From contig CM075103.1 in the NCBI GenBank assembly GCA_037576195.1, forward strand, positions 13,764,001-13,828,000: a stretch of 64,000 bases of DNA, given 5' to 3'. The stretch's first letter is position 1, and each line of letters begins with the position of its first letter. Under the pieces are notes generated by a model. The model did not search any database, was not told where the DNA came from, and saw only the letters and a list, made by a program, of their open reading frames with translations. This DNA is from Phytoseiulus persimilis (Eukaryota; Arthropoda; Arachnida; Mesostigmata; Phytoseiidae). This document shows positions 1-64,000 of this stretch, in pieces. The translations under genes were made by a program, and so were the position numbers.

Positions 1-27
1 GGCAGCTGTCCGGAAGCCTCCACAGAC

Positions 28-571
28 CTTTGGTGGTGCTGAATACGGGCGTCGGGAAGCCGATATAGCGACAATCTATCTCGAGTCTCTGGCCCACAAT
101 CGCCAGCATTGTTGTCTCGTTCGACAAAAACCTCGGTTTGTACTTCAGAGCGACAGCAACACTCATCTGGTCGGTCCCGAACGCGTTCTTGGCCGTGCAG
201 GTGTAGTTTCCCACATGCTCGACGGACAGCGTTTCAATCTGCAAAACATTTTGGAAGTCGTCTTGCAGGGATATTCTGGTTCCTGGCAATGAACCGATCG
301 GGTTGCTATCCTTCAACCACGTAAAAGAAATCGGTGGCGTGCCAACGGTAACGGAACACATCAGGGAAAGGCGGCGATTCTCGACCGGATCCGCCGGCAA
401 CTTGAAAGGAGTTACTTCAGGAGCGACTGGAAGTTACGCGGTTTCAGTGGGGCTTGTCCTGTTCGAGGTCGGAGCGAGTTCGAGAAAAGTTTCAGGAATC
501 AAGTTACCTTGAGCGATGGACCGACGAAGAAGCACACCAAGTACTAGCAGAAGCATCGACGCCATTTTCAT
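28..571 (-). CDS. sDscam cassette C1 (partial at left edge)
   Basis: Signal exon complement(508..571) starts MKMASMLLLVLGVLL and ends phase 1 at GTAACT. Exon 1, complement(28..426), starts after TTCCAG and encodes Ig1 (core SFTWLKD, NYTCTAKNAFGTD) and the first half of Ig2. Its donor would be GTCTGT at 27, which is weak. Exon 2 (second half of Ig2) is outside the window. C1-C4 share this three-exon layout with a separate leader exon; in C5-C33 the leader is fused to Ig1. Secreted or membrane N-terminus, recognition domain; function inferred from the family. Confidence 0.8.
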
Positions 572-645
572 CCGATAACACTAATCCCGGTTCGGGACCG
601 TGACCGCTTGCCTGCTCAAGGCTTTGTGGCAAAAGCCTGATATGA

Positions 646-665
646 GTGGCGCCGCCTGGTGGGAC
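646..665 (-). promoter_or_regulatory. CTCF-like promoter element of C1
   Basis: Reads gtggcgccgcctggtgggac on the + strand. In transcription orientation it contains CCACCAGGCGGCGCC, one mismatch from the CTCF core. It lies 75 bp upstream of the C1 start at 571; a YY1-like AAAATGGCG surrounds the second in-frame ATG (563-565). Confidence 0.65.
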
Positions 666-931
666 CGGTGGAGATTTTTCGAATTGCGTCAAATTTGAAA
701 TCTCAATCCATATTCTCTCGCAGCGATACTCGATAGGGTCCGCGCGGGAGAGCCCGGTTATCGTCGGACAAAGAGTGATAATTACCCTGAATAACCGATG
801 ATACCTATGACAGGATGTCTTGTATTTGTGCCCGCTTTTTGTCGTGGGCTCGACACTCCATGCTCCTCTGAGCAGGAGAACGTTCCAAGATCCGTAAACT
901 AACTCGCCGTAGCTAGCGCTCATCCAATTAC

Positions 932-1727
932 CGCTGAGTATCACGGAGACGTTCTTCGAGATCCGCCCGAGAGCGTTTTCTGCTTCGCAACGGTAATCGC
1001 CCTTGTCTTCCGTGGTTACACTCTGTACCGTGATGACTCCTCTATCGAACGATAAGCGTGAATTTGGAACGATTTCCTGCTCGCCTTGAATGGAATTCCA
1101 ACCCTGAGCTTCCATCTTTCGTTATCCGAACGAATATCTCCCTCGTTCCGAACGGACTCACTGTGGAACACTCGCAGAGTTGGAGTCGGGTATCCAGCTG
1201 CAGCGCAGTCTATAGCTAAGACTTCGCCCGGTGCCACATTGAGCTCCCCCAGGACGCTCTTCTGCCAACGAGGAGCGAAATTCAACAACACCGGTACCGA
1301 GATGTGATCCGCGCCGTACATGTTCTTCGCGTTGCAAGTGTAGTTCCCCACGTGATCGACGGTGAGTTTTTCAATTTGGAGCACGTCCTGGAAGTCGTCC
1401 ATATGGGCTATTCTCACGCCCGGCAGGTCTCCGATCGGCTTTCCGTCTTTGTGCCAGACAAACGAGATCGGAGGGCTCCCAGAAGTAACTGCACACATGA
1501 CCGAGAGACGATTCCCCTCCGAGAGATCCTCCGGCACTTTGAATGGCACTATCGCTGGCCGTACTAGAAGTTGGACGAATCGAACATTGAAATTTCGCTT
1601 CGACAACTTCCCATTCCACTCCAGAATCAGAATGGAAGCGGACAGATCGGGAATCATGCTCACCTTGAGCCGCACAAACATCGCTGAGCAGCGACACAAA
1701 TGCTGTGACTACCAGGCAAAGGGCCAT
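932..1727 (-). CDS. sDscam cassette C2
   Basis: Three exons: signal complement(1664..1727), MALCLVVTAFVSLLSDVCAAQ, donor GTGAGC; exon 1 complement(1162..1563), acceptor TTCTAG, donor A|GTGAGT; exon 2 complement(932..1084), acceptor TTCAAG, donor GTAATT. The joins keep one frame (phase 1 throughout). Ig1 has SFVWHKDGKPIG and NYTCNAKNMYGAD; Ig2 ends DKGDYRCEAENALG and ILSG. C2 and C3 are close paralogues. An upstream ORF of eight codons (MAMASRAG, stop) precedes the leader. Confidence 0.85.
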
Positions 1728-1802
1728 TTCGATCACCGGATAGGCCTACCCAGCGCGGGACGCCATAGCCATTCTTGGGTTCGGCACTGGACAGCAGGAC
1801 CA

Positions 1803-1822
1803 GTGTGTCCCCCTGGCGGTAC
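1803..1822 (-). promoter_or_regulatory. CTCF-like promoter element of C2
   Basis: gtgtgtccccctggcggtac on the + strand, 76 bp upstream of the C2 start. The YY1-like AAGAATGGC (ATG at 1770-1772) is closer than usual, 31 bp away. Confidence 0.55.
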
Positions 1823-2159
1823 ATTCGAGTATCTGCTCGGTCGCCGTCGATTCGAAATTCAAGCGTTCACAGTTTGGGATGGAATCGGCGGAAATTATTC
1901 CCGGAAAAATCGTCAGGACTCTCGGTTTCCGAGCAGGTGGGACGAATTGTGAGACAGCTCCCTCAGCACAGTGGGAAGCTCGTGCGGCTCTGGAGAGCTT
2001 CCGAAAAATATTCGAGAAGCGAAATGAGCATGAGCTTTGTACGGTAAGTCTCTGATGCCCGGTGTCTAGTTCGACACGGGCGCCTGATCACGATTCTTCG
2101 CGCAGTGCGTATGGAAATTAGAATAACAGCTTTCCGAAGTTTGACACCGAGATATTCAC

Positions 2160-2974
2160 CGCTGAGCGCGACCGTCACAGTCTTGGAAATTTTCCCAAAT
2201 GAGTTCTCCGCCTCGCACAAATAGTCGCCTCGGTCGTCCACGACCACATCGTTCAATGTTAGCATGCCGTCGGCCAGATGAACGCGCTGATTCAACTCCA
2301 GTTCTTTCTCTCCTAAAACAGGATCCAGCGAGTCAATGAATTTGTTTTGAGCGCCTCCGAACTCTTTCGTGTCTCTCAGGGATCGTTCTTGGCACTCACC
2401 GTGCAGAATTCGTAGAGTTGGGCGCGGGTGACCCGTGCTCCTGCAATCAATCGACACCGCCTGGCCCGATACGAAGCTCTTCGATTCAACCATGTCGGCA
2501 CTGGACCAGCGAGGCGCGAAGCTCAGGAGGACAGGAACAGTTATGTGATCGGCACCGTACATGTTCTTGGCATTACAGGTGTAGTTGCCAACGTGGTCCC
2601 CGCTGAGCTTCTCAATCTGGAGGACATCTTGGAAATCGTCGATGTGATTCACTTTCAAACCGGGGAAATTCCCGATCGGTTTTCCGTCTTTGTGCCACAC
2701 AAACGAAATCGGTGGACTCCCAGATGTGACAGAACACATGATCGATAAGCGATTGCCTTCGGATAGGTTCTCTGGCACCTTCACGGGAACGATCGTGGGT
2801 CGAACTGAGAAGCGTCGGAGTTAGGGCTCGTTGCATGGGATCGACGCCGGCTTTCCAAATTCAAATCCGCATCGAATGATGCTGATGAGGGAAAACTTCC
2901 CAAGACTCACCCTGTGCAAGTGAAACAACATCTCGCCCAAATATGACCGCCGTGAACAAAACTTCCGCCAGCAT
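2160..2974 (-). CDS. sDscam cassette C3
   Basis: Signal exon complement(2911..2974) encodes MLAEVLFTAVIFGRDVVSLAQ with donor GTGAGT. Exon 1 is complement(2400..2804) (acceptor TTCTCAG, donor GTGAGT) and exon 2 complement(2160..2312) (acceptor TGTTTTAG, donor GTGAAT). Ig1 carries VPVKVPENLSEGNRLS and SFVWHKDGKPIGNFPG; Ig2 has DDRGDYLCEAENSFG. No indels or stops seen. Confidence 0.85.
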
Positions 2975-3051
2975 GGCAGGACAGATACCGAGCTCACTTT
3001 TGGCAGGACGCCATACTGCTCGACAGCACACTGAATCCAACCATGGAACCA

Positions 3052-3071
3052 CTAAGTCCCCCTGGTGGTAC
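3052..3071 (-). promoter_or_regulatory. CTCF-like promoter element of C3
   Basis: ctaagtccccctggtggtac on the + strand; the left four bases deviate from the array consensus. It is 78 bp from the start codon. No clear YY1-like partner was found. Confidence 0.5.
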
Positions 3072-3458
3072 AACTTGGAAACTCTGTGGATTTGAATTTT
3101 CGTCCAAGCAATGAAACATCCATGAGAATGATCGAACCGTTGCGATCTGTGTGGCTCTATTCGAGTTGATTCCCGAAGGGAAGATACATCAGGTGCAGTC
3201 TCTTCGAATCAACAGAGATTCGGCCGCCTGGGTCTTCGCCTCTTCACTCGACGAGCAGATCCTCTACGCAATGGAAACGCTCTGTCAGGGATTCCCGAAC
3301 ATATCGCACCTAACACGCTCCTGCATGAATGTCGAATCAAGCTGCGGGCCCTCTGGAAACATCCCCGAAAGGCTTCACAAGCAGGTTTGCCCATGACCAC
3401 TGGGATCACAGCAGTCATATTTCGACTCCTTCGTTGCCGACAAGGAATGAGCCAAGCG

Positions 3459-3677
3459 TTAGCCGAAGCGCTCTCGAGATCCTCCACCCGAGGTGGGAAG
3501 ATGCAAATAACTCTTCGAGGGATATTCGGAGCGTCGTTTCTGGCCACCATCCATCTCAGTACCACCCATAGACACAACTGAGACCCAACCAGATCAGAAA
3601 TACCAAACCCGCCTTGAGACGCATCGATGCGAATTCTTAAAACACCGGAAAAGTGGTTTGATGAGCACCTTATATAT
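3459..3677 (-). pseudogene. Possible small secreted-peptide ORF with TATA box, frame broken
   Basis: A TATATAAG box (3670-3677) lies 53 bp upstream of an ATG at 3624 that opens MRLKAGLVFLIWLGLSCVYG, a good signal peptide, but the frame stops after 22 residues (TGA at 3556-3558). One base off, a frame with a K-R-R site runs to ...SRERFG and a stop at 3459, the shape of an amidated RF-type peptide. A one-base shift would be needed to join the two, so this is a decayed gene, a base-calling error, or chance. It does not resemble the sDscam leaders and lacks their donor. Confidence 0.2.
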
Positions 3678-4025
3678 TGTTCGCTCTGAATGGGTAACTA
3701 TCGAAATGATCGTCGAGGAGTTTCTCAATTCGAAGTTCATCACGGAAGTCATCCAATCGGCAAATTTTCACCGCGGCGATGATTGGGAATCTGTCCGCTT
3801 AAGGGGAAATCCGAGATCTCCATGAGTGCGGTAATCTGCCCAACGTTGACATCGATGAACGAAGCAGCGCAAATTAGCGGAACCATTCTGTTTGTCTCGA
3901 CTCGAGCCCATGGAACCTCGTAGTGCAGAGATGAGTGGAGCGGTCAACGAGAACTCCCGCATCTACGCGATGGACAAACTGACAACGCCTCGACGCTCTG
4001 ATAACGTGGTCTCCGTACAGGACAG

Positions 4026-4045
4026 CTCATTCCCTCTAGCGGTAC
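4026..4045 (-). promoter_or_regulatory. Orphan CTCF-like promoter element
   Basis: ctcattccctctagcggtac on the + strand matches the right half of the C2/C3 elements. No Ig exon follows within 800 bp in the direction of transcription, so it probably marks a lost cassette. Confidence 0.4.
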
Positions 4046-4212
4046 ATTTCGGCAACTCTCGTCCATATGTACGATCCGGAGCTCAGTTCTGGATCCGTGA
4101 ACCGATTCGACAGAAAAGGTAGGAGCTGCTAGCTAAGTGGATAATTTTTGTTTTGGAATAGATCCCCGGCGATCAGTTTCTGACTGCCTCTCCTAATATC
4201 TACCAGATTTAC

Positions 4213-5077
4213 CACGCAATAGCAGGGTCATCATCCGAGTGACGCTACCCGAAGGATTGGATGCTTCACATTTGTATTGATCACCATCACTATTCGAAAT
4301 TCTCCTTATTATCAACTGCCCGTCATCGTCAACAGTCGGAGCCTTGATTTCCTTCTCGCCTGGAATTCAACTTGGTTTGAGAGTCTCGAACGGAGAAATC
4401 AGGCCGGAGCAGGCTCACAATGAGTCTCCTGAGGAAAGATCCGCACACGATCGACATGGAATTCGATGTTCAGATAAGTTCCTGCTCTGGAGCTCACCTT
4501 TGAAAAACTTCAGCGTAGGCTTCGGATGCCCCCGAGCCCTGCAGTCGAAAGTGAATGAGTCGCCAAGAACTCCGCTGACCGACTCCGGCGCTCTCTCGAT
4601 CACAAACTGTGGTTTCAGTTTGAGAACTATTTCCACCGCCATATGATCTGAACCAAACATGTTTTTCGCAGTACACGTGTAGTTCCCAATATGCGACGCC
4701 CCCAATTTCTCAATCTGGAGGTTGTCCTGATAGTCGTCAACATGAGCAAGCCTGATGTTGGGAAGATTCGTTATCGGAGACCCATCTTTGAGCCACGAGT
4801 ACGAGATAGGTGGTGTTCCGGACGAGACAGAGCACACTAGAGTGAGTCGTTTACCTCCCTCCAAATCGTTCAGCACTTTGAAAGGGGTGATTTCAGGCGG
4901 GGCTAGAACCGCAGAATCAGATCTTGTGAGCCAATGTTGGTGAATGATTCGCATTCAGGCTCCATTGATCGGTAATTCCACAAGAGAAACATTACCTTCA
5001 GCGTACACACATACAGCTTTTAGGAATAAAACCACTAGTAAAGCACTCATCGTATCGGAATGCAGCAAGGTAGCCAT
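4213..5077 (-). CDS. sDscam cassette C4
   Basis: Signal exon complement(4996..5077) starts at an ATG inside an AAAATGGCT element (MATLLHSDTMSALLVV...); an in-frame alternative start is 5050. Donor GTAATG. Exon 1 complement(4498..4902): acceptor TTCTAG, Ig1 with SYSWLKDGSPITN and NYTCTAKNMFGSD, donor GTGAGC. Exon 2 complement(4213..4359): acceptor TTCCAG, SDGDQYKCEASNPSG, ends LLLRG before GTAAAT. All joins are in frame. It is the last cassette with a separate leader exon. Confidence 0.85.
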
Positions 5078-5122
5078 TTTGTAAGCTCGCGGCTGTGCAG
5101 ACCCAGCCTCGTGAAGGTACGA

Positions 5123-5142
5123 GTGGCGCCCCCTGGCGGAAC
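5123..5142 (-). promoter_or_regulatory. CTCF-like promoter element of C4 (near-perfect core)
   Basis: gtggcgccccctggcggaac on the + strand; reversed it gives CCGCCAGGGGGCGCCA, an excellent CTCF core. It is 46 bp from the YY1-like ATG at 5075-5077. Confidence 0.75.
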
Positions 5143-5389
5143 AGAACGTAAGCCTCCGCTGCCTGTGCTTTTTTCGAAAAAACTGCCGTCGCAGGAACGC
5201 ATTTTGTCAAGATTCATTCAAACACCGGGATAATTCAGTGGGTTTCCGGAGGACGAGGAGCAATCGCCAAAACAATCAAAACCACGACTGTCATCGGGTG
5301 CCACCAGATGCGTGCTGGTCATCAAATATCGTCCCGGAACCGGGCTCAGGTGTCATCATAGGAAAGCCTTCTGCTCTTCCCCGAATTAC

Positions 5390-6093
5390 CGATCAGACTC
5401 AGCAGAAACTCGCGTTGAATATCGCCCATAGCGTTGGAGGCTTTACAGTAGAATCGTCCTTCATCTCCAAGATTGACATCACGAATCGTGACGAGGCCAT
5501 CTGTGACTGATATCCGAGCTCCGGGCTCCAGGAGAGTTTTCTCTGCAATACGAGGCTGATGAATCAACGTTGCTCGCAGCCAATCTGCACTCCCGATTGC
5601 TGCGCCCTCGAACCAGTGCAAACCTTACCTCGACGGATTTCGATAGTCGGTTTCGGATATCCCACAGCTGAGCAGTCCAAGCTCACGTTATGCCCAGGAA
5701 TAACATAAACTGTTCGTGACACATTAGAACTCCACTCAGGTGTGAACTTCAAGACAACTCGGACAGACATCTGATCCGACCCGTGAGAGTTTTCGCAGCG
5801 CACGTGTAATTCCCGAGATGCTCAGCAGTTAAACTGGGAATCAAGAGTTGTTCCTGATAATCATCCAAATGAACGATTTTCACAGTGGTACTCGAGGTGA
5901 GCAGGGTGTTGCCCTTCCTCCACGCGAACGATATCGGTAGGGTCCCAGTGAACACAGCACAGGTCACAGCGAGGCGTTGCCCTTCTTCCATGAAGTCGGG
6001 CAAACGAGCAGGCGTTATCTGAGGTGCCTGCGCGGCGTCTACAGACTCAAAAATGCCTGCCAGAAACACCACGAAGCATCGCGTCCACCTCAT
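5390..6093 (-). CDS. sDscam cassette C5 (one-base deletion in Ig1)
   Basis: Exon 1 complement(5629..6093) encodes leader MRWTRCFVVFLAGIFESVDA and Ig1 in one exon; donor GTAAGG. The NYTCAAKN-S-H-G-S-D stretch is split between frames because the A tract at 5790-5793 has four bases where other cassettes have five. Exon 2 complement(5390..5542): acceptor TTGCAG, EGRFYCKASNAMG, donor GTAATT. It is otherwise well preserved, so either a recent pseudogene or an assembly error. Confidence 0.7.
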
Positions 6094-6163
6094 GGTGAAA
6101 CTATCAACACCCAGGTGCGTCGGGTCCATCGGAGTTTGGCCTACTCGATATCTCGCAATACAT

Positions 6164-6183
6164 GTGGCTCCCCCTAGGGGGAC
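6164..6183 (-). promoter_or_regulatory. CTCF-like promoter element of C5
   Basis: gtggctccccctagggggac on the + strand, 71 bp upstream of the C5 start. No YY1-like ATG at the usual distance. Confidence 0.6.
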
Positions 6184-6479
6184 AAACCTCAAATTGGACG
6201 GAGACATCCCGCAATACTAATGGAGCGGACTCGGTGTAAGGAGTAAATTGAACGAAGTACGACGCAAGCGAACTTCAGCCGAGGTCAACAACGGGAATCA
6301 TCATCGATAGGTTCAGTCCCCATCAAGGCACAATACGTCATTTTCTAGAGGTAAAGCTACGCTCGGATATATCTGTCGCCTCCCGCTCTTGGTGTTCTCC
6401 CGAAAATCCTCCTAAACAGAGCTTTCTACTCTGAGCTTCGCTCTGTCGAATGATTGCATTGATTTGCAAGATGTATTAC

Positions 6480-7243
6480 CAGTCAATGCCAAAGTGACTA
6501 ATTTATGAACTTTGCCAACGGAGTTCGTTGCTTCGCACTCGAAAACGCCTCTGTCCTCGACGGACAAGCCCGAGATTTGCAGGACCCCCGTTCAGCAAGG
6601 CGTATCGTGAGGTCGGGGTGACTTCATTGCCACCTGAAAAAAGTGAGGGCCGCGTCAGAATGGGAATGTCTTGAAGATCAGCACGGAGGTGGCTTTCCGA
6701 AAATGGAAAGCAATGACTCGAGATAATCTCATGGGGAACGAAAGCGTCTTCAGTGCTGAGGAATCATGGATCGTCGAGAAAGCACCTACCTCTGAACATT
6801 TTCACGATTGCGGGCGGGTGTCCCTGAGCGCTGCAGTTCACAACAACCGAGTCTCCAGCGACTCCATTCACTGTTTGAGGGCTCGGCTGGAGCCAAGCCG
6901 GCTTGAGTTTCAACAATACTCCGACAGAGATTTGGTCTGATCCGAAAGCGTTCTTCACTGCACAGGTATAGTTTCCTATATGCATGGCCGATAATTTCAT
7001 AATCTGGAGAATTTCTTGGTAATCGTCGTTGTGCACGACTTTGATCCCTCCGTCCTGAGGAATCGGGACGCTATTCTTCCGCCACGAGAATGTCATGGGC
7101 AAACTCCCTTTTCGAACCGCGCACATCACAGCGAGTCTTTGTCCTTCCTCTAAATCGTCTGGGAGTCTCACAGGCACTATTTGGGGGACATTGGCATGTG
7201 CAAGGGGCAGCAATAAAGTCAGGATCACGATTCGAAATTCCAT
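6480..7243 (-). CDS. sDscam cassette C6 (frameshift in exon 2)
   Basis: Exon 1 complement(6790..7243) is open: leader MEFRIVILTLLLPLAHA, then VPQIVPVRLPDDLEEGQRL, FSWRKNSVP and NYTCAVKNAFGSD; donor AGAG|GTAGGT. Exon 2 complement(6480..6633), acceptor TTTTTTCAG, has a run of five G (6585-6589 on the C strand) where four keep the frame. After that point EDRGVFECEATNSVG continues one base off. Donor GTAATA. Confidence 0.7.
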
Positions 7244-7332
7244 GGCAGACGCTCAGGACAGGGAAGCTCTGAGAATTCTGTCGGTACAGCAATGGACGCC
7301 TCGAGCGGCAATATAAGGGTCACTAAGCACAG

Positions 7333-7352
7333 GTAGCTCCCCCTAGAGGGAC
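7333..7352 (-). promoter_or_regulatory. CTCF-like promoter element of C6
   Basis: gtagctccccctagagggac on the + strand; 90 bp from the start codon, the longest distance in the array, with no YY1-like partner. Confidence 0.55.
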
Positions 7353-8618
7353 AGACCCGAATTCAAATCGGAGCACACTTTCGAATTTCGGCGCGAAAGG
7401 TACTTGAAGCGCCCGGGATCCTCGATAAATACCAAGAGTGAGATCATAACCCGAATGATTGAGGCAAGTGGCCTGCTCCGATTTTAGAATTCCGTGGCGT
7501 TCTCCGGATATCGAAGGCCCAAAAGACAGCTCTCGAAAAGCATACACTCTTCTGTACTCCTCCAGAGCCCAGAGCCTGATCGGCGCACCTGAATTGTCTA
7601 CCATGTCTCGAGTTCGATCACCTCGTGATGGAGAAGCAGTTGCTGGCAGAAACACTTTTCCCGTCAATACAAGCGAGAGAGTTACGCTGTGAAACTTCGG
7701 ATTCACCGGGAGACATCTCTCAGAATTACGGATGAGATTGAATCGGCTAAGATGATCTCTGATAGGCTTGCGAGGGCAGGCGAGCTCTGTTCGAGGTTGA
7801 AACGGAGAACCGAGCGCAACTTGCTGCAGCATTCGCTTGTGTCCCGCTCCCAATGCTATATTCCTAATGTTAAGAATCCATTGATGTTGGATCCCCTCCT
7901 CTCTGAGAATAGATGACCGCCTGCCTCGATGAGATTTCTCGCCCCTCAGAACAGAAGGTCTTCCGCGACAGAGGATGCATGGGAGGAGGTAAAGTTCCTC
8001 ATGATCTCTCCTGAATTGGAATACGCCATGGAATATCCAGAATCTCTGGGATGGTGGCCGAAATTCTGATCGTTGGATCAGCGCAAAATTCAAGAGAGCT
8101 TTAATGAGAGATTTTCGGGTAGCTCGTCGATCACGGTCTCCATTATAGCCAGGTAAAATTTCCGGCCACATTTAGCTGCCGTTTTGATTCTACCAGATGG
8201 ACTCCGGAACAGCCGTACGCAGCGCCAAGCATCACCGCCGAAAACGTCGTTGGCGTCACGACTTGGCATTCTCCAGCGCCGAGATTTCTCGCGGCGCACG
8301 GCTCTGAGGACGGTTCAGTTCCATGTGGAACCGGGAATTTATACCATCGTCGATGCTAGATGTCCGACATGACCGAGGGGAGATATGAATTCAGAGACGA
8401 CTTAGACACAACCTTATAAAGGATCACGGGTCCCCTGCTGTTCATCCAGGAGTGTCTCTCTCTGTGTCTCTCCAGGAGGAGAAGGTCGGCGGGAAAGTCT
8501 CAGGAACTTCGCCATACATCATTCAGCCAAAGTGCCTCTCCAGGTCGCCCGTGTCCCCGAACGTCTGAATGTAGAGGATTCTTCTCAATTGTCAATGCCT
8601 TTCGGCGGAATCATGTAC
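7353..8618. other. Long spacer between C6 and C7
   Basis: No Ig-type exon and no promoter-like element recognised on either strand; the long open frame on the minus strand here has no domain I know. Confidence 0.4.
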
Positions 8619-9354
8619 CGGTCAGTGTGATGGAAACTGGTTTCCGTATAGAACCGAGAGTATTGGAGGCTTCGCAGGTGAATTCGCCTTTGTCTTGTGG
8701 CGAAATGGAATCGAACGGAGTAAACCGTCATCGATGGAAATTCGACTCGTTGGCACCAATACAACGTCTCTGCAAGAATGGATTTCGTGTACTCTCAAAG
8801 CACCTTTCGGATTCTAGACAATGCATCATAGGGACTCGATCCACAGAATGCTACTCTCCGTCGCAAGGCTCACCTCGGAGGATTTTCACGGCAGGTTTAG
8901 GATGACCCTCGGCACGACAGTCTACAGACGCTTTCTCGCCGAAGGTTGCACTTATCACGCTGAGAGTCGCGAGCCAACGAGGCTTAAACTTCAGAACTAC
9001 TGTCACACTGACTTGATCGGAACCGAAAGCATTCTTCGCTACGCATGTGTAGTTCCCCGTATGTTCCAAGCCAAGCTTCTGAATTTGCAAAGTTTCGTGG
9101 AAGTCATCGCGCGCGATGCGGACGGTGTCACTCGTCATCACTGCTGAGCCATCTTTGCTCCAGGAAAAGGCTATCGGAGGCGAGCCCTTGCGGATCCCGC
9201 AACTGAGAATGAGTCGTTGTCCCTCTTCGAGATCGTCGGATTGTTTGAGAGGAACAATTTGTGGGGCCGTTGCTCCCGAAGTCCGTATCGAAAACATCAC
9301 TAACACTAATAAGTTCAGCGAGAACGGAGACATGATTTCAAAGCGAGCCGCCAT
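8619..9354 (-). CDS. sDscam cassette C7 (exon 2 damaged)
   Basis: Exon 1 complement(8874..9354) is intact: start in AACATGGCGGC (MAARFEIMSPFSLNLLVLVM), Ig1 with IRKGSPPIAFSWSKDG and NYTCVAKNAFGSD, donor GTGAGC. Exon 2 complement(8619..8769) should give SRISIDDGLLR..., DKGEFTCEASNTLG and TLTG, but compared with its twin C8 one base is missing near its start and another near 8714. The frame is lost. Donor GTACAT. Confidence 0.65.
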
Positions 9355-9399
9355 GTTGGTGGCTTGGGGACCGGTTTTGTCATACACTTCGTGGTACTG

Positions 9400-9419
9400 G
9401 TGGAGCCCCCTAGTGGGAC
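9400..9419 (-). promoter_or_regulatory. CTCF-like promoter element of C7
   Basis: gtggagccccctagtgggac, identical to the C8 element; reversed it gives CCACTAGGGGGCTCC, close to the CTCF core. 46 bp from the start ATG (9352-9354). Confidence 0.7.
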
Positions 9420-10061
9420 AAGATAGAAACAGTTTCGATGTGCGAATTTTGAAAATTTTCTTCCCATCGTATCCCGGATGGATCTCATTTTCGGAATGTC
9501 CGGAGAATCCACTCCGGACGGAACCGGTCCCAGCGGTGTTTCACCGTTTCCGATGCCGAATATTACTATCGGCGTATCACGGGGAAATGTTTGGTCGGAG
9601 TCAAGGCTGCCGTGTTGGGATTATCTCTGATCCTCGACAGAACCGTCAGTGGTGATGAGACTGCATCAGGCTCAGCAACCAATTTACTCTTGCGTCGCCA
9701 AAAATCTTCCTCTCTTGGGCCTCTCGTCGATACGGGGCGTTTCCGTAGGAGATCCGGGAGAACTTCCATCCGCCGAGGATTCGGCGAAGATTCCGATGAA
9801 TCTCTCGCAGTAGAACAGCAGGGAAGTGCACGAAAATGGACATCGTGAAAACTGCACAGCCGCTTGGACCTCCGGAGTCAATTCTGAGCGGTCAGATAAA
9901 CAATGCGATAAACGGAGCCTCGAAATCGGAAGGACGGGTCGAAGAGACGCCGAAAGGGTAGCTGGTCTGGCTCACGAGCGCTCGAGAAGCAGCAATTGTG
10001 ATTTGTCAAACTCTGATGCCGATGATGAATTGAATATGAGACAAGTGGAACGTCGATATAC

Positions 10062-10786
10062 CGGTGAGTGAGATCAAGACCGTTTTTTCGGATGGTTCCA
10101 AGATCGTTGGAAGCTTCGCACGAGAATTCGCCCTTGTCTTGAGCTGAGATTGAGTTGAAACGTAGTTCACCGTTATCGATGAAGATTCGACTCGCCGGCG
10201 ACATTTCGACGGTTCCTGCAAGGACGCGTTCGAGTCAGCTGGACACTCGTCGCTCAGGATTTCGAGAGCAGCTTTTCCTAGAAATGAGTTCATTCGAGGC
10301 TCACCTCGAAAAATTCTCAAGATGGGCCTCGGGTGGCCTTCTGCACGACAGTCGATTGCGGCTTTTTCGCCGAAGCTAGCGGTTGACGACGCTTGGCGCC
10401 GGTAGCCAACGAGGCTTAAACTTCAGAATGACTCCTACACTGATTTGATCCGAGCCGAAAGCGTTCTTGGCCACACAAGTGTAGTTCCCGATATGTTCCA
10501 CGCCCAACTTCTGTATTTGCAAAGTTTCTTGGAACTCATCACGTACGATGCGCACAGTTTCACTCGATATCACCGTAGCACCGTCCTTGCTCCAGGAGAA
10601 CGCTATAGGTGGCGAGCCCTTACGGATTCCACAATTGAGAATCAATCGTTGTGACTCCTCGAGGTCGTCAGGTTGTTTTAATGGAACTATTTGCGGAGCC
10701 GCTGCCTCCAAAGTCCGAAGAAGGGACATCGTAGGCACGAGTAACACCCACAATAGATGAGACATGATTTCAAAGAGAGCAGCCAT
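10062..10786 (-). CDS. sDscam cassette C8 (two frameshifts)
   Basis: Tandem twin of C7. Exon 1 complement(10305..10786): MAALFEIMSHLLWVLLVPTM, IRKGSPPIAFSWSKDG, then an extra base at about 10,380-10,382 that puts a stop in Ig2. The other frame continues FGEKAAIDCRAEGHPRP to the donor GTGAGC. Exon 2 complement(10062..10215): acceptor TTGCAG; six A (10,083-10,088) instead of five shift the end before the expected K-T-V-L-I-S-L-T-G. Donor GTATAT. Confidence 0.6.
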
Positions 10787-10830
10787 GTTGGTAGCTTGGG
10801 GTTAGTTCTGTCGTATTTTTCGAGACACAG

Positions 10831-10850
10831 GTGGAGCCCCCTAGTGGGAC
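10831..10850 (-). promoter_or_regulatory. CTCF-like promoter element of C8
   Basis: gtggagccccctagtgggac on the + strand, 45 bp from the ATG at 10,784-10,786. Confidence 0.7.
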
Positions 10851-11406
10851 AAGGCTTAAACACCACGATTGTGCCAATTTTGAATCCTCCCTGGCCAAGA
10901 GGAGAAAGGGAGAGCCGTCTCATCCGACCTCGGCGCTCCACACATCGAGCCCACGTCTCCTCGAGTTCCCGGATTTCAGTTATCCTCCACCGGAGACCAA
11001 GTAGATGTCTTGTGGCGATGAATGGGCCAACGGATGGCTTCCAATGGACCTGAGAGTGGGTCGCGGAAACTTCGACTCAAGCTTCTGGAAAACTCTCTCG
11101 CCGTTTTTTCCGCCATGGGAATGCTCGGTAATTGACCGCCGCTCGTACTAGCGAGTAGATATGTGCAAGATTAGGATAATTGGGGAATACAACGGCTGAG
11201 CACTGCCTCCGAAAGGTTGTTACAATTGAATGCTAGCGGACAGTCCGTCCCGGGGATCACACGTCATGAGGCCATCAGGAACCGAATTCAAGCGGCGGAT
11301 GCTTTTTCCGCAACGGTTTCTTTCTCTGAAAATAGTTGCGTCCCGCCCCGGTCGGCAATTCCCCGCGTCACTCCCCTGAGTGAAATGAACGGAGGAATCT
11401 ATTCAC

Positions 11407-12162
11407 CCGTGAGCGTCACGACGATGGACTTCTCGATCGTTCCAAACGGATTAGCAGCCTGGCATCTGTACACTCCTTCATCGTCAGCCGTGACCAAAAT
11501 TGATCGTGACCAAGCCCTGCTCGATGGAGATCCGATTCGAGCGTACGATCTCGATGTCTCCTGCAAACCCAATATCATAATAGCCAGGGAACTACGATAC
11601 GGAGGCCTCGTCTCTTTCGGGAATCGGACCGCAACGCTCCGAGATTACCTTTGGTGATGGAAATTTCTGGCGGTGGCTGCCCCCGACACTCACAATCCAA
11701 GGTCAGGGTTCCCCCCAACAGAACCGCGACAATCGTCGAATTAGAATTGGCCCAAACGGGTTCGTATTTCGGAATCACCGTGACACTAGCCTGGTCTGAC
11801 CCGAATGAGTTTTTTCGCGGAGCAGGTGTAGTTGCCTACATGCTCGGGGGTGACTCTGGAGATCTGTAGAGTTTCTTGGAAATCATCCATGTGCAATATT
11901 TTGATACCATCACCAGTTATCACCGGAACTCCATCTTTGCGCCAGGAGAACGATATGGGGAGTGAGCCTTCGCTGATCGCGCACAAAACAATCACTCTTT
12001 GACCTATTTTCAAATCGTCCAATCGCTTCATCGGCACGATTTGGGGTGCCGTGGCACAGGACAACTCACACCACTGAGACAGAAACACGGTCAAAACTAA
12101 TTTGGAGGCAAACACATGATGTTCCCCGAAGCCTATTCATGGCGTCTATGAAATCGGCCCAT
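11407..12162 (-). CDS. sDscam cassette C9 (several frameshifts)
   Basis: Exon 1 complement(11649..12162): the start element reads ATGGGCC where sister cassettes have ATGGCC. Ig1 (LDDLKIGQRVIVLCAISEG, SFSWRKDGVPV, HVGNYTCSAK) is broken by six A instead of five at 11,810-11,815, then resumes with PKYEPVW and CECRGQPPP. Donor GTAATC. Exon 2 complement(11407..11560): acceptor TTTGCAG; four T instead of three (11,496-11,499) break DDEGVYRCQAANPFG. Donor GTGAAT. Probably non-functional unless the sequence is wrong. Confidence 0.6.
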
Positions 12163-12206
12163 CTTGTCGCGCCGTGAGCTCGCTATGTTCCTCATCTGTT
12201 GTACGC

Positions 12207-12226
12207 GTGGCTCCTCCTTGTGGTAC
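12207..12226 (-). promoter_or_regulatory. CTCF-like promoter element of C9
   Basis: gtggctcctccttgtggtac on the + strand, with one C to T change in the core run; 45 bp from the YY1-like ATG (12,160-12,162). Confidence 0.6.
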
Positions 12227-12679
12227 TCAAAGGAAACTTCCTGCACTCGTGCAGGAACGCGCGAGATTCGGAATTCCCTCGACCTCGGATGGACTCCTCG
12301 ACGTCTCGCGGAGTCATCACGGAACTTTCATTGTTCCTTCATTCACGGAATCACTTCAGGACTTTCATTGTGATTTGGGTTCTTCTGGGACAGACTGTCC
12401 AACACGCACGCGAGCGGATCACGAATCGTCCCCGGCGCGGGAGAAAAAAAGAAACGGGCTTCTTTTGGCTGACTCCCCGCCAGACTCCACCAGGGGGAGA
12501 AACCCGCGGCTCTTAGTGAGCTCTCAACTCGATTCGCGCTTCATGGATGCGAATCTGCTTGAAACTCAGGGTCGGAGAGGAATCTTTTCCAATTCACTTA
12601 GCCCACGAAATATCTTGGAAATCCTTCCTGAGTCTTTATCACAGAGGAAAAAGTAGCAAACGATGCTAGTTCATCGTAC

Positions 12680-13386
12680 CGGTCAGAGTCAATCGGATGT
12701 GCTTCCGTATGGTAGCAATGCGGTTGGACGCTTCACAGACGTATTCGCCGCTGTCCTCATTGGAGACGTCTTTGATTTGGATCAAACCGTCCCCTGCTCC
12801 GGAACGTGTACTCGAAGAGTCAAGACCTAATACACCTAGAAAATAATCCGTGCGCTAATTAGTCATCCGCGCCTAACAAAAGGGAGCTTTCGGATCGAGC
12901 TCAAATCTAGGCTGACCTCTTAGGACGGTCACGTTCGGCACCGGATATCCAGTCGCAGTGCAGTCCAAAGTGAGGGTCTCACCAGCAACGGCACTCACGG
13001 TTTGTCCATCTTTCCCTGACGTCCAGCGTGGCCCGAAATTCATAGCAACGGGAACGGAAATTTGATCCGAACCGTGGAGATTTTTTCACCGCGCACGTAT
13101 AGTTGCCGACATGATGAGGATTCAACGACAAAATTTGGAGTTGTTCTTGATAATCATCGAAACGCTGCACTCTGACCTCAGTGCTCGGCACGAGAGGAAC
13201 ATTATTCTTCCTCCAGGAGAACGAAATCGGTGAACTTCCTTTCTGCACAGCGCACAGAATCAACAGCCGTTGGCCTTCCTCCAGTCCCTCTGGTGTTTTC
13301 ACCGACACGATCTGGGGAGCAGTGGCCCAGGCGCTCGAATATATTGCGAAAAGTTGAGCAATCGTAGAGATAAGCCTAGCGTCCAT
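12680..13386 (-). CDS. sDscam cassette C10 (one-base insertion in Ig1)
   Basis: Exon 1 complement(12917..13386): leader MDARLISTIAQLFAIYSSAW, Ig1 with LEEGQRLLILCAVQKG, SFSWRKNNVPLV and NYTCAVKN; six A (13,081-13,086) instead of five shift the frame just before L-H-G-S-D. Donor AGAG|GTCAGC. Exon 2 complement(12680..12835): acceptor TTTTCTAG, EDSGEYVCEASNRIA, LTLTG, donor GTACGA, intact. A three-codon upstream ORF (MAD, stop) begins in AAGATGGCGGAC at 13,408-13,410. Confidence 0.7.
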
Positions 13387-13458
13387 GGCCGATCTGCTCT
13401 AGTCCGCCATCTTGTACGCGCCTCGTTGGTACGCTCTCCTTTGACACTTCTGGGACTC

Positions 13459-13478
13459 GTGGCTCCCCCTGCCGGGAC
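13459..13478 (-). promoter_or_regulatory. CTCF-like promoter element of C10
   Basis: gtggctccccctgccgggac on the + strand; 49 bp from the perfect YY1-like AAGATGGCGGAC. Confidence 0.65.
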
Positions 13479-14065
13479 AAAACCGAGTCTACGTCCAGGC
13501 GGCGTCCGGACTCTGGAATCTTGTGATTCCCTGAACTGAGCCGAGTGATGTACTTTCAATCCATTCAAGGAGCCTGACTTCTTGACGTTCTCCGATTCCC
13601 CCAGCTCGTAAATGAGAAACGGGATCGCCCGGAAGAATCCCGCAATCCAGGAGGCCAGGAGTGAGCAAGACATACGATTTTAGTCCGTCCCTGTTCCGCT
13701 GAATGGCGGGGCCCGCCGCCAGATGTCTGTAGCAGTGCGAGATTATCACAATTGAGGATGGGACTCGTCATGGGGAGGAACCTGAATGAATCGCGCCTTC
13801 ATCAGCGGGAATCATCTCCGCGGTCGTTCAGCGAGCTGCAGCCACTTATTGAGGATCAACCAGCCACGCGCGCGAGTTCCCTCATTGATAACTATTCCCG
13901 TTCCCTACTCCCTGCTTTCCATCGGATGAATGCATCCTTGCAATGAATAGCTCGATGCCGTCAAGAGAATCCTCAGGAACGGCTCGCTTCTGTCCGTGAT
14001 AGATTCAATCGAGCTTGCCAGTCGCCGACGGAGTGCAACTTATGGAAGAACCAGCGGCTGATTAC

Positions 14066-14819
14066 CAGTCAAAGTGATCGAGAAACTTTTCCGTGTTTCT
14101 CCGAGAGCATTGGCCGCGCGACACTCGTACTCTCCTCTGTCGTCCGGCACGAGAGGAAGTATTTTAATGATCCCATGGGTCATTGATAGTCGACTCGAAA
14201 ATTTTAGCTCCTTACGCCCTGAAACAGCGATATAACAACATGTACCTCGACCTGATTGATATTCGGCTCCGCAGGGAGCTTCGGAAATATCAATTTTGAG
14301 CTTGGACATACCCCGAAACAGTGCGATTGATGGCGTTGGTTGACCTTTGGCAGCACAGTCAATGCTCACGGATTGTCCCGCCAAGCCCAAGACCGTTGTA
14401 GTTTTTGGGCTCGCCCATATCGGTTTGTACCGAGGAACCACAGCAACACTCATCTGATCGGACCCAAAAGCGTTCTTTGCTGCACAAGTGTAATTGCCGA
14501 CATGATCCGGAGACACTTTGGCGATTTGTAGCGTTTCCTGATATTCATTCGTATGAACGATTTCCAGAACAGCGTCCGGAACGACTGCAACGCCGTCTTT
14601 TCGCCAGGAGAACGATATCGGAGGAGTCCCATCTCTAATGGCACACAGGAGAATGACGCGTTCTCCCATCTTGATATCGTCCAATTGTTTGACAGGCACT
14701 ATTTGGGGGGGCGAGCCAGAAACCGATCGGAGCCACAACAAATCCATGAAAACTTGAAGAAGGAGCAGCTTCAACCAGGCGGTACTGAGGTCCCCCATGG
14801 CGTCTATGACTTCGGCCAT
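14066..14819 (-). CDS. sDscam cassette C11
   Basis: Exon 1 complement(14312..14819): MAEVIDAMGDLSTAWLKLLL leader, Ig1 with DIKMGERVILLCAIRDG, SFSWRKDGVAVV, EYQETLQI and NYTCAAKNAFGSD; donor CGGG|GTATGT. Exon 2 complement(14066..14218): acceptor CTGTTTCAG, DDRGEYECRAANALG, TLTG, donor GTAATC. Open throughout. Typical class A cassette (DG after WRK, ETLQI). Confidence 0.88.
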
Positions 14820-14863
14820 TTTGTCGCGCCGTGAGCTGTATGCGCCCTTATGAGACGGCACGG

Positions 14864-14883
14864 GTGGCTCCCCCTCAAGGGAC
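14864..14883 (-). promoter_or_regulatory. CTCF-like promoter element of C11
   Basis: gtggctccccctcaagggac on the + strand, 45 bp from the start ATG in ACAAAATGGCCGAA. Confidence 0.65.
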
Positions 14884-15629
14884 CGAATGGAAACAATTGC
14901 CACGCGTGACCTAGCCCGCGAGATTCGTCTCCAGTCAAACCTTTGACGACAAAGAGAGCGTTGAAGCGAATTCAGCGTGATGAATTCACTTCGATCATCG
15001 GTTCTAGTCATCGACGCCAGCAACTCGTTCATCCGCCAGATCTGCACTCGGGTATTTGTTGCAAACAAGGGGTTTTCGATGACGTTGGAGGTTCGAGCCA
15101 CAAAACTCGGGGCTCTCAAGTCTTCAGGAGAACACTCGTTCCGATCGAATCAGGAAGATCGAGTCCAATGATGTGAGAGCAGAACGGAAGGGAAGTAAAA
15201 ACGGGGTCTGACATAGTTTGCTCACCGTTGCCCCTCCGTGATACAATCTCGAAATTATTGTCGGTGACTTCCAGCATTCGGGCCGATCGAGCCATTGTCT
15301 GACTCAGTTTGGCTGTCTACGTATCCACCGCGTTACGATGGCACCATCTTCCGCTTCACACTCCCGAGGCAAGGTCACCGGTCGAGAGCGTGATCCGGGG
15401 CTTACTGTGGCATCCTGCTCGACTTTGAGAAATTCCGGCAAAACTCACAAGAACTCAGCGATTCACTCCGAGACTCCAGAGAGAGTCATTGAAATTCTGG
15501 GAGAGGATGCTCTGGGAATGGAGTAGGATGTTTTTCCTTGAACCCGGACCCGAATTCTCTTGAGAAGCTACCCAATTTCGAGCATCGATCAATTGGAGTT
15601 GAACTCCGCAAGTTTGGGAAGGGCGTTAC

Positions 15630-16374
15630 CGATGAGGGAAATCTCGAGAGTTTTCGTAACGACTCCTGTAGGATTGGATGCCTCGCACACGTACGACCCG
15701 CTGTCTTCCCTCCTGACGGCAGCGATTTTGAGAGTGCCTCCACTTCTCTCCACGGTTGTCGACGCTATGATTTCTTGGGCTCCTACGAAAGTGAAATCAG
15801 ATTTAATCTTCATTCTGAGCGGTGAAGCTAGGTGGGGAGGCTGAAGCCCAAGCTGCTGCTTCATGGAGGACATCGCATTGGGCTCATCGATGTGGGACTC
15901 ACCCTTTCGAATAGCGATAACTGGCGTGGGATATCCTCTCGCTCTACAGTTCAGCGTCACACTGTCGCCGAGCACGGTTTTGATCAGTTCGCCGTGATTC
16001 GATAGCTCCCACATAGGTGAGAATTTCATCAGCACGGGGACGGACATCTGATCTGAGCCGTGGATATTTTTCACAGCGCAAGTGTAATTACCCACGTGCT
16101 CGGGAGCTAGACGCAGTACTTGCAACTGCTCCTGATAATCATCCAAATGAAGGATCTTTATCTCATCGTCCGGTACGATCAGGGCATTGTCTTTCCGCCA
16201 GGAGAACGAGATGGGCAGGGTCCCCTTGCTCACCGCACAAAACACAATCAGACGTTGGCCTTGCTCTAACACATCAAGCGTTTTCACTGAGGCGATTTGA
16301 GGAGCCTCCGTCGATACTCTCGAGAGGAATTCAACTAGCGAAATCATGATGAGCGATATACTCCTCTGGTACAT
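15630..16374 (-). CDS. sDscam cassette C12 (intron open in frame)
   Basis: Exon 1 complement(15903..16374): MYQRSISLIMISLVEFLSRV leader, LEQGQRLIVFCAVSKG, SFSWRKDNALIV, DDYQEQLQV, NYTCAVKNIHGSD; donor AAGG|GTGAGT. Exon 2 complement(15630..15782): acceptor TTTCGTAG, EDSGSYVCEASNPTG, SLIG, donor GTAACG. The 120-bp intron has no stop in the reading frame, so retention would add 40 residues inside Ig2. The YY1-like ATG (16,400-16,402) opens an upstream ORF that overlaps the main start in another frame. Confidence 0.86.
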
Positions 16375-16447
16375 GGTTACCCTGTGCAGAGCCGTCCGCC
16401 ATATTGACGCGCGTTCAGCCTCGTCTCAGAGCTTCCGCTCGGTACTC

Positions 16448-16467
16448 GTGGCTCCCCCTTACGGGAC
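16448..16467 (-). promoter_or_regulatory. CTCF-like promoter element of C12
   Basis: gtggctcccccttacgggac on the + strand; 46 bp from the YY1-like CAATATGGCGGAC. Confidence 0.65.
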
Positions 16468-16794
16468 AAAACTGAGTTGCGCTACGCGACACGAAAATTC
16501 AAACTTTTTGCTCTCACAATACGTATCAGTCTACTCGTATGCCGAGCGCTAGGCCGAAGAAGCCATCAAGGGAACAAAACCAAGAAATCCAATCATCGGA
16601 TTCTCTCAAGATGCCGTTCCCTCCCACGAGGGTTGAGACTCTTCCCCTGTGAGTGACGATGAACACGCTCTGTTTGAACATAACCCCATCCAGGGAATCG
16701 CATATCCTTGGGGATATTTCTGGAGCTAGTTTTTGACGCTCCAAGAATGCTCTGTCCAATTCTGAGCTTGTCGGCTCTCCTCAAATCCATTTAC

Positions 16795-17558
16795 CCGTCA
16801 GGTGGATGGAGAACTGTTTCCGGACCTCTCCGCGATCATTCTGGGCACGGCATTCATAGTTCCCTTTATCTTGTGGTCCGATCGCTTCGATCCGTATGGA
16901 TCCTCCTTGCCACGATATTCGATCCGAATAGGTCAGCTCATCTTGTTCTGAAAAGGGTTTGCTCATACCAATTGTCATCTCAGACGAGCGGGATGTTGTA
17001 CGAGGATCTGATTGCAGCTCGGAGATCGGCCAACGATCTAGGCCTACCTTTGAAAACGCTCAAGGTCGGCGTGGGTTGACCGTGCGCCTCGCAATCCATC
17101 AGTAAAGTCTCCCCGAGTACACCAGACAGCACCGTGGAGTTCGGATTCACCCATTTTGGTTCGTATTTAGGGTAAATAGAGACGCTCGTTTGATCCGAAC
17201 CGAAAGAGTTCCTAGCTGAGCACGTGTAGTTCCCAATGAACTCAGGCGTGACCCTGACAATTTGCAAGGTTTCCTGAGACTCATCGATGTGAACAACTTT
17301 CAAGTCCGCCGATAGCACGATCGGCCCACCGTCTTTCCGCCAAGAGAAGGAGATCGGAGTGCTTCCTTCTTTTATGGCACACAGGATGGTCACTCGTTGA
17401 CCCATTTCCAGATCATCGAGCTGTTTCATGGGCACGATACGAGGTGCCACCGCACCAGCAGAATCACAGCTCAATATTAGCAACGAACAAATGAGATACA
17501 ACACGAATGAGAGATAACTCTTCATGAGCTGCTCCATGGCGTCTGCGGGATCAGCCAT
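16795..17558 (-). CDS. sDscam cassette C13
   Basis: Exon 1 complement(17048..17558): MADPADAMEQLMKSYLSFVL leader, LEMGQRVTILCAIKEG, SFSWRKDGGPIV, NYTCSARNSFGSD; donor AAAG|GTAGGC. Exon 2 complement(16795..16947): acceptor CCTTTTCAG, DKGNYECRAQNDRG, LTG, donor GTAAAT. Class A cassette, intact. Confidence 0.88.
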
Positions 17559-17602
17559 TTTGTCGCGCCGTAAGCTTCACACTTCGACATTTCCCAGTAC
17601 TC

Positions 17603-17622
17603 GTGGCGCCTCCTCACGGGAC
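17603..17622 (-). promoter_or_regulatory. CTCF-like promoter element of C13
   Basis: gtggcgcctcctcacgggac on the + strand; keeps the CTCF-type GGCGCC. 45 bp from the start ATG. Confidence 0.65.
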
Positions 17623-17948
17623 CAGATGCTAGCTATCGCCCAAAAGTGTGAGCGCGCTCAAATTCAAGCTGCAATCGGCAATGACCTCAGGCTGAAACCA
17701 CGGGACTGCAGTACTTCCAGGAAGCCTGCTCTGGCAGAAATTCAGAAGGTTTCGCGAAGAGCATCGCTCCGGGCTTCGGAAGCGTGTTCAACGAAATCAG
17801 ATCGAGTCCGACAGGTCTGGCCGCGTTCCCCGGTCCGTTCATACATAGCTCCCCGAACGTTCTCAGTTAGAAACCGTATTATTCAATGCACTTCTCCCGG
17901 CGAGGGTGAGATTCGGACAAACTTGAGTTTTTTGTTGCTCAAACGAAC

Positions 17949-18719
17949 CAGTGAGAACTACTTTGACGTTTTTCCTGATCACGCCCAGAGTGTTTGTTGC
18001 TTCACACGTGTATTCGCCGCCGTCCCCGCCGGAAACAGCAGAAATCCTCAACACTCCGTCTTCGATACCGATCTCCGGAGATCCTTGAATTTTGGTGGCA
18101 CCTGGAAACGACAGAAAGAAGTGTCAGTCGAAAACCACTGATTACCCAGAGAGGGTTTCATGGGAAACGGGAAGCAAAACTCGTTTGAAAATCCATGGAA
18201 AGACGATGGTCACAACTCACCTCTATAGAACACCACGCTTGGCTTCGGGTGACCGAGCGCACTACAATTCAAAGTCACGGATTCTCCGGCGACAGCGCTG
18301 ATGCCTTCAGAGGTCTCAAGTAAATTCCATCGCGGAGGGAAATTCATGTACACAGGTACAGAGATTTGGTCTGAGCCGTGGAGATTTTTCGCGGAGCAAG
18401 TGTAGTTGCCAACGTGATTGGCGTTCAACCGCTGGATTTGCAACTGCTCCTGGTAATCGTCGAAATGATGGAGTTTCAGCTCCTGGCTGGGGACTAGTAT
18501 CGTGTTGTCTTTCCGCCAGGAAAACGAGATTGGCAAGCTGCCCTTCTGAACCGCACAAACTATCAGAAGTCTCTGTCCCTCTTCTAAGACATCCGGAATC
18601 CTCACAGGGACAATTTGAGGGGCTTCCGAATCCACGCAACCAAGCAACGAACTCATCAGTAGAACGTGAGCACAGAAGTACAGGGCGTCCATGTTTGGTC
18701 CGATGTGGAACTCCGCCAT
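17949..18719 (-). CDS. sDscam cassette C14
   Basis: Exon 1 complement(18221..18719): start in AAGATGGCGGAG (MAEFHIGPNMDALYF...), second in-frame ATG nine codons on; LEEGQRLLIVCAVQKG, SFSWRKDNTILV, DDYQEQLQI, NYTCSAKNLHGSD; donor AGAG|GTGAGT. Exon 2 complement(17949..18101): acceptor GTTTCCAG, DGGEYTCEATNTLG, VVLTG, donor GTTCGT, which is weak. Class B (DN after WRK, EQLQI). Confidence 0.87.
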
Positions 18720-18766
18720 CTTGACGCGCGCCCAGAGCCTCGAGTCTCTACGATAGCGCGGTAAAA

Positions 18767-18786
18767 GTGGCTCCCCCTTGCGGGAC
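18767..18786 (-). promoter_or_regulatory. CTCF-like promoter element of C14
   Basis: gtggctcccccttgcgggac on the + strand, 48 bp from the start ATG. Confidence 0.65.
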
Positions 18787-19418
18787 AAAATGGAGTTTCC
18801 CAGAAACAATACCGAATTCAAACGAGAATGTCAACTGTGGGGGATTCTCATGCCGTCTATTGCGGCAAGTTGTTTCGAAAAACATAATTCGTCGTTTCCG
18901 AATGACCGATCGAAACAATGATCACGCTGGTCGCGGCTACTGCAGGACAACTTTTCTACGGAGCCGTAGTGAATAATACTTCGAGATTGCTTCGAGGTGG
19001 CGCAAGCTTGCCATGACTGTCATGACATTGATCGAGACGATGAAGTTCGAAGTTTCTTCCTGGGCTCCTCTGCAGATTCTACACCCTCGAAACCCCGGTT
19101 CCCTCAGGATGCATAAGTTTCGTCCGTCGGCATTGAAGAACGCCGTCGACTATGGGAGCTGATGTGGACGAGCAGCCGACTCTTCCTTCATCGAATAAGC
19201 TGCATCAGAGCCTGGCGAATATTTCCCAGAGATAGCATCGGTGATTCAAAAGACTGATCTTTCATCGGATTCGGTGTTTCCGTCAATCATAGGAGGCTGG
19301 AGAAACCTCGACCGACCGTGCTCCAGAAGAGCCGCGAGATTCGAGGATCTCTGAGTTTAACCCAACAGAGCTCTCTCGGTCAGAGCGATGAAGCTACTTG
19401 GAATTCAAAACTAGTCAC

Positions 19419-20179
19419 CAATCAGAGTCAGCAGAATTTTCCGCTTGATTTCTTTGAGGGAGTTCGAGGCGCGACATTCGTATTCTCCTTCGTCCTCAGC
19501 TATGAGTTTCCGGAACCGCAAGAGACCGTGGTCGAGCGAAGCTCGAGTTGACGAGAGAACCTCTTCCTTCCCTGTGAGGAGAAAATTCTCATGAGAAGAA
19601 ACATCGAGTATTCGCCTGAGTATTCGTCCTTCTCAGGAACCAAAACAATTGTGGACGATTTTTGAACACACCTTGAAAAATAGTTACAGCTGGGATGGGC
19701 TGACCGCCAGCCGAGCAGTCGATCGTCAGAGGGTGACCCACTACACCGGATACTTTTTTCAGCTCTTGTGCAATCCAAATCGGTCCAAACTTAGGGAGCA
19801 CTCTCACACTCGATTGGTCAGATCCGAAGGAATTCTTGGCTGAGCAACTGTAGTTACCAACATGTTCCGGAGAGACGCTCACGATTTGGAGAGTTTCTTG
19901 GAACTCGTCAGTATGCAAAATTTTCACATCGGACCGTTGTTGCACAGCCAATCCATCCTTCAACCAGGAGAATGAGATTGGAGGTGTGCCTTCTTTCAGG
20001 GAACACACAATGTTCACTCTCTGACCGAGTTTTATGTCATTCAGTTGTTTCATGGGTTCTATTTCAGGAGCACTCGCGATCACAATTTCAACGAGAAACA
20101 AAACTGAAAGTATTCTCTCGGTACGCGACATTGTGCTCATCATCACTCTGGAGTCCATGGCGTCTAGGCATTCGGCCAT
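19419..20179 (-). CDS. sDscam cassette C15
   Basis: Exon 1 complement(19672..20179): MAECLDAMDSRVMMSTMS..., IKLGQRVNIVCSLKEG, SFSWLKDGLAV, EFQETLQI, NYSCSAKNSFGSD; donor CAAG|GTGTGT. Exon 2 complement(19419..19571): acceptor CCTCACAG, DEGEYECRASNSLK, LTLIG, donor GTGACT. Class A, intact. Confidence 0.88.
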
Positions 20180-20223
20180 CTTGCCGCGCCGTGAGCTCCA
20201 GTCCCTCCAAATTCGCAATGCCA

Positions 20224-20243
20224 GTGGCTCCCCCTCAAGGGAC
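20224..20243 (-). promoter_or_regulatory. CTCF-like promoter element of C15
   Basis: gtggctccccctcaagggac on the + strand, same as C11; 45 bp from the start ATG. Confidence 0.65.
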
Positions 20244-20810
20244 TCAATGGAGAACTGGTGATCCTGCGATTCTGCCCGCGAAATTTTGAGTCATCGTCTA
20301 GAATGAGATTCCTTGCGAAATTCTGCCGCTCAGCAAAAACGCTCCCGTATGGCGCGGAGACTGCTCTCTCCGACCAGGTTCAACGAAACCAGTCTCTGAC
20401 TCCGATGAAGGGCAGAGTGGAACTCAGAGGATGATCCGGTATCGGAATTCCTCGAAGGGTTTCTCAGGAACCGCGATGTGGAACTCCCAGACTGTACTTT
20501 GAATAACCGAGAGCTGCGTGGATCAGTTTCGACGATCGATCACATATTGGCGTTGTCGATGACTTGAATTCAATTGACCCGTCGTTTGCTGTCACGTAAG
20601 ACCCCGCCGTGATCCGACCATGTGAAAACAAGTTTCTCAGTGATTTCGTGCCATTGCCCTTCCGCGTTGTGTCGCGCTTCATGAAGGTTTTTTTTGTCCG
20701 TGTGAGCGTTTCACTGGGAGTTTCAATAGATTCGTAACAAGATACGTATTGATATTCTACGGATAGACTACAGGTCCTCGACGGAGAACGGAATCTGAAC
20801 GGTGCATTAC

Positions 20811-21557
20811 CCGTCAGAGCGACTGAGACCTTCTTGGTCACATTGCCGAGGAAGTTAGACGCCAGACAATAATAGTCCCCTCTATCCTCGGGCACGAGAG
20901 ACCGGATTTCCAAGGAGCCGCCCTTGATGGAGAAACGTTCAGAGGATGATAACACCGTTTTGCCTGGAGTCCAAATCCGAATGTATAATTAGGAATCAGA
21001 AGGTGCCCATTCGCCGAAGTCGTTCTCGACATCGTCCGGTACGAACAAGTGAAACTTATAACACCGAACCCGCACTACACACCTTTCGATATGGAGATAG
21101 TGGGCGTTGGCTGTCCTCTCGCAGAACAGTCCACAAACAAAGTTCTCCCGATAAAACCGGACACGCTAGTCGTATTTGAGTCAATCCAGAGCGGTTTGAA
21201 TTTAGGTACGACAGCCACGTTGATTTGGTCAGCTCCATGTGAGTTCTTCGCGGCACAAGTATAATTCCCAACGTGATTCGGAGACACGTTCGAGATCTGA
21301 AGCGTTTCTTGAAATTCGTCGTTGTGGAGAATTCGCAAATCCGTTGTTTGCGTGATTGGAACACCGTTTTTCCGCCAGGAGAATGAAATCGGGGAAGTCC
21401 CTCTATTTATGGCACACAAAATGGTCACTCTCTGGCCCATTTCAACATGATCCAAAGGCTTCATGGGCTCTATCTGCGGGGCAGTTCCACCCGAAACATC
21501 GAAGAAGCTCGAAAGCCACAACGAAAACACCGTGGAAAACAATGCACCTCGTATCAT
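20811..21557 (-). CDS. sDscam cassette C16
   Basis: Exon 1 complement(21083..21557): MIRGALFSTVFSLWLSSFFD leader, VEMGQRVTILCAINRG, SFSWRKNGVPIT, EFQETLQI, NYTCAAKNSHGAD; donor AAAG|GTGTGT. Exon 2 complement(20811..20963): acceptor ACTCCAG, EDRGDYYCLASNFLG, VALTG, donor GTAATG. Two mini upstream ORFs (MAEY and MA) lie between the promoter and the start; the YY1-like ATG opens the first. Confidence 0.86.
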
Positions 21558-21652
21558 GACAGACACTCAAGCCATACACGGCTTACTGGTTCCTCAATAC
21601 TCGGCCATTTTGACGCGCCGTGAGCTTCGGATGTCGGAATTTCTCGATACTG

Positions 21653-21672
21653 GTGGCTCCCCCTCGAGGGAC
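21653..21672 (-). promoter_or_regulatory. CTCF-like promoter element of C16
   Basis: gtggctccccctcgagggac on the + strand, 45 bp from the YY1-like ATG at 21,606-21,608. Confidence 0.65.
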
Positions 21673-21851
21673 TGAATGGGAACTCTGTTCTCCCGTGTTA
21701 TTCGCGCCCGAATTCGAATATTCGAGTCAACCCTCCTTGGAGAGAAAGTGAACCAGATCTCCATCATCAGGAAACCATCTCAATGTCGACCGGGATTCTC
21801 GGAGGCAGATTGTGGCAAACGCGCTGGCTTGAGTGAGCCTGTAACTCTTAC

Positions 21852-22624
21852 CGGAGAGCGAAACTTTGATCAATTTCTCGATCCGCCCCAAAGCATTCGA
21901 TGCTACGCAAGAAAACTGCTCCAGATTCTGTCCCGCCGCTGCATTGATCTCAACCTGTCCGTTCTGGACTCGGAAACTCTCGGAGAATCGAACTTTGTGG
22001 CCGCCTGCGAGTGCAACACAGAATTAGTGGAATGTGAGCGTCGTTCGAAGCTCAAGGAAAAGCTTGGAGTTAGCGCCTAGGAGTCGGTGGTTGCCGGATT
22101 CAGGTGAAAAGGAAACCGTTCCACTCACCACGCATCACTTCGATCGTTGGTTCCGGGTGGCCACGCGCAGAGCAGTCAATGGTGACGTTGGCTCCAGTCA
22201 TCGAATGGATTGCCCTCTCGTCCGCGGCGACGTTCCAACGAGGAGCGTACTTCATGAGAACCTGAGCCGTTATCTGATCAGAGCCATGAATGTTCTTCAC
22301 AAGACAGCTATAGTTCCCGAGATGATCGGCGGATAACTTTGGAATTTGCAGCTGTTCTTGAAAATCATCGACACGCACGATCCTCACACCCCCCGAGGGC
22401 ACAAATGGTAAGCTGTTCCGAAGCCAAACAAACGATATAGGCAGGCTGCCCCGAACTATCTCACAGCTGAGGCGGAATCTCTGGCCTTCCTCGAGGTTTT
22501 GCGGTACGTTCACTCGACCGATCTGTGGCGCTTCGGATCGCACGGAATCGAGGAAAAAGCCGCTCAGCAGGACCACAAGGCAGGCACTCCTGACATCCAT
22601 GACTACTAAAGCCTGCGCCGCCAT
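21852..22624 (-). CDS. sDscam cassette C17
   Basis: Exon 1 complement(22129..22624): start in CAATATGGCGGCGC (MAAQALVVMDVRSACLVVLL), LEEGQRFRLSCEIVRG, SFVWLRNSLPFV, DDFQEQLQI, NYSCLVKNIHGSD; donor CGTG|GTGAGT. Exon 2 complement(21852..22004): acceptor ACTCGCAG, LEQFSCVASNALG (Phe in place of the usual Tyr two residues before Cys), SLSG, donor GTAAGA. Class B, the most divergent of its group. Confidence 0.86.
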
Positions 22625-22669
22625 ATTGACGCGCGTCTCAAGTCAAGGTGCTCTGCTTCGACGATACAG

Positions 22670-22689
22670 GTGGCTCACCCTAGTGGGAC
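22670..22689 (-). promoter_or_regulatory. CTCF-like promoter element of C17
   Basis: gtggctcaccctagtgggac on the + strand with one C to A change in the core; 46 bp from the start ATG. Confidence 0.6.
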
Positions 22690-22937
22690 AAAATGCAACT
22701 TGGGAGTTCCCCCACGAGCCGCGCATGGATTCAAAGCTTGGGGCTCACGTAAGGCATCGATTCCGGAAGTCGAAGAATATTGCTGAGGCTCAACCAGCCG
22801 CAGCAGTCAGAGGGAGACATTTGTGCGGATAATACGAGGCCTCGAGTCCGAGCTCGCAAGTCTCTCTCGATCGCGAAATGACGAAACCTCTTCCCTAGGC
22901 AGAGTATCATGACTCGACGTGAAGCGAATCCATTTAC

Positions 22938-23721
22938 CAGTCAGACTCAATTGTATAGTTTTCCTTATTTCGCCCAGAGGGTTCGAGGCCTTGCAGAGAT
23001 ATTCTCCAGCGTCGTCATAAGTCAACGAACGAATTTGAATCAAGCCGTTCTCGAATCGGACTCGTTTCGACGGCGTCACTTCGGATTTCCCTACAAGAAG
23101 AATTGGATGATGAAGAATTGGATTATGCGATAGAGGGGACCAAGCCATGTGTTTCCTCCATTCAGATCTCATGGGCGATCTCGCGTGGGGTCTGGAGCCT
23201 CAATAGCACTCACCCTTCGAAACGTGCACAAAAGGTGAGGGTTGACCCCTAGCCGAACAGTCAATCGTCACCGGTTGACCGACCAAGCCGACGACTGTCT
23301 TCTGCTCACTGTCCGTCCAGAGCGGCTTGAATCTCGGGACGACGGCGACGCTCATCTGATCGGAGCCGAAAGAGTTCTTCGCTGAACAAGTGTAGTTCCC
23401 TACATGGTCCGGAGTAATCTTCGCAATCTGAAGGTTCTCTTGGAACTCATCGTTATGCAGTATCCTGAGTTCTTTCGACTGCACTAAAGGTGATCCATCC
23501 TTCCGCCACGAGAACGAGATCGGGGGAGTGCCTTCCTTGAGAGTGCACACGATGCTGACTCTTTGGCCGATTTCGATGTCATCTAGTGGCTTCATTGAGA
23601 CAATTTTCGGCCCCGTCGAGCGTACTCCCTGGCTGAACATGATCACGATCACCAAACATAAGTCCCGCGGGAGGACGTGCATTTTTGGGTGCTTTTCGAT
23701 GGCGTCCCTCACTTCGGCCAT
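22938..23721 (-). CDS. sDscam cassette C18
   Basis: Exon 1 complement(23214..23721): MAEVRDAIEKHPKMHVLPRD leader region, IEIGQRVSIVCTLKEG, SFSWRKDGSPLV, EFQENLQI, NYTCSAKNSFGSD; donor AAGG|GTGAGT. Exon 2 complement(22938..23090): acceptor CTTGTAG, DAGEYLCKASNPLG, SLTG, donor GTAAAT. Class A, intact. Confidence 0.88.
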
Positions 23722-23765
23722 CTTGCCGCGCCGTGCGACCTCGCTATTCAGATTCAGCGGTTCAC

Positions 23766-23785
23766 GTGGCTCCCCCTCGTGGAAC
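23766..23785 (-). promoter_or_regulatory. CTCF-like promoter element of C18
   Basis: gtggctccccctcgtggaac on the + strand, 45 bp from the start ATG. Confidence 0.65.
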
Positions 23786-24342
23786 TCAACGGAGTTACCA
23801 ATCCGTGAACTTTGAGCGCCGGTTTCGAAACATGTCTTTCTTACAGCACGAACCTCCCACGTTTCAATCAGCGCTGGTTCATCGCGTCTCCCGCAATCGG
23901 TCAACGTATCGATTCGATGTAGCTTTCTAAGTTTGGAAACTATTTCGGCGGAGCAGGCGACAATTACGTGGCGTGGAGAGAACTCGACGTTCGTGAGAGA
24001 AACAGCAAGCAATCGACGGGCATCCGGCTTCTTGCTTTTCCCGTGATTCCAGACGAGCACTGGTCAGCAGTGATTGGAAAATGAAGCGGTTCCTCAAGCG
24101 AAAGAGCTTAGGAAAGCCGGTCTTCCGGCATCCCCCCGGATACCCGATACGAGGTACCAAGTCTCGACCGGATGCCTGGCGGAGATTTCTCTCCAGCTCC
24201 CATTCTGATACCTGAAGCACACTCAGGGAATAGGAGCGAGCATCACGATCCTCTTTGATTGAGTCGATGGAGATTGCTCGTGATCGTAACAAAATTCTTA
24301 TAGAACCCCGCACAACTTTTCCTAGATATATTCTGACGTTAC

Positions 24343-25125
24343 CAGTTAAGGTGACTTTTATCGATTTTCTGATATTTCCGAGGGAGTTGGAAGCTTCGCA
24401 CGAAAAAATTCCGTTGTGTCGGGAGGAGATCGATTGAATTTCCAGGATACCATTGTGAAACTTCGTTCCGATGGAATTCTGTATATCTGAGCCATCTGTA
24501 AACGAACCAATGATCTGAATGATGCGCTCCTGCTGATTTTTTCTCCACCCCGCGGCTCTCTAGATACAGAGCACAGAAATGTCGCCATCGGTACACTCGC
24601 ATGATTGTCTCGAACACGGAATCGCTACATACCTTTCGTCAAACGGACGGAAGGCTCTGGAAAACCCCGCGCGCTGCAATCGATGGTCACCCCCGTTCCC
24701 GCAACCACACTCAGCGTCGTATTGCTGTCGGGAGAGTTCCAATGCGGCGCGAATTTCATCACCATAGGCACGGTGATTTGATCTGATCCGTGCAGATTTT
24801 TCGCTGTACAGCTGTAGTTCCCGATGTGATCGGCGCTAAGATTATCAATCTGGAGCTGCTCTTGATAATCGTCGAGATGGAGGATCTTCACTCGCGAGTC
24901 TGGCGTCAGCAGTGCACTGTCTTTCCTCCACGAGAAAGAGATAGGGAGCGTGCCCTTCCGAATCGCACACAATAGAACCAATCTCTGTCCTTCCTCAAGA
25001 TCGTCAAACTGACGGAAGGGAACGATTTGAGGCGCCTCTGCCTCCACTTCAATGAGGATCAGCCAGAAAATGAGGCTGGTACGGAAACTGTTTGCACCCA
25101 TCCCTAGTTTTGGCTGCTCGGCCAT
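24343..25125 (-). CDS. sDscam cassette C19
   Basis: Exon 1 complement(24633..25125): start in CAATATGGCCGAGC (MAEQPKLGMGANSFRTSLIF), LEEGQRLVLLCAIRKG, SFSWRKDSALLT, DDYQEQLQI, NYSCTAKNLHGSD; donor AAAG|GTATGT. Exon 2 complement(24343..24486) is 144 nt, shorter than the usual 153: acceptor GGCTCAG, HNGIFSCEASNSLG, TLTG, donor GTAACG. Class B. Confidence 0.86.
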
Positions 25126-25170
25126 ATTGACGCGCGTCCAGCCTTCGTGTGTCAAAAATCTCCGATACTT

Positions 25171-25190
25171 GTGGCTCCCCCTCCCGGGAC
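25171..25190 (-). promoter_or_regulatory. CTCF-like promoter element of C19
   Basis: gtggctccccctcccgggac on the + strand, 46 bp from the start ATG. Confidence 0.65.
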
Positions 25191-25520
25191 CAACTTCAAC
25201 CTCTCTCAACGGCTCGAAATTTGGAAAGCTAGGTGGATCTCGCTCCGCATCCATAAGACTAACTCGGGGTCTAAAATCGCGTTGAATGTCGCACGAATCG
25301 GATGTCGGAGTCGATCGCGGGTCGAGTTGGGACTGCTCCCGTGAAGTCGAGCTATGGGAAAGCCGCTGGGCACTCCCCTGAGCGTTCGATACGGGTGCCT
25401 TGGTGCTCGAGGAGGATAATAACCTTGGAATGTTCTTTGACCACAACCGTTGCGTGAATGCAGAGCGGAAAGTAAATGAACTGTTCGACAAGCTCAATTC
25501 AACTAGTCCTTCGCGGTTAC

Positions 25521-26270
25521 CGGTCAGTGATAAGACGATGGTTCTCCGCAGCTCTCCCAGGGCGTTCGACGAGCGACACTCGTAGCTCCCTTTGTCATCG
25601 GCCACGACGGGGTTGATTAGGAACAAGCCGTTTTCGTTTAGAATCCGACGAGAAGGTTTCAGCTCCGTCTTGCCTACAAATTTGTTTTCAAAACAGTTTT
25701 TTTTTCTGTTCGAAGCAAAGCATCATCGAGCCGAGTGATGGATGAGAACTAGAATCAATGATCTCATGGATATAGATCCGGCAAAAGTAGCAAACCTCGG
25801 AAGAGTGTGATGTGGGGTGTTGGTTCCCCCTTGGCGGCGCAGTCCAGGGTTACGATTTTTCCGCTGACACCAGGAACGGTTTTCACATCGTGATTGACCC
25901 ATTGTGGTGGATATTTGGGGAGCACAGCTACGCCTATTTGATCGGATCCAAACGCGTTTTTCGCCGCACAGGTGTAATTTCCGACATGGTTGGGCGAGAC
26001 TTTAGATATCTGAAGTGTTTCTTGATATTCGCCGTTGTTCAAAACGCTCAGCTCGTTCTTCTGCGAGACAGGAAGCCCATCTTTACGCCAGGAGAACGAG
26101 ATCGGGGGAGTTCCCTCTTTCAGCGAGCACACGATGCTCACTCTCTGGCCCATCTTTATGTCGTCGATGAATGCGAAAGGCACGATACGGGGTGGGCTCG
26201 CGTACGACACGACACAGAAGCTCAGAAAACTTGAAATCCTCACTATGCTCAGCATTGCACTCCTATGCAT
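25521..26270 (-). CDS. sDscam cassette C20
   Basis: Exon 1 complement(25796..26270): MHRSAMLSIVRISSFLSFCV leader, IKMGQRVSIVCSLKEG, SFSWRKDGLPVS, EYQETLQI, NYTCAAKNAFGSD; donor CGAG|GTTTGC is weak. Exon 2 complement(25521..25673): acceptor TTTGTAG, DKGSYECRSSNALG, SLTG, donor GTAACC. The YY1-like ATG (26,303-26,305) opens an 11-codon upstream ORF whose TGA overlaps the main ATG as TGATG. Sister class A cassettes start at that first ATG in frame. Confidence 0.84.
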
Positions 26271-26349
26271 CACACGATGACTGAGGATTTTGAGAGCTCG
26301 GCCATTTTGACGCGCCGTGAGCCTCATTCAACGCTTTCGGCCAATACAG

Positions 26350-26369
26350 GTGGCTCCCCCTTCTGGGAC
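26350..26369 (-). promoter_or_regulatory. CTCF-like promoter element of C20
   Basis: gtggctcccccttctgggac on the + strand, 45 bp from the YY1-like ATG. Confidence 0.65.
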
Positions 26370-27778
26370 CCAAAAGAAACTGAGGCCAACGTGAGCCATC
26401 GCGCGAGGTTTCGAACTCCGCGGCGACTTCCTTGCACTTCGACTCCTCCCGATCGACCGATCTGGCCAGAGACCTTTCCCCATGAATCTTTGGCCTGTTG
26501 ACTATGACACAGTCATGAACTCCAGGAGGTCGACTTACAACTCCACGATGGTTGATCTTCGTAAGTGATGCAGAAAGTACTAGTCTATATCTTGTAGTCT
26601 CAGGAAAATCGATCTGTCGATCCTCCTGGGTTTAACGAGACGTATCGACAGGGCCGGCCTTAGAGTGGCTGGGGGTTTGGTACGGGCGATCGCCGGGACG
26701 CATACTGTCTGGGCGCACTTTGGTAACACTCCCAGTAACTGTGGCTTGCAGTGGAAGGAGTTCTTCGAAACTGGAGCTCATCTAATCTCATTCGAGATCA
26801 ACCATGTCAGATGATTGTTCATCATCACTGCCACTGCTCTCCGTAGAGCACGACGTTGCGAGGTCCTTGGATCTCCCGGACGTTCTTTCCGAGTTCGCAT
26901 GACATAAGGCCTGTGAAGTTGTACTTTAAAATCCTTGTTCTTTTTCCCCGGAGTCTTGCTCTCAAATTGAATTGCGTTAATCCGTTGGGTGCCACTGATC
27001 CGAGACACCGGCCGGCGGTTGTCGATTGGTTCTGCATCATGTTAGCTTGCCCTGCATCAGTGAACTTGTCCATCTATCAAATCCCAAAGAGGCGCTTCCG
27101 GAATCTTCGCCCGGGGCGCCATTTGCCAAGAGGCCGGCCCTGCGTATCGAGTTTCATGACTTCATGACCAAAACCTCCGAAGCCTTGAATGAAGGCTTAA
27201 CGTTGATCTTGTAATGGGCGGGTCCGGATCTCAGAAGCTCGGATTCTGAGAAAGTAACGGCCGGAATCGTATCTCACGCGAACACCGAGCCATGAAACTG
27301 GCTTCGAACACGAGACTCCGCGCCCTCGGCTGGACTCGTCGGACTGGCAAGTGAAAGCCTGTCCGGGGACCCCTAGTCGCGATATTTGCAGACTCTGTCT
27401 TCGTGAATCCTATCAGAGCCCAAAACTTCGTCGAGGAGGCAGAATATGATACCTCCCTGGAAACCTCGCTTTTCAAAACTTCGATCGGAACGACGACATC
27501 CTGGACGTCGTGCGAAAAGTCATATTATACTCGGAGCCAGAGCGGTGGCCAATCGATATTCGGGAACACGAGTAGTCCGCGTGAACCAGAACGCAGGGGA
27601 ACCTATTGTGAAATACAGTTTGGCAAGCACCGATGTATGTATGACTGGGATCGGGGAGAACGGCTTTCTTGAAACAGTAAAAACGAGAATCTTGAGGCGA
27701 AACGTGGTTTTACGAAAAGAACGCCGTATTTCCCAATAGCTCAGAAGTGATTCAGAACATCTTTTTTCATGGATTTAC
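26370..27778. other. 1.4-kb spacer between C20 and C21
   Basis: No Ig exon, promoter-like element or known repeat recognised. The short open frames on both strands have no domain I can name. Confidence 0.4.
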
Positions 27779-28516
27779 CAGTAAGTGCCACTTCAACGCT
27801 CTTCCGGATTTCTCCGACAGAGTTCGATGCAATGCATTCGTATGTGCCTTTGTCCCTCGCCGTGACGGAGTGAATTCGCACGGCTCCGTTGGCTACTTGG
27901 ACGCGCTCAGACAACTCCACCTCGATGCTTCCTATAACGGAGTGTATCATGTTGTGAGAGTGCTCTCGGTTTCAGAACTTCGGATGTCCAACAATCCGAG
28001 AGCTAACTCACCCCTCAGAAGACGAATTTTCGGAGTCGGGTGACCTCTGGCTGCGCAGTCGACAATGACTGTCTGACCCGCTAGTCCCGAGACCGAAGTT
28101 TTCCCAGGACTCACCCAAACTGGTCGAAACCTTGGGAGTACAGATAGGCTCATTTGGTCTGACCCAAAAGCGTTCTTTGCCGAGCAGGTGTAGTTCCCTA
28201 TGTGGGCTGGAGAGACTTTCGTTATCTGCAGCGTTTCCTGGTACTCGTCCGTGTGCAGAACTCTCAGTTCAGCGTTTTGTTCAATCAACGCTCCATCCTT
28301 CCGCCACGAAAAAGATATCGGTGGGGTGCCTTCCTTGAGCGAGCACACCATATTCACTCTCTGACCCAGCTCGACATCGTCCAAAGGTTTCACAGCCACG
28401 ATTTTAGGTGCGGATGCACTCGATCCGACAATGAGCACCACCACGACCACCATTTTCAGGCATGCTGCAGATTCCATCCTATTGAGGATGTTCATGGCGT
28501 CAGAGTGAACGGCCAT
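27779..28516 (-). CDS. sDscam cassette C21
   Basis: Exon 1 complement(28012..28516): MAVHSDAMNILNRMESAACL leader, VELGQRVNMVCSLKEG, SFSWRKDGALIE, EYQETLQI, NYTCSAKNAFGSD; donor AGGG|GTGAGT. Exon 2 complement(27779..27931): acceptor GTTATAG, DKGTYECIASNSVG, ALTG, donor GTAAAT. Class A, intact. Confidence 0.88.
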
Positions 28517-28560
28517 TTTGTCGCGCCGTGAGCTTCCGATGTCCGGTCGGGTCAGAACAG

Positions 28561-28580
28561 GTGGCTCCCCCTCACGGGAC
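28561..28580 (-). promoter_or_regulatory. CTCF-like promoter element of C21
   Basis: gtggctccccctcacgggac on the + strand, 45 bp from the start ATG. Confidence 0.65.
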
Positions 28581-28929
28581 TCGTGAGTAGCTTTCGGGAA
28601 ACGTGAACACCCGCGGGAAGTCCGAATGAGATCGCCTGCCTTGATCTTCCGTCGCTGTGTTCCGAAAGTGACCAAGGCCATCCTCGGGCAACACATGCTG
28701 CGAGGAAAAACTCGATAGGGTCTGTAACGACAAGCTCTGAGAATTCCCACAGAGCGGAATCGCTCAATCGATTCCCTTTGAGAGTCTTGGAGATATATCA
28801 AGCCGTGCGATTGCTTCACACCAACTCCTATGAATGGACACGCGGGCCGCATACAATCCGTGGACTGGGCAATCCGTAGCAAACGACTTTCCGAGCTCAT
28901 CTTCAAGTGAAGAGCCAGATCGATGCTAA

Positions 28930-29240
28930 TTCCGGAATAGAGGCGAGGCTCATTCGATCGTATTCAATGTAGTTTTTCGCGGAGCAAAGTTACTTGCCGA
29001 AACGAGAGGGCAAAACTGGCGAGATCAGGAAACTTCCTCGTGAATCGTCGTCAAGAGGAGCCCTTCGCGCCACGCTTCGTTCGCTAGGGCTCCTGGAGAG
29101 CTCGCTGCATTGCATTCTTTCGTCCAATTATAGTGTCGTCTTGCTGCTCCGCCTGCGATCTCTGATATTGCTGAGCAAGATGCGCGGGTAACCCAAATGT
29201 TCACAACACGGAAAGAGGTTGACAGATTCATCATTCTTTT
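28930..29240 (-). pseudogene. Relic sDscam cassette psiA
   Basis: The minus strand still reads CSAKNYIEYDRMSLA, aligning with CSAKNAFGSDQMSLS of C21, preceded by a decayed ETLQI...GNY region with a stop. No leader or exon 2 can be traced. Its decayed promoter lies at 29,337-29,356, and a hAT element begins 86 bp beyond that. Confidence 0.5.
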
Positions 29241-29336
29241 CTCTTGGGTGCAGACGAGTCAGAGAGCAGGAGCAAGTATAAGCCTGGATTCCTTTTTAGC
29301 GCCCTGAGCTCCGCACCGATCCTTCAAACGGTGCGA

Positions 29337-29356
29337 GTGGCTCCCTCTCGTAGGAC
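29337..29356 (-). promoter_or_regulatory. Decayed CTCF-like element of psiA
   Basis: gtggctccctctcgtaggac on the + strand. A flanking stretch (cttcaaacggtgcgag) is shared with the psiB element at 32,488, showing common descent. Confidence 0.5.
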
Positions 29357-29433
29357 TCCGAGGTTTTCCGTCCCAAGCCTGAGCTCGAGCGCAAATTTTG
29401 AATCCTCAAATGTCTTCTCCTATTTGTCCATCC

Positions 29434-29932
29434 CTCTATCCCAGGGGTGGGCAACTTGGTGCGGCCCGCGGGCCGCAAAATCTGGCCCGCGGGCCGCACG
29501 AGGTGCTTCGCGGGCCGCAGTGCACAGCACCATCGCGGCCGTGCAAACTCACGGGCCGCCACATGAAACGTATCTCAGCGAGCTCGAAGTATTCCTAATC
29601 CATGTGACATGTCTCCAGAGAGCGTCATCCGGCAAAGATGAGGTTTCAAGCTCAGGAATCGTTTCCTTTGGGTGCATCCGAAACCTGAGCTCCAGAAAAA
29701 TCACAACACCTCGATGTGCCTATCGAAGAGTGAACACTCGACTCACTCGCCCACCAAGTTGAGGAGATTCACTCAGGTTGGGGAAGATCGTAGGAAATGT
29801 TAAATCTATTTTCCATGGAAGCGATTCGTCGTTTTCAAGCGCTTTTTGCGCGGGGCCCTGCCCGAACACAGCGGTCCACTCGCGGGCCGCATGCGGCCCG
29901 CGGGCCGCACTTTGCCCACCCCTGCTCTATCC
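29434..29932. mobile_element. Non-autonomous hAT-type DNA transposon with 8-bp target duplication
   Basis: The element spans 29,442-29,924 (483 bp). Its ends are inverted repeats opening CAGGGGTGGGCAA and closing TTTGCCCACCCCTG, followed inward on both sides by GCGGCCCGCGGGCCGC. It is flanked by a perfect 8-bp direct repeat CTCTATCC (29,434-29,441 and 29,925-29,932). The CAGGGG...CCCCTG ends and 8-bp duplication are hallmarks of the hAT superfamily. No transposase frame is present, so it was moved in trans. It sits just upstream of relic cassette psiA. Confidence 0.9.
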
Positions 29933-30561
29933 TATCTGGAATAGCGCAAGCATGACTTGTATCGCAGACTTGTGCATTGAGACTCTCGAACTAGTGGGCG
30001 GTCATCCCGGTGAGTTTGAAATTGTGACCTCCTTCCTCTCAGTTTCTGGTTCCTCGAACCACTCGTTCCAACATATTTCTTTGCTCGGCTAACGTGGAGC
30101 GATCGCGAAGCATATCTGACGACTTCAATTATCTGGGAATTCTTGAGGTTCGGCATGTTACGTCGGGAACGCGACCCGTTGGAGATTTCGATTCTTTGGA
30201 GCCGACCGAGGATATTTGCCGCGAAGAGCAATCTGCTTTCTCTTTTTCCTGGGAATATTCGTTCGCGTAGGAACTGCTGACCAGATCGGACCGCTCCGAA
30301 TAGGAACCTGATTTTCGACCGCAACATCTTCTTGTGCTGCGATGGCTCCCGGAAATCAGCGGAATTCGCCCTCAGCCAGCCACGAATGTCGGGATCAGAG
30401 GATCGAGAGTTATGCCAACCGAGAATAGTCATGGCGCTTGAGGATCGGAACACAGAACGATTCCACGAACGACACAGAAAGACTGCGGAAAGAGTACAGC
30501 TCTAGAGCAGGTGGATCGATGATTCCTCTGTGGGGTTTGAAATCTCGTGTGTTGAATTTAC
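29933..30561. other. Spacer with C22 3' flank, repeated near 33.2-33.6 kb
   Basis: No gene. About 30.15-30.45 kb is recognisably similar to 33.22-33.50 kb, showing that the block duplication of C22/psiB into C23/C24 included this flank. Confidence 0.5.
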
Positions 30562-31311
30562 CGGTCAGCGAAAGCGAAATTTTCCTGCGGATCTCTCCCA
30601 GAGCATTGAGTGCTCGACATTCATATTCTCCTTTGTCATCTCCAGTTACGGAACGGATCCTTAAAACTCCGTCTTCGATCGAAAACCGGCCCGACGGACT
30701 GATTTCGGATTTGCCTGCAATAAGGCCAAAGTTCTTGCATCTCTCCGGGCATCATCGCACGCAGAAACAGATTTCCTCAGAAAGCGTCACTCCTGAGGGG
30801 TACCTTTGAAAAAACTGATGGCTGGTTTCGGCAAGCCCTTGGCCGCGCAGTCCAACGCCACGGTTCGACCGGCGGTTTCTGATACGGATCGCACGTCTGA
30901 GTTTATCCATATTGGTTGAAAGGTGGGCAGAACTGATACACTGATTTGATCAGTCCCGAAAGAGTTCTTCGCGGTGCACGTGTAATTTCCAACATGTTCA
31001 GGAGCGACTTTCACAATCTGTAGCGTTTCTTGATATTCATCGTTGTGAGAAATTCTGGCGTTACTCCCACCCAATTGGATCGGAAATCCATCTTTCCTCC
31101 ACGAAAATGAAATCGGCAGAGAGCCTTCCTTCAAAACACACAGCACAGTCACGCGTTGCCCCATTTTGATGTCATCCAGTTTCACCGGAGCTAGCTGGGG
31201 AGCTGCACTGTTCCCAGAGCCGAGAATTTTCAGGAAAATTATCACTTTCAGGACGAATGTGTAAATCGGCTGTCTCCTGCGTCCCTCCATGGCGTCTTTG
31301 CATTCGGCCAT
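30562..31311 (-). CDS. sDscam cassette C22
   Basis: Exon 1 complement(30804..31311): MAECKDAMEGRRRQPIYTFV leader, IKMGQRVTVLCVLKEG, SFSWRKDGFPIQ, EYQETLQI, NYTCTAKNSFGTD; donor AAAG|GTACCC. Exon 2 complement(30562..30714): acceptor TTATTGCAG, DKGEYECRALNALG, SLTG, donor GTAAAT. Intact. From 30,591 to 30,996 it matches C23 at all but four positions, intron included. Confidence 0.88.
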
Positions 31312-31356
31312 TTTGTGGCGCCGTGAGCTTGGTATGACAGGATTCCGTCGGTACTG

Positions 31357-31376
31357 GTGGCTCCCCCTCGCGGAAC
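31357..31376 (-). promoter_or_regulatory. CTCF-like promoter element of C22
   Basis: gtggctccccctcgcggaac on the + strand, identical to the C23 element; 46 bp from the start ATG. Confidence 0.65.
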
Positions 31377-31811
31377 TAAAAATTACTCCCAATCGGTGTG
31401 ACCGACCGCGCTTCTTTTGAATTTTCCCCCAACGTCCTCGAAGAAGATGGGCTTCAAGCTCTAATTTCCCTACTCGAGTCAGTTTACATTTGATGCGAGC
31501 AATGCATTCGGATTGTGATTGAATTGGCCTCTGCCGTCGAGCCTCTCTCACTTCAAGAATTATGGAACTAACATACTCGGAGCATTCGGATCGCATTCTG
31601 CTCACGCATGTCCCATGACAAAAAGTACGTGAAGAGGGAGTTCAGAGGTCGCATGAAAGGCCGCCAACAAACCGGCGTTTGGAACTACCAACAACTCAGA
31701 GTTCCAAGACATGGGGATGTGAACTTGGGGGAACTTAGGCAGAGAAATTCGGACATTCCTCGCCCAGAAAAGCATGAATAACATTACAAGAGATACTCCT
31801 CGCACTCTACC

Positions 31812-32440
31812 ACTTACGTTGAAAGAGAACTTTCCCCGGAATTCTCTTCCGATGTTTCTCGCTCAAGCCTCGAAGACATCCCTGTCAGGAGGACCTACCG
31901 ACAGGTCCCGGATTCGATGCGACTCGAAGAGAACAAATCAACGTTTACTCCAGAAAAAATCATGCCCTCAGATGGAAGCTCCACGTGGAATTATTGGGTG
32001 CGTTCACGGATCCGACCACATTGGGCTTCGAACTCCTAACCGAGGACGCAAACCTCACAGAATAGAAATTACGGGGGTTGCCTGACCTCTTGCGGCGCAA
32101 TCGATGATTAAATTTCGACTTGAGATGCCCGAAACATCCGTGCTCGGAGTTCACGTTCGGATTAACCCAAATGCATTTGGGCTTTACCGCCACACTTATC
32201 TGATTGGACCCAAATGAGTTTTTTCTGAGCAGCTATAGTTTCCAACATGCTCTGTGGAGACATCTGTCACCTGCAGTTTCTTGTTGGTCGTCATTCTAGA
32301 CGAGCATTATTCGTCCAATCCAACCGTCATTAGACCAAGTTTGTCGATTGCGGATAAGGGAATGAGGTTCACTCGCTATTGTTTCTTTCATCGGCTTGAA
32401 AACGAGTTGGAGTTCAGAAGCAAATAGTGTGGTCTGGCTC
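31812..32440 (-). pseudogene. Relic sDscam cassette psiB
   Basis: Decayed sister of C24. Exon 2 remains at 31,812-31,960 line up with 34,815-34,970. Exon 1 remains (32,040-32,440) read VSTEHVGNYSCSEK, then frame breaks, and WVNPNVNS matching C24 WVNPNVNSVSG. The Trp-Arg-Lys core is lost. Confidence 0.7.
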
Positions 32441-32487
32441 GTTTTTCGCGCCGCAACCTCCTGTGTGCAATCCCTTCAAACGTGCGA

Positions 32488-32507
32488 GTTGCTCCCTCTC
32501 GAAGAAC
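32488..32507 (-). promoter_or_regulatory. Decayed CTCF-like element of psiB
   Basis: gttgctccctctcgaagaac on the + strand; three or more changes from consensus, in step with loss of the cassette. Confidence 0.45.
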
Positions 32508-33595
32508 TCCGAGGTTCTCCGACTCTGGCGCAAGCTCCGAAGCGAAACTAGAAATCTCAGAGGTTTTACCCAGTGGGTTCAGCCCCTTATCCGACCTGAA
32601 ACAGCGCAGGCGGTACTTGTAACGCACGCTTGTGCATTTGTACTCGCGAATCAGTGAGTGGGAATCCCGCCGAGGGGAAGATCATGACGTTCTTCCTTTC
32701 CTGGAGCTTGAAAACTCGGATCACGGAGTTTTCACGCATTTCACATGAATACAGACGATGTAGAACAGGGCTCGGTAAAGTCAGGACCCGGGCAAAAACT
32801 GCTGCCCGAGGCCTAAAATCTTGGGCCCTGGTGCCGATTAGGGATCTGGCCCAGAGTACGAGCACACATCGAATCATTCAACACCGGAACCCGCGCCTCC
32901 ATCGCTCTCTGTGGGGGAAACATCGGGCACATTCCAAGTTTCGGGCCTCGACACCAAAATTGGAGTCCCAAGCGGAGGAAGTTTGACGACCTCTGATCAA
33001 GAACATCCGGGTACGGCTGGAACGCTTTCACTTCAGGGTATACGCTATCGGAACGAAAGGTGGCGGAGGAGTCCCAGTTTGCCGCTATCTCCGGCTCCTC
33101 GGACCGCTCGTTCTCGGGTATCGTTGCTCGGCCGACGAAGTAAAATCGCTAAGCAAATCTGATGTCATGATGACTCGAAGAATCTTGAAATCGCTGAGGC
33201 TCAACGTGGTCCCTCAAGAGCGGGAACGGTTGAAGGTCTCGATTCTCTCGAAGCTACCGAGGATACTTTATGCCAATCGCAATGTAACTCTCTCCCATTC
33301 GTTCTCGCCGGAACCGCTGGCAACATCGGGAGGCTCCGAATAACAACCTGATTTCCGACCGTGATATCTCCATGTGCTCCGGTGGCCTCCGGAAATCGGC
33401 AGCATTTGCTCTCAGCCAGCCAGGGACATTGGGATAAGAGAGATAAGCCAACCGACAATAGTCCCATGCACTTGGGGATCGGATCACTGAAAGATTCTAC
33501 TAACGATATCCCATAAAAACTCAGGCGAGACTGCTCTGAAACTGCCCGATCGTTGATGCCCCAGTGGGGCATGTGTTCTCGTGTGTTGGATTTAC
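32508..33595. other. Spacer between psiB and C23
   Basis: 33.22-33.56 kb is the duplicated 3' flank of C22/C23. The rest (32.5-33.2 kb) holds nothing I recognise. Confidence 0.4.
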
Positions 33596-34345
33596 CGGTT
33601 AGAGAGAGCAAGATTTTTCTGCGGATATCTCCCAGAGCATTGAGTGCTCGACATTCATATTCTCCTTTGTCATCTCCAGTTACGGCACGGATCCTCAAAA
33701 CGCCGTCTTCGATCGAAAACCGGCCCGACGGACTGATTTCGGATTTGCCTGCAATAAGGCCAAAGTTCTTGCATCTCTCCGGGCATCATCGCACGCAGAA
33801 ACAGATTTCCTCAGAAAGCGTCACTCCTGAGGGGTACCTTTGAAAAAACTGATGGCTGGTTTCGGCAAGCCCTTGGCCGCGCAGTCCAACGCCACGGTTC
33901 GACCGGCGGTTTCTGTTACGGATCGCACGTCTGAGTTTATCCATATTGGTTGAAAGGTGGGCAGAACTGATACACTGATTTGATCAGTCCCGAAAGAGTT
34001 CTTCGCGGTGCACGTGTAATTTCCAACATGCTCGGGGCCAACTTTAACAATTTGCAGTGTTTCTTGGTATTCGTCGTTGTGAGAAATCCTCAGGTTACTG
34101 TCACTCGATTTCATCGAGAATCCATCTTTCCTTCACGAGAATGAAATCGGCAGAGAACCTTCCTTCAGAGCACACACCACAGTCACTCGTTGACCCATCT
34201 TTATGTCATCCAGTTTCACCGGAGCTAGCTGAGGAGCTGCACTGTCTCCAAAGTGGAAAAAATTCAGGAGAATCATCACTTTCAAGAAACATGTGTGAAT
34301 GGGCTGTCTCCTGCGTCCCTCCATGGCGTCTATGGATCCGGCCAT
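33596..34345 (-). pseudogene. sDscam cassette C23 with nonsense codon at the Ig tryptophan
   Basis: Exon 1 complement(33838..34345): MAGSIDAMEGRRRQPIHTCF leader, IKMGQRVTVVCALKEG, then SFS followed by TGA (34,133-34,135) where C22 has TGG in SFSWRKDG. After the stop the frame stays open (EYQETLQI, NYTCTAKNSFGTD) to donor GTACCC. Exon 2 complement(33596..33748) is intact, ending SLTG before GTAAAT. Promoter and splice sites are preserved, so loss is recent, or the stop is polymorphic or an error. Confidence 0.8.
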
Positions 34346-34390
34346 TTTGTGGCGCCGTGAGCTTGGGATGACAGGATTCCGTCAGTACTG

Positions 34391-34410
34391 GTGGCTCCCC
34401 CTCGCGGAAC
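34391..34410 (-). promoter_or_regulatory. CTCF-like promoter element of C23
   Basis: gtggctccccctcgcggaac on the + strand, 46 bp from the ATG. Confidence 0.65.
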
Positions 34411-34817
34411 TAAAAATCACTCGCGATTCTCGTGACAAACCGCGCTTGTTTCGAAATTCCTCCCAACGTCTGCAATCCTAGTTCGCTTCTAGCTCTGATT
34501 CCCCCACGTGAGACAGCTTCCGTTTGATGCAAGCGACGCAGCTTGATTCTGCCCGAATTGCCCGTCGCATTCAACCCTCTCCGACTATGAGAATCATGGC
34601 AAACTCTACTGAAGGATTCGGGACCGGCTCCCGCTCACAGGAGGCTCATGACTCATTACTGGTATTGTTTCTGGCCGAAAAAATCGACAGCCTTAAGAGT
34701 CCCCAGCGTCTCAGATTCCCAAGATTCGCGTATGTGGAGTAGGCGAGCGGAGACATTCGCACACTTCTCGCTCAGGAGAACGTGAGAAAAATTCCGAAAG
34801 AGACTCCAAGCTTTTAC

Positions 34818-35583
34818 CGCTCAAGTTGAGAGAGAACTTTCTCCGGATTTCTCCTTCGGTGTTTTTAGCATGACACTCGAAGTCACCCCTGTCAGGAGGA
34901 CCTATCGACCGGATGCGGAAGGTGCCGTTTTCGAATTCGATGCGATTCGAAGAGAACAAATCAACGTTCCCTACAAAAAAATCGTGCTCTCAGATGAAAG
35001 CTCCCGATGGAATGATTGGGTGAGTTCACGGATCCGATTGTATTCGACTTCGAACTCCTAACCGAGAACGCATACCTCTCAAAATGGAGATTTCGGGCGG
35101 TGGTTGACCCCTTGCTGCGCAGTCGATGATTACATCTTGACCAGAGATGCCCGAAACAGAGTTCACGTTCGGATTGACCCACATGGGTTTGAATTTAGGC
35201 ACGACTGCCACACTGGTCTGATCGGATCCAAATGAGTTCTTCGCTGAGCAGGTATAGTTCCCAACATGCTCAGGCGAGACATTTGTTATCTGCAGAGTTT
35301 CTTGATAGTCGTCATTGTAGACAACCTTCAAGTTTGTTGACTGCGAAAGGGGGGCTCCGTTCACTTGCCACGAAAATGATATTGGCAATGTGCCCTCCTT
35401 CACCGCACACAAAATAGTCACTCGTTGGCCAATTTTCACATTGTCCAGGGGCTTCATAGGCTCGATCTGAGGCGCCAAGGCCATCGTGACATCGTTCGAG
35501 ACGAAGATCAGCAATAGTTGGAAGGTCCCACACACGACGCGCACACTCATTGCCATCCCTGAAGCGTCAATGCCTTCGGCCAT
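34818..35583 (-). CDS. sDscam cassette C24
   Basis: Exon 1 complement(35076..35583): MAEGIDASGMAMSVRVVCGT leader, VKIGQRVTILCAVKEG, SFSWQVNGAPLS (Trp kept, usual RKD replaced by QVN), DDYQETLQI, NYTCSAKNSFGSD; donor AGAG|GTATGC. Exon 2 complement(34818..34970): acceptor TTTTGTAG, DRGDFECHAKNTEG, NLSG, donor GTAAAA. Intact. Confidence 0.87.
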
Positions 35584-35626
35584 TTTGTCGCGCCCTGAGT
35601 ATAGATCGGCCTGAGCTCCAATACAC

Positions 35627-35646
35627 GTGGCTCCCCCTCACGGGAC
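35627..35646 (-). promoter_or_regulatory. CTCF-like promoter element of C24
   Basis: gtggctccccctcacgggac on the + strand, 44 bp from the start ATG. Confidence 0.65.
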
Positions 35647-36007
35647 CCGTCGGAAACCTCGGCCTTGCGTGATATAAGGCGCGCGTTTTCAAATCGACTG
35701 TTACTCATCAATGGCCACGAGTTTTCCGAAGTTTGTTCGAGAACATACGACCCCGTTCCGAGATGGCTGCCTGCTTGAGATGGTGTCAGCCGGCTCCTCG
35801 CCGGAAACTCCACGATTCCAACCTCGATGGAGCGACGATCACACCTTCGAGGAGCCCGTGAAATGCAGCACTGCCATCCGGCGATCGTACATGACAGCAG
35901 CGAAACTGGATTTCCAATATTGCTCAAACCATCGCTCGGCCTCACAAAACATGTTACTCAATCAACCGTCACCTGGAGTGCGGTTAATTCCGCTCGCGTG
36001 AAATTAC

Positions 36008-36763
36008 CAGATAAGGTCAGCTTGATTGTTTTCCTGATGTTCCCGACCGAGTTTGAAGCCTCGCAAAGGTATTCCCCGCCATCGCTCCCAGAAACGGATT
36101 GTAATTCCAAGGTTCCGTCAGATACGATGTATCGTTCGGATGTCGGGACGTCAACTCCATCTGCGAAGTGTTATGGGGATGAGCAAGTCGGAACGTACTA
36201 CGTTGTGGCAAGACCTGATATTCGATCGAGACAAATAGTGTGACGCGGTTCCGATTCAAGCCAATCACACACCTCCGTGAACCGTTTATTCTCTCACCTT
36301 TCTTGATAGTGATCAATGGCTTCGGGTGCCCTTTGGCACTACAGTCCACAAGAACATGCCCTCCCGCGACACCGCTGACAGCCTTAACGTCATCACTGAC
36401 GATCCAACGAGGAGGGTATCTCATTGAAACGGGGACGGTTATCAGGTCCGATCCGTGAAGGTTCTTAGCCGAGCAAGTATAGTTCCCCACGTGCTCGGGA
36501 CGGAGCTTTCCGATTTGGAGCTGTTCTTGGTAATCGTCGATGTGCTGAATCGTTATCTCAGCAGACGGAACGACTGGCGCATTGTTTTTCCGCCACAGGA
36601 ATGAGATCGGCAGACTGCCTTTGCGGATTGAGCAGATGATGCGCAACCGTTGGCCCTCCTCCAGATCATCATCCATTTTGTTTGGCACTATAACCGGGGC
36701 CTCCGCCAGGGCCTTCAGGGAAAATAGGGCTACACACACGATACAAAGAGTTCTGGCGTCCAT
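36008..36763 (-). CDS. sDscam cassette C25
   Basis: Exon 1 complement(36298..36763): MDARTLCIVCVALFSLKALA leader, LEEGQRLRIICSIRKG, SFLWRKNNAPVV, DDYQEQLQI, NYTCSAKNLHGSD; donor AAAG|GTGAGA. Exon 2 complement(36008..36160): acceptor CTTCGCAG, DGGEYLCEASNSVG, TLSG, donor GTAATT. A seven-codon upstream ORF (MAGLFRV) starts in AAGATGGCGGG. Class B. Confidence 0.88.
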
Positions 36764-36852
36764 GGCTGCTGCAACTCACACTCTGAACAAACCCGCCATC
36801 TTGACGCGCGCCCACAATGAGTTCCTCCTATATTACTCCTTGATCGACACAC

Positions 36853-36872
36853 GTGGCTCCCCCTCATGGGAC
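36853..36872 (-). promoter_or_regulatory. CTCF-like promoter element of C25
   Basis: gtggctccccctcatgggac on the + strand; 54 bp from the YY1-like ATG (36,797-36,799), longer than the usual 44-49. Confidence 0.65.
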
Positions 36873-37291
36873 AGAGCAGAAACAAAGAGAGCGACTCCTG
36901 ATTCGAATCCTGAGTGTGACCAGCAATCACTTCGAATAATTTCAGGATACTTAGTTCGGTCATAGAAACAGCTCCGATCGAAGTTGAGAGGCTAAATCCA
37001 CCCTAGTCCGTCCTTGCCCGAATCGAGCACGGAGAAGTCATCCAAAGCCGAAAATCCCTCTCCTAAACACGCGTCCGAGTCATGGCGGACATTTCCGCGC
37101 ACCGCCATCGACTCCGGAGCTCCCTCATACTGGGGAGAACCGAAAAGTGCAGAAACTGTTGTTTAGGATTCCAAAGCCCACTGGAGCCATGCCAAAGATA
37201 ATGCAGCAACTTGATCAACGCCTCGGTGTGCCTCGATTCCCACATTCCCACCTGGAGCTCGAACCAAGCAATGCCTTGAGAATATATTCAC

Positions 37292-38041
37292 CGGTCAATG
37301 AGACTTTCACTGTTTTCCTGACAGTGCCTAAATCATTGGATGCTTCGCAGGTGAAATCGCCTCCGATGCCAGTCGAAACGGCGGGAATTTCCAGGACCCC
37401 GTCTTTGTGCGGTTGGGCATCCGAAACAGTCATATGGCTGTCACCTGCAAAACATCAGCACATTCGAAACCCCTCTCTATTACCGAAAATCTGGGGGAGT
37501 TGCTTCGCGCAAGGAGAAGTCTGAGAAATTCTTCGCATTCGAGTCTCGGCTAACCTTTCCATATTCTGATAGTTGGTTGCGGAAAACCGCTGGCTCCACA
37601 ATCGATTACCACGTTTTCACCCACGACTGTGCTAACGGGGTTCTCGGGCGCCGCCATTTTCCAACGCGGAGCGTATCTCATCACAACGGGAACCGAGATC
37701 TGGTCTGAGCCGTGAAGGTTCTTCGCAGAACATGTGTAATTGCCCGTGTCCTCGATCCTCAAACGTTGAATTTGCAACTGTTCCTGGTAGTCGTCGAAAT
37801 GTAGAATTTTCACATTGCTACTCGGCACCAATACCGCATTATTCTTTCTCCAAGAGAAAGAAATCGGGAGAGTTCCCTTGCGGACCGCACATCCGATCAG
37901 GAGCCTTTGTCCTTCCTCCAGTTCATCGAGAGTTTTCACCGAGACGATCTGAGGGGCCTCCGCCGAAACAGTCGTCGATACGAGCAACAGAAATACTGAG
38001 GTTCCTAGCACGCCCATGGTCACCCAATAGAACTCCGCCAT
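37292..38041 (-). CDS. sDscam cassette C26
   Basis: Exon 1 complement(37555..38041): start in AAAATGGCGGAG (MAEFYWVTMGVLGTSVFLLL), LEEGQRLLIGCAVRKG, SFSWRKNNAVLV, DDYQEQLQI, NYTCSAKNLHGSD; donor AAAG|GTTAGC. Exon 2 complement(37292..37444): acceptor TTTTGCAG, GGDFTCEASNDLG, SLTG, donor GTGAAT. Class B, intact. Confidence 0.88.
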
Positions 38042-38087
38042 TTTGACGCGCGCTTGGGGCCAGTTCTATCACGCTCATAAGGGACCT

Positions 38088-38107
38088 GTAGCTCCCCCTC
38101 GTGGGAC
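38088..38107 (-). promoter_or_regulatory. CTCF-like promoter element of C26
   Basis: gtagctccccctcgtgggac on the + strand, 47 bp from the start ATG. Confidence 0.65.
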
Positions 38108-38674
38108 AGAATGTAAGCTTCGCGGTTTGGCTCCGATTTTGAACATTCTCACCGACTCGACTCACGAGGCGAAGACGGAACCTTTCCCAGAAAGGAATCT
38201 GCGTACAAGGAGAGTTCAGAGGATGTCGAAGTCGCGGCGCTATTTCGCTTTCACTGCTTCAACAATCGACGAGAGAGTCAAATTAAGTCTTAACCCAGAG
38301 AGTTCTCTGCGACGGAGCGGTAAAAGTCCGCATCCGTATCGAATTCTCGCGAGTGGGGTCGGAAGCCCGCGCTTCTCGGTCTCTCTGAATACGACAACAG
38401 TCAGATAGTATGATGAGTCCCTAACCTCATTGTCGTACGCTGGAAATCAAGGGCGGCCAAGAGACTTATCTCGTCCATACTCATTCAGTGTGACCGAGTT
38501 CTTGAAATGAGCTCTCACAACGCTCCCCTGGGCGGAGCAGCCGCAGAATATTCGATCTAACCGGTTGGTGCTGAACTCTGTCATGACCTCGACTCCAAGG
38601 ATGAACCCCAGAATCAGATTGAATTTAGATCGGTGATGCTCGACCGCACGCAGCGTGGTGTGAAAGACTAATAC

Positions 38675-39421
38675 CGATGAGATGGAGACGTAGAGTTCGG
38701 TGAATCCTATCGATGTCATTCCAAGCTTCACAAACGTATTCGCCACTATCGCTCAGTGTTGCCGCTGAGATTCGGAGAACGCCATCCTTCATTTGATACC
38801 TTTCAGAGCTCTCAATGACACTGAACCCTGTAACTGTGAGCGTCCGATCAGTCCTGTGAAACGGAACTACATCAACAGCCCGATTGATGCCCTCTCCGGC
38901 TCCTATGGAAGTTGAGGGAGGGAGCGTGACCCAACAGTGATAGGCTCACCTTTGCGAATGGTCACGGTCGGCGTTGGGTATCCATCGGCGCTACAATTCA
39001 GCACAGCGGTGGCACCAACGATAGAACTCATTGGCTTCTCGTTGGGAGCGATCGCCCAGCGCGGGCCGAATTTGATCACAATCGGTACTGTTATCTGGTC
39101 AGAACCGTGAACATTTTTCACAGCGCAGCTGTAGTTACCGAAGTGTCCAAAGTTCAACTTTTGAATCTGGAGTTGCTCCTGGTAATCATCCAGATGGAGA
39201 ATTTTCACATCGTCGCTCGGAGCAAGCAGCTGATTGTCTTTCCTCCACGAGAACGAAATCGGCAGGGAGCCTTTGTCCGCAGCGCACAGGATCAAAAGTC
39301 TGCGACCTTCCTCGAGAACGTCGGGGATTCTGGCTGGAACGATCTGGGGTGCTTCACCCAAGGCCGCAGGGCGAAAATTCTGCACGAAAAGAATCAAGAA
39401 GTACGCAGCCCTTGCGTCCAT
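38675..39421 (-). CDS. sDscam cassette C27
   Basis: Exon 1 complement(38950..39421): MDARAAYFLILFVQNFRPAA leader, LEEGRRLLILCAADKG, SFSWRKDNQLLA, DDYQEQLQI, NYSCAVKNVHGSD; donor AAAG|GTGAGC. Exon 2 complement(38675..38827): acceptor GTTACAG, DSGEYVCEAWNDID, LHLIG, donor GTATTA. A six-codon upstream ORF (MAEYKG) starts in CAATATGGCGGAG. Class B. Confidence 0.87.
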
Positions 39422-39500
39422 GTTCGCTAGCGACTCAGCCCTTGTACTCCGCCATATTGACGCGCGCCCTGTGTAGGCGATTCGGATACCGGCGGTACTC

Positions 39501-39520
39501 GTGGCGCCCCCTTGTGGAAC
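39501..39520 (-). promoter_or_regulatory. CTCF-like promoter element of C27 (strong core)
   Basis: gtggcgcccccttgtggaac on the + strand; reversed it gives CCACAAGGGGGCGCCA. 46 bp from the YY1-like ATG (39,453-39,455). Confidence 0.75.
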
Positions 39521-40149
39521 AAAATGGCTTTACCGATGCGCTCCGCCAGATTCGAATGTTCGGAAGCCTCAATTCCATGATCACGTGGAACGTCTTCGAG
39601 TTCAGGCGTGAACACGTTCGAGTATCAACCACAGACATCCAGTTGAACCAGCGAGGCAAGAATTGGAATTATTCCCATGGTTTCGCTCCATCAGCGCTCG
39701 TACGCCGAATCCCTCGGGTAGTTATTCTGGATCTTTGCGAATTAGAGCCGGGAACAGCTCCATCACGAAAGCACTCGATCAGTGAATTTTCAAATGAGTT
39801 CCCGCAAAGCTCGATTCCATCGCGAGCGGGGACTCGGAGCTCCGAATTCTCCTAGAAGTAGCGCGAAGTCGTCGACAGTGCCTCTTTCAGCTCCTCAAGA
39901 GAGTGTCGACTTATTCGATGTCTCGGTCACTTTTCCAGGCGATACTTCCGATCCGACACCCTCAACTTGCGCGATTTCGTCGCTCCTCCCTGCACTGAAT
40001 CCACAGCGTGTCCCCAATCAGGTGAGGGCTGGGCCATTCGAGCGAATACTTCTCTCAACCTAAGATCGCTGCCTATGTCCAATTTCGAGATCGAAAAGAT
40101 GAGCTCGGAATCGGATCAATCTATAAATAATCTCGGCAGTCCACATTAC

Positions 40150-40899
40150 CCGTGAGAGAAATTTTCACAGCTTTCTCAATACTCCCGAGAGTGTTAGTAG
40201 CCTTGCACTTCATCCAACCCGCATCTTCCGAATCGATGCGTGATATATTTAAGATGCCGTCGCTGATGATGTAACCTCCTCTTGAATGGATCTCTTTCTC
40301 ATCTGAAATGAGCGGTCCGTTGAAAACACGAACACGAGTTCACAGATTGGATTCAGGCCTCGATGGCCACGTCTCTCAAACTCACGCTTGTAATGACGTA
40401 CGACCGGGGCAGGGAAACCCGTCGCTGCACAATTCACTGTGATCGAATGGCCTGCCACTGCATCGATGATGGCATCTGTCTTCCCCAACACCCATTCTGG
40501 CGGTGATTTGATTACGAGTGGAACCGACACTTGGTCCGATCCGTGGATGTTACGAGCACTGCACGAGTAGTTGCCGGAATGATCGGCCCTTAGTTTCAGA
40601 ATTTGCAGGGTTTCCTGATAGTCCTCATGTGACACTTTTACATCGTCTCTCAACACTACGGGCACGTTATTCTTCCTCCAGGCGAAGGAAATCGGCTGAG
40701 TGCCCTGCAGAGCTGCACACAGAATTGCGAGTCTCTGTCCGAGTTCCAGATTTTCGGGTACTTTCAAGGGTGCCAAGTGTGGAGGAGACGCGTTGACACG
40801 CTCGTGCATCAACGAGAAGAGCATCCACATGATATGGAAAACGATCATGGTGCTATACGACCTCTCGTTGGGCACATGACAAACTACCCTAGCTGCCAT
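40150..40899 (-). CDS. sDscam cassette C28
   Basis: Exon 1 complement(40386..40899): start in AAAATGGCAGC, leader with MIVFHIMWMLFSLM, Ig1 LELGQRLAILCAALQG, SFAWRKNNVPVV, DYQETLQI, NYSCSARNIHGSD; donor AAGC|GTGAGT, so the junction residue is His, not Gly. Exon 2 complement(40150..40302): acceptor CATTTCAG, DAGWMKCKATNTLG (Met replaces the usual Tyr before Cys), SLTG, donor GTAATG. Confidence 0.86.
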
Positions 40900-40944
40900 T
40901 TTAGACCCGCCTCAGCGTGCCTTCCTGGCCAAGACTCGATGAAC

Positions 40945-40964
40945 GTGGCGCCCCCTAGTGGGAC
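40945..40964 (-). promoter_or_regulatory. CTCF-like promoter element of C28 (perfect core)
   Basis: gtggcgccccctagtgggac on the + strand; reversed it gives CCACTAGGGGGCGCCA, a full match to the CTCF consensus. 46 bp from the start ATG. Confidence 0.8.
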
Positions 40965-41149
40965 CAGGACGAGACCTCCAGGAGTCCCAAAATTCGAAAC
41001 GAACTGCCATCGACCCCTCAATGCGTTCAAATTATGGAATCGCGCTCTGAATATGTGGTGTCGTCTTCCGGAGTCTAGCATTCTGATTTTCGACTGTAAC
41101 ACCAAATACCAGTTCCCATGGTTGCCTCAGCTAACTCGAATGAATTAAC

Positions 41150-41615
41150 CTCTGCTGAGCGTTATTTCCGGAGTCGGGTGACCACGCGCCCTGCAGTCGA
41201 TCATGACTTTTGCATGACGATGGAGCTCTCGATAATTTTGGAAGCGATGGTGTCTCTTTGCGACTTCGGTTCGAATTCCATCAACACTAGTATCGACATG
41301 TGGTCACTTCCGGAAGCGTTCTTCACGACGTACTTGTGGTTGGCCACGTGGTCATGATTTGTGATTGCTCCTGGTACTCATCCGTTTGGAAGAGCTTCAC
41401 AACCGATGACCGAACGAGGGAGAGATCGTTCTTGAGCCACCAGAAGATCAGGGGCTGATTTCCTCCCAGGACGGAGCTTTCAATGGCTTTTCGCTGTGTT
41501 TTTTTTGAGGTCGTCCGGCACTCCGATCGGGCTGATGCCAGACGCAACACCTATACAGTATCGTCACACGCAGCGAGAACCGCGAGAGTGACAACGAACA
41601 ATCGGATCGGCGTCA
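41150..41615 (-). pseudogene. Relic sDscam cassette psiC
   Basis: Starts MTPIRLFVVTLAVLAACDD (signal-like, related to the KMTPP leaders of C29 and C30) and stops after 21 residues. Further on, shifted frames read WWLKNDLSLVRS, DEYQEQSQI and VMIDCRARGHPTPEITL. The NYTC region has lost bases. No exon 2 and no promoter element were found for it. Confidence 0.7.
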
Positions 41616-41790
41616 TTTCTGACATCGCAGCGATTTTGAGCTTCGTGTGGAATTTGAATTCTTCGACGAAAGAGGTAACGGAATAGATCGTTCTCGACGA
41701 GAATTCCATAGTTTTGAGTGCGTCTCAAAGAGATCAATGTGCGACCAATGCATAGCAAAAAGCAGCCCGAGCTGTTCCATGCAGTTTTAC

Positions 41791-42900
41791 CAGTTAACAG
41801 AACTCGGACGGTTTTGGACAGTACGCCTCGGGAGTTTGAAGCTTGGCAGTGATATTCAGCCGCATCAGACTGTTCGACTTCATTGATCTCGAGGAGACCG
41901 CCAATGACATGGAGTCTTTTCGATGAGACAACCTGGACGTCGCCTGCAAGATGAGTTTCTTTTAGTGCGAGATTTGGGATTTTCGACTTCGGGGATTCTC
42001 GGCCCAAGAAAGTGTTTGATAGATGCTTCTAGTCACATTCAAAAATCGTCAACTCTGGGTTGAAGTCATTCTAATTTCGGGGATGGAAGATCCTATTCGT
42101 GAGAGGAAGCAAAGACCCTCGTCCCCCATTCTAAACTATTCTGCGAAATCGACGATCTCGTAATCAGACAGATGTTCCGCACATAGGCTGGGTGATCGAT
42201 GTCGGAAAATGAAACGATTCATTCCGCAGCTGAGACACTCTGATCGGCGAATTCGGAAAAAAATGTGGGCTTGTGACTACCGAGAACCGACACTTCCGTG
42301 GAAAAACTCGGCTTTCGAGAACGGGAGGACTTCCTTCAGCTTTATGAGGCGAATATACAGATTCAAAGGCGGAGCGGAAAGATCGGAGGAAGGAACTGCG
42401 GATTTACCTTTCTTGATGAGGATCGTCGGCTCTGGGTGGCCGGTAGCTCTGCAATTTACAATCACCGCTTCCCCAGAAGTTGCTTGAATAAGATGCGTCG
42501 CGCTCGATTCGATCCATTGTGGTTGGAACTCCATCAAAACTTGAACGGTCATGTGGTCAGACCCATAGGCATTCTTCACAACACATGTATAGTTCCCGAC
42601 ATGGGTTGAGGAAAGTTTGAGGAACACCAACTGCTCCTGGTACTCATCCATTTGGGCAACTTTAACTTCCGCGGAAGAGGTCAGGGGTGTGCCATTTTTC
42701 CTCCAAGCGAACGAGAGCGGTTGACTCCCTTCCCGAGCGGCGCACATTATGGCGAGCCGCTGACCTTCCCTAAGATCATCGGGGCTCGTCACCGAATTGA
42801 TCCTTGGTGCAGTCCCAGCGAGGATGCCCTCGAAAAACACACAAATTCCGAGACACCGTAGGAGCATCTCCGGCGGCGTCATTTTTGAAGTTGCTGCCAT
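41791..42900 (-). CDS. sDscam cassette C29
   Basis: Exon 1 complement(42408..42900): start in AAGATGGCAGC (MAATSKMTPPEMLLRCLGIC), LREGQRLAIMCAAREG, SFAWRKNGTPLT, DEYQEQLVF, NYTCVVKNAYGSD; donor AAAG|GTAAAT. Exon 2 complement(41791..41943): acceptor CTTGCAG, DAAEYHCQASNSRG, LLTG, donor GTAAAA. Group C with C30 and psiC (LREGQRLAIMC, AYGSDH). Confidence 0.87.
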
Positions 42901-42943
42901 CTTGGCGCTAGCTTTTGGGCTTTTCCGTTCCACATAGATACAC

Positions 42944-42963
42944 GTGGCTCCGTCTGGTGGTAC
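42944..42963 (-). promoter_or_regulatory. CTCF-like promoter element of C29
   Basis: gtggctccgtctggtggtac on the + strand; a CC to GT change in the core run. 44 bp from the start ATG. Confidence 0.6.
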
Positions 42964-43121
42964 TATATCGGAATGATTTCACGACTTCTATCTGAATATG
43001 ACCGCGGAAATAGGCATTTCCGAGTTTATCTCGCAGGAATCGATTCAAGTCAGAGTTTCTCTCTTCCATGAACCAGTGAACCAGGTTAGACGATTAAGAG
43101 GGGGTCTCACGACTTAATTAC

Positions 43122-44049
43122 CCTTCAAAGTAACTTTGAAAGACTTCGATACTGAGCCGATGGAGTTGGATGCCTCACAGGAATAGACTCCTCGGTCCGA
43201 GCTGCTCACGTTGCCGATCTCCAGGAGGCCGTCGACGAAAGATATCCGATCGGACAGTTCTAATCGATCTTTCTCTGAAATAGCAAAAAGAGATGTCATC
43301 AATGATATGTGTGTCCGCTCAGGATCATCGCATACTCGCTCGGAAATTATGGGGAACGCCCTGGAAGTTGAATCTTCCATTCATTAAACTTCGCGAAGTA
43401 TCAAGACGCTTCGATATCGGAACAATATTGCGGAGGTCAGGAGTAGGACGGCAACGAATGAGTGGGGCAGCGCCGAATGAGTTCATGGCATTGCTTTTTT
43501 CTCAAGCTGCTTTTCAGGCGTCTACGACGAGTTATTTCGCCAGCTATCGACCTACTTGCCTTTTCTGATGCGAACCTCCGGCTCAGGGTGGCCCTTCGAC
43601 CTACAGTCGAGGACGGCTCTGCTCCCGGCTGGACTCTCAATCGATGTCCAGTTTTCAGGTGAGAGCCATTCGGGTCGGAGCTTCATCAGAACTCGGACAG
43701 AAATGTGATCCGATCCGTAGGCATTCTTCACTTCGCACGTGTAGTTCCCGACATGATCAGTGGACAGCTTCGAAATCTGAAGTTGCTCCAGGTATTCATC
43801 TGACTGCCGGATTTTCAGGTCTGATCCGGGGACGAGCGGAACGCCGTTCCTCCTCCAAGAGAACGAGAGAGGTTGACTTCCTTCGAGCACTGCGCACATT
43901 ATAGCCAAACGTTGTCCTTCCCTGAGGTCATCCGAGATCTTTGTAGGCCCTATGCGAGGGGCTTCCCCCGCGATGACCGATTTTATGCACGAAGAAACGA
44001 CAACAGCTAACAACAGCCTGGGCGGCGTCATTTTGAAATGAGAAGCCAT
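43122..44049 (-). CDS. sDscam cassette C30 (GC-AG intron)
   Basis: Exon 1 complement(43560..44049): start in AAGATGGCTTC (MASHFKMTPPRLLLAVVVSS), LREGQRLAIMCAVLEG, SFSWRRNGVPLV, DEYLEQLQI, NYTCEVKNAYGSD. It ends AAAG followed by GCAAGT, a GC donor with otherwise ideal consensus; the GT form is used by the sister cassettes. Exon 2 complement(43122..43274): acceptor CTATTTCAG, DRGVYSCEASNSIG, TLKG, donor GTAATT. Frame is kept. Confidence 0.86.
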
Positions 44050-44087
44050 CTTGCTACAGTCATTGTGATCACCAATGGACGGTACAC

Positions 44088-44107
44088 GTGCCGCCCCCTA
44101 GCGGGAC
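44088..44107 (-). promoter_or_regulatory. CTCF-like promoter element of C30 (perfect core)
   Basis: gtgccgccccctagcgggac on the + strand; reversed it gives CCGCTAGGGGGCGGC. 39 bp from the ATG, the shortest spacing. Confidence 0.75.
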
Positions 44108-44471
44108 CCGGCGGAAAGCGGTTTACTGTTAAGAGCACTGCGAAACTATCTGCAAAGGGTCTTCCGACCGGAACGAATAACAAAATCCCAGCGTTTCATC
44201 AGTGATAATCACAAGGTAGAATACGTTCTCGGAGGCGCTATCCGAAACACATCCACATACTCTGAAGCCCGCGGCCACCCAGGATTTTCTCTGGGGGTAA
44301 GTTGAAGGTTTCTAAACTATTCATTCTCCAGCCGTGGCCCAGAGCACGAGAGTACGAACCCCGGAGCAGGACAAAAATTATGTTATGTATTAACCCGTAT
44401 CGTACCGAGTGCTACTGGTCTGAATATGAGAAGACCCCAAGCACACGAAAGGTGTATTCTTGGCTTATTAC

Positions 44472-45308
44472 CGGTGAGTGAAAGCCTGACAGTTCTCTCT
44501 GTTGAATTGATCTCATTAGACGCTTCACAGTTGTAGGATCCAGCGTCCGATGACTGAACGTTCGAAATCTCAACGTAACCATTAACCACACGGATCCTTT
44601 CCGAGTTCGACACATCGATTTTCCCTGTGAAGGAATGTTGGTTATTTCTGCTGTTCTGGGAATCGCGTGCGAATAGAGCAAGAATTAACAAGGGTATCGA
44701 TTCCATGGACCATGTCGATATTCATCTTGAAGCGAGATCTCTATTTTGGTCGACGGTTCAGCGAGCATGATCACAAGAAATATCAGGAAGACCACAATCT
44801 CTTCCAGGTCATGCCCGCGATGCTCACCCTTCAGCACGTGCGTAGTAGCTCCGGGGAACGCCGATGCGCGACAGTCTATGACAACAGTTTCTCCCGCCAC
44901 ACTTCTGACCTCCGACTCGTTGGAAATCCATTCAGGGCCGAATTTCAGATTGACGGACACGCTCATTTGGTCCGAACCGAAGCGATTCCGCGCTGAGCAA
45001 GTGTAGTTGGCAATATGCTCAGCACTGAGTTTGTCGATTTGCAGCTGATCCTGATAGTCGTCAGAATGAACGATTCTGATACTCGAGGAGTTCAGAGGGG
45101 CGTTGTTCTTCCGCCATGAGAAAGAAATCGGGGGACTCCCCTTCACGACGGCACAGACGATGATGAGTCTCTGCCCTGCTTCGAGAGGGTCCGGAAGTTT
45201 CATCTGAGCAATTTGAGGTGGAAATAAAACTGAACCAAGTGCCTCACAGGACAGAATGGTCGTGAGTGCCAGCACAGTCGAAAACATGATTCCACTGGGA
45301 GAAGCCAT
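44472..45308 (-). CDS. sDscam cassette C31
   Basis: Exon 1 complement(44828..45308): MASPSGIMFSTVLALTTILS leader, LEAGQRLIIVCAVVKG, SFSWRKNNAPLN, DDYQDQLQI, NYTCSARNRFGSD; donor AAGG|GTGAGC. Exon 2 complement(44472..44624): acceptor CTTCACAG, DAGSYNCEASNEIN, SLTG, donor GTAATA. Intact. Confidence 0.87.
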
Positions 45309-45354
45309 TTTGCAACCGCCATAAGCTTGGGCATCTCCCAGCTCAGCAGTGAAG

Positions 45355-45374
45355 GTGGCGCCCTCCCGTGGGAC
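45355..45374 (-). promoter_or_regulatory. CTCF-like promoter element of C31
   Basis: gtggcgccctcccgtgggac on the + strand; keeps the CTCF-type GAGGGCGCC. 47 bp from the start ATG. Confidence 0.65.
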
Positions 45375-46477
45375 AACTCACAAACTTTCGTCTCGCGGGT
45401 GTCTTTGTGGAGAATTGAAAAGCTCGCTGGTGTTCCCTCGAGAAGAGGATCTGCGATGCAGGACGGTCGACATAGTGGAATGCACGCGAGAACTCCGAAC
45501 GGATCATTGTGTGGCGAACGAGCCACCCAGATGTCGTAGAAGGATAGGCTAGGAGATGAAACCTGACGATCTCAGAGGCATTGGCGGCCAGCAGTGGTCC
45601 GCAGCAGACTCCCCATCATCTGCGTAAGAATTGTGCCAAGAGTAGAATCATCCCAAGTTCTCGCGAATCATGCGTGACGCCAGTCTTTGAGCTGAGCTCT
45701 GGTGTTTGGGCCACGTTCGGCTGATATTTCCATTCCACTCTGTACCTCCATGAATAGACGGAATATCTTTTCGGCCAACATTGACCAGCGCAGACGATTT
45801 TGAAGTGGTTTCAAAATTCGACGGAGTTTACGGTGTTGATCGCCTTGTGCTCGAGCTCCTCAGAGAGCATTCGGCATCTATTTCGTAATTATTCGATGAC
45901 TCAGGCAGGAGGAGCCAAGCGGTAAGTTGTCGATTTTTGATCCGCTCAGAAAAGAAATCCAGGACGACGAGTCAAATCCGGATCAAGGATCAACCATCGT
46001 CGATCTCCCGATAGATGTCGCTTCGCCTGAGTCGTCGTACAGGGCTCACTATTGGCATGAGCAGAAGACTGCGTGCCGAGTCTTGAACGAAAAAGTCATG
46101 CAGAGCTACTCACGCCCCTCAACAACAAACTCCCGCGAGGAAACAGTGTCGGCGGTGACGACTGTCCCTCCTGATACCCAAATCTTTACAGTTTGGAATG
46201 GTGCCCCGAAGCGCACGAAAACAGAATTCTAGGTTGACCTTGGAAAGGTTGAGGTGCTGGGCTTTGAGGGTAGGGTAGCCAGCCTCGGAAGAATTCCAGC
46301 AATAGCAAGTTGCTCTCACTATTGAATTCATCGAGAGCTGTACTGTTGCCCGGAACAATGCGGCAGCTTTGACTGTTCATTCATACAGAATATTCTGATT
46401 CGAATCCTCAAAATTGTTAATCTTTCAAAGCACTGACGATCGGATATGTCTCCACAGCTTTTTAATATTCTGATTAC
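45375..46477. other. 1.1-kb spacer between C31 and C32
   Basis: Nothing recognised. A short stretch near 46.25-46.35 kb reads GYPTLKA on the minus strand, faintly like the end of an Ig2 first half, but too little remains to call a relic. Confidence 0.35.
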
Positions 46478-47274
46478 CCGTCAGTGAAACTCTGGTGAAT
46501 TTCGAGATGGATCCCACAGAGTTCACAGCCTCACACATGTAGGTTCCGGCGTGCTCTACCTTCACCGCTTTGATTTGGAGGACACCATCACGAGCGGGTA
46601 TTTCCTCGAGATCTGAGTGCCGAGTCCCCACTGGAATGAACGTTCGGCTCGAATGTCAACTCAACCGATAAATGTAATCAGCACAAGGCCCAGGAATTCT
46701 TGGAGGCACTCCCGAAATTCTGAGTTTGAGCTCCACGGAGCGTCTCAGCGGGCCTCACATGAAACACCCGAGAAGAGAAGAGAGATGTGTCCGACTAACC
46801 TTTCGGTCGAGTGAATTTAACGATGGGCTCGGGATGACCTTCAGCTTTGCAATTGATTTGGATATCCGAATCAGCGACAGCGACGATGGAAGTCATGTTT
46901 TGAGAGGAGACCCATCTAGGCTTATGCTTCAACAATACTCGAACAGACATCTGATCGGAGCCGAAAGAATTCTTCGCGTTGCAAGTGAAGTCGCCCACGT
47001 AGTCCACATCGAGTTTGAGTATTTGGAGAGTTTCCTCGTAGTCCCCATTGTGACTGATTTTCACAGAATCACTTGGCACAACGAGCTGATTGTCTTTTCG
47101 CCATTGGAACTCAATGGGTGGAGTTCCTTTTTGCACAGCACAAAGAATGCTCAGTCGCTGTCCCTCTTCCAGATTTTCAGGCAGGCGTATGGGCGATATT
47201 TGTGGGGGTTGAACGCTGTACACCGAACTTATAAGTGCCAAAAGAATGCATGAGCGGCGAATCATATCCGTCAT
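46478..47274 (-). CDS. sDscam cassette C32
   Basis: Exon 1 complement(46800..47274): MTDMIRRSCILLALISSVYS leader, LEEGQRLSILCAVQKG, EFQWRKDNQLVV, DYEETLQI, DFTCNAKNSFGSD (Phe for Tyr); ends R-P-K-G with donor GTTAGT. Exon 2 complement(46478..46612), 135 nt, shorter than the usual 153: acceptor CACTCAG, HAGTYMCEAVNSVG, SLTG, donor GTAATC. A six-codon upstream ORF (MAALFK) starts in AAGATGGCCGCC. Confidence 0.85.
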
Positions 47275-47361
47275 TGAGACGCCGTCTCTCAACTATTTGA
47301 ACAAGGCGGCCATCTTGATCACGCCGAGCGCTCTCTTTCGGCATTGTATAGAGCAGTTCCC

Positions 47362-47381
47362 GTGGCTCCCCCTGGAGGGAC
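47362..47381 (-). promoter_or_regulatory. CTCF-like promoter element of C32
   Basis: gtggctccccctggagggac on the + strand, 49 bp from the YY1-like ATG (47,311-47,313). Confidence 0.65.
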
Positions 47382-47647
47382 CATCTATAAACCAATCCTC
47401 GGGATATTTTTCGAATAAAATACAACCTGCCGTCTCGCTGTCCGACAGCGTCAACTTGCAAACCTGAGTCCTGATTTATTATTGGACCTCTCATGTGAAG
47501 CCGAACGAAGCCCCGATCCGAAGCGAGAGCTCGATGCTCTCCAGAGGAAATCCGAGTTAACCCCTGTATCAAATCATGAGAACCGTTTTCCCCCTCTAGC
47601 GGCCCCGTCGAGCCACGATTGTCCATTCGCATTTTTCATACCCTCAC

Positions 47648-48550
47648 CTGAGAGCTGAAGAGTGATCGATTTGGCTATGGATCCCATGGCGTTTGTTGCA
47701 TTACAAGTGTATATCCCAGCATCTTCGGACTTCACAGGGTCAATGATGAATTCTGTCGGATTCAGACTTTCCGAAATCGGACGCCACGGGTCTTTTCCTG
47801 AAATCCCGGAGTAAGAAAGTAGACGTCACTATATCCGGAACTCACAAACGAATTCATGGAAGCCTGGCAAGTTGTCCTTCCCCGTCATTGTCGTCGGAGC
47901 AATCGAGTCGCATGAAGCTGCAATCTCGCTAAACTGGGATTTGGATAGCCCAACAGTTTTCTCCGGATGCCCCCTCACACCTGTTATGGGAGACGATCCT
48001 GCGGGCCAAGTCCCGGAATCCTCACGACAGCTCATGCCGTTAAACTCAAGCGCGACGGAACTCAACCAATTTCAGGTTGCTCACCTCTTCGTACTGTAAC
48101 AGAAGGTCTGGGATGACCCGCGGCCGCACACTTCAGGGAGACTTTCCCGCCTGCGACTCCCGATACAGACGTGTCGTCTGAGATCCAAGACGGTGGAAAA
48201 TTCATGATGACTTGCACACCGATCTGATCCGATCCGTAAGGATTCTTGGTTGAGCAGGTATAGTTCCCCACGTGCGAAGACGTAAGGTTGAGGATCTGTA
48301 GGGTCTCCTGGTAATCGTCGTTGTGTGAAATTCTGATGATCTCGCTTTGATTCACTAAACCTCCGTCTTTCCTCCATTGGAAAGTTATGGGCTGCGTCCC
48401 TTTGCGAACTGAACACACAATGGCCAATCTCTGACCGACTTCCAAATCGTCGGACAGTTTCACAGGCACGATCTGAGGGGCGGTATTGGATCTGATGACC
48501 CGAATCAGTGTCGCAACCAGAAGAACACGCATCGTCTGTTCCACTATCAT
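47648..48550 (-). CDS. sDscam cassette C33 (5'-most of the array)
   Basis: Exon 1 complement(48085..48550): MIVEQTMRVLLVATLIRVIR leader, LEVGQRLAIVCSVRKG, TFQWRKDGGLVN, DDYQETLQI, NYTCSTKNPYGSD; donor AGAG|GTGAGC. Exon 2 complement(47648..47797): acceptor GATTTCAG, DAGIYTCNATNAMG, LQLSG, donor GTGAGG. A four-codon upstream ORF (MACF) starts in AAGATGGCG. No further cassette lies upstream before the TMBIM gene. Confidence 0.86.
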
Positions 48551-48652
48551 TGCGCTGATGCAACCCGTGACCAAACCAGGGACAAGATATTTTCAAAAGC
48601 ACGCCATCTTGGTGCCGCCGTGAGCTTCCGATCATACAGCTGCGTAGTACAC

Positions 48653-48672
48653 GTGCTGCCGTCTGGTGGGAC
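48653..48672 (-). promoter_or_regulatory. CTCF-like promoter element of C33
   Basis: gtgctgccgtctggtgggac on the + strand; reversed it gives CCACCAGACGGCAGC, close to the alternative CTCF core ending GGCAG. 46 bp from the YY1-like ATG (48,605-48,607). Confidence 0.65.
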
Positions 48673-50189
48673 TCTGGGTAATCTCGATACACGGCTCGTT
48701 TTTCGAAATCCGGATAACTTCCCCGTTATCATCCTCCAGCCGCCGGATGACTGGATTATTCTGAGCAGTCTCGACTCATCGTGACATTTCATCCCGAAAC
48801 CCTGCAAACTTCTCACCGCTGCCTCGGATACCGATGTTGAATCCGATGTCCTGCAGTCTTATATCCCCGTTGGACTCATGTGAACTTTCAGCTCAACACG
48901 CAGGGGTATTATGAGTTGCAGTGCATGGCTCCATTCATGTGCTCCACGCTCCATTCCTGTCGGATTCTCTGCAGTCTCCCTCGGGAAGCCTCGAAGCGGA
49001 ACGCAGGAACGACAGGGGTGTCCTCGCTATCGGGCCAGCAGCCGTGTCGTTCGGCTGGGCGACCTCGCCGGACATTTTTCCGAATGAAGGGTTGGGCCCT
49101 GTCTCCTACTTGAAAAATAACCACGTCGACGCGACCCGGGTTCGCACGCAGTCAGGTGTTTCCGCTTTATCCTCTTGTAACATGCTTCTGAATTCCAACC
49201 TCTGCCTTCTATGATTGGCGCGGGAAGAGCTGAGTCATCTTCTAAGTCTCTCTTTAGACCAGGCGGGGATTGTTCTCCGTTTGAAATGTTTCATCTTGCT
49301 CAGCTGAACTCCCTGTTCGAATCCCGAGCGGAGCGTTGGCGACGGAGAACATCAGCGGACCGCGATACGAGCGTAAAGTCGTCGTCCAAGAGCTCCTCGG
49401 AGTGGATCGTGAGGGAACCGGCGAAGTTGACAGCACGCGTTCCGCGAGAACAGGATTTTTCTCTTTCGCGCCCCGGAACTGATTTCGCGATACTAATGAC
49501 ATGGCCGCAAGTTTGTCGGCAGTAGCGAGTCGGTCCGCAACGTGGGCGGCAGACGCCGAGAGGCTCCGGGGGGCGGCACGCAGGCTGTAGTGGACCTTTT
49601 GGGGAGGATGTTATCTCGAAAAAGGCTCAGGAGCGGCATTCCCCGGAAGTTCCTACTGCAATTCTCGGTGACTCTTCTTAATAATCTTGAATCCTATTTT
49701 AGTCGCTTAGAGCTGGGTCCGATTGGGCGACGAAGTGGGGAATCGCAGTTTGAAGATGGAATGAAATCTGCCGAGTCGGTGCCTCCGGTCGGCAAAGAGA
49801 ATCATTCCTATTAGTCTGCTCCTACCCTCAGAATCACCACATGACCTCAAAACAATGTTCGCGAGTTCAAACAGGAGATCCATCCAAATTTCCCCCCAGG
49901 AGTGTGTGATCCCAAGGAAATGGAGGCTCACATGGCGAAGCGTAACCTCTCCGGAAACGGGTCTGATCGCAGGAGAACTCCCAAGGAACGAAGACAATGT
50001 CGTGGTTCGGCGCCCCTGTGGCCCGAGCATTGCGTCCCATGACCGCTTCCACAACATATCCAACCCGACAAAGAGCCCTCCACCTATTGGGGTTGATGCT
50101 CGCTCGTTTTATGAAAAGTCTGCATCAACCACTCGAGGTGCCTCCGAAAGCTTTTCTCTTCCTGAAATCGGTTGCACTCTGACTCGGGC
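48673..50189. other. Gap between the sDscam array and the TMBIM gene
   Basis: No cassette, promoter-like element or known domain. 49.2-49.6 kb is comparatively GC- and CpG-rich with a 104-codon plus-strand frame (49,211-49,525) of no known family. Confidence 0.4.
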
Positions 50190-51109
50190 TCATCGCTCGC
50201 GATGTCCAAGAACACTGATCAGGTCCTTGAAAAGGATGATCAAATCCATGTATAGGATGAGGGCGGCGTAGATGTGCTCTTCAGGATCGATCTCAATTTT
50301 CTTGCCTCCCATAATCTTCTGCGTATCAACAGCAAGGTACGCCGTGAACATAAGTGCGCCGCATGCAGCTTGCACCTTTTGGGCTAACGGTGTACTCACG
50401 AACAACAAGACGAAACCAGAGAAACAGAGACCAGTTAGCAGAACCAACATGATCCCCGAGTACTCCGTCAGATCCCAATCTGATTTAAATGAGAACAGAG
50501 TCACTGCGATACAGCTGACTGAACTGATTCCGGCCGCCAGCCATATCGCTTTGGTATTGTAAAAAGTCGTGAATACAGCCGTCATGAATGACATGGCAAG
50601 AGTGAACACGCCAAGGAGGATGAGGTTGGCGGGGTAGGTGCGACGGAGTCCGGGGCAACAGACGATGGCGAAGTACGTGAAAATGTACAAAAGGCTGCAA
50701 CAAGTTGGGGCATTAGGTCTCGTTTCGAAAGAGCTCGGGCTCGTTTCCGAAACTCGTTATCATCACTCGTCATTGAAGCCAGGATGCTGAATTTCTGAAT
50801 GTAGTTGAACGCGCCGATGAACGCTACTCACAAGCTGAGTGAGACAGTTCCGTCATTCTCTTCGACCCAGTCCACTGCAGACTCACTGGAGTTGAACAAG
50901 ATAATGAAAGCTGTGGTGATCGCGAGTTGAACGGAGAGGATTGTGTACACCTTACGCACAAATCTGCTCCGGACCTCTTTCGTAGAGAATCCGTTTCCTT
51001 CTAGCGGCGCTATCGATGAGTACAACTTATGAGCATTCAAATTGAGGCAATTTCCAACTGCATTTTTTCGGGTCATAACAACGACGAATGCATTCGAAGA
51101 CTTACTCAT
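50190..51109 (-). CDS. TMBIM/Lifeguard (Bax inhibitor-1 family) membrane protein
   Basis: Two exons, complement(50832..51109) and complement(50190..50694), joined in phase 2 across a 137-bp intron (donor GTGAGT, acceptor GTTGCAG), give 260 residues, normal for the family. After a short variable N-terminus (1-40) comes the family block FVRKVYTILSVQLAITTAFI (about 51-70), then hydrophobic segments and the end block HIYAALILYMDLIILF. Both aspartates of the bacterial YetJ pH-sensing pair appear conserved (Asp216 in AVDTQK, Asp243 in LYMDL). Such proteins are multi-pass ER/Golgi or plasma-membrane proteins that modulate calcium leak and cell death. The start is uncertain: an upstream exon splicing at GTAAGT (51,105) is possible. 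Which TMBIM subfamily it belongs to cannot be fixed by eye. Unrelated to the Ig array. Confidence 0.88.
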
Positions 51110-54100
51110 GCTGATTCCACGACAGAGCTCCTATTCGCTGAAGCAACTGCTTTCGTTGTTTGTACTGGTCCGCGAGCATACTGTGGAGAATCAATACTTG
51201 ATGGTCTCGTCAGAGGTACAGATGTAGATGCCAGAGTGACAGCTCTCTCCTGATGAGCGATGCACAAAGATTGGAAGAGAGGGAACTCGGAATCATCGTT
51301 CTTGATATCCTTCATCCGAAAAGTTCGTGCTAACTCCGCGCATAACTCCATACTGGATTCGTTTTGGATTGATCTCACTCCGCTTCACATATCCTTACGA
51401 TGTATTATGATCCGCTTCGTCTAGCGGTTCGTCCGCCCTCCTTCTGGACCATGGAGGTGATATCGGCATCAATCCGCACATTTATCGGAGTCTAAATGAG
51501 TGATTGCGGACTCGATCTGACCATACTTTTCGCGGTCTATGGAGGAAATTTTGGAATCCATCTGACCTCACTTCTCGGGATCTAGCGAGGTGGGGAGCTC
51601 CCTAGTTCGATCGAAGAAGTTGCTCAATTCAGTGAGGCTCATTGTCAGCAATGGCCATATCTCCCGCCGCGCGGCGCAGCTGCAATTCGTTACGTGCAAA
51701 AATCGGAGCGCTAAAATATGACAGCTCATAACTCCGCTTCCAGAAGTCGCAGAAAGCTGATGAAACGCTCAAAATAGGCGGAATTCAGTCAGCTTTCAGA
51801 TGTATGTCATTCTGATTCGACAAACGACCTGCCAGCACCTTCTTACTGGAGGGGTCAAAAATCGAAGAATCGCGATTTCCCGATTCCGGCGAAACTAAGA
51901 TAATGACCTTCTGTTTTCTCTTCGGAATCATGAAGTTCGACGAAAATTGAGCCGATTGATAGAAAATTAAGCGATTCGGCCGCTGCCAAGCGGGGATATC
52001 GGCCTCGGAAGTTTCGATTTGTGGCCCTCTCGATCTATGCCTGGAACATGAGGCTCTCCGATGAGTAACGTCGTCCGTTGATAGATTCGACCCGAATGTG
52101 TATCTCTCATCGCTTCTGTGTCTATTCCTCATAGAAGATTCGGCACCCGGGTGTTCCCTGATCGTCTCCGTGACCTCCGATGCCTTGTGTGAGATTTATA
52201 CCTTAGGGCCGCCCTCTACGATGACTCAATCGTGACTCCCTCGCTTGGAGTGAGTTAACGGTGGACGATCTGTTTGGCTACATCGATCTGGCCCGTCGCC
52301 AACCAGGGACTCCTCTCAAGTCTGTCTGGTCACGGCACTAAATGAATCCACTTCTGGCGCTCTTTCAATCATTTGCTCATAGTGAATGGTATCGATCAGC
52401 TCATGGAAAATTATCCTTCCCAGGGAACTTCCGATCATCTGCTTACCCGGCAAGGGTTTGTACAGAGCTGTGCGCCGCGAGGATTTCGACGACCCGCCAC
52501 AGGGAAAGCTGTCCCGGTGCGCTACAAATAAAACTACCCGGAGCGTCACAGATTCCGCTTAGAGGCAATGGCTAGTGGAATTACGCCTGGTCGGCGCTCA
52601 AGGATGTGCTCCGGTTTCAACGGATGCATGAGCGGAGAACCCAAACTTCGCGGAAGTCGGTGCTCACTCCTCTCGACTTCTCATTCATCGGGAGAAATGC
52701 CCTGAGATACCCTCAATGGAAACTGAGAAGAAAGTTTGCCGACTTCCTGCCCTCTTGGCAACCTCATTTGCTCAATCGCCTCACCAAGCTCGCTCCTCCA
52801 ACCGCGCAATCGCATACCTTGCTCCGTGAGGCTTTGCCTATGGCAGTAATTGATGGTTGCAATGATAGATTTTGAGTGAGTAAATATCGTTTAGCACTTC
52901 CATGTGCGTTTCTCATTAAATACGCCCGCACATCAAGTCGAGGACGCCGCCGAGACTTGTCAGTCCGTGGTCGAGGCGGGTGTTGCTGTCCGAACAATGA
53001 GATCAACGGCTGGGCTACTCGGGGGCGGTGGCAGCGATGGATGACATATTTATACTTTAACATCGAGAAACTCGCCCCCCTGCTCAACGCAAGGCTTAAG
53101 CTAAGGCTTAATGTGAGATATGTTCATTCCAGAAATTGAACTTGAGAAATCACGCAATAGCGAAGACAAGTTTCATATCATGTCTGGGGATGATGGGGGA
53201 TAGGATGGTGGTCCGGAGGTCGATTCGGAGTCTACGACTGTCTACAAGAGCCTAGAAGACCGCCTACGCAACCTTCCCTGATTGCAAGCCTCAATGAGAG
53301 CTCCAGTAACATCCGGAGAAACGATTCAATGTCATATTCACGGAGCTTGGTTGAATCCCACGAGAAAGACTCCAGAGACAGCAGAAAACATTTTGCGATT
53401 CGCGACAATATTTCTCCATTCCAGTGGGAGGCTTTGCTGCACTGTGCTGGTACTTCGTCATTTACACATGTAACTAACTATGGGGCTCCGATTTGGCTTC
53501 AAACTTTGCTCCTGATGAACCGAAAACGCTCAAATTCTCTCGAAAGGGTTGAGAATTTCCGCGAGACACCCTCATTCGAACTCGGCATTCATTCGAGCGA
53601 TTCGAGATTGAGTCCAAGACTATTATGTGCGCCCCCTGGGAAGAATCAGGAATCATCAGAAAAAAAAGTTTTTCTCGATTGTGCCCCTAAAATTGGCCGA
53701 GTTTCGGGTGTTGTGAATTTCTATCGAGTCTCCAGGTTTTGGGACGTCGATTCATATTGGACAAATTTGAAGCAAATTGATGAGTAGGGAAAATTGAATA
53801 TCGAGGCCACCTGAATCACGAAGCTCAGCTGTCTGAACATAAGATTGCTTAACAAACAACGAGGTTCCTGCTCGAGCAGTGGGGAGCTGCTGATATCGTG
53901 CTGGAGGTCTCAGTCAGAGTTTCGGTTGGAAACTCACTCATTGGAATAACTCGTTCAAAAACCGTGAGTGGAGCAGAGGCAGGGCGGAGAGCTGGAAGCA
54001 TGGAGCCACCGTGGGCGACGGAGAATATTTGTATGATTCGCCCTTGACATCTCCCCTCGAGATAGAAAGAAAACTCATGACTGGTTCGCAGCTCACCTCA

Positions 54101-56465
54101 CCGAGGACAACACATCTAATACTCAACGTTTGCGCGGGAAACAAGCGGTCAAGTGTTTTTTTGCGAACCCAGACTTTTCCCTATCAGTAACGAGCAAACT
54201 GCAACACAGAAAAGTAACGACATATACCAATAAACCGGATGAGGAAAAAGTTTGACAAATGATGCAGACCTAATGAGGGCAAAAGTGCTTCTGTGCCAGA
54301 GACCGCAGTCCAATCGGGCGTAGCGCGGCCTATACTTCTCGGCTGAAGGCTTGGTGGTAAACTTCTGCGCCCAGGGGAGTAGCTGGGCGAAGTGCCACCC
54401 GGGGTGGGTGGGCGAGCGCAAATAGAACTCGATAAACTTGATTTTGAAAAAGAAATCCCTCATAGCCAAAAGAGCTTATCGCCAACGTCGAGGAAATTCG
54501 CAAGCAAATTACCAGGTTTGCGACACAGACATCGATCTTGTGGTTATTGATGAACTACAGACGCTCAAGCAGACATCTTTCGACAGTTGCATTCCTTTAC
54601 TGCGTTGAAACAAGTCCAATAATTTTATCGAAGCCGTTTTCGCTCGAGTTCGAACTGCTCTTCGTTCATATTGAGATAGTCAGATTCTATTTTTATGGTT
54701 CAGGGTTTATTTGATCTGACTCGTGTATTTACGAGACAGCCTTTTGATTCGGTCGCGAGCAAGCTCAGCGAATCCTTTCCAGTTGGGTTACCATGTTCCC
54801 AGAAGTCACTGTGTCGTGCGAACCAATGTATGATTCAGCTCACTGGCCGAGGAGAGCAGTGAGGAGTGGAAATCATCTAAATAGCGGAACCCGTTGCACC
54901 CGAAGATCACATGGGCCAGTTTTCGGAGCGAACTCCACATCGGTCGCAGAATTTGTCTGGGCAGTCTTCTGTAAGATCAAATGTGTTAGCTCATCTGTAG
55001 ATTCTTTTTCCGCTCCAATGAAATCAGCGAAAGACTCATCCTGACGTTTCCCGCGCGCGGGCGTCGCGCTGATATCAGTTCCAGCTACGGCTCGAATCGA
55101 GGTATGGCGTACTTCCAGGAATGGCTTACTTTCTGAAAAGCACGGTTCTACTGAACTCTACGCGCCGGATTGAGTATTCCGCTTGTCAGGAGAAATCGGG
55201 ATATTTGCCGGCATGAAAGGAGTCCTCGGAACTTATCCTGCTCCAGGAATCATGGATATTGCACTGCCCAATAATCGTTTGCCGGGACACAGGAGGGTCG
55301 TTCACGAGCTGCGATGCATGTGATCTCGGCCGTGGATCTTCTGGCCCCGATACACTTCGGCTCCGAGGTGTTTCGGGCATTCTTAATCGTGTGATGAAAT
55401 GAGCGGACAGCTTGATTTGCGTCCAGAGCCGAAATTTATCGGGGCCGAGCTTCTCGCGCTGTCATATCTCGTGTCCCCAAGTTTTAGCAATCGGCGTAGG
55501 ACTGTTCCCCAGCTATCGATTCCCAACTGCAACAGTTCTGACTCACAGAGATTTCACCTTGAGTGTTCGAGAAAAACTTTCGGCGAATGAACGTGCCAAG
55601 TTCTCACATCGGGCTGATCCGGTGCACCCCTTTCTCCTGGAATCAGGAACGAATCGCCATAATGTGGGCCGCACTCGTCTTCCCGATATTTTCTCGAGGC
55701 TATTCGGTGGGTATTGTGAGATTGTTGGCTCGACCGGATTCTGAGAATTCACAGATGAAGGCACGGAACGAGGGTTCAGAGATCATAAATTCGTTCCATT
55801 CTTTGTAATGCTTATCCGGACTGGCATTGATATCGATAACAACAAGCACGCTGGAAAAGATGGCAGGTCTTCTCTCATTGTGCTGACTAAGGTGCTCTGA
55901 GGAGAACGCTTGTTTAGTCCTGAGGAAGCATATCGACGGAGTCTGGAGAGAACACGGGTCCGCAGAGAGGACTGCATGTTTTAGGTTCTCAAGAGCATCT
56001 CTCAACCTTTTTCGATGAATATTAGCAGGTTTGATCTCCTCTCTGCATCCTATCTATCAGATGAGAGAAAAAATCGCTAGCTTATTCCTAGTTCTTATCG
56101 CAGACCTGCCTCAGCAGGAGCGCTGTTCATCGCAGCATCTATTGGAACCAATGCTGCATTCCCTGCCTGACTGCCTTTGAATTGCCCGTCGATGATTGTC
56201 AACCGGATATTTGTGTTTATGGGATCCATTACTTTCCGGCAAGTAAAGCGCACCGGAGTCTCGACAGCGAAGCGCTCGACCCCCAGCTTGTCGCGTCTCG
56301 ATCTCGAGAAACGAAGGAGGGAACGGAAAAGTAACAGATATCGTCTGCTCAGACACAGCGAATGCTCGGCAGCGCTGCAGCGTTGGCTGAATCACCTCTG
56401 TTGGATTGGCGAAGTTAAAACTTCGGGCCGCGAGGTCGTCTGCGGAATACGTCGCTGGAGACAAC
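51110..56465. other. 5.4-kb stretch without a recognisable gene
   Basis: Only short open frames without known domains. 51.50-51.60 kb holds two loosely similar 40-45-bp copies (atctgacc...ttctcggg type). 51.65-51.95 kb looks like a decayed interspersed repeat, but I cannot name it. Confidence 0.35.
54149..54463 (-). CDS. Unrecognised ORF, 104 codons
   Basis: Starts MRDFFFKIKFIEFYLRS and has a hydrophobic segment near its end (PVYWYMSLLFCVAVCSLLIG). No family recognised, no neighbouring exon seen; may be chance or part of an old repeat. Confidence 0.15.
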   Translation of the reverse strand: MRDFFFKIKFIEFYLRSPTHPGWHFAQLLPWAQKFTTKPSAEKYRPRYARLDCGLWHRSTFALIRSASFVKLFPHPVYWYMSLLFCVAVCSLLIGKSLGSQKNT

Positions 56466-56517
56466 AGCGAAATGTGAACCGCAACGCTCAGGATCTATCG
56501 ACTGAGCTAGCCGGGAC
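56466..56517 (-). pseudogene. Truncated tRNA-Lys-like relic
   Basis: The minus strand reads CCCGGCTAGCTCAGTCGATA, matching the acceptor/D-arm of metazoan tRNA-Lys (CTT) including the A box. It jumps after about 15 missing bases to a B-box-like GCGGTTCACA. The anticodon arm is absent, so this is a dead copy or a SINE head, not a tRNA. Confidence 0.4.
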
Positions 56518-59500
56518 TACGAAACGTGCTTCGTGATTGTGACATAGAGCAAGAGGACGGCACATGCGCGGCGGAGACGACCACATCTGGACATTAGGTG
56601 GGATTGTATTTCGCAGCCACAACACGTGCGTGCCCAGAGGAAGTGACGAAGCCGACACCGCGGGTCAACTTTAGGCCAATTGAGAACACGGCATGCAGGA
56701 AGAAAAGTGCCGTTTAGAAGAATACCGAGAAGCGACGAGGATGCCATGAGACACTCTCCGAGCTGTGATGTGTAGCCCCGACGTCCCGTCTCATCTTTGT
56801 GTCAGTCCCAGCGCCTTACCAGCCGTCCCGTTGAACCAACGTAGCCCCCAGATCCCGAAGTTCCCAAGTCGATTCCCAGCGCTCGACATCCGAGTAAGTC
56901 CATTCCCGCACGAGATCCTGCGAGCTGAGTATACCAAACGGAGTCTTGAAAGACGGGAGGGCGCAACGAAATAGTACATCCCACGCACTTGCAAGATTGA
57001 CGACCAACAAACATAACCAGCAGAGCGGACCCACCCCTGCATATGGGCTTTATAACATATAACGAAATGTATATGAGCAAGGAATGGTTAACAACGCAAT
57101 AAATCAGTCAACTATCGAATCTGAGCCTCCCATAATCGAAGCTCAGTGTGCGCCCAGGAAGCTCCTTCATGATAGAAGCATGGTCGACCGATAAGGCTTA
57201 GCTTGGTGAGCGCCTCCTGAATTGAAGGGATATGTTTTTCGTATCCGATATTTCGATGCTTGTTTTTCGGTTGCGGGGATTGATCTGGCTTTCTGGTTGT
57301 TTAAGCCCTGCGTTCTTGTTTTTCAGCCCTCCTGGGGAGTGCGAACTGTAATTTTTCAAAAGCAGGTTGTTTCAACGAGCGGCAACAGGTTTCAAATTAG
57401 TGCTTGTCACGGGTCGCGCCTTATTATGGAAACACGTTCGTCGCATGGTTGAAAAACCCGATTCTGCCGGCGTCGGAGAACGTTCTGTCCCGTTCTTGAC
57501 CTCAGATGGCTGCAATGGGCGCTTCAGCTCCAGAAAGCATCGTCACGACAGCCCTCGAATGTGCAGTTGCCATGCCGTGCACGGTCGGCCTAACTCTCTT
57601 CGGATGCAGAGGACGTCTTCTGACTTTCATTACTCAATCCTCGAGAACGCGCCGATTCCGACCAGGAGTCCCAGGTTGACTGGAAACAACGACTGATAGC
57701 AAAGTTCGTTCGGTCTCCAAGAATTTTCTTAGTCATTTCGAGGGTTCAAGTCGATTCAGGGCCATTCTCTCCCCGTCGAGGAATGACATAAGCGGATCCC
57801 TTTGAAGTCTTGTCGCACTGCGTCCTCACGCTATTGTTATCGTTTGTTCGAATCGCTCGGTAATCAACGCAAAGAAAACAATTCACACTCGAGAGGATCG
57901 TCATTAATCACATCTGCGTGGGATCGCGGTCAGTGTCTCCAGAGATTTCGGAGGCCATGACGCCGACGTCCGGGTAGCTGGAAGGACTCGACTCCAGCAC
58001 ACTTTGTTTTTCGTCGAGTGACCCTTGTGTCAGAGTCACATTGGGAAAAATTGTCGATCTGCGCAACGTTGTGTCGATGTATTCACAACAAGTTGATGTA
58101 CGGAACCTTTCATGTTCGATCATCTATCGTCGAGCATTCATCAGCCCGGGACCTGCACGAAGAGTAGCAGCCGGAAGCCGATTGCAAAGCGCTCTATCTC
58201 GGTTTTCAAAAGTAGGGTCTAGTTGGCCTCCGTTACGTGGGTAGAGACCCTTCAAACTCGCTGACCGATGAGGCTGGTGTATGAAGATCGGCTTCAGGCT
58301 GGATGAATCTGCCTTCCAGTGGACGAGCGGGTTCCGAAAGAGGAGTGATACATTCGAAGGTCTAATCTGGAGAATCCGCTCTTGAGGGAGTCAGACAATA
58401 TTCATGGACAGACCAATCCATCTCCTTTTCGAGATAGACGGAGCTTGTCCGCTAATGTAGATGATTGATGTTACTCATAGATCATTGGATGAGACTAGAA
58501 TTGATTTCCCGTGGGGGATGGAGGTTACCCATTCCCATCGATTGTGAATCGCTAGGTCCAAGATGGCTTGAGCAAAAACCCGTCTCGGAACGTTGCGAGT
58601 ACCCTCTCCGCGCACAAGCGCGTTCCGCAACCCTCGACGTATGGCGACGGCTTCTCCGTTCGCTCCATGTCCTCCCTTCTCTTTTTGACTCGACCTCCAA
58701 CGAGTGTGTTCCGTCTCGAGGTGCTGGCCAGCGTCGAGTCATAATCCACACGAGATTCCTAGTTGTTCTCATTTTTCCCACACGAATTCTTAAGAATCCG
58801 TAACAATGAGGAATTTGGGAATTCAAGGACTCGACTCATGGTACAGTCATGGTAGTATTTCAACAACCTGCGCGAGGATGCCGAATGGGTGCGTTGCAGC
58901 TTCCTCCGATTTCAGTGGTGTCAGCTTCAATCGCTCAACAACCTACGCGAGAACCCTGATCGAAGGAATACAGAGTCCGAGTCCTTTTTCCCGCGGTGGA
59001 AGTTTGACAACCTCAACGTGGTTGTTATCAGATGTAGAGTGTGCCATTTTTCGACCGTGTCCGGCCGTTCCAATGTTGACATCGGCTCCGGCTCAAGTCC
59101 GAGTTCTGCCTTTCGTTTGCAGCCCACCGTTGAAGCTCTATCAAGGACGGTTCTACCGCGACTGTCTACGTGAACCATCCACATCCATGATCGAATCTCG
59201 CGGCTGAACTCAACTTACAAATTCCGCTAGCCAGGCCTTCGTTTCGTTCTGCTGTGGATTCTCCGCGTTAAAAGCTCTTGCCAGCCAGCCCAGTATCTCA
59301 CTTAGTGGCCGACATAATCATCATGAATGAGAACAACAAAACGACTCGTATCTGGTTTCCTCTGGAGGCTATACTCCAACGTGTGGTAGATCAGCGGACA
59401 TCCCGGAACATTCTGGAACTCAGTTGGAGCAAAGAATTCATACGAATCCAGAGCTCCCACATCGAACGATCCCGCAGCGGTCGGGGAGTCCGCCGGTCGA

Positions 59501-60475
59501 TGAGGAATCGAGGTTGACAAACACTGGGTCAGACGTAAGACGCCGCGGGCGATTTCCACCTTCGTGAAAGGAACACACTCGTGATGTGAGCCGAAGCAAG
59601 GATCAGGATTCACCAACTTGTGGAGAACGGCCACGATTCGATCTCTTTGCAGATGACGAGGTCATCCCTCGAATCATGTGATAATCCCCTGGATCACGCA
59701 GAGATATGTGGATTATCCGTCATATTCGAAAGGACCGATCGGGAAAATTTTCGGAGCCTGGTCGGACACCTCAACTTCGATCGATCGTCTCGGTTCATGC
59801 CTCCTACCACCGCTCGTATTCGGGTAGATGCCGTCGAGGACTCTCGACCGAACGCATTAATGCTATTCCTGAAGAACGGTCACGACGCCGACGATTTTTT
59901 CAGTGAATCGTGAACGAGTTCTGTTCCTTGCCTTTTTTTTCTCCTTCAACCGTCTGGAGTTGGCGAAATCCCTTCGGACAGGATGGCTCCATGTCTGGAA
60001 TTCCATCCAGTCCACGAAACGGACTATATGAAAGCACTGGTTCTCGCTTCGACTCGAGTCGAGCCCACCCGTCTAGATAACGATCTTCCAACCGCTGAAA
60101 CTCTAGAGGTAGCAACCTCGTCTCGTCAATGTTCTCTCCGCGGCGCATTTGGAGCCGACTACACAGAAAACGGCTGAGCTACACCTTGAGAACACCACGG
60201 ATTCGAAGAAGGTTTACCGAGATTCGAAGCTCGATGGAGCTGGCAGAAGTCGCCTGCATTCGCGAAATACTGACAGCGTCGTCGGTTACTCATGATGGGG
60301 AAGGAGGAAGCTCTTGCGCATGATACGGCGAAAGCTTCTCCCAATGCATTTTTCCCGAGACCTTCCCATGGGGTAAACCCCCCTGACCTCTTCTGTTCGA
60401 ACGACTTCAGAAAACTTCCGAATCATCGCCCTGCCGAATAATTCGAGACTTTGAATTTGAGCCCGGGCGGGACCG
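56518..60475. other. 4-kb stretch without a recognisable gene
   Basis: No confident gene. On the minus strand at 56,820-56,903 a short frame reads ALGIDLGTSGSGGYV and ends at CTG|GTAAGG, like the phosphate-1 loop of an FGGY or Hsp70-type ATPase, but no continuing exon is visible. The minus-strand frame at 59,302-59,634 is listed separately. Confidence 0.3.
59302..59634 (-). CDS. Unrecognised ORF, 110 codons, possibly an exon
   Basis: Protein-like composition (for example PGCPLIYHTLEYSLQRK near the end), no ATG at its left-hand limit (it begins with GTG and stays open for seven more codons), stop TAA at the end. No domain recognised. Confidence 0.15.
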   Translation of the reverse strand: MAVLHKLVNPDPCFGSHHECVPFTKVEIARGVLRLTQCLSTSIPHRPADSPTAAGSFDVGALDSYEFFAPTEFQNVPGCPLIYHTLEYSLQRKPDTSRFVVLIHDDYVGH

Positions 60476-60490
60476 CCGACAGAGGGCGTG
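60476..60490 (+). promoter_or_regulatory. CTCF-like element upstream of H3 copy 1
   Basis: CCGACAGAGGGCGTG, 101 bp before the ATG. It recurs almost unchanged before copy 2 (63,261-63,275) although most of the sequence between it and the leader differs. Confidence 0.5.
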
Positions 60491-60545
60491 TGTGACAGCC
60501 GAACACTCGCGCCTCTGTGAATCGTATTCCAAGAGAAGCCGTTAG

Positions 60546-61001
<456 letters not shown>

Positions 61002-61007
61002 GGGTTT

Positions 61008-61025
61008 CGCTCGAGTCCACGAGCG
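61008..61025 (+). terminator. Possible histone 3'-end hairpin, copy 1
   Basis: Seven bases after the stop, CGCTCG pairs with CGAGCG around a six-base loop AGTCCA. A six-pair stem fits a replication-dependent histone 3' end, but loop and stem sequence differ from the usual GGCYCT...AGRGCC form. Confidence 0.35.
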
Positions 61026-63788
<2,763 letters not shown>

Positions 63789-63799
63789 GCATCTCGTTT

Positions 63800-63815
63800 T
63801 TCGTGAATCCACGAA
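63800..63815 (+). terminator. Possible histone 3'-end hairpin, copy 2
   Basis: Eleven bases after the stop, TTCGTG-AATC-CACGAA forms a six-pair stem with a four-base loop, exactly the size of a histone stem-loop but with different sequence. It aligns with the copy 1 hairpin through a shared TCCACGA. Confidence 0.4.
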
Positions 63816-64000
63816 CTTGATCATTCAATGATCCATCGGAAATAAGATTATCAAACTCTAGATTCGGACCGGACGAGGTACATGAGTGCTCGCCACAAGT
63901 TAGTTGCGACGGTGCAAAGTGGAATCGCTTTAGAAACGGTGGAGTGCTCGTCGACATCATTGAGGAGCTTTGGGTTTTTATGGAGAATAATTGTCAATAC

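Follow-up and report, generated by a model that had tools for sequence, protein, structure and literature searches.

Predicted CTCF-binding elements upstream of every alternative cassette in an sDscam-beta-type array of the mite Phytoseiulus persimilis

The 64,000-nucleotide stretch of Phytoseiulus persimilis DNA analysed here (the window) carries, on its minus strand, an array of 5' cassettes of the chelicerate sDscam-beta type. This array on the chromosome C3 comprises 38 cassettes, 33 inside the window and five outside it on the left, the leftmost at C3:13757083. At the 5' side of the gene, cassettes with two Ig domains each are repeated in tandem, and constant Ig, FNIII and TM exons follow, which is the sDscam-beta plan as read from predicted exons with approximate borders. 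One first Ig exon gave an Ig match in Pfam, and its PDB matches included Dscam chains. A single window cassette has a TGA inside its first Ig exon and is still counted among the 33. Based on the cassette number we infer a beta2-like subtype; PMC5775551 gives 33 similar cassettes for sDscam-beta2 and 21 for beta1 of Metaseiulus occidentalis.

A search with GTGGCTCCCCCTNNNGGGAC, allowing up to three mismatches, recovered 32 matches in the window, every one of them on the plus strand, where shuffles predict 0.09, and a cassette-by-cassette check found the element for 33/33 window cassettes, the TGA-bearing one included, with the sites at 3052 and 48653 being five-mismatch matches (Table 1). The first-pass annotation had claimed such an element before every cassette in one orientation, and this is confirmed both in the window and for the whole array (38/38): the forward sites stand at the alternative promoters, just upstream of the cassettes, in the orientation of transcription and at a similar distance upstream of each first Ig exon. 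A 39-bp matrix run over 104 kb of C3 yielded 41 matches above 8 bits, all in transcription orientation and none on the other strand; 34 are the training sites, and of the remaining seven, five precede the cassettes left of the window, which carry the element and were not used in building the matrix. Relics bearing the element exist as claimed, but they number three rather than two: 29337, 32480 and 4018, the last of these weak.

Table 1. Coordinates, within the window, of the cassette array, the CTCF-like cores and two example YY1-like sites
Feature	Position	Strand	Evidence
sDscam-beta-type variable cassettes	1..48672	-	33 first Ig exons in window
CTCF-like core, cassette	646..665	-	pattern, cassette check; 39-bp matrix 26.9 bits
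CTCF-like core, cassette	1803..1822	-	pattern, cassette check; 39-bp matrix 25.6 bits
CTCF-like core, cassette, 5 mismatches	3052..3071	-	cassette check; 39-bp matrix 25.3 bits
Weak relic site, no recognised first Ig exon	4026..4045 (39-mer from 4018)	-	15.4 bits; outside training set
CTCF-like core, cassette, GGCGC type	5123..5142	-	pattern, cassette check; human CTCF matrix 16.6 bits
CTCF-like core, cassette	6164..6183	-	pattern, cassette check, 39-bp matrix
CTCF-like core, cassette	7333..7352	-	pattern, cassette check, 39-bp matrix
CTCF-like core, cassette	9400..9419	-	pattern, cassette check, 39-bp matrix
CTCF-like core, cassette	10831..10850	-	pattern, cassette check, 39-bp matrix
CTCF-like core, cassette	12207..12226	-	pattern, cassette check, 39-bp matrix
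CTCF-like core, cassette	13459..13478	-	pattern, cassette check, 39-bp matrix
CTCF-like core, cassette	14864..14883	-	pattern, cassette check, 39-bp matrix
CTCF-like core, cassette	16448..16467	-	pattern, cassette check, 39-bp matrix
CTCF-like core, cassette	17603..17622	-	pattern, cassette check, 39-bp matrix
CTCF-like core, cassette	18767..18786	-	pattern, cassette check, 39-bp matrix
CTCF-like core, cassette	20224..20243	-	pattern, cassette check, 39-bp matrix
CTCF-like core, cassette	21653..21672	-	pattern, cassette check, 39-bp matrix
CTCF-like core, cassette	22670..22689	-	pattern, cassette check, 39-bp matrix
CTCF-like core, cassette	23766..23785	-	pattern, cassette check, 39-bp matrix
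CTCF-like core, cassette	25171..25190	-	pattern, cassette check, 39-bp matrix
CTCF-like core, cassette	26350..26369	-	pattern, cassette check, 39-bp matrix
CTCF-like core, cassette	28561..28580	-	pattern, cassette check, 39-bp matrix
CTCF-like core, relic without a recognised first Ig exon	29337..29356	-	pattern, check; 39-bp matrix 30.2 bits
CTCF-like core, cassette	31357..31376	-	pattern, cassette check, 39-bp matrix
Weak relic site	32488..32507 (39-mer from 32480)	-	11.7 bits; outside training set
CTCF-like core, cassette with TGA in first Ig exon	34391..34410	-	pattern, cassette check, 39-bp matrix
CTCF-like core, cassette	35627..35646	-	pattern, cassette check, 39-bp matrix
CTCF-like core, cassette	36853..36872	-	pattern, cassette check, 39-bp matrix
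CTCF-like core, cassette	38088..38107	-	pattern, cassette check, 39-bp matrix
CTCF-like core, cassette, GGCGC type	39501..39520	-	pattern, cassette check; human CTCF matrix 18.2 bits
CTCF-like core, cassette, GGCGC type	40945..40964	-	pattern, cassette check; human CTCF matrix 18.3 bits
CTCF-like core, cassette	42944..42963	-	pattern, cassette check, 39-bp matrix
CTCF-like core, cassette, GGCGG type	44088..44107	-	pattern, cassette check; human CTCF matrix 14.1 bits
CTCF-like core, cassette	45355..45374	-	pattern, cassette check, 39-bp matrix
CTCF-like core, cassette	47362..47381	-	pattern, cassette check, 39-bp matrix
CTCF-like core, 5'-most cassette, 5 mismatches	48653..48672	-	cassette check; 39-bp matrix 28.7 bits
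YY1-like site, AARATGGC type, example	14815..14822	-	pattern scan
YY1-like site, second example	40895..40902	-	cassette check, pattern scan

The conserved footprint covers about 39 bp in three parts, a 5' RNTTC module, a 20-bp core and a 3' GTAYYG module, of which the 20-bp element first described is the core only. A strongly diverged second array on another chromosome (C2) has 26 elements in the same layout, most of them with G for A at position 8. Pairwise identity of the core is 0.80 in the C3 array and 0.81 in the C2 array, against 0.26-0.30 in the outer flanks; as the latter is the background level, we rejected leftover identity from recent duplication as its source. A YY1-like site lies 55-97 bp (median 62) after the core start in 26/34 C3 elements and also accompanies 23/26 C2 elements, against 1.8 expected for each, with patterns that were picked after the sequences had been seen. 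The element keeps its orientation in the C2 array while the YY1-like site is turned round, and this reversal, together with the early stop that follows the motif in some cassettes (13459, 21653), rules out its being a mere start codon. A YY1 gene is present in the genome, with 93-94% identity to the query sequence.

At up to two mismatches GTGGCTCCCCCTNNNGGGAC has 57 matches in the whole genome, 29 of them in the C3 array, and the 28 elsewhere are at the level of the reversed-pattern control (29); the strict form is therefore locus-specific, and the enrichment looked for at this locus is borne out. No element was found in the 20 kb searched of the sDscam-alpha-like array.

The species has a CTCF gene on C4, the presence of which had been named as a check on the idea of CTCF binding; three pieces of it were compared with PDB, and each matched 7w1m_H (human CTCF) best. 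The predicted protein has 11 fingers, conserved DNA contacts and an N-terminal YxF. Most recognition residues, read by hand from alignments, are kept, including those of fingers 3-5, while three of the four positions of finger 6 are unlike human; in the assembly, the reading frame of finger 3 is shifted by a single base. Equivalents of R339, K365, Q418 and R448, listed as DNA-contacting in PMC10094706, are likewise kept in the alignment. The cohesin-binding YxF aligns with Y226/F228.

We scored the elements with a human CTCF matrix modelled on MA0139.1. This matrix exceeds 12 bits at 17/41 C3 elements and 14/26 C2 elements, over half of the C3 elements thus falling below that score. Above the same threshold the C3 region holds 18 matches in transcription orientation versus one opposite, 17 of the 18 being array elements and one, at window position 59353, not; 30 kb of C2 holds 14 versus none, and the Markov expectation for both strands together is 2.1 (C3) and 0.9 (C2). 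The four cores described as near-perfect, presumably those at 5123, 39501, 40945 and 44088, indeed reach 14.1-18.3 bits, and the further remark that most sites replace the C of GGCGC with A agrees with position 14, where the core departs from the CTCF consensus (A in 24/34, C in 10/34). The column correlation between element and matrix is 0.537, a value reached by 4/500 column shuffles. The matrix matches many of the elements in the same register, and the elements conform to the CTCF core, quoted as CCASYAGRKGGCRS in PMC6746451, with many sites deviating at one or more positions.

Genome-wide, CCACCAGRKGGCGC with at most one mismatch occurs 378 times versus 173 for the control. At 94 non-redundant CTCF-consensus sites outside the array, the 5' module of the array ranks first of 50 offsets (z 3.9), and it does so in both the exact (32) and the one-mismatch (62) subsets, one reverse-strand position coming near in the latter (-2.28 against -2.13). 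In the second batch alone it again ranks first, more weakly (z 2.0), and a lone T at -9 (11/39) was not repeated there. The recurrence of this module at the same offset points to the same protein. The 3' GTAYYG module was not found at canonical CTCF sites (rank 13/70), and part of the element may thus bind something else. The original suggestion of CTCF or a zinc-finger relative is partly supported, its CTCF side having come through the checks on the gene, the human-matrix register, the 5' module and the locus specificity, and judging from these sequence features the elements are probably CTCF sites.

For directional looping, which we regard as plausible at the array, a convergent partner is relevant. 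For the C3 array, the 30 kb examined past the constant exons gave no reverse element above chance; the best opposite-strand core (C3:13762448, 14.7 bits) was discarded, as it is located within the array and has neither outer module. A single inverted copy, lacking a YY1-like site, closes the C2 array on its 3' side (44301461), and 30 kb downstream there is an exact canonical site in reverse orientation that may be due to chance. Since tandem duplication alone gives a shared orientation, orientation is weak evidence for directional looping, and the notion that promoter choice by this means evolved twice is put forward as a hypothesis.

We propose, with a probability of roughly 0.62, that each element is a predicted binding site for the mite's own CTCF at an sDscam-beta alternative promoter. 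CTCF would occupy the elements, the forward motif would face the constant exons, and CTCF together with cohesin would bring the chosen promoter to a shared downstream element, such that CTCF/YY1 occupancy would decide which cassette is expressed. In this the elements would resemble the protocadherin promoter sites, to which they are not related by descent. More tentatively, CTCF/cohesin-directed promoter choice might have arisen independently in mites, convergently with protocadherins, with YY1 as a fixed partner and promoter sites facing an inverted element copy where the variable region ends, as in the C2 array; two very distant animal groups may then have come to the same way of picking one promoter from many.

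CTCF could instead act as a promoter-proximal insulator or activator separating neighbouring cassettes, its orientation a product of duplication and no directional loop being formed. Duplication alone predicts the orientation, the 30 kb without a convergent partner for the C3 array fits, and the YY1-like site, where present, is at a promoter-type spacing of 55-97 bp; nevertheless, we consider this unlikely given the cohesin-binding YxF kept in mite CTCF, the element orientation kept in C2 though the YY1-like site turned round, and the inverted copy lacking a YY1-like site at the C2 3' end. A multi-finger protein other than CTCF, bound to a CTCF-resembling element specific to sDscam-beta promoters, would accommodate the control-level count of the strict motif outside the array, the missing 3' module at canonical CTCF sites and the 249 C2H2 matches in the genome. 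Such a protein appears quite improbable in the face of the 5' module that recurs with identical spacing at CTCF-consensus sites across the genome, the agreement in register with the human matrix, the conserved CTCF contact residues and the precedent of Igh, for which PMC6746451 records a locus-specific CTCF sub-consensus motif.

The similar distance of the element from each first Ig exon would also suit a component of core promoters in general, or similarity that simply persists between recently copied cassettes. We find this scarcely credible: the flanks hold no residual identity, and the genome counts of the strict motif and the element-free 20 kb of the sDscam-alpha-like array rule out a general promoter part.

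The proposed CTCF sites at sDscam-beta promoters can be compared with three known systems. As described in PMC7087399 and PMC11968269, vertebrate clustered protocadherins likewise serve cell recognition and have alternative promoters in tandem, and at most of these a CTCF-type site points forward to shared constant exons. The likeness in orientation drawn by the first-pass annotation agrees with these reports. The protocadherins differ in belonging to the cadherin rather than the Ig family and in having reverse-oriented enhancer sites, of which none was found for the C3 array, whereas the mite sites are predicted from sequence and have a YY1-like partner at fixed spacing. The mammalian Igh VH-domain CTCF sites are, according to PMC6746451, similarly numerous, of one orientation, locus-specific in sub-consensus and conserved far above their surroundings; however, their locus undergoes V(D)J recombination, and one class of sites keeps a constant distance to the recombination signals, whereas here promoters are concerned. 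The chelicerate sDscam genes of Mesobuthus martensii and Metaseiulus occidentalis share the gene family and the array plan. PMC4835542 predicts promoters before cassettes and describes reporter tests for the two cassettes of sDscam-beta6, and section 13 of PMC5775551 suggests regulation distinct from that of protocadherins; the accessible parts of both describe no CTCF/YY1 element, and in the openly accessible text of the main sDscam papers the sole occurrence of "CTCF" is a reference title. The element at two arrays, missing from the 20 kb searched of an alpha-like array in the same genome, offers a direct and cheap test, and it bears on the way in which one sDscam promoter out of tens is selected in chelicerates.

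The C3 locus follows the plan of the chelicerate sDscam-beta genes as set out in the relevant sections of PMC4835542 and PMC5775551, and its array resembles beta2 of Metaseiulus occidentalis, a mite whose two beta genes have 33 and 21 cassettes, and whose alpha gene has 62, according to a section of the latter paper. In this genome of 181 Mb and 127 contigs, 38 first-exon matches fall in one C3 block, 33 of them inside the window and five to its left, and the tandem Ig cassettes lie on the minus strand with their promoter elements spaced 1.0-3.0 kb apart. Pfam recognizes Ig domains in the one cassette exon tested and fn3 plus FN3_DSCAM in one constant piece; titin heads the PDB neighbours of the cassette exon, with chains named Down Syndrome Cell Adhesion Molecules also among the matches.

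Features of the sDscam loci and their surroundings (plain numbers are window positions)
Feature	Position	Remark
Window	C3:13764001-13828000	
Constant Ig, FNIII and TM parts	C3:13754480-13756576	open frames
Cassette with one TGA in its first Ig exon	33836-34237	promoter element intact
Reading frame, presumably histone H3	60546-60998	past the array's 5' end
Reading frame, presumably histone H3	63258-63785	past the array's 5' end
Minus-strand frame of multi-pass look	50193-50756	resembles a TMBIM/Bax-inhibitor-type protein
Small protein (MLRL...HPKC.PEDFGAD)	C3:13743972-13744430	downstream of sDscam gene; probably secreted
Small protein, like the preceding	C3:13737870-13738334	downstream of sDscam gene; probably secreted
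Large C2H2 zinc-finger frame block	C3:21.186-21.207 Mb	from the CTCF search; listed open frames up to 4504 codons
Second, diverged array	C2:44.27-44.30 Mb	27-37% identity to query exon
Inverted element copy CCGCCGATAGATGGCACCACATGTACG	C2:44301461-44301479	with 3' module, shortly before a constant Ig frame of the second array
Exact canonical CTCF site	C2:44335686	reverse orientation, ~30 kb past TM frame; may be chance
Array putatively named sDscam-alpha-like	C2:48.63-48.67 Mb	20 kb examined, containing 19 Ig exons

The first-pass annotation had placed a CTCF-like 20-bp element, always in one orientation, before 33 cassettes and two relics, and its motif, with up to three mismatches, has 32 matches in the window, all +, against 0.09 expected. 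The best upstream site was listed for each of the 33 cassettes, and aligning these with the site of relic 29337, 34 in all, yields, in transcription orientation, the core consensus GTCCC(A/G)CNAGGGGG(A/C)GCCAC. Information content rises again at -11 to -7 (RNTTC) and +22 to +27 (GTAYYG), and beyond these modules is low save for sporadic weaker columns, most of which fall between +44 and +71. A 39-bp matrix trained on the 34 sites and scanned over 104 kb of C3 finds 41 places above 8 bits, all on the minus strand and none on the plus strand; five mononucleotide shuffles give a mean of 0.2 per 104 kb at this threshold. Seven of these places are from outside the training set: two weak relics (4018 and 32480) and the sites of the five cassettes beyond the window's left edge (31.3, 25.4, 25.3, 15.6 and 12.7 bits), so that the element precedes 38 of 38 cassettes. 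The motif and its single orientation are thus upheld for every cassette in the window; relics do carry it, but in place of two we count 29337 plus the weak 4018 and 32480.

In C3 the core has a mean pairwise identity of 0.80 and the 3' module one of 0.59, whereas three blocks of flanking sequence stand at 0.27, 0.29 and 0.26; the corresponding values for the second array, on C2, are 0.81 and 0.68, with flanks at 0.30, 0.26 and 0.27. That the element is kept while its surroundings are no longer alike points, on these alignments, to constraint and not copying. Genome-wide, the strict motif with up to two mismatches occurs 57 times (29 in the C3 array, 28 elsewhere; reversed-pattern control 29), GTNCCRCNAGGGGGCGCCAC with up to two mismatches 56 times (29 and 27; control 11), and GGMGCCACNNGTAYYG exactly 27 times (12 in the C3 array, six in the C2 array, nine elsewhere; control 7). 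Among six outside core sites inspected, the 3' module is good at one (stretch L026), fair at another (L025) and absent from four.

Likeness to CTCF sites was judged with the human matrix MA0139.1. Above 12 bits the C3 scan (104 kb) has 18 matches in transcription orientation and one against it, with 2.1 expected from a Markov model for both strands together; the C2 scan (30 kb) has 14 and none, with 0.9 expected. The 18 C3 matches are 17 array elements and one non-element at window position 59353. The registers agree, and 4 of 500 shuffles reach the observed column similarity. Genome-wide, CCACCAGRKGGCGC with at most one mismatch has 378 matches versus 173 in the control. From sites outside the arrays chosen purely by this consensus we took the first 100 (all 35 exact and 65 one-mismatch sites from C1) and removed six with near-duplicate flanks. 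At the remaining 94 the array's 5' module has its top score precisely where the arrays have it (z 3.9, first among 50 offsets), and it keeps first place when the 32 exact and the 62 one-mismatch sites are taken separately; T at -9 is present in 42 of 94, and drove the result in the first batch (32/57) but not in the second (11/39). The 3' module does not reach top rank at consensus sites (13 of 70), so the array element has a two-part footprint in common with the genome's CTCF-consensus sites, plus an extra part of its own. The claimed CTCF likeness stands as to register and 5' module; the remaining array elements score lower with the human matrix, and the 3' module was not found at these consensus sites.

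A CTCF gene, whose presence bears directly on this reading, is found on C4, the one outstanding match in a protein search of the genome (best piece 57% identity), and three pieces of it all have human CTCF (7w1m_H) as best solved structure (1.1e-65, 6.9e-46 and 1.7e-46). With recognition positions -1, 2, 3 and 6 read manually from alignments, fingers 3, 4 and 5 carry the human residues; in finger 7 the mite reads R,T,D,I where human CTCF has R,S,D,V, and in finger 6 Q,N,S,A where the human protein has Q,G,T,M. Finger 3 is one base out of frame in the present assembly, through error, variant or true lesion. Four residues that PMC10094706 reports to touch DNA, R339, K365, Q418 and R448, are kept in the mite on this manual reading. 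Its DISVYEFDEG aligns to human DVSVYDFEEE, keeping as YEF the Y226 and F228 of the cohesin-binding YDF described in a section of PMC11968269.

Counted by element, the C2 array has 26 copies, which share the form TGGCCGATGGATGGCGCCACNNGTAYCR and all point along transcription; 25 came from a 9-mismatch scan and the first, TTACCACCAGGTGGAGCTA, to which the human matrix gives 20.9 bits, from the C3 matrix. Two further matches, a plus match at 44274413 and the sole minus match, have nine mismatches each, fall within a coding frame and were left out. The C3-derived modules both rank first in C2 (5' of 50 offsets, 3' of 70). The 20 kb examined of the alpha-like array contain no CTCF-like element: the best core there scores 6.6 bits, and the best match to the human matrix 11.4 bits. 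An exploratory simple motif search of this array found a TAGCGCCGTAGCCTCG-like motif, which exceeds 8 bits in 16 of the 17 promoters and reaches an objective of 146 versus 101 on shuffled sequence, and the array seems to have that promoter element of its own.

Most of the elements also have a YY1-like neighbour, by patterns selected after inspecting the promoters: (A/C)A(A/G/T)ATGGC in 26 of 34 C3 elements, 55-97 bp past the core start (median 62), and the reverse type GCCATNTT in 23 of 26 C2 elements at 54-80 bp, with 1.8 expected in each. The genome encodes YY1, 93-94% identical to the human fingers. In some C3 cassettes, such as those at 13459 and 21653, a stop codon comes soon after the ATG of the YY1-like site, which is therefore not simply a start codon.

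The constraint, position, orientation and partner site of the element, together with genes for CTCF and YY1, make CTCF-directed promoter choice at the sDscam-beta cassettes the most likely reading. CTCF would occupy the elements, cohesin would be halted at forward sites that face the constant exons, and site occupancy would decide which cassette promoter contacts a shared downstream element. Orientation is the weak point of this mechanism because tandem duplication alone preserves it; the C2 array slightly favours the mechanism, its YY1-like site being reversed while the CTCF-like one keeps its direction. The main gap is that no convergent partner was found for the C3 array within 30 kb downstream of its constant exons; the inverted C2 copy, which has no YY1-like neighbour, is a candidate convergent anchor. 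The main sDscam papers of the literature searched mention CTCF once, in a reference title, and section 13 of PMC5775551 suggests that dispersed sDscam clusters are regulated unlike protocadherins. The orientation of the elements is that of the CTCF sites at protocadherin promoters, as described in parts of PMC7087399 and PMC11968269, and Igh provides, in a section of PMC6746451, a precedent for a locus-specific CTCF sub-consensus of single orientation.
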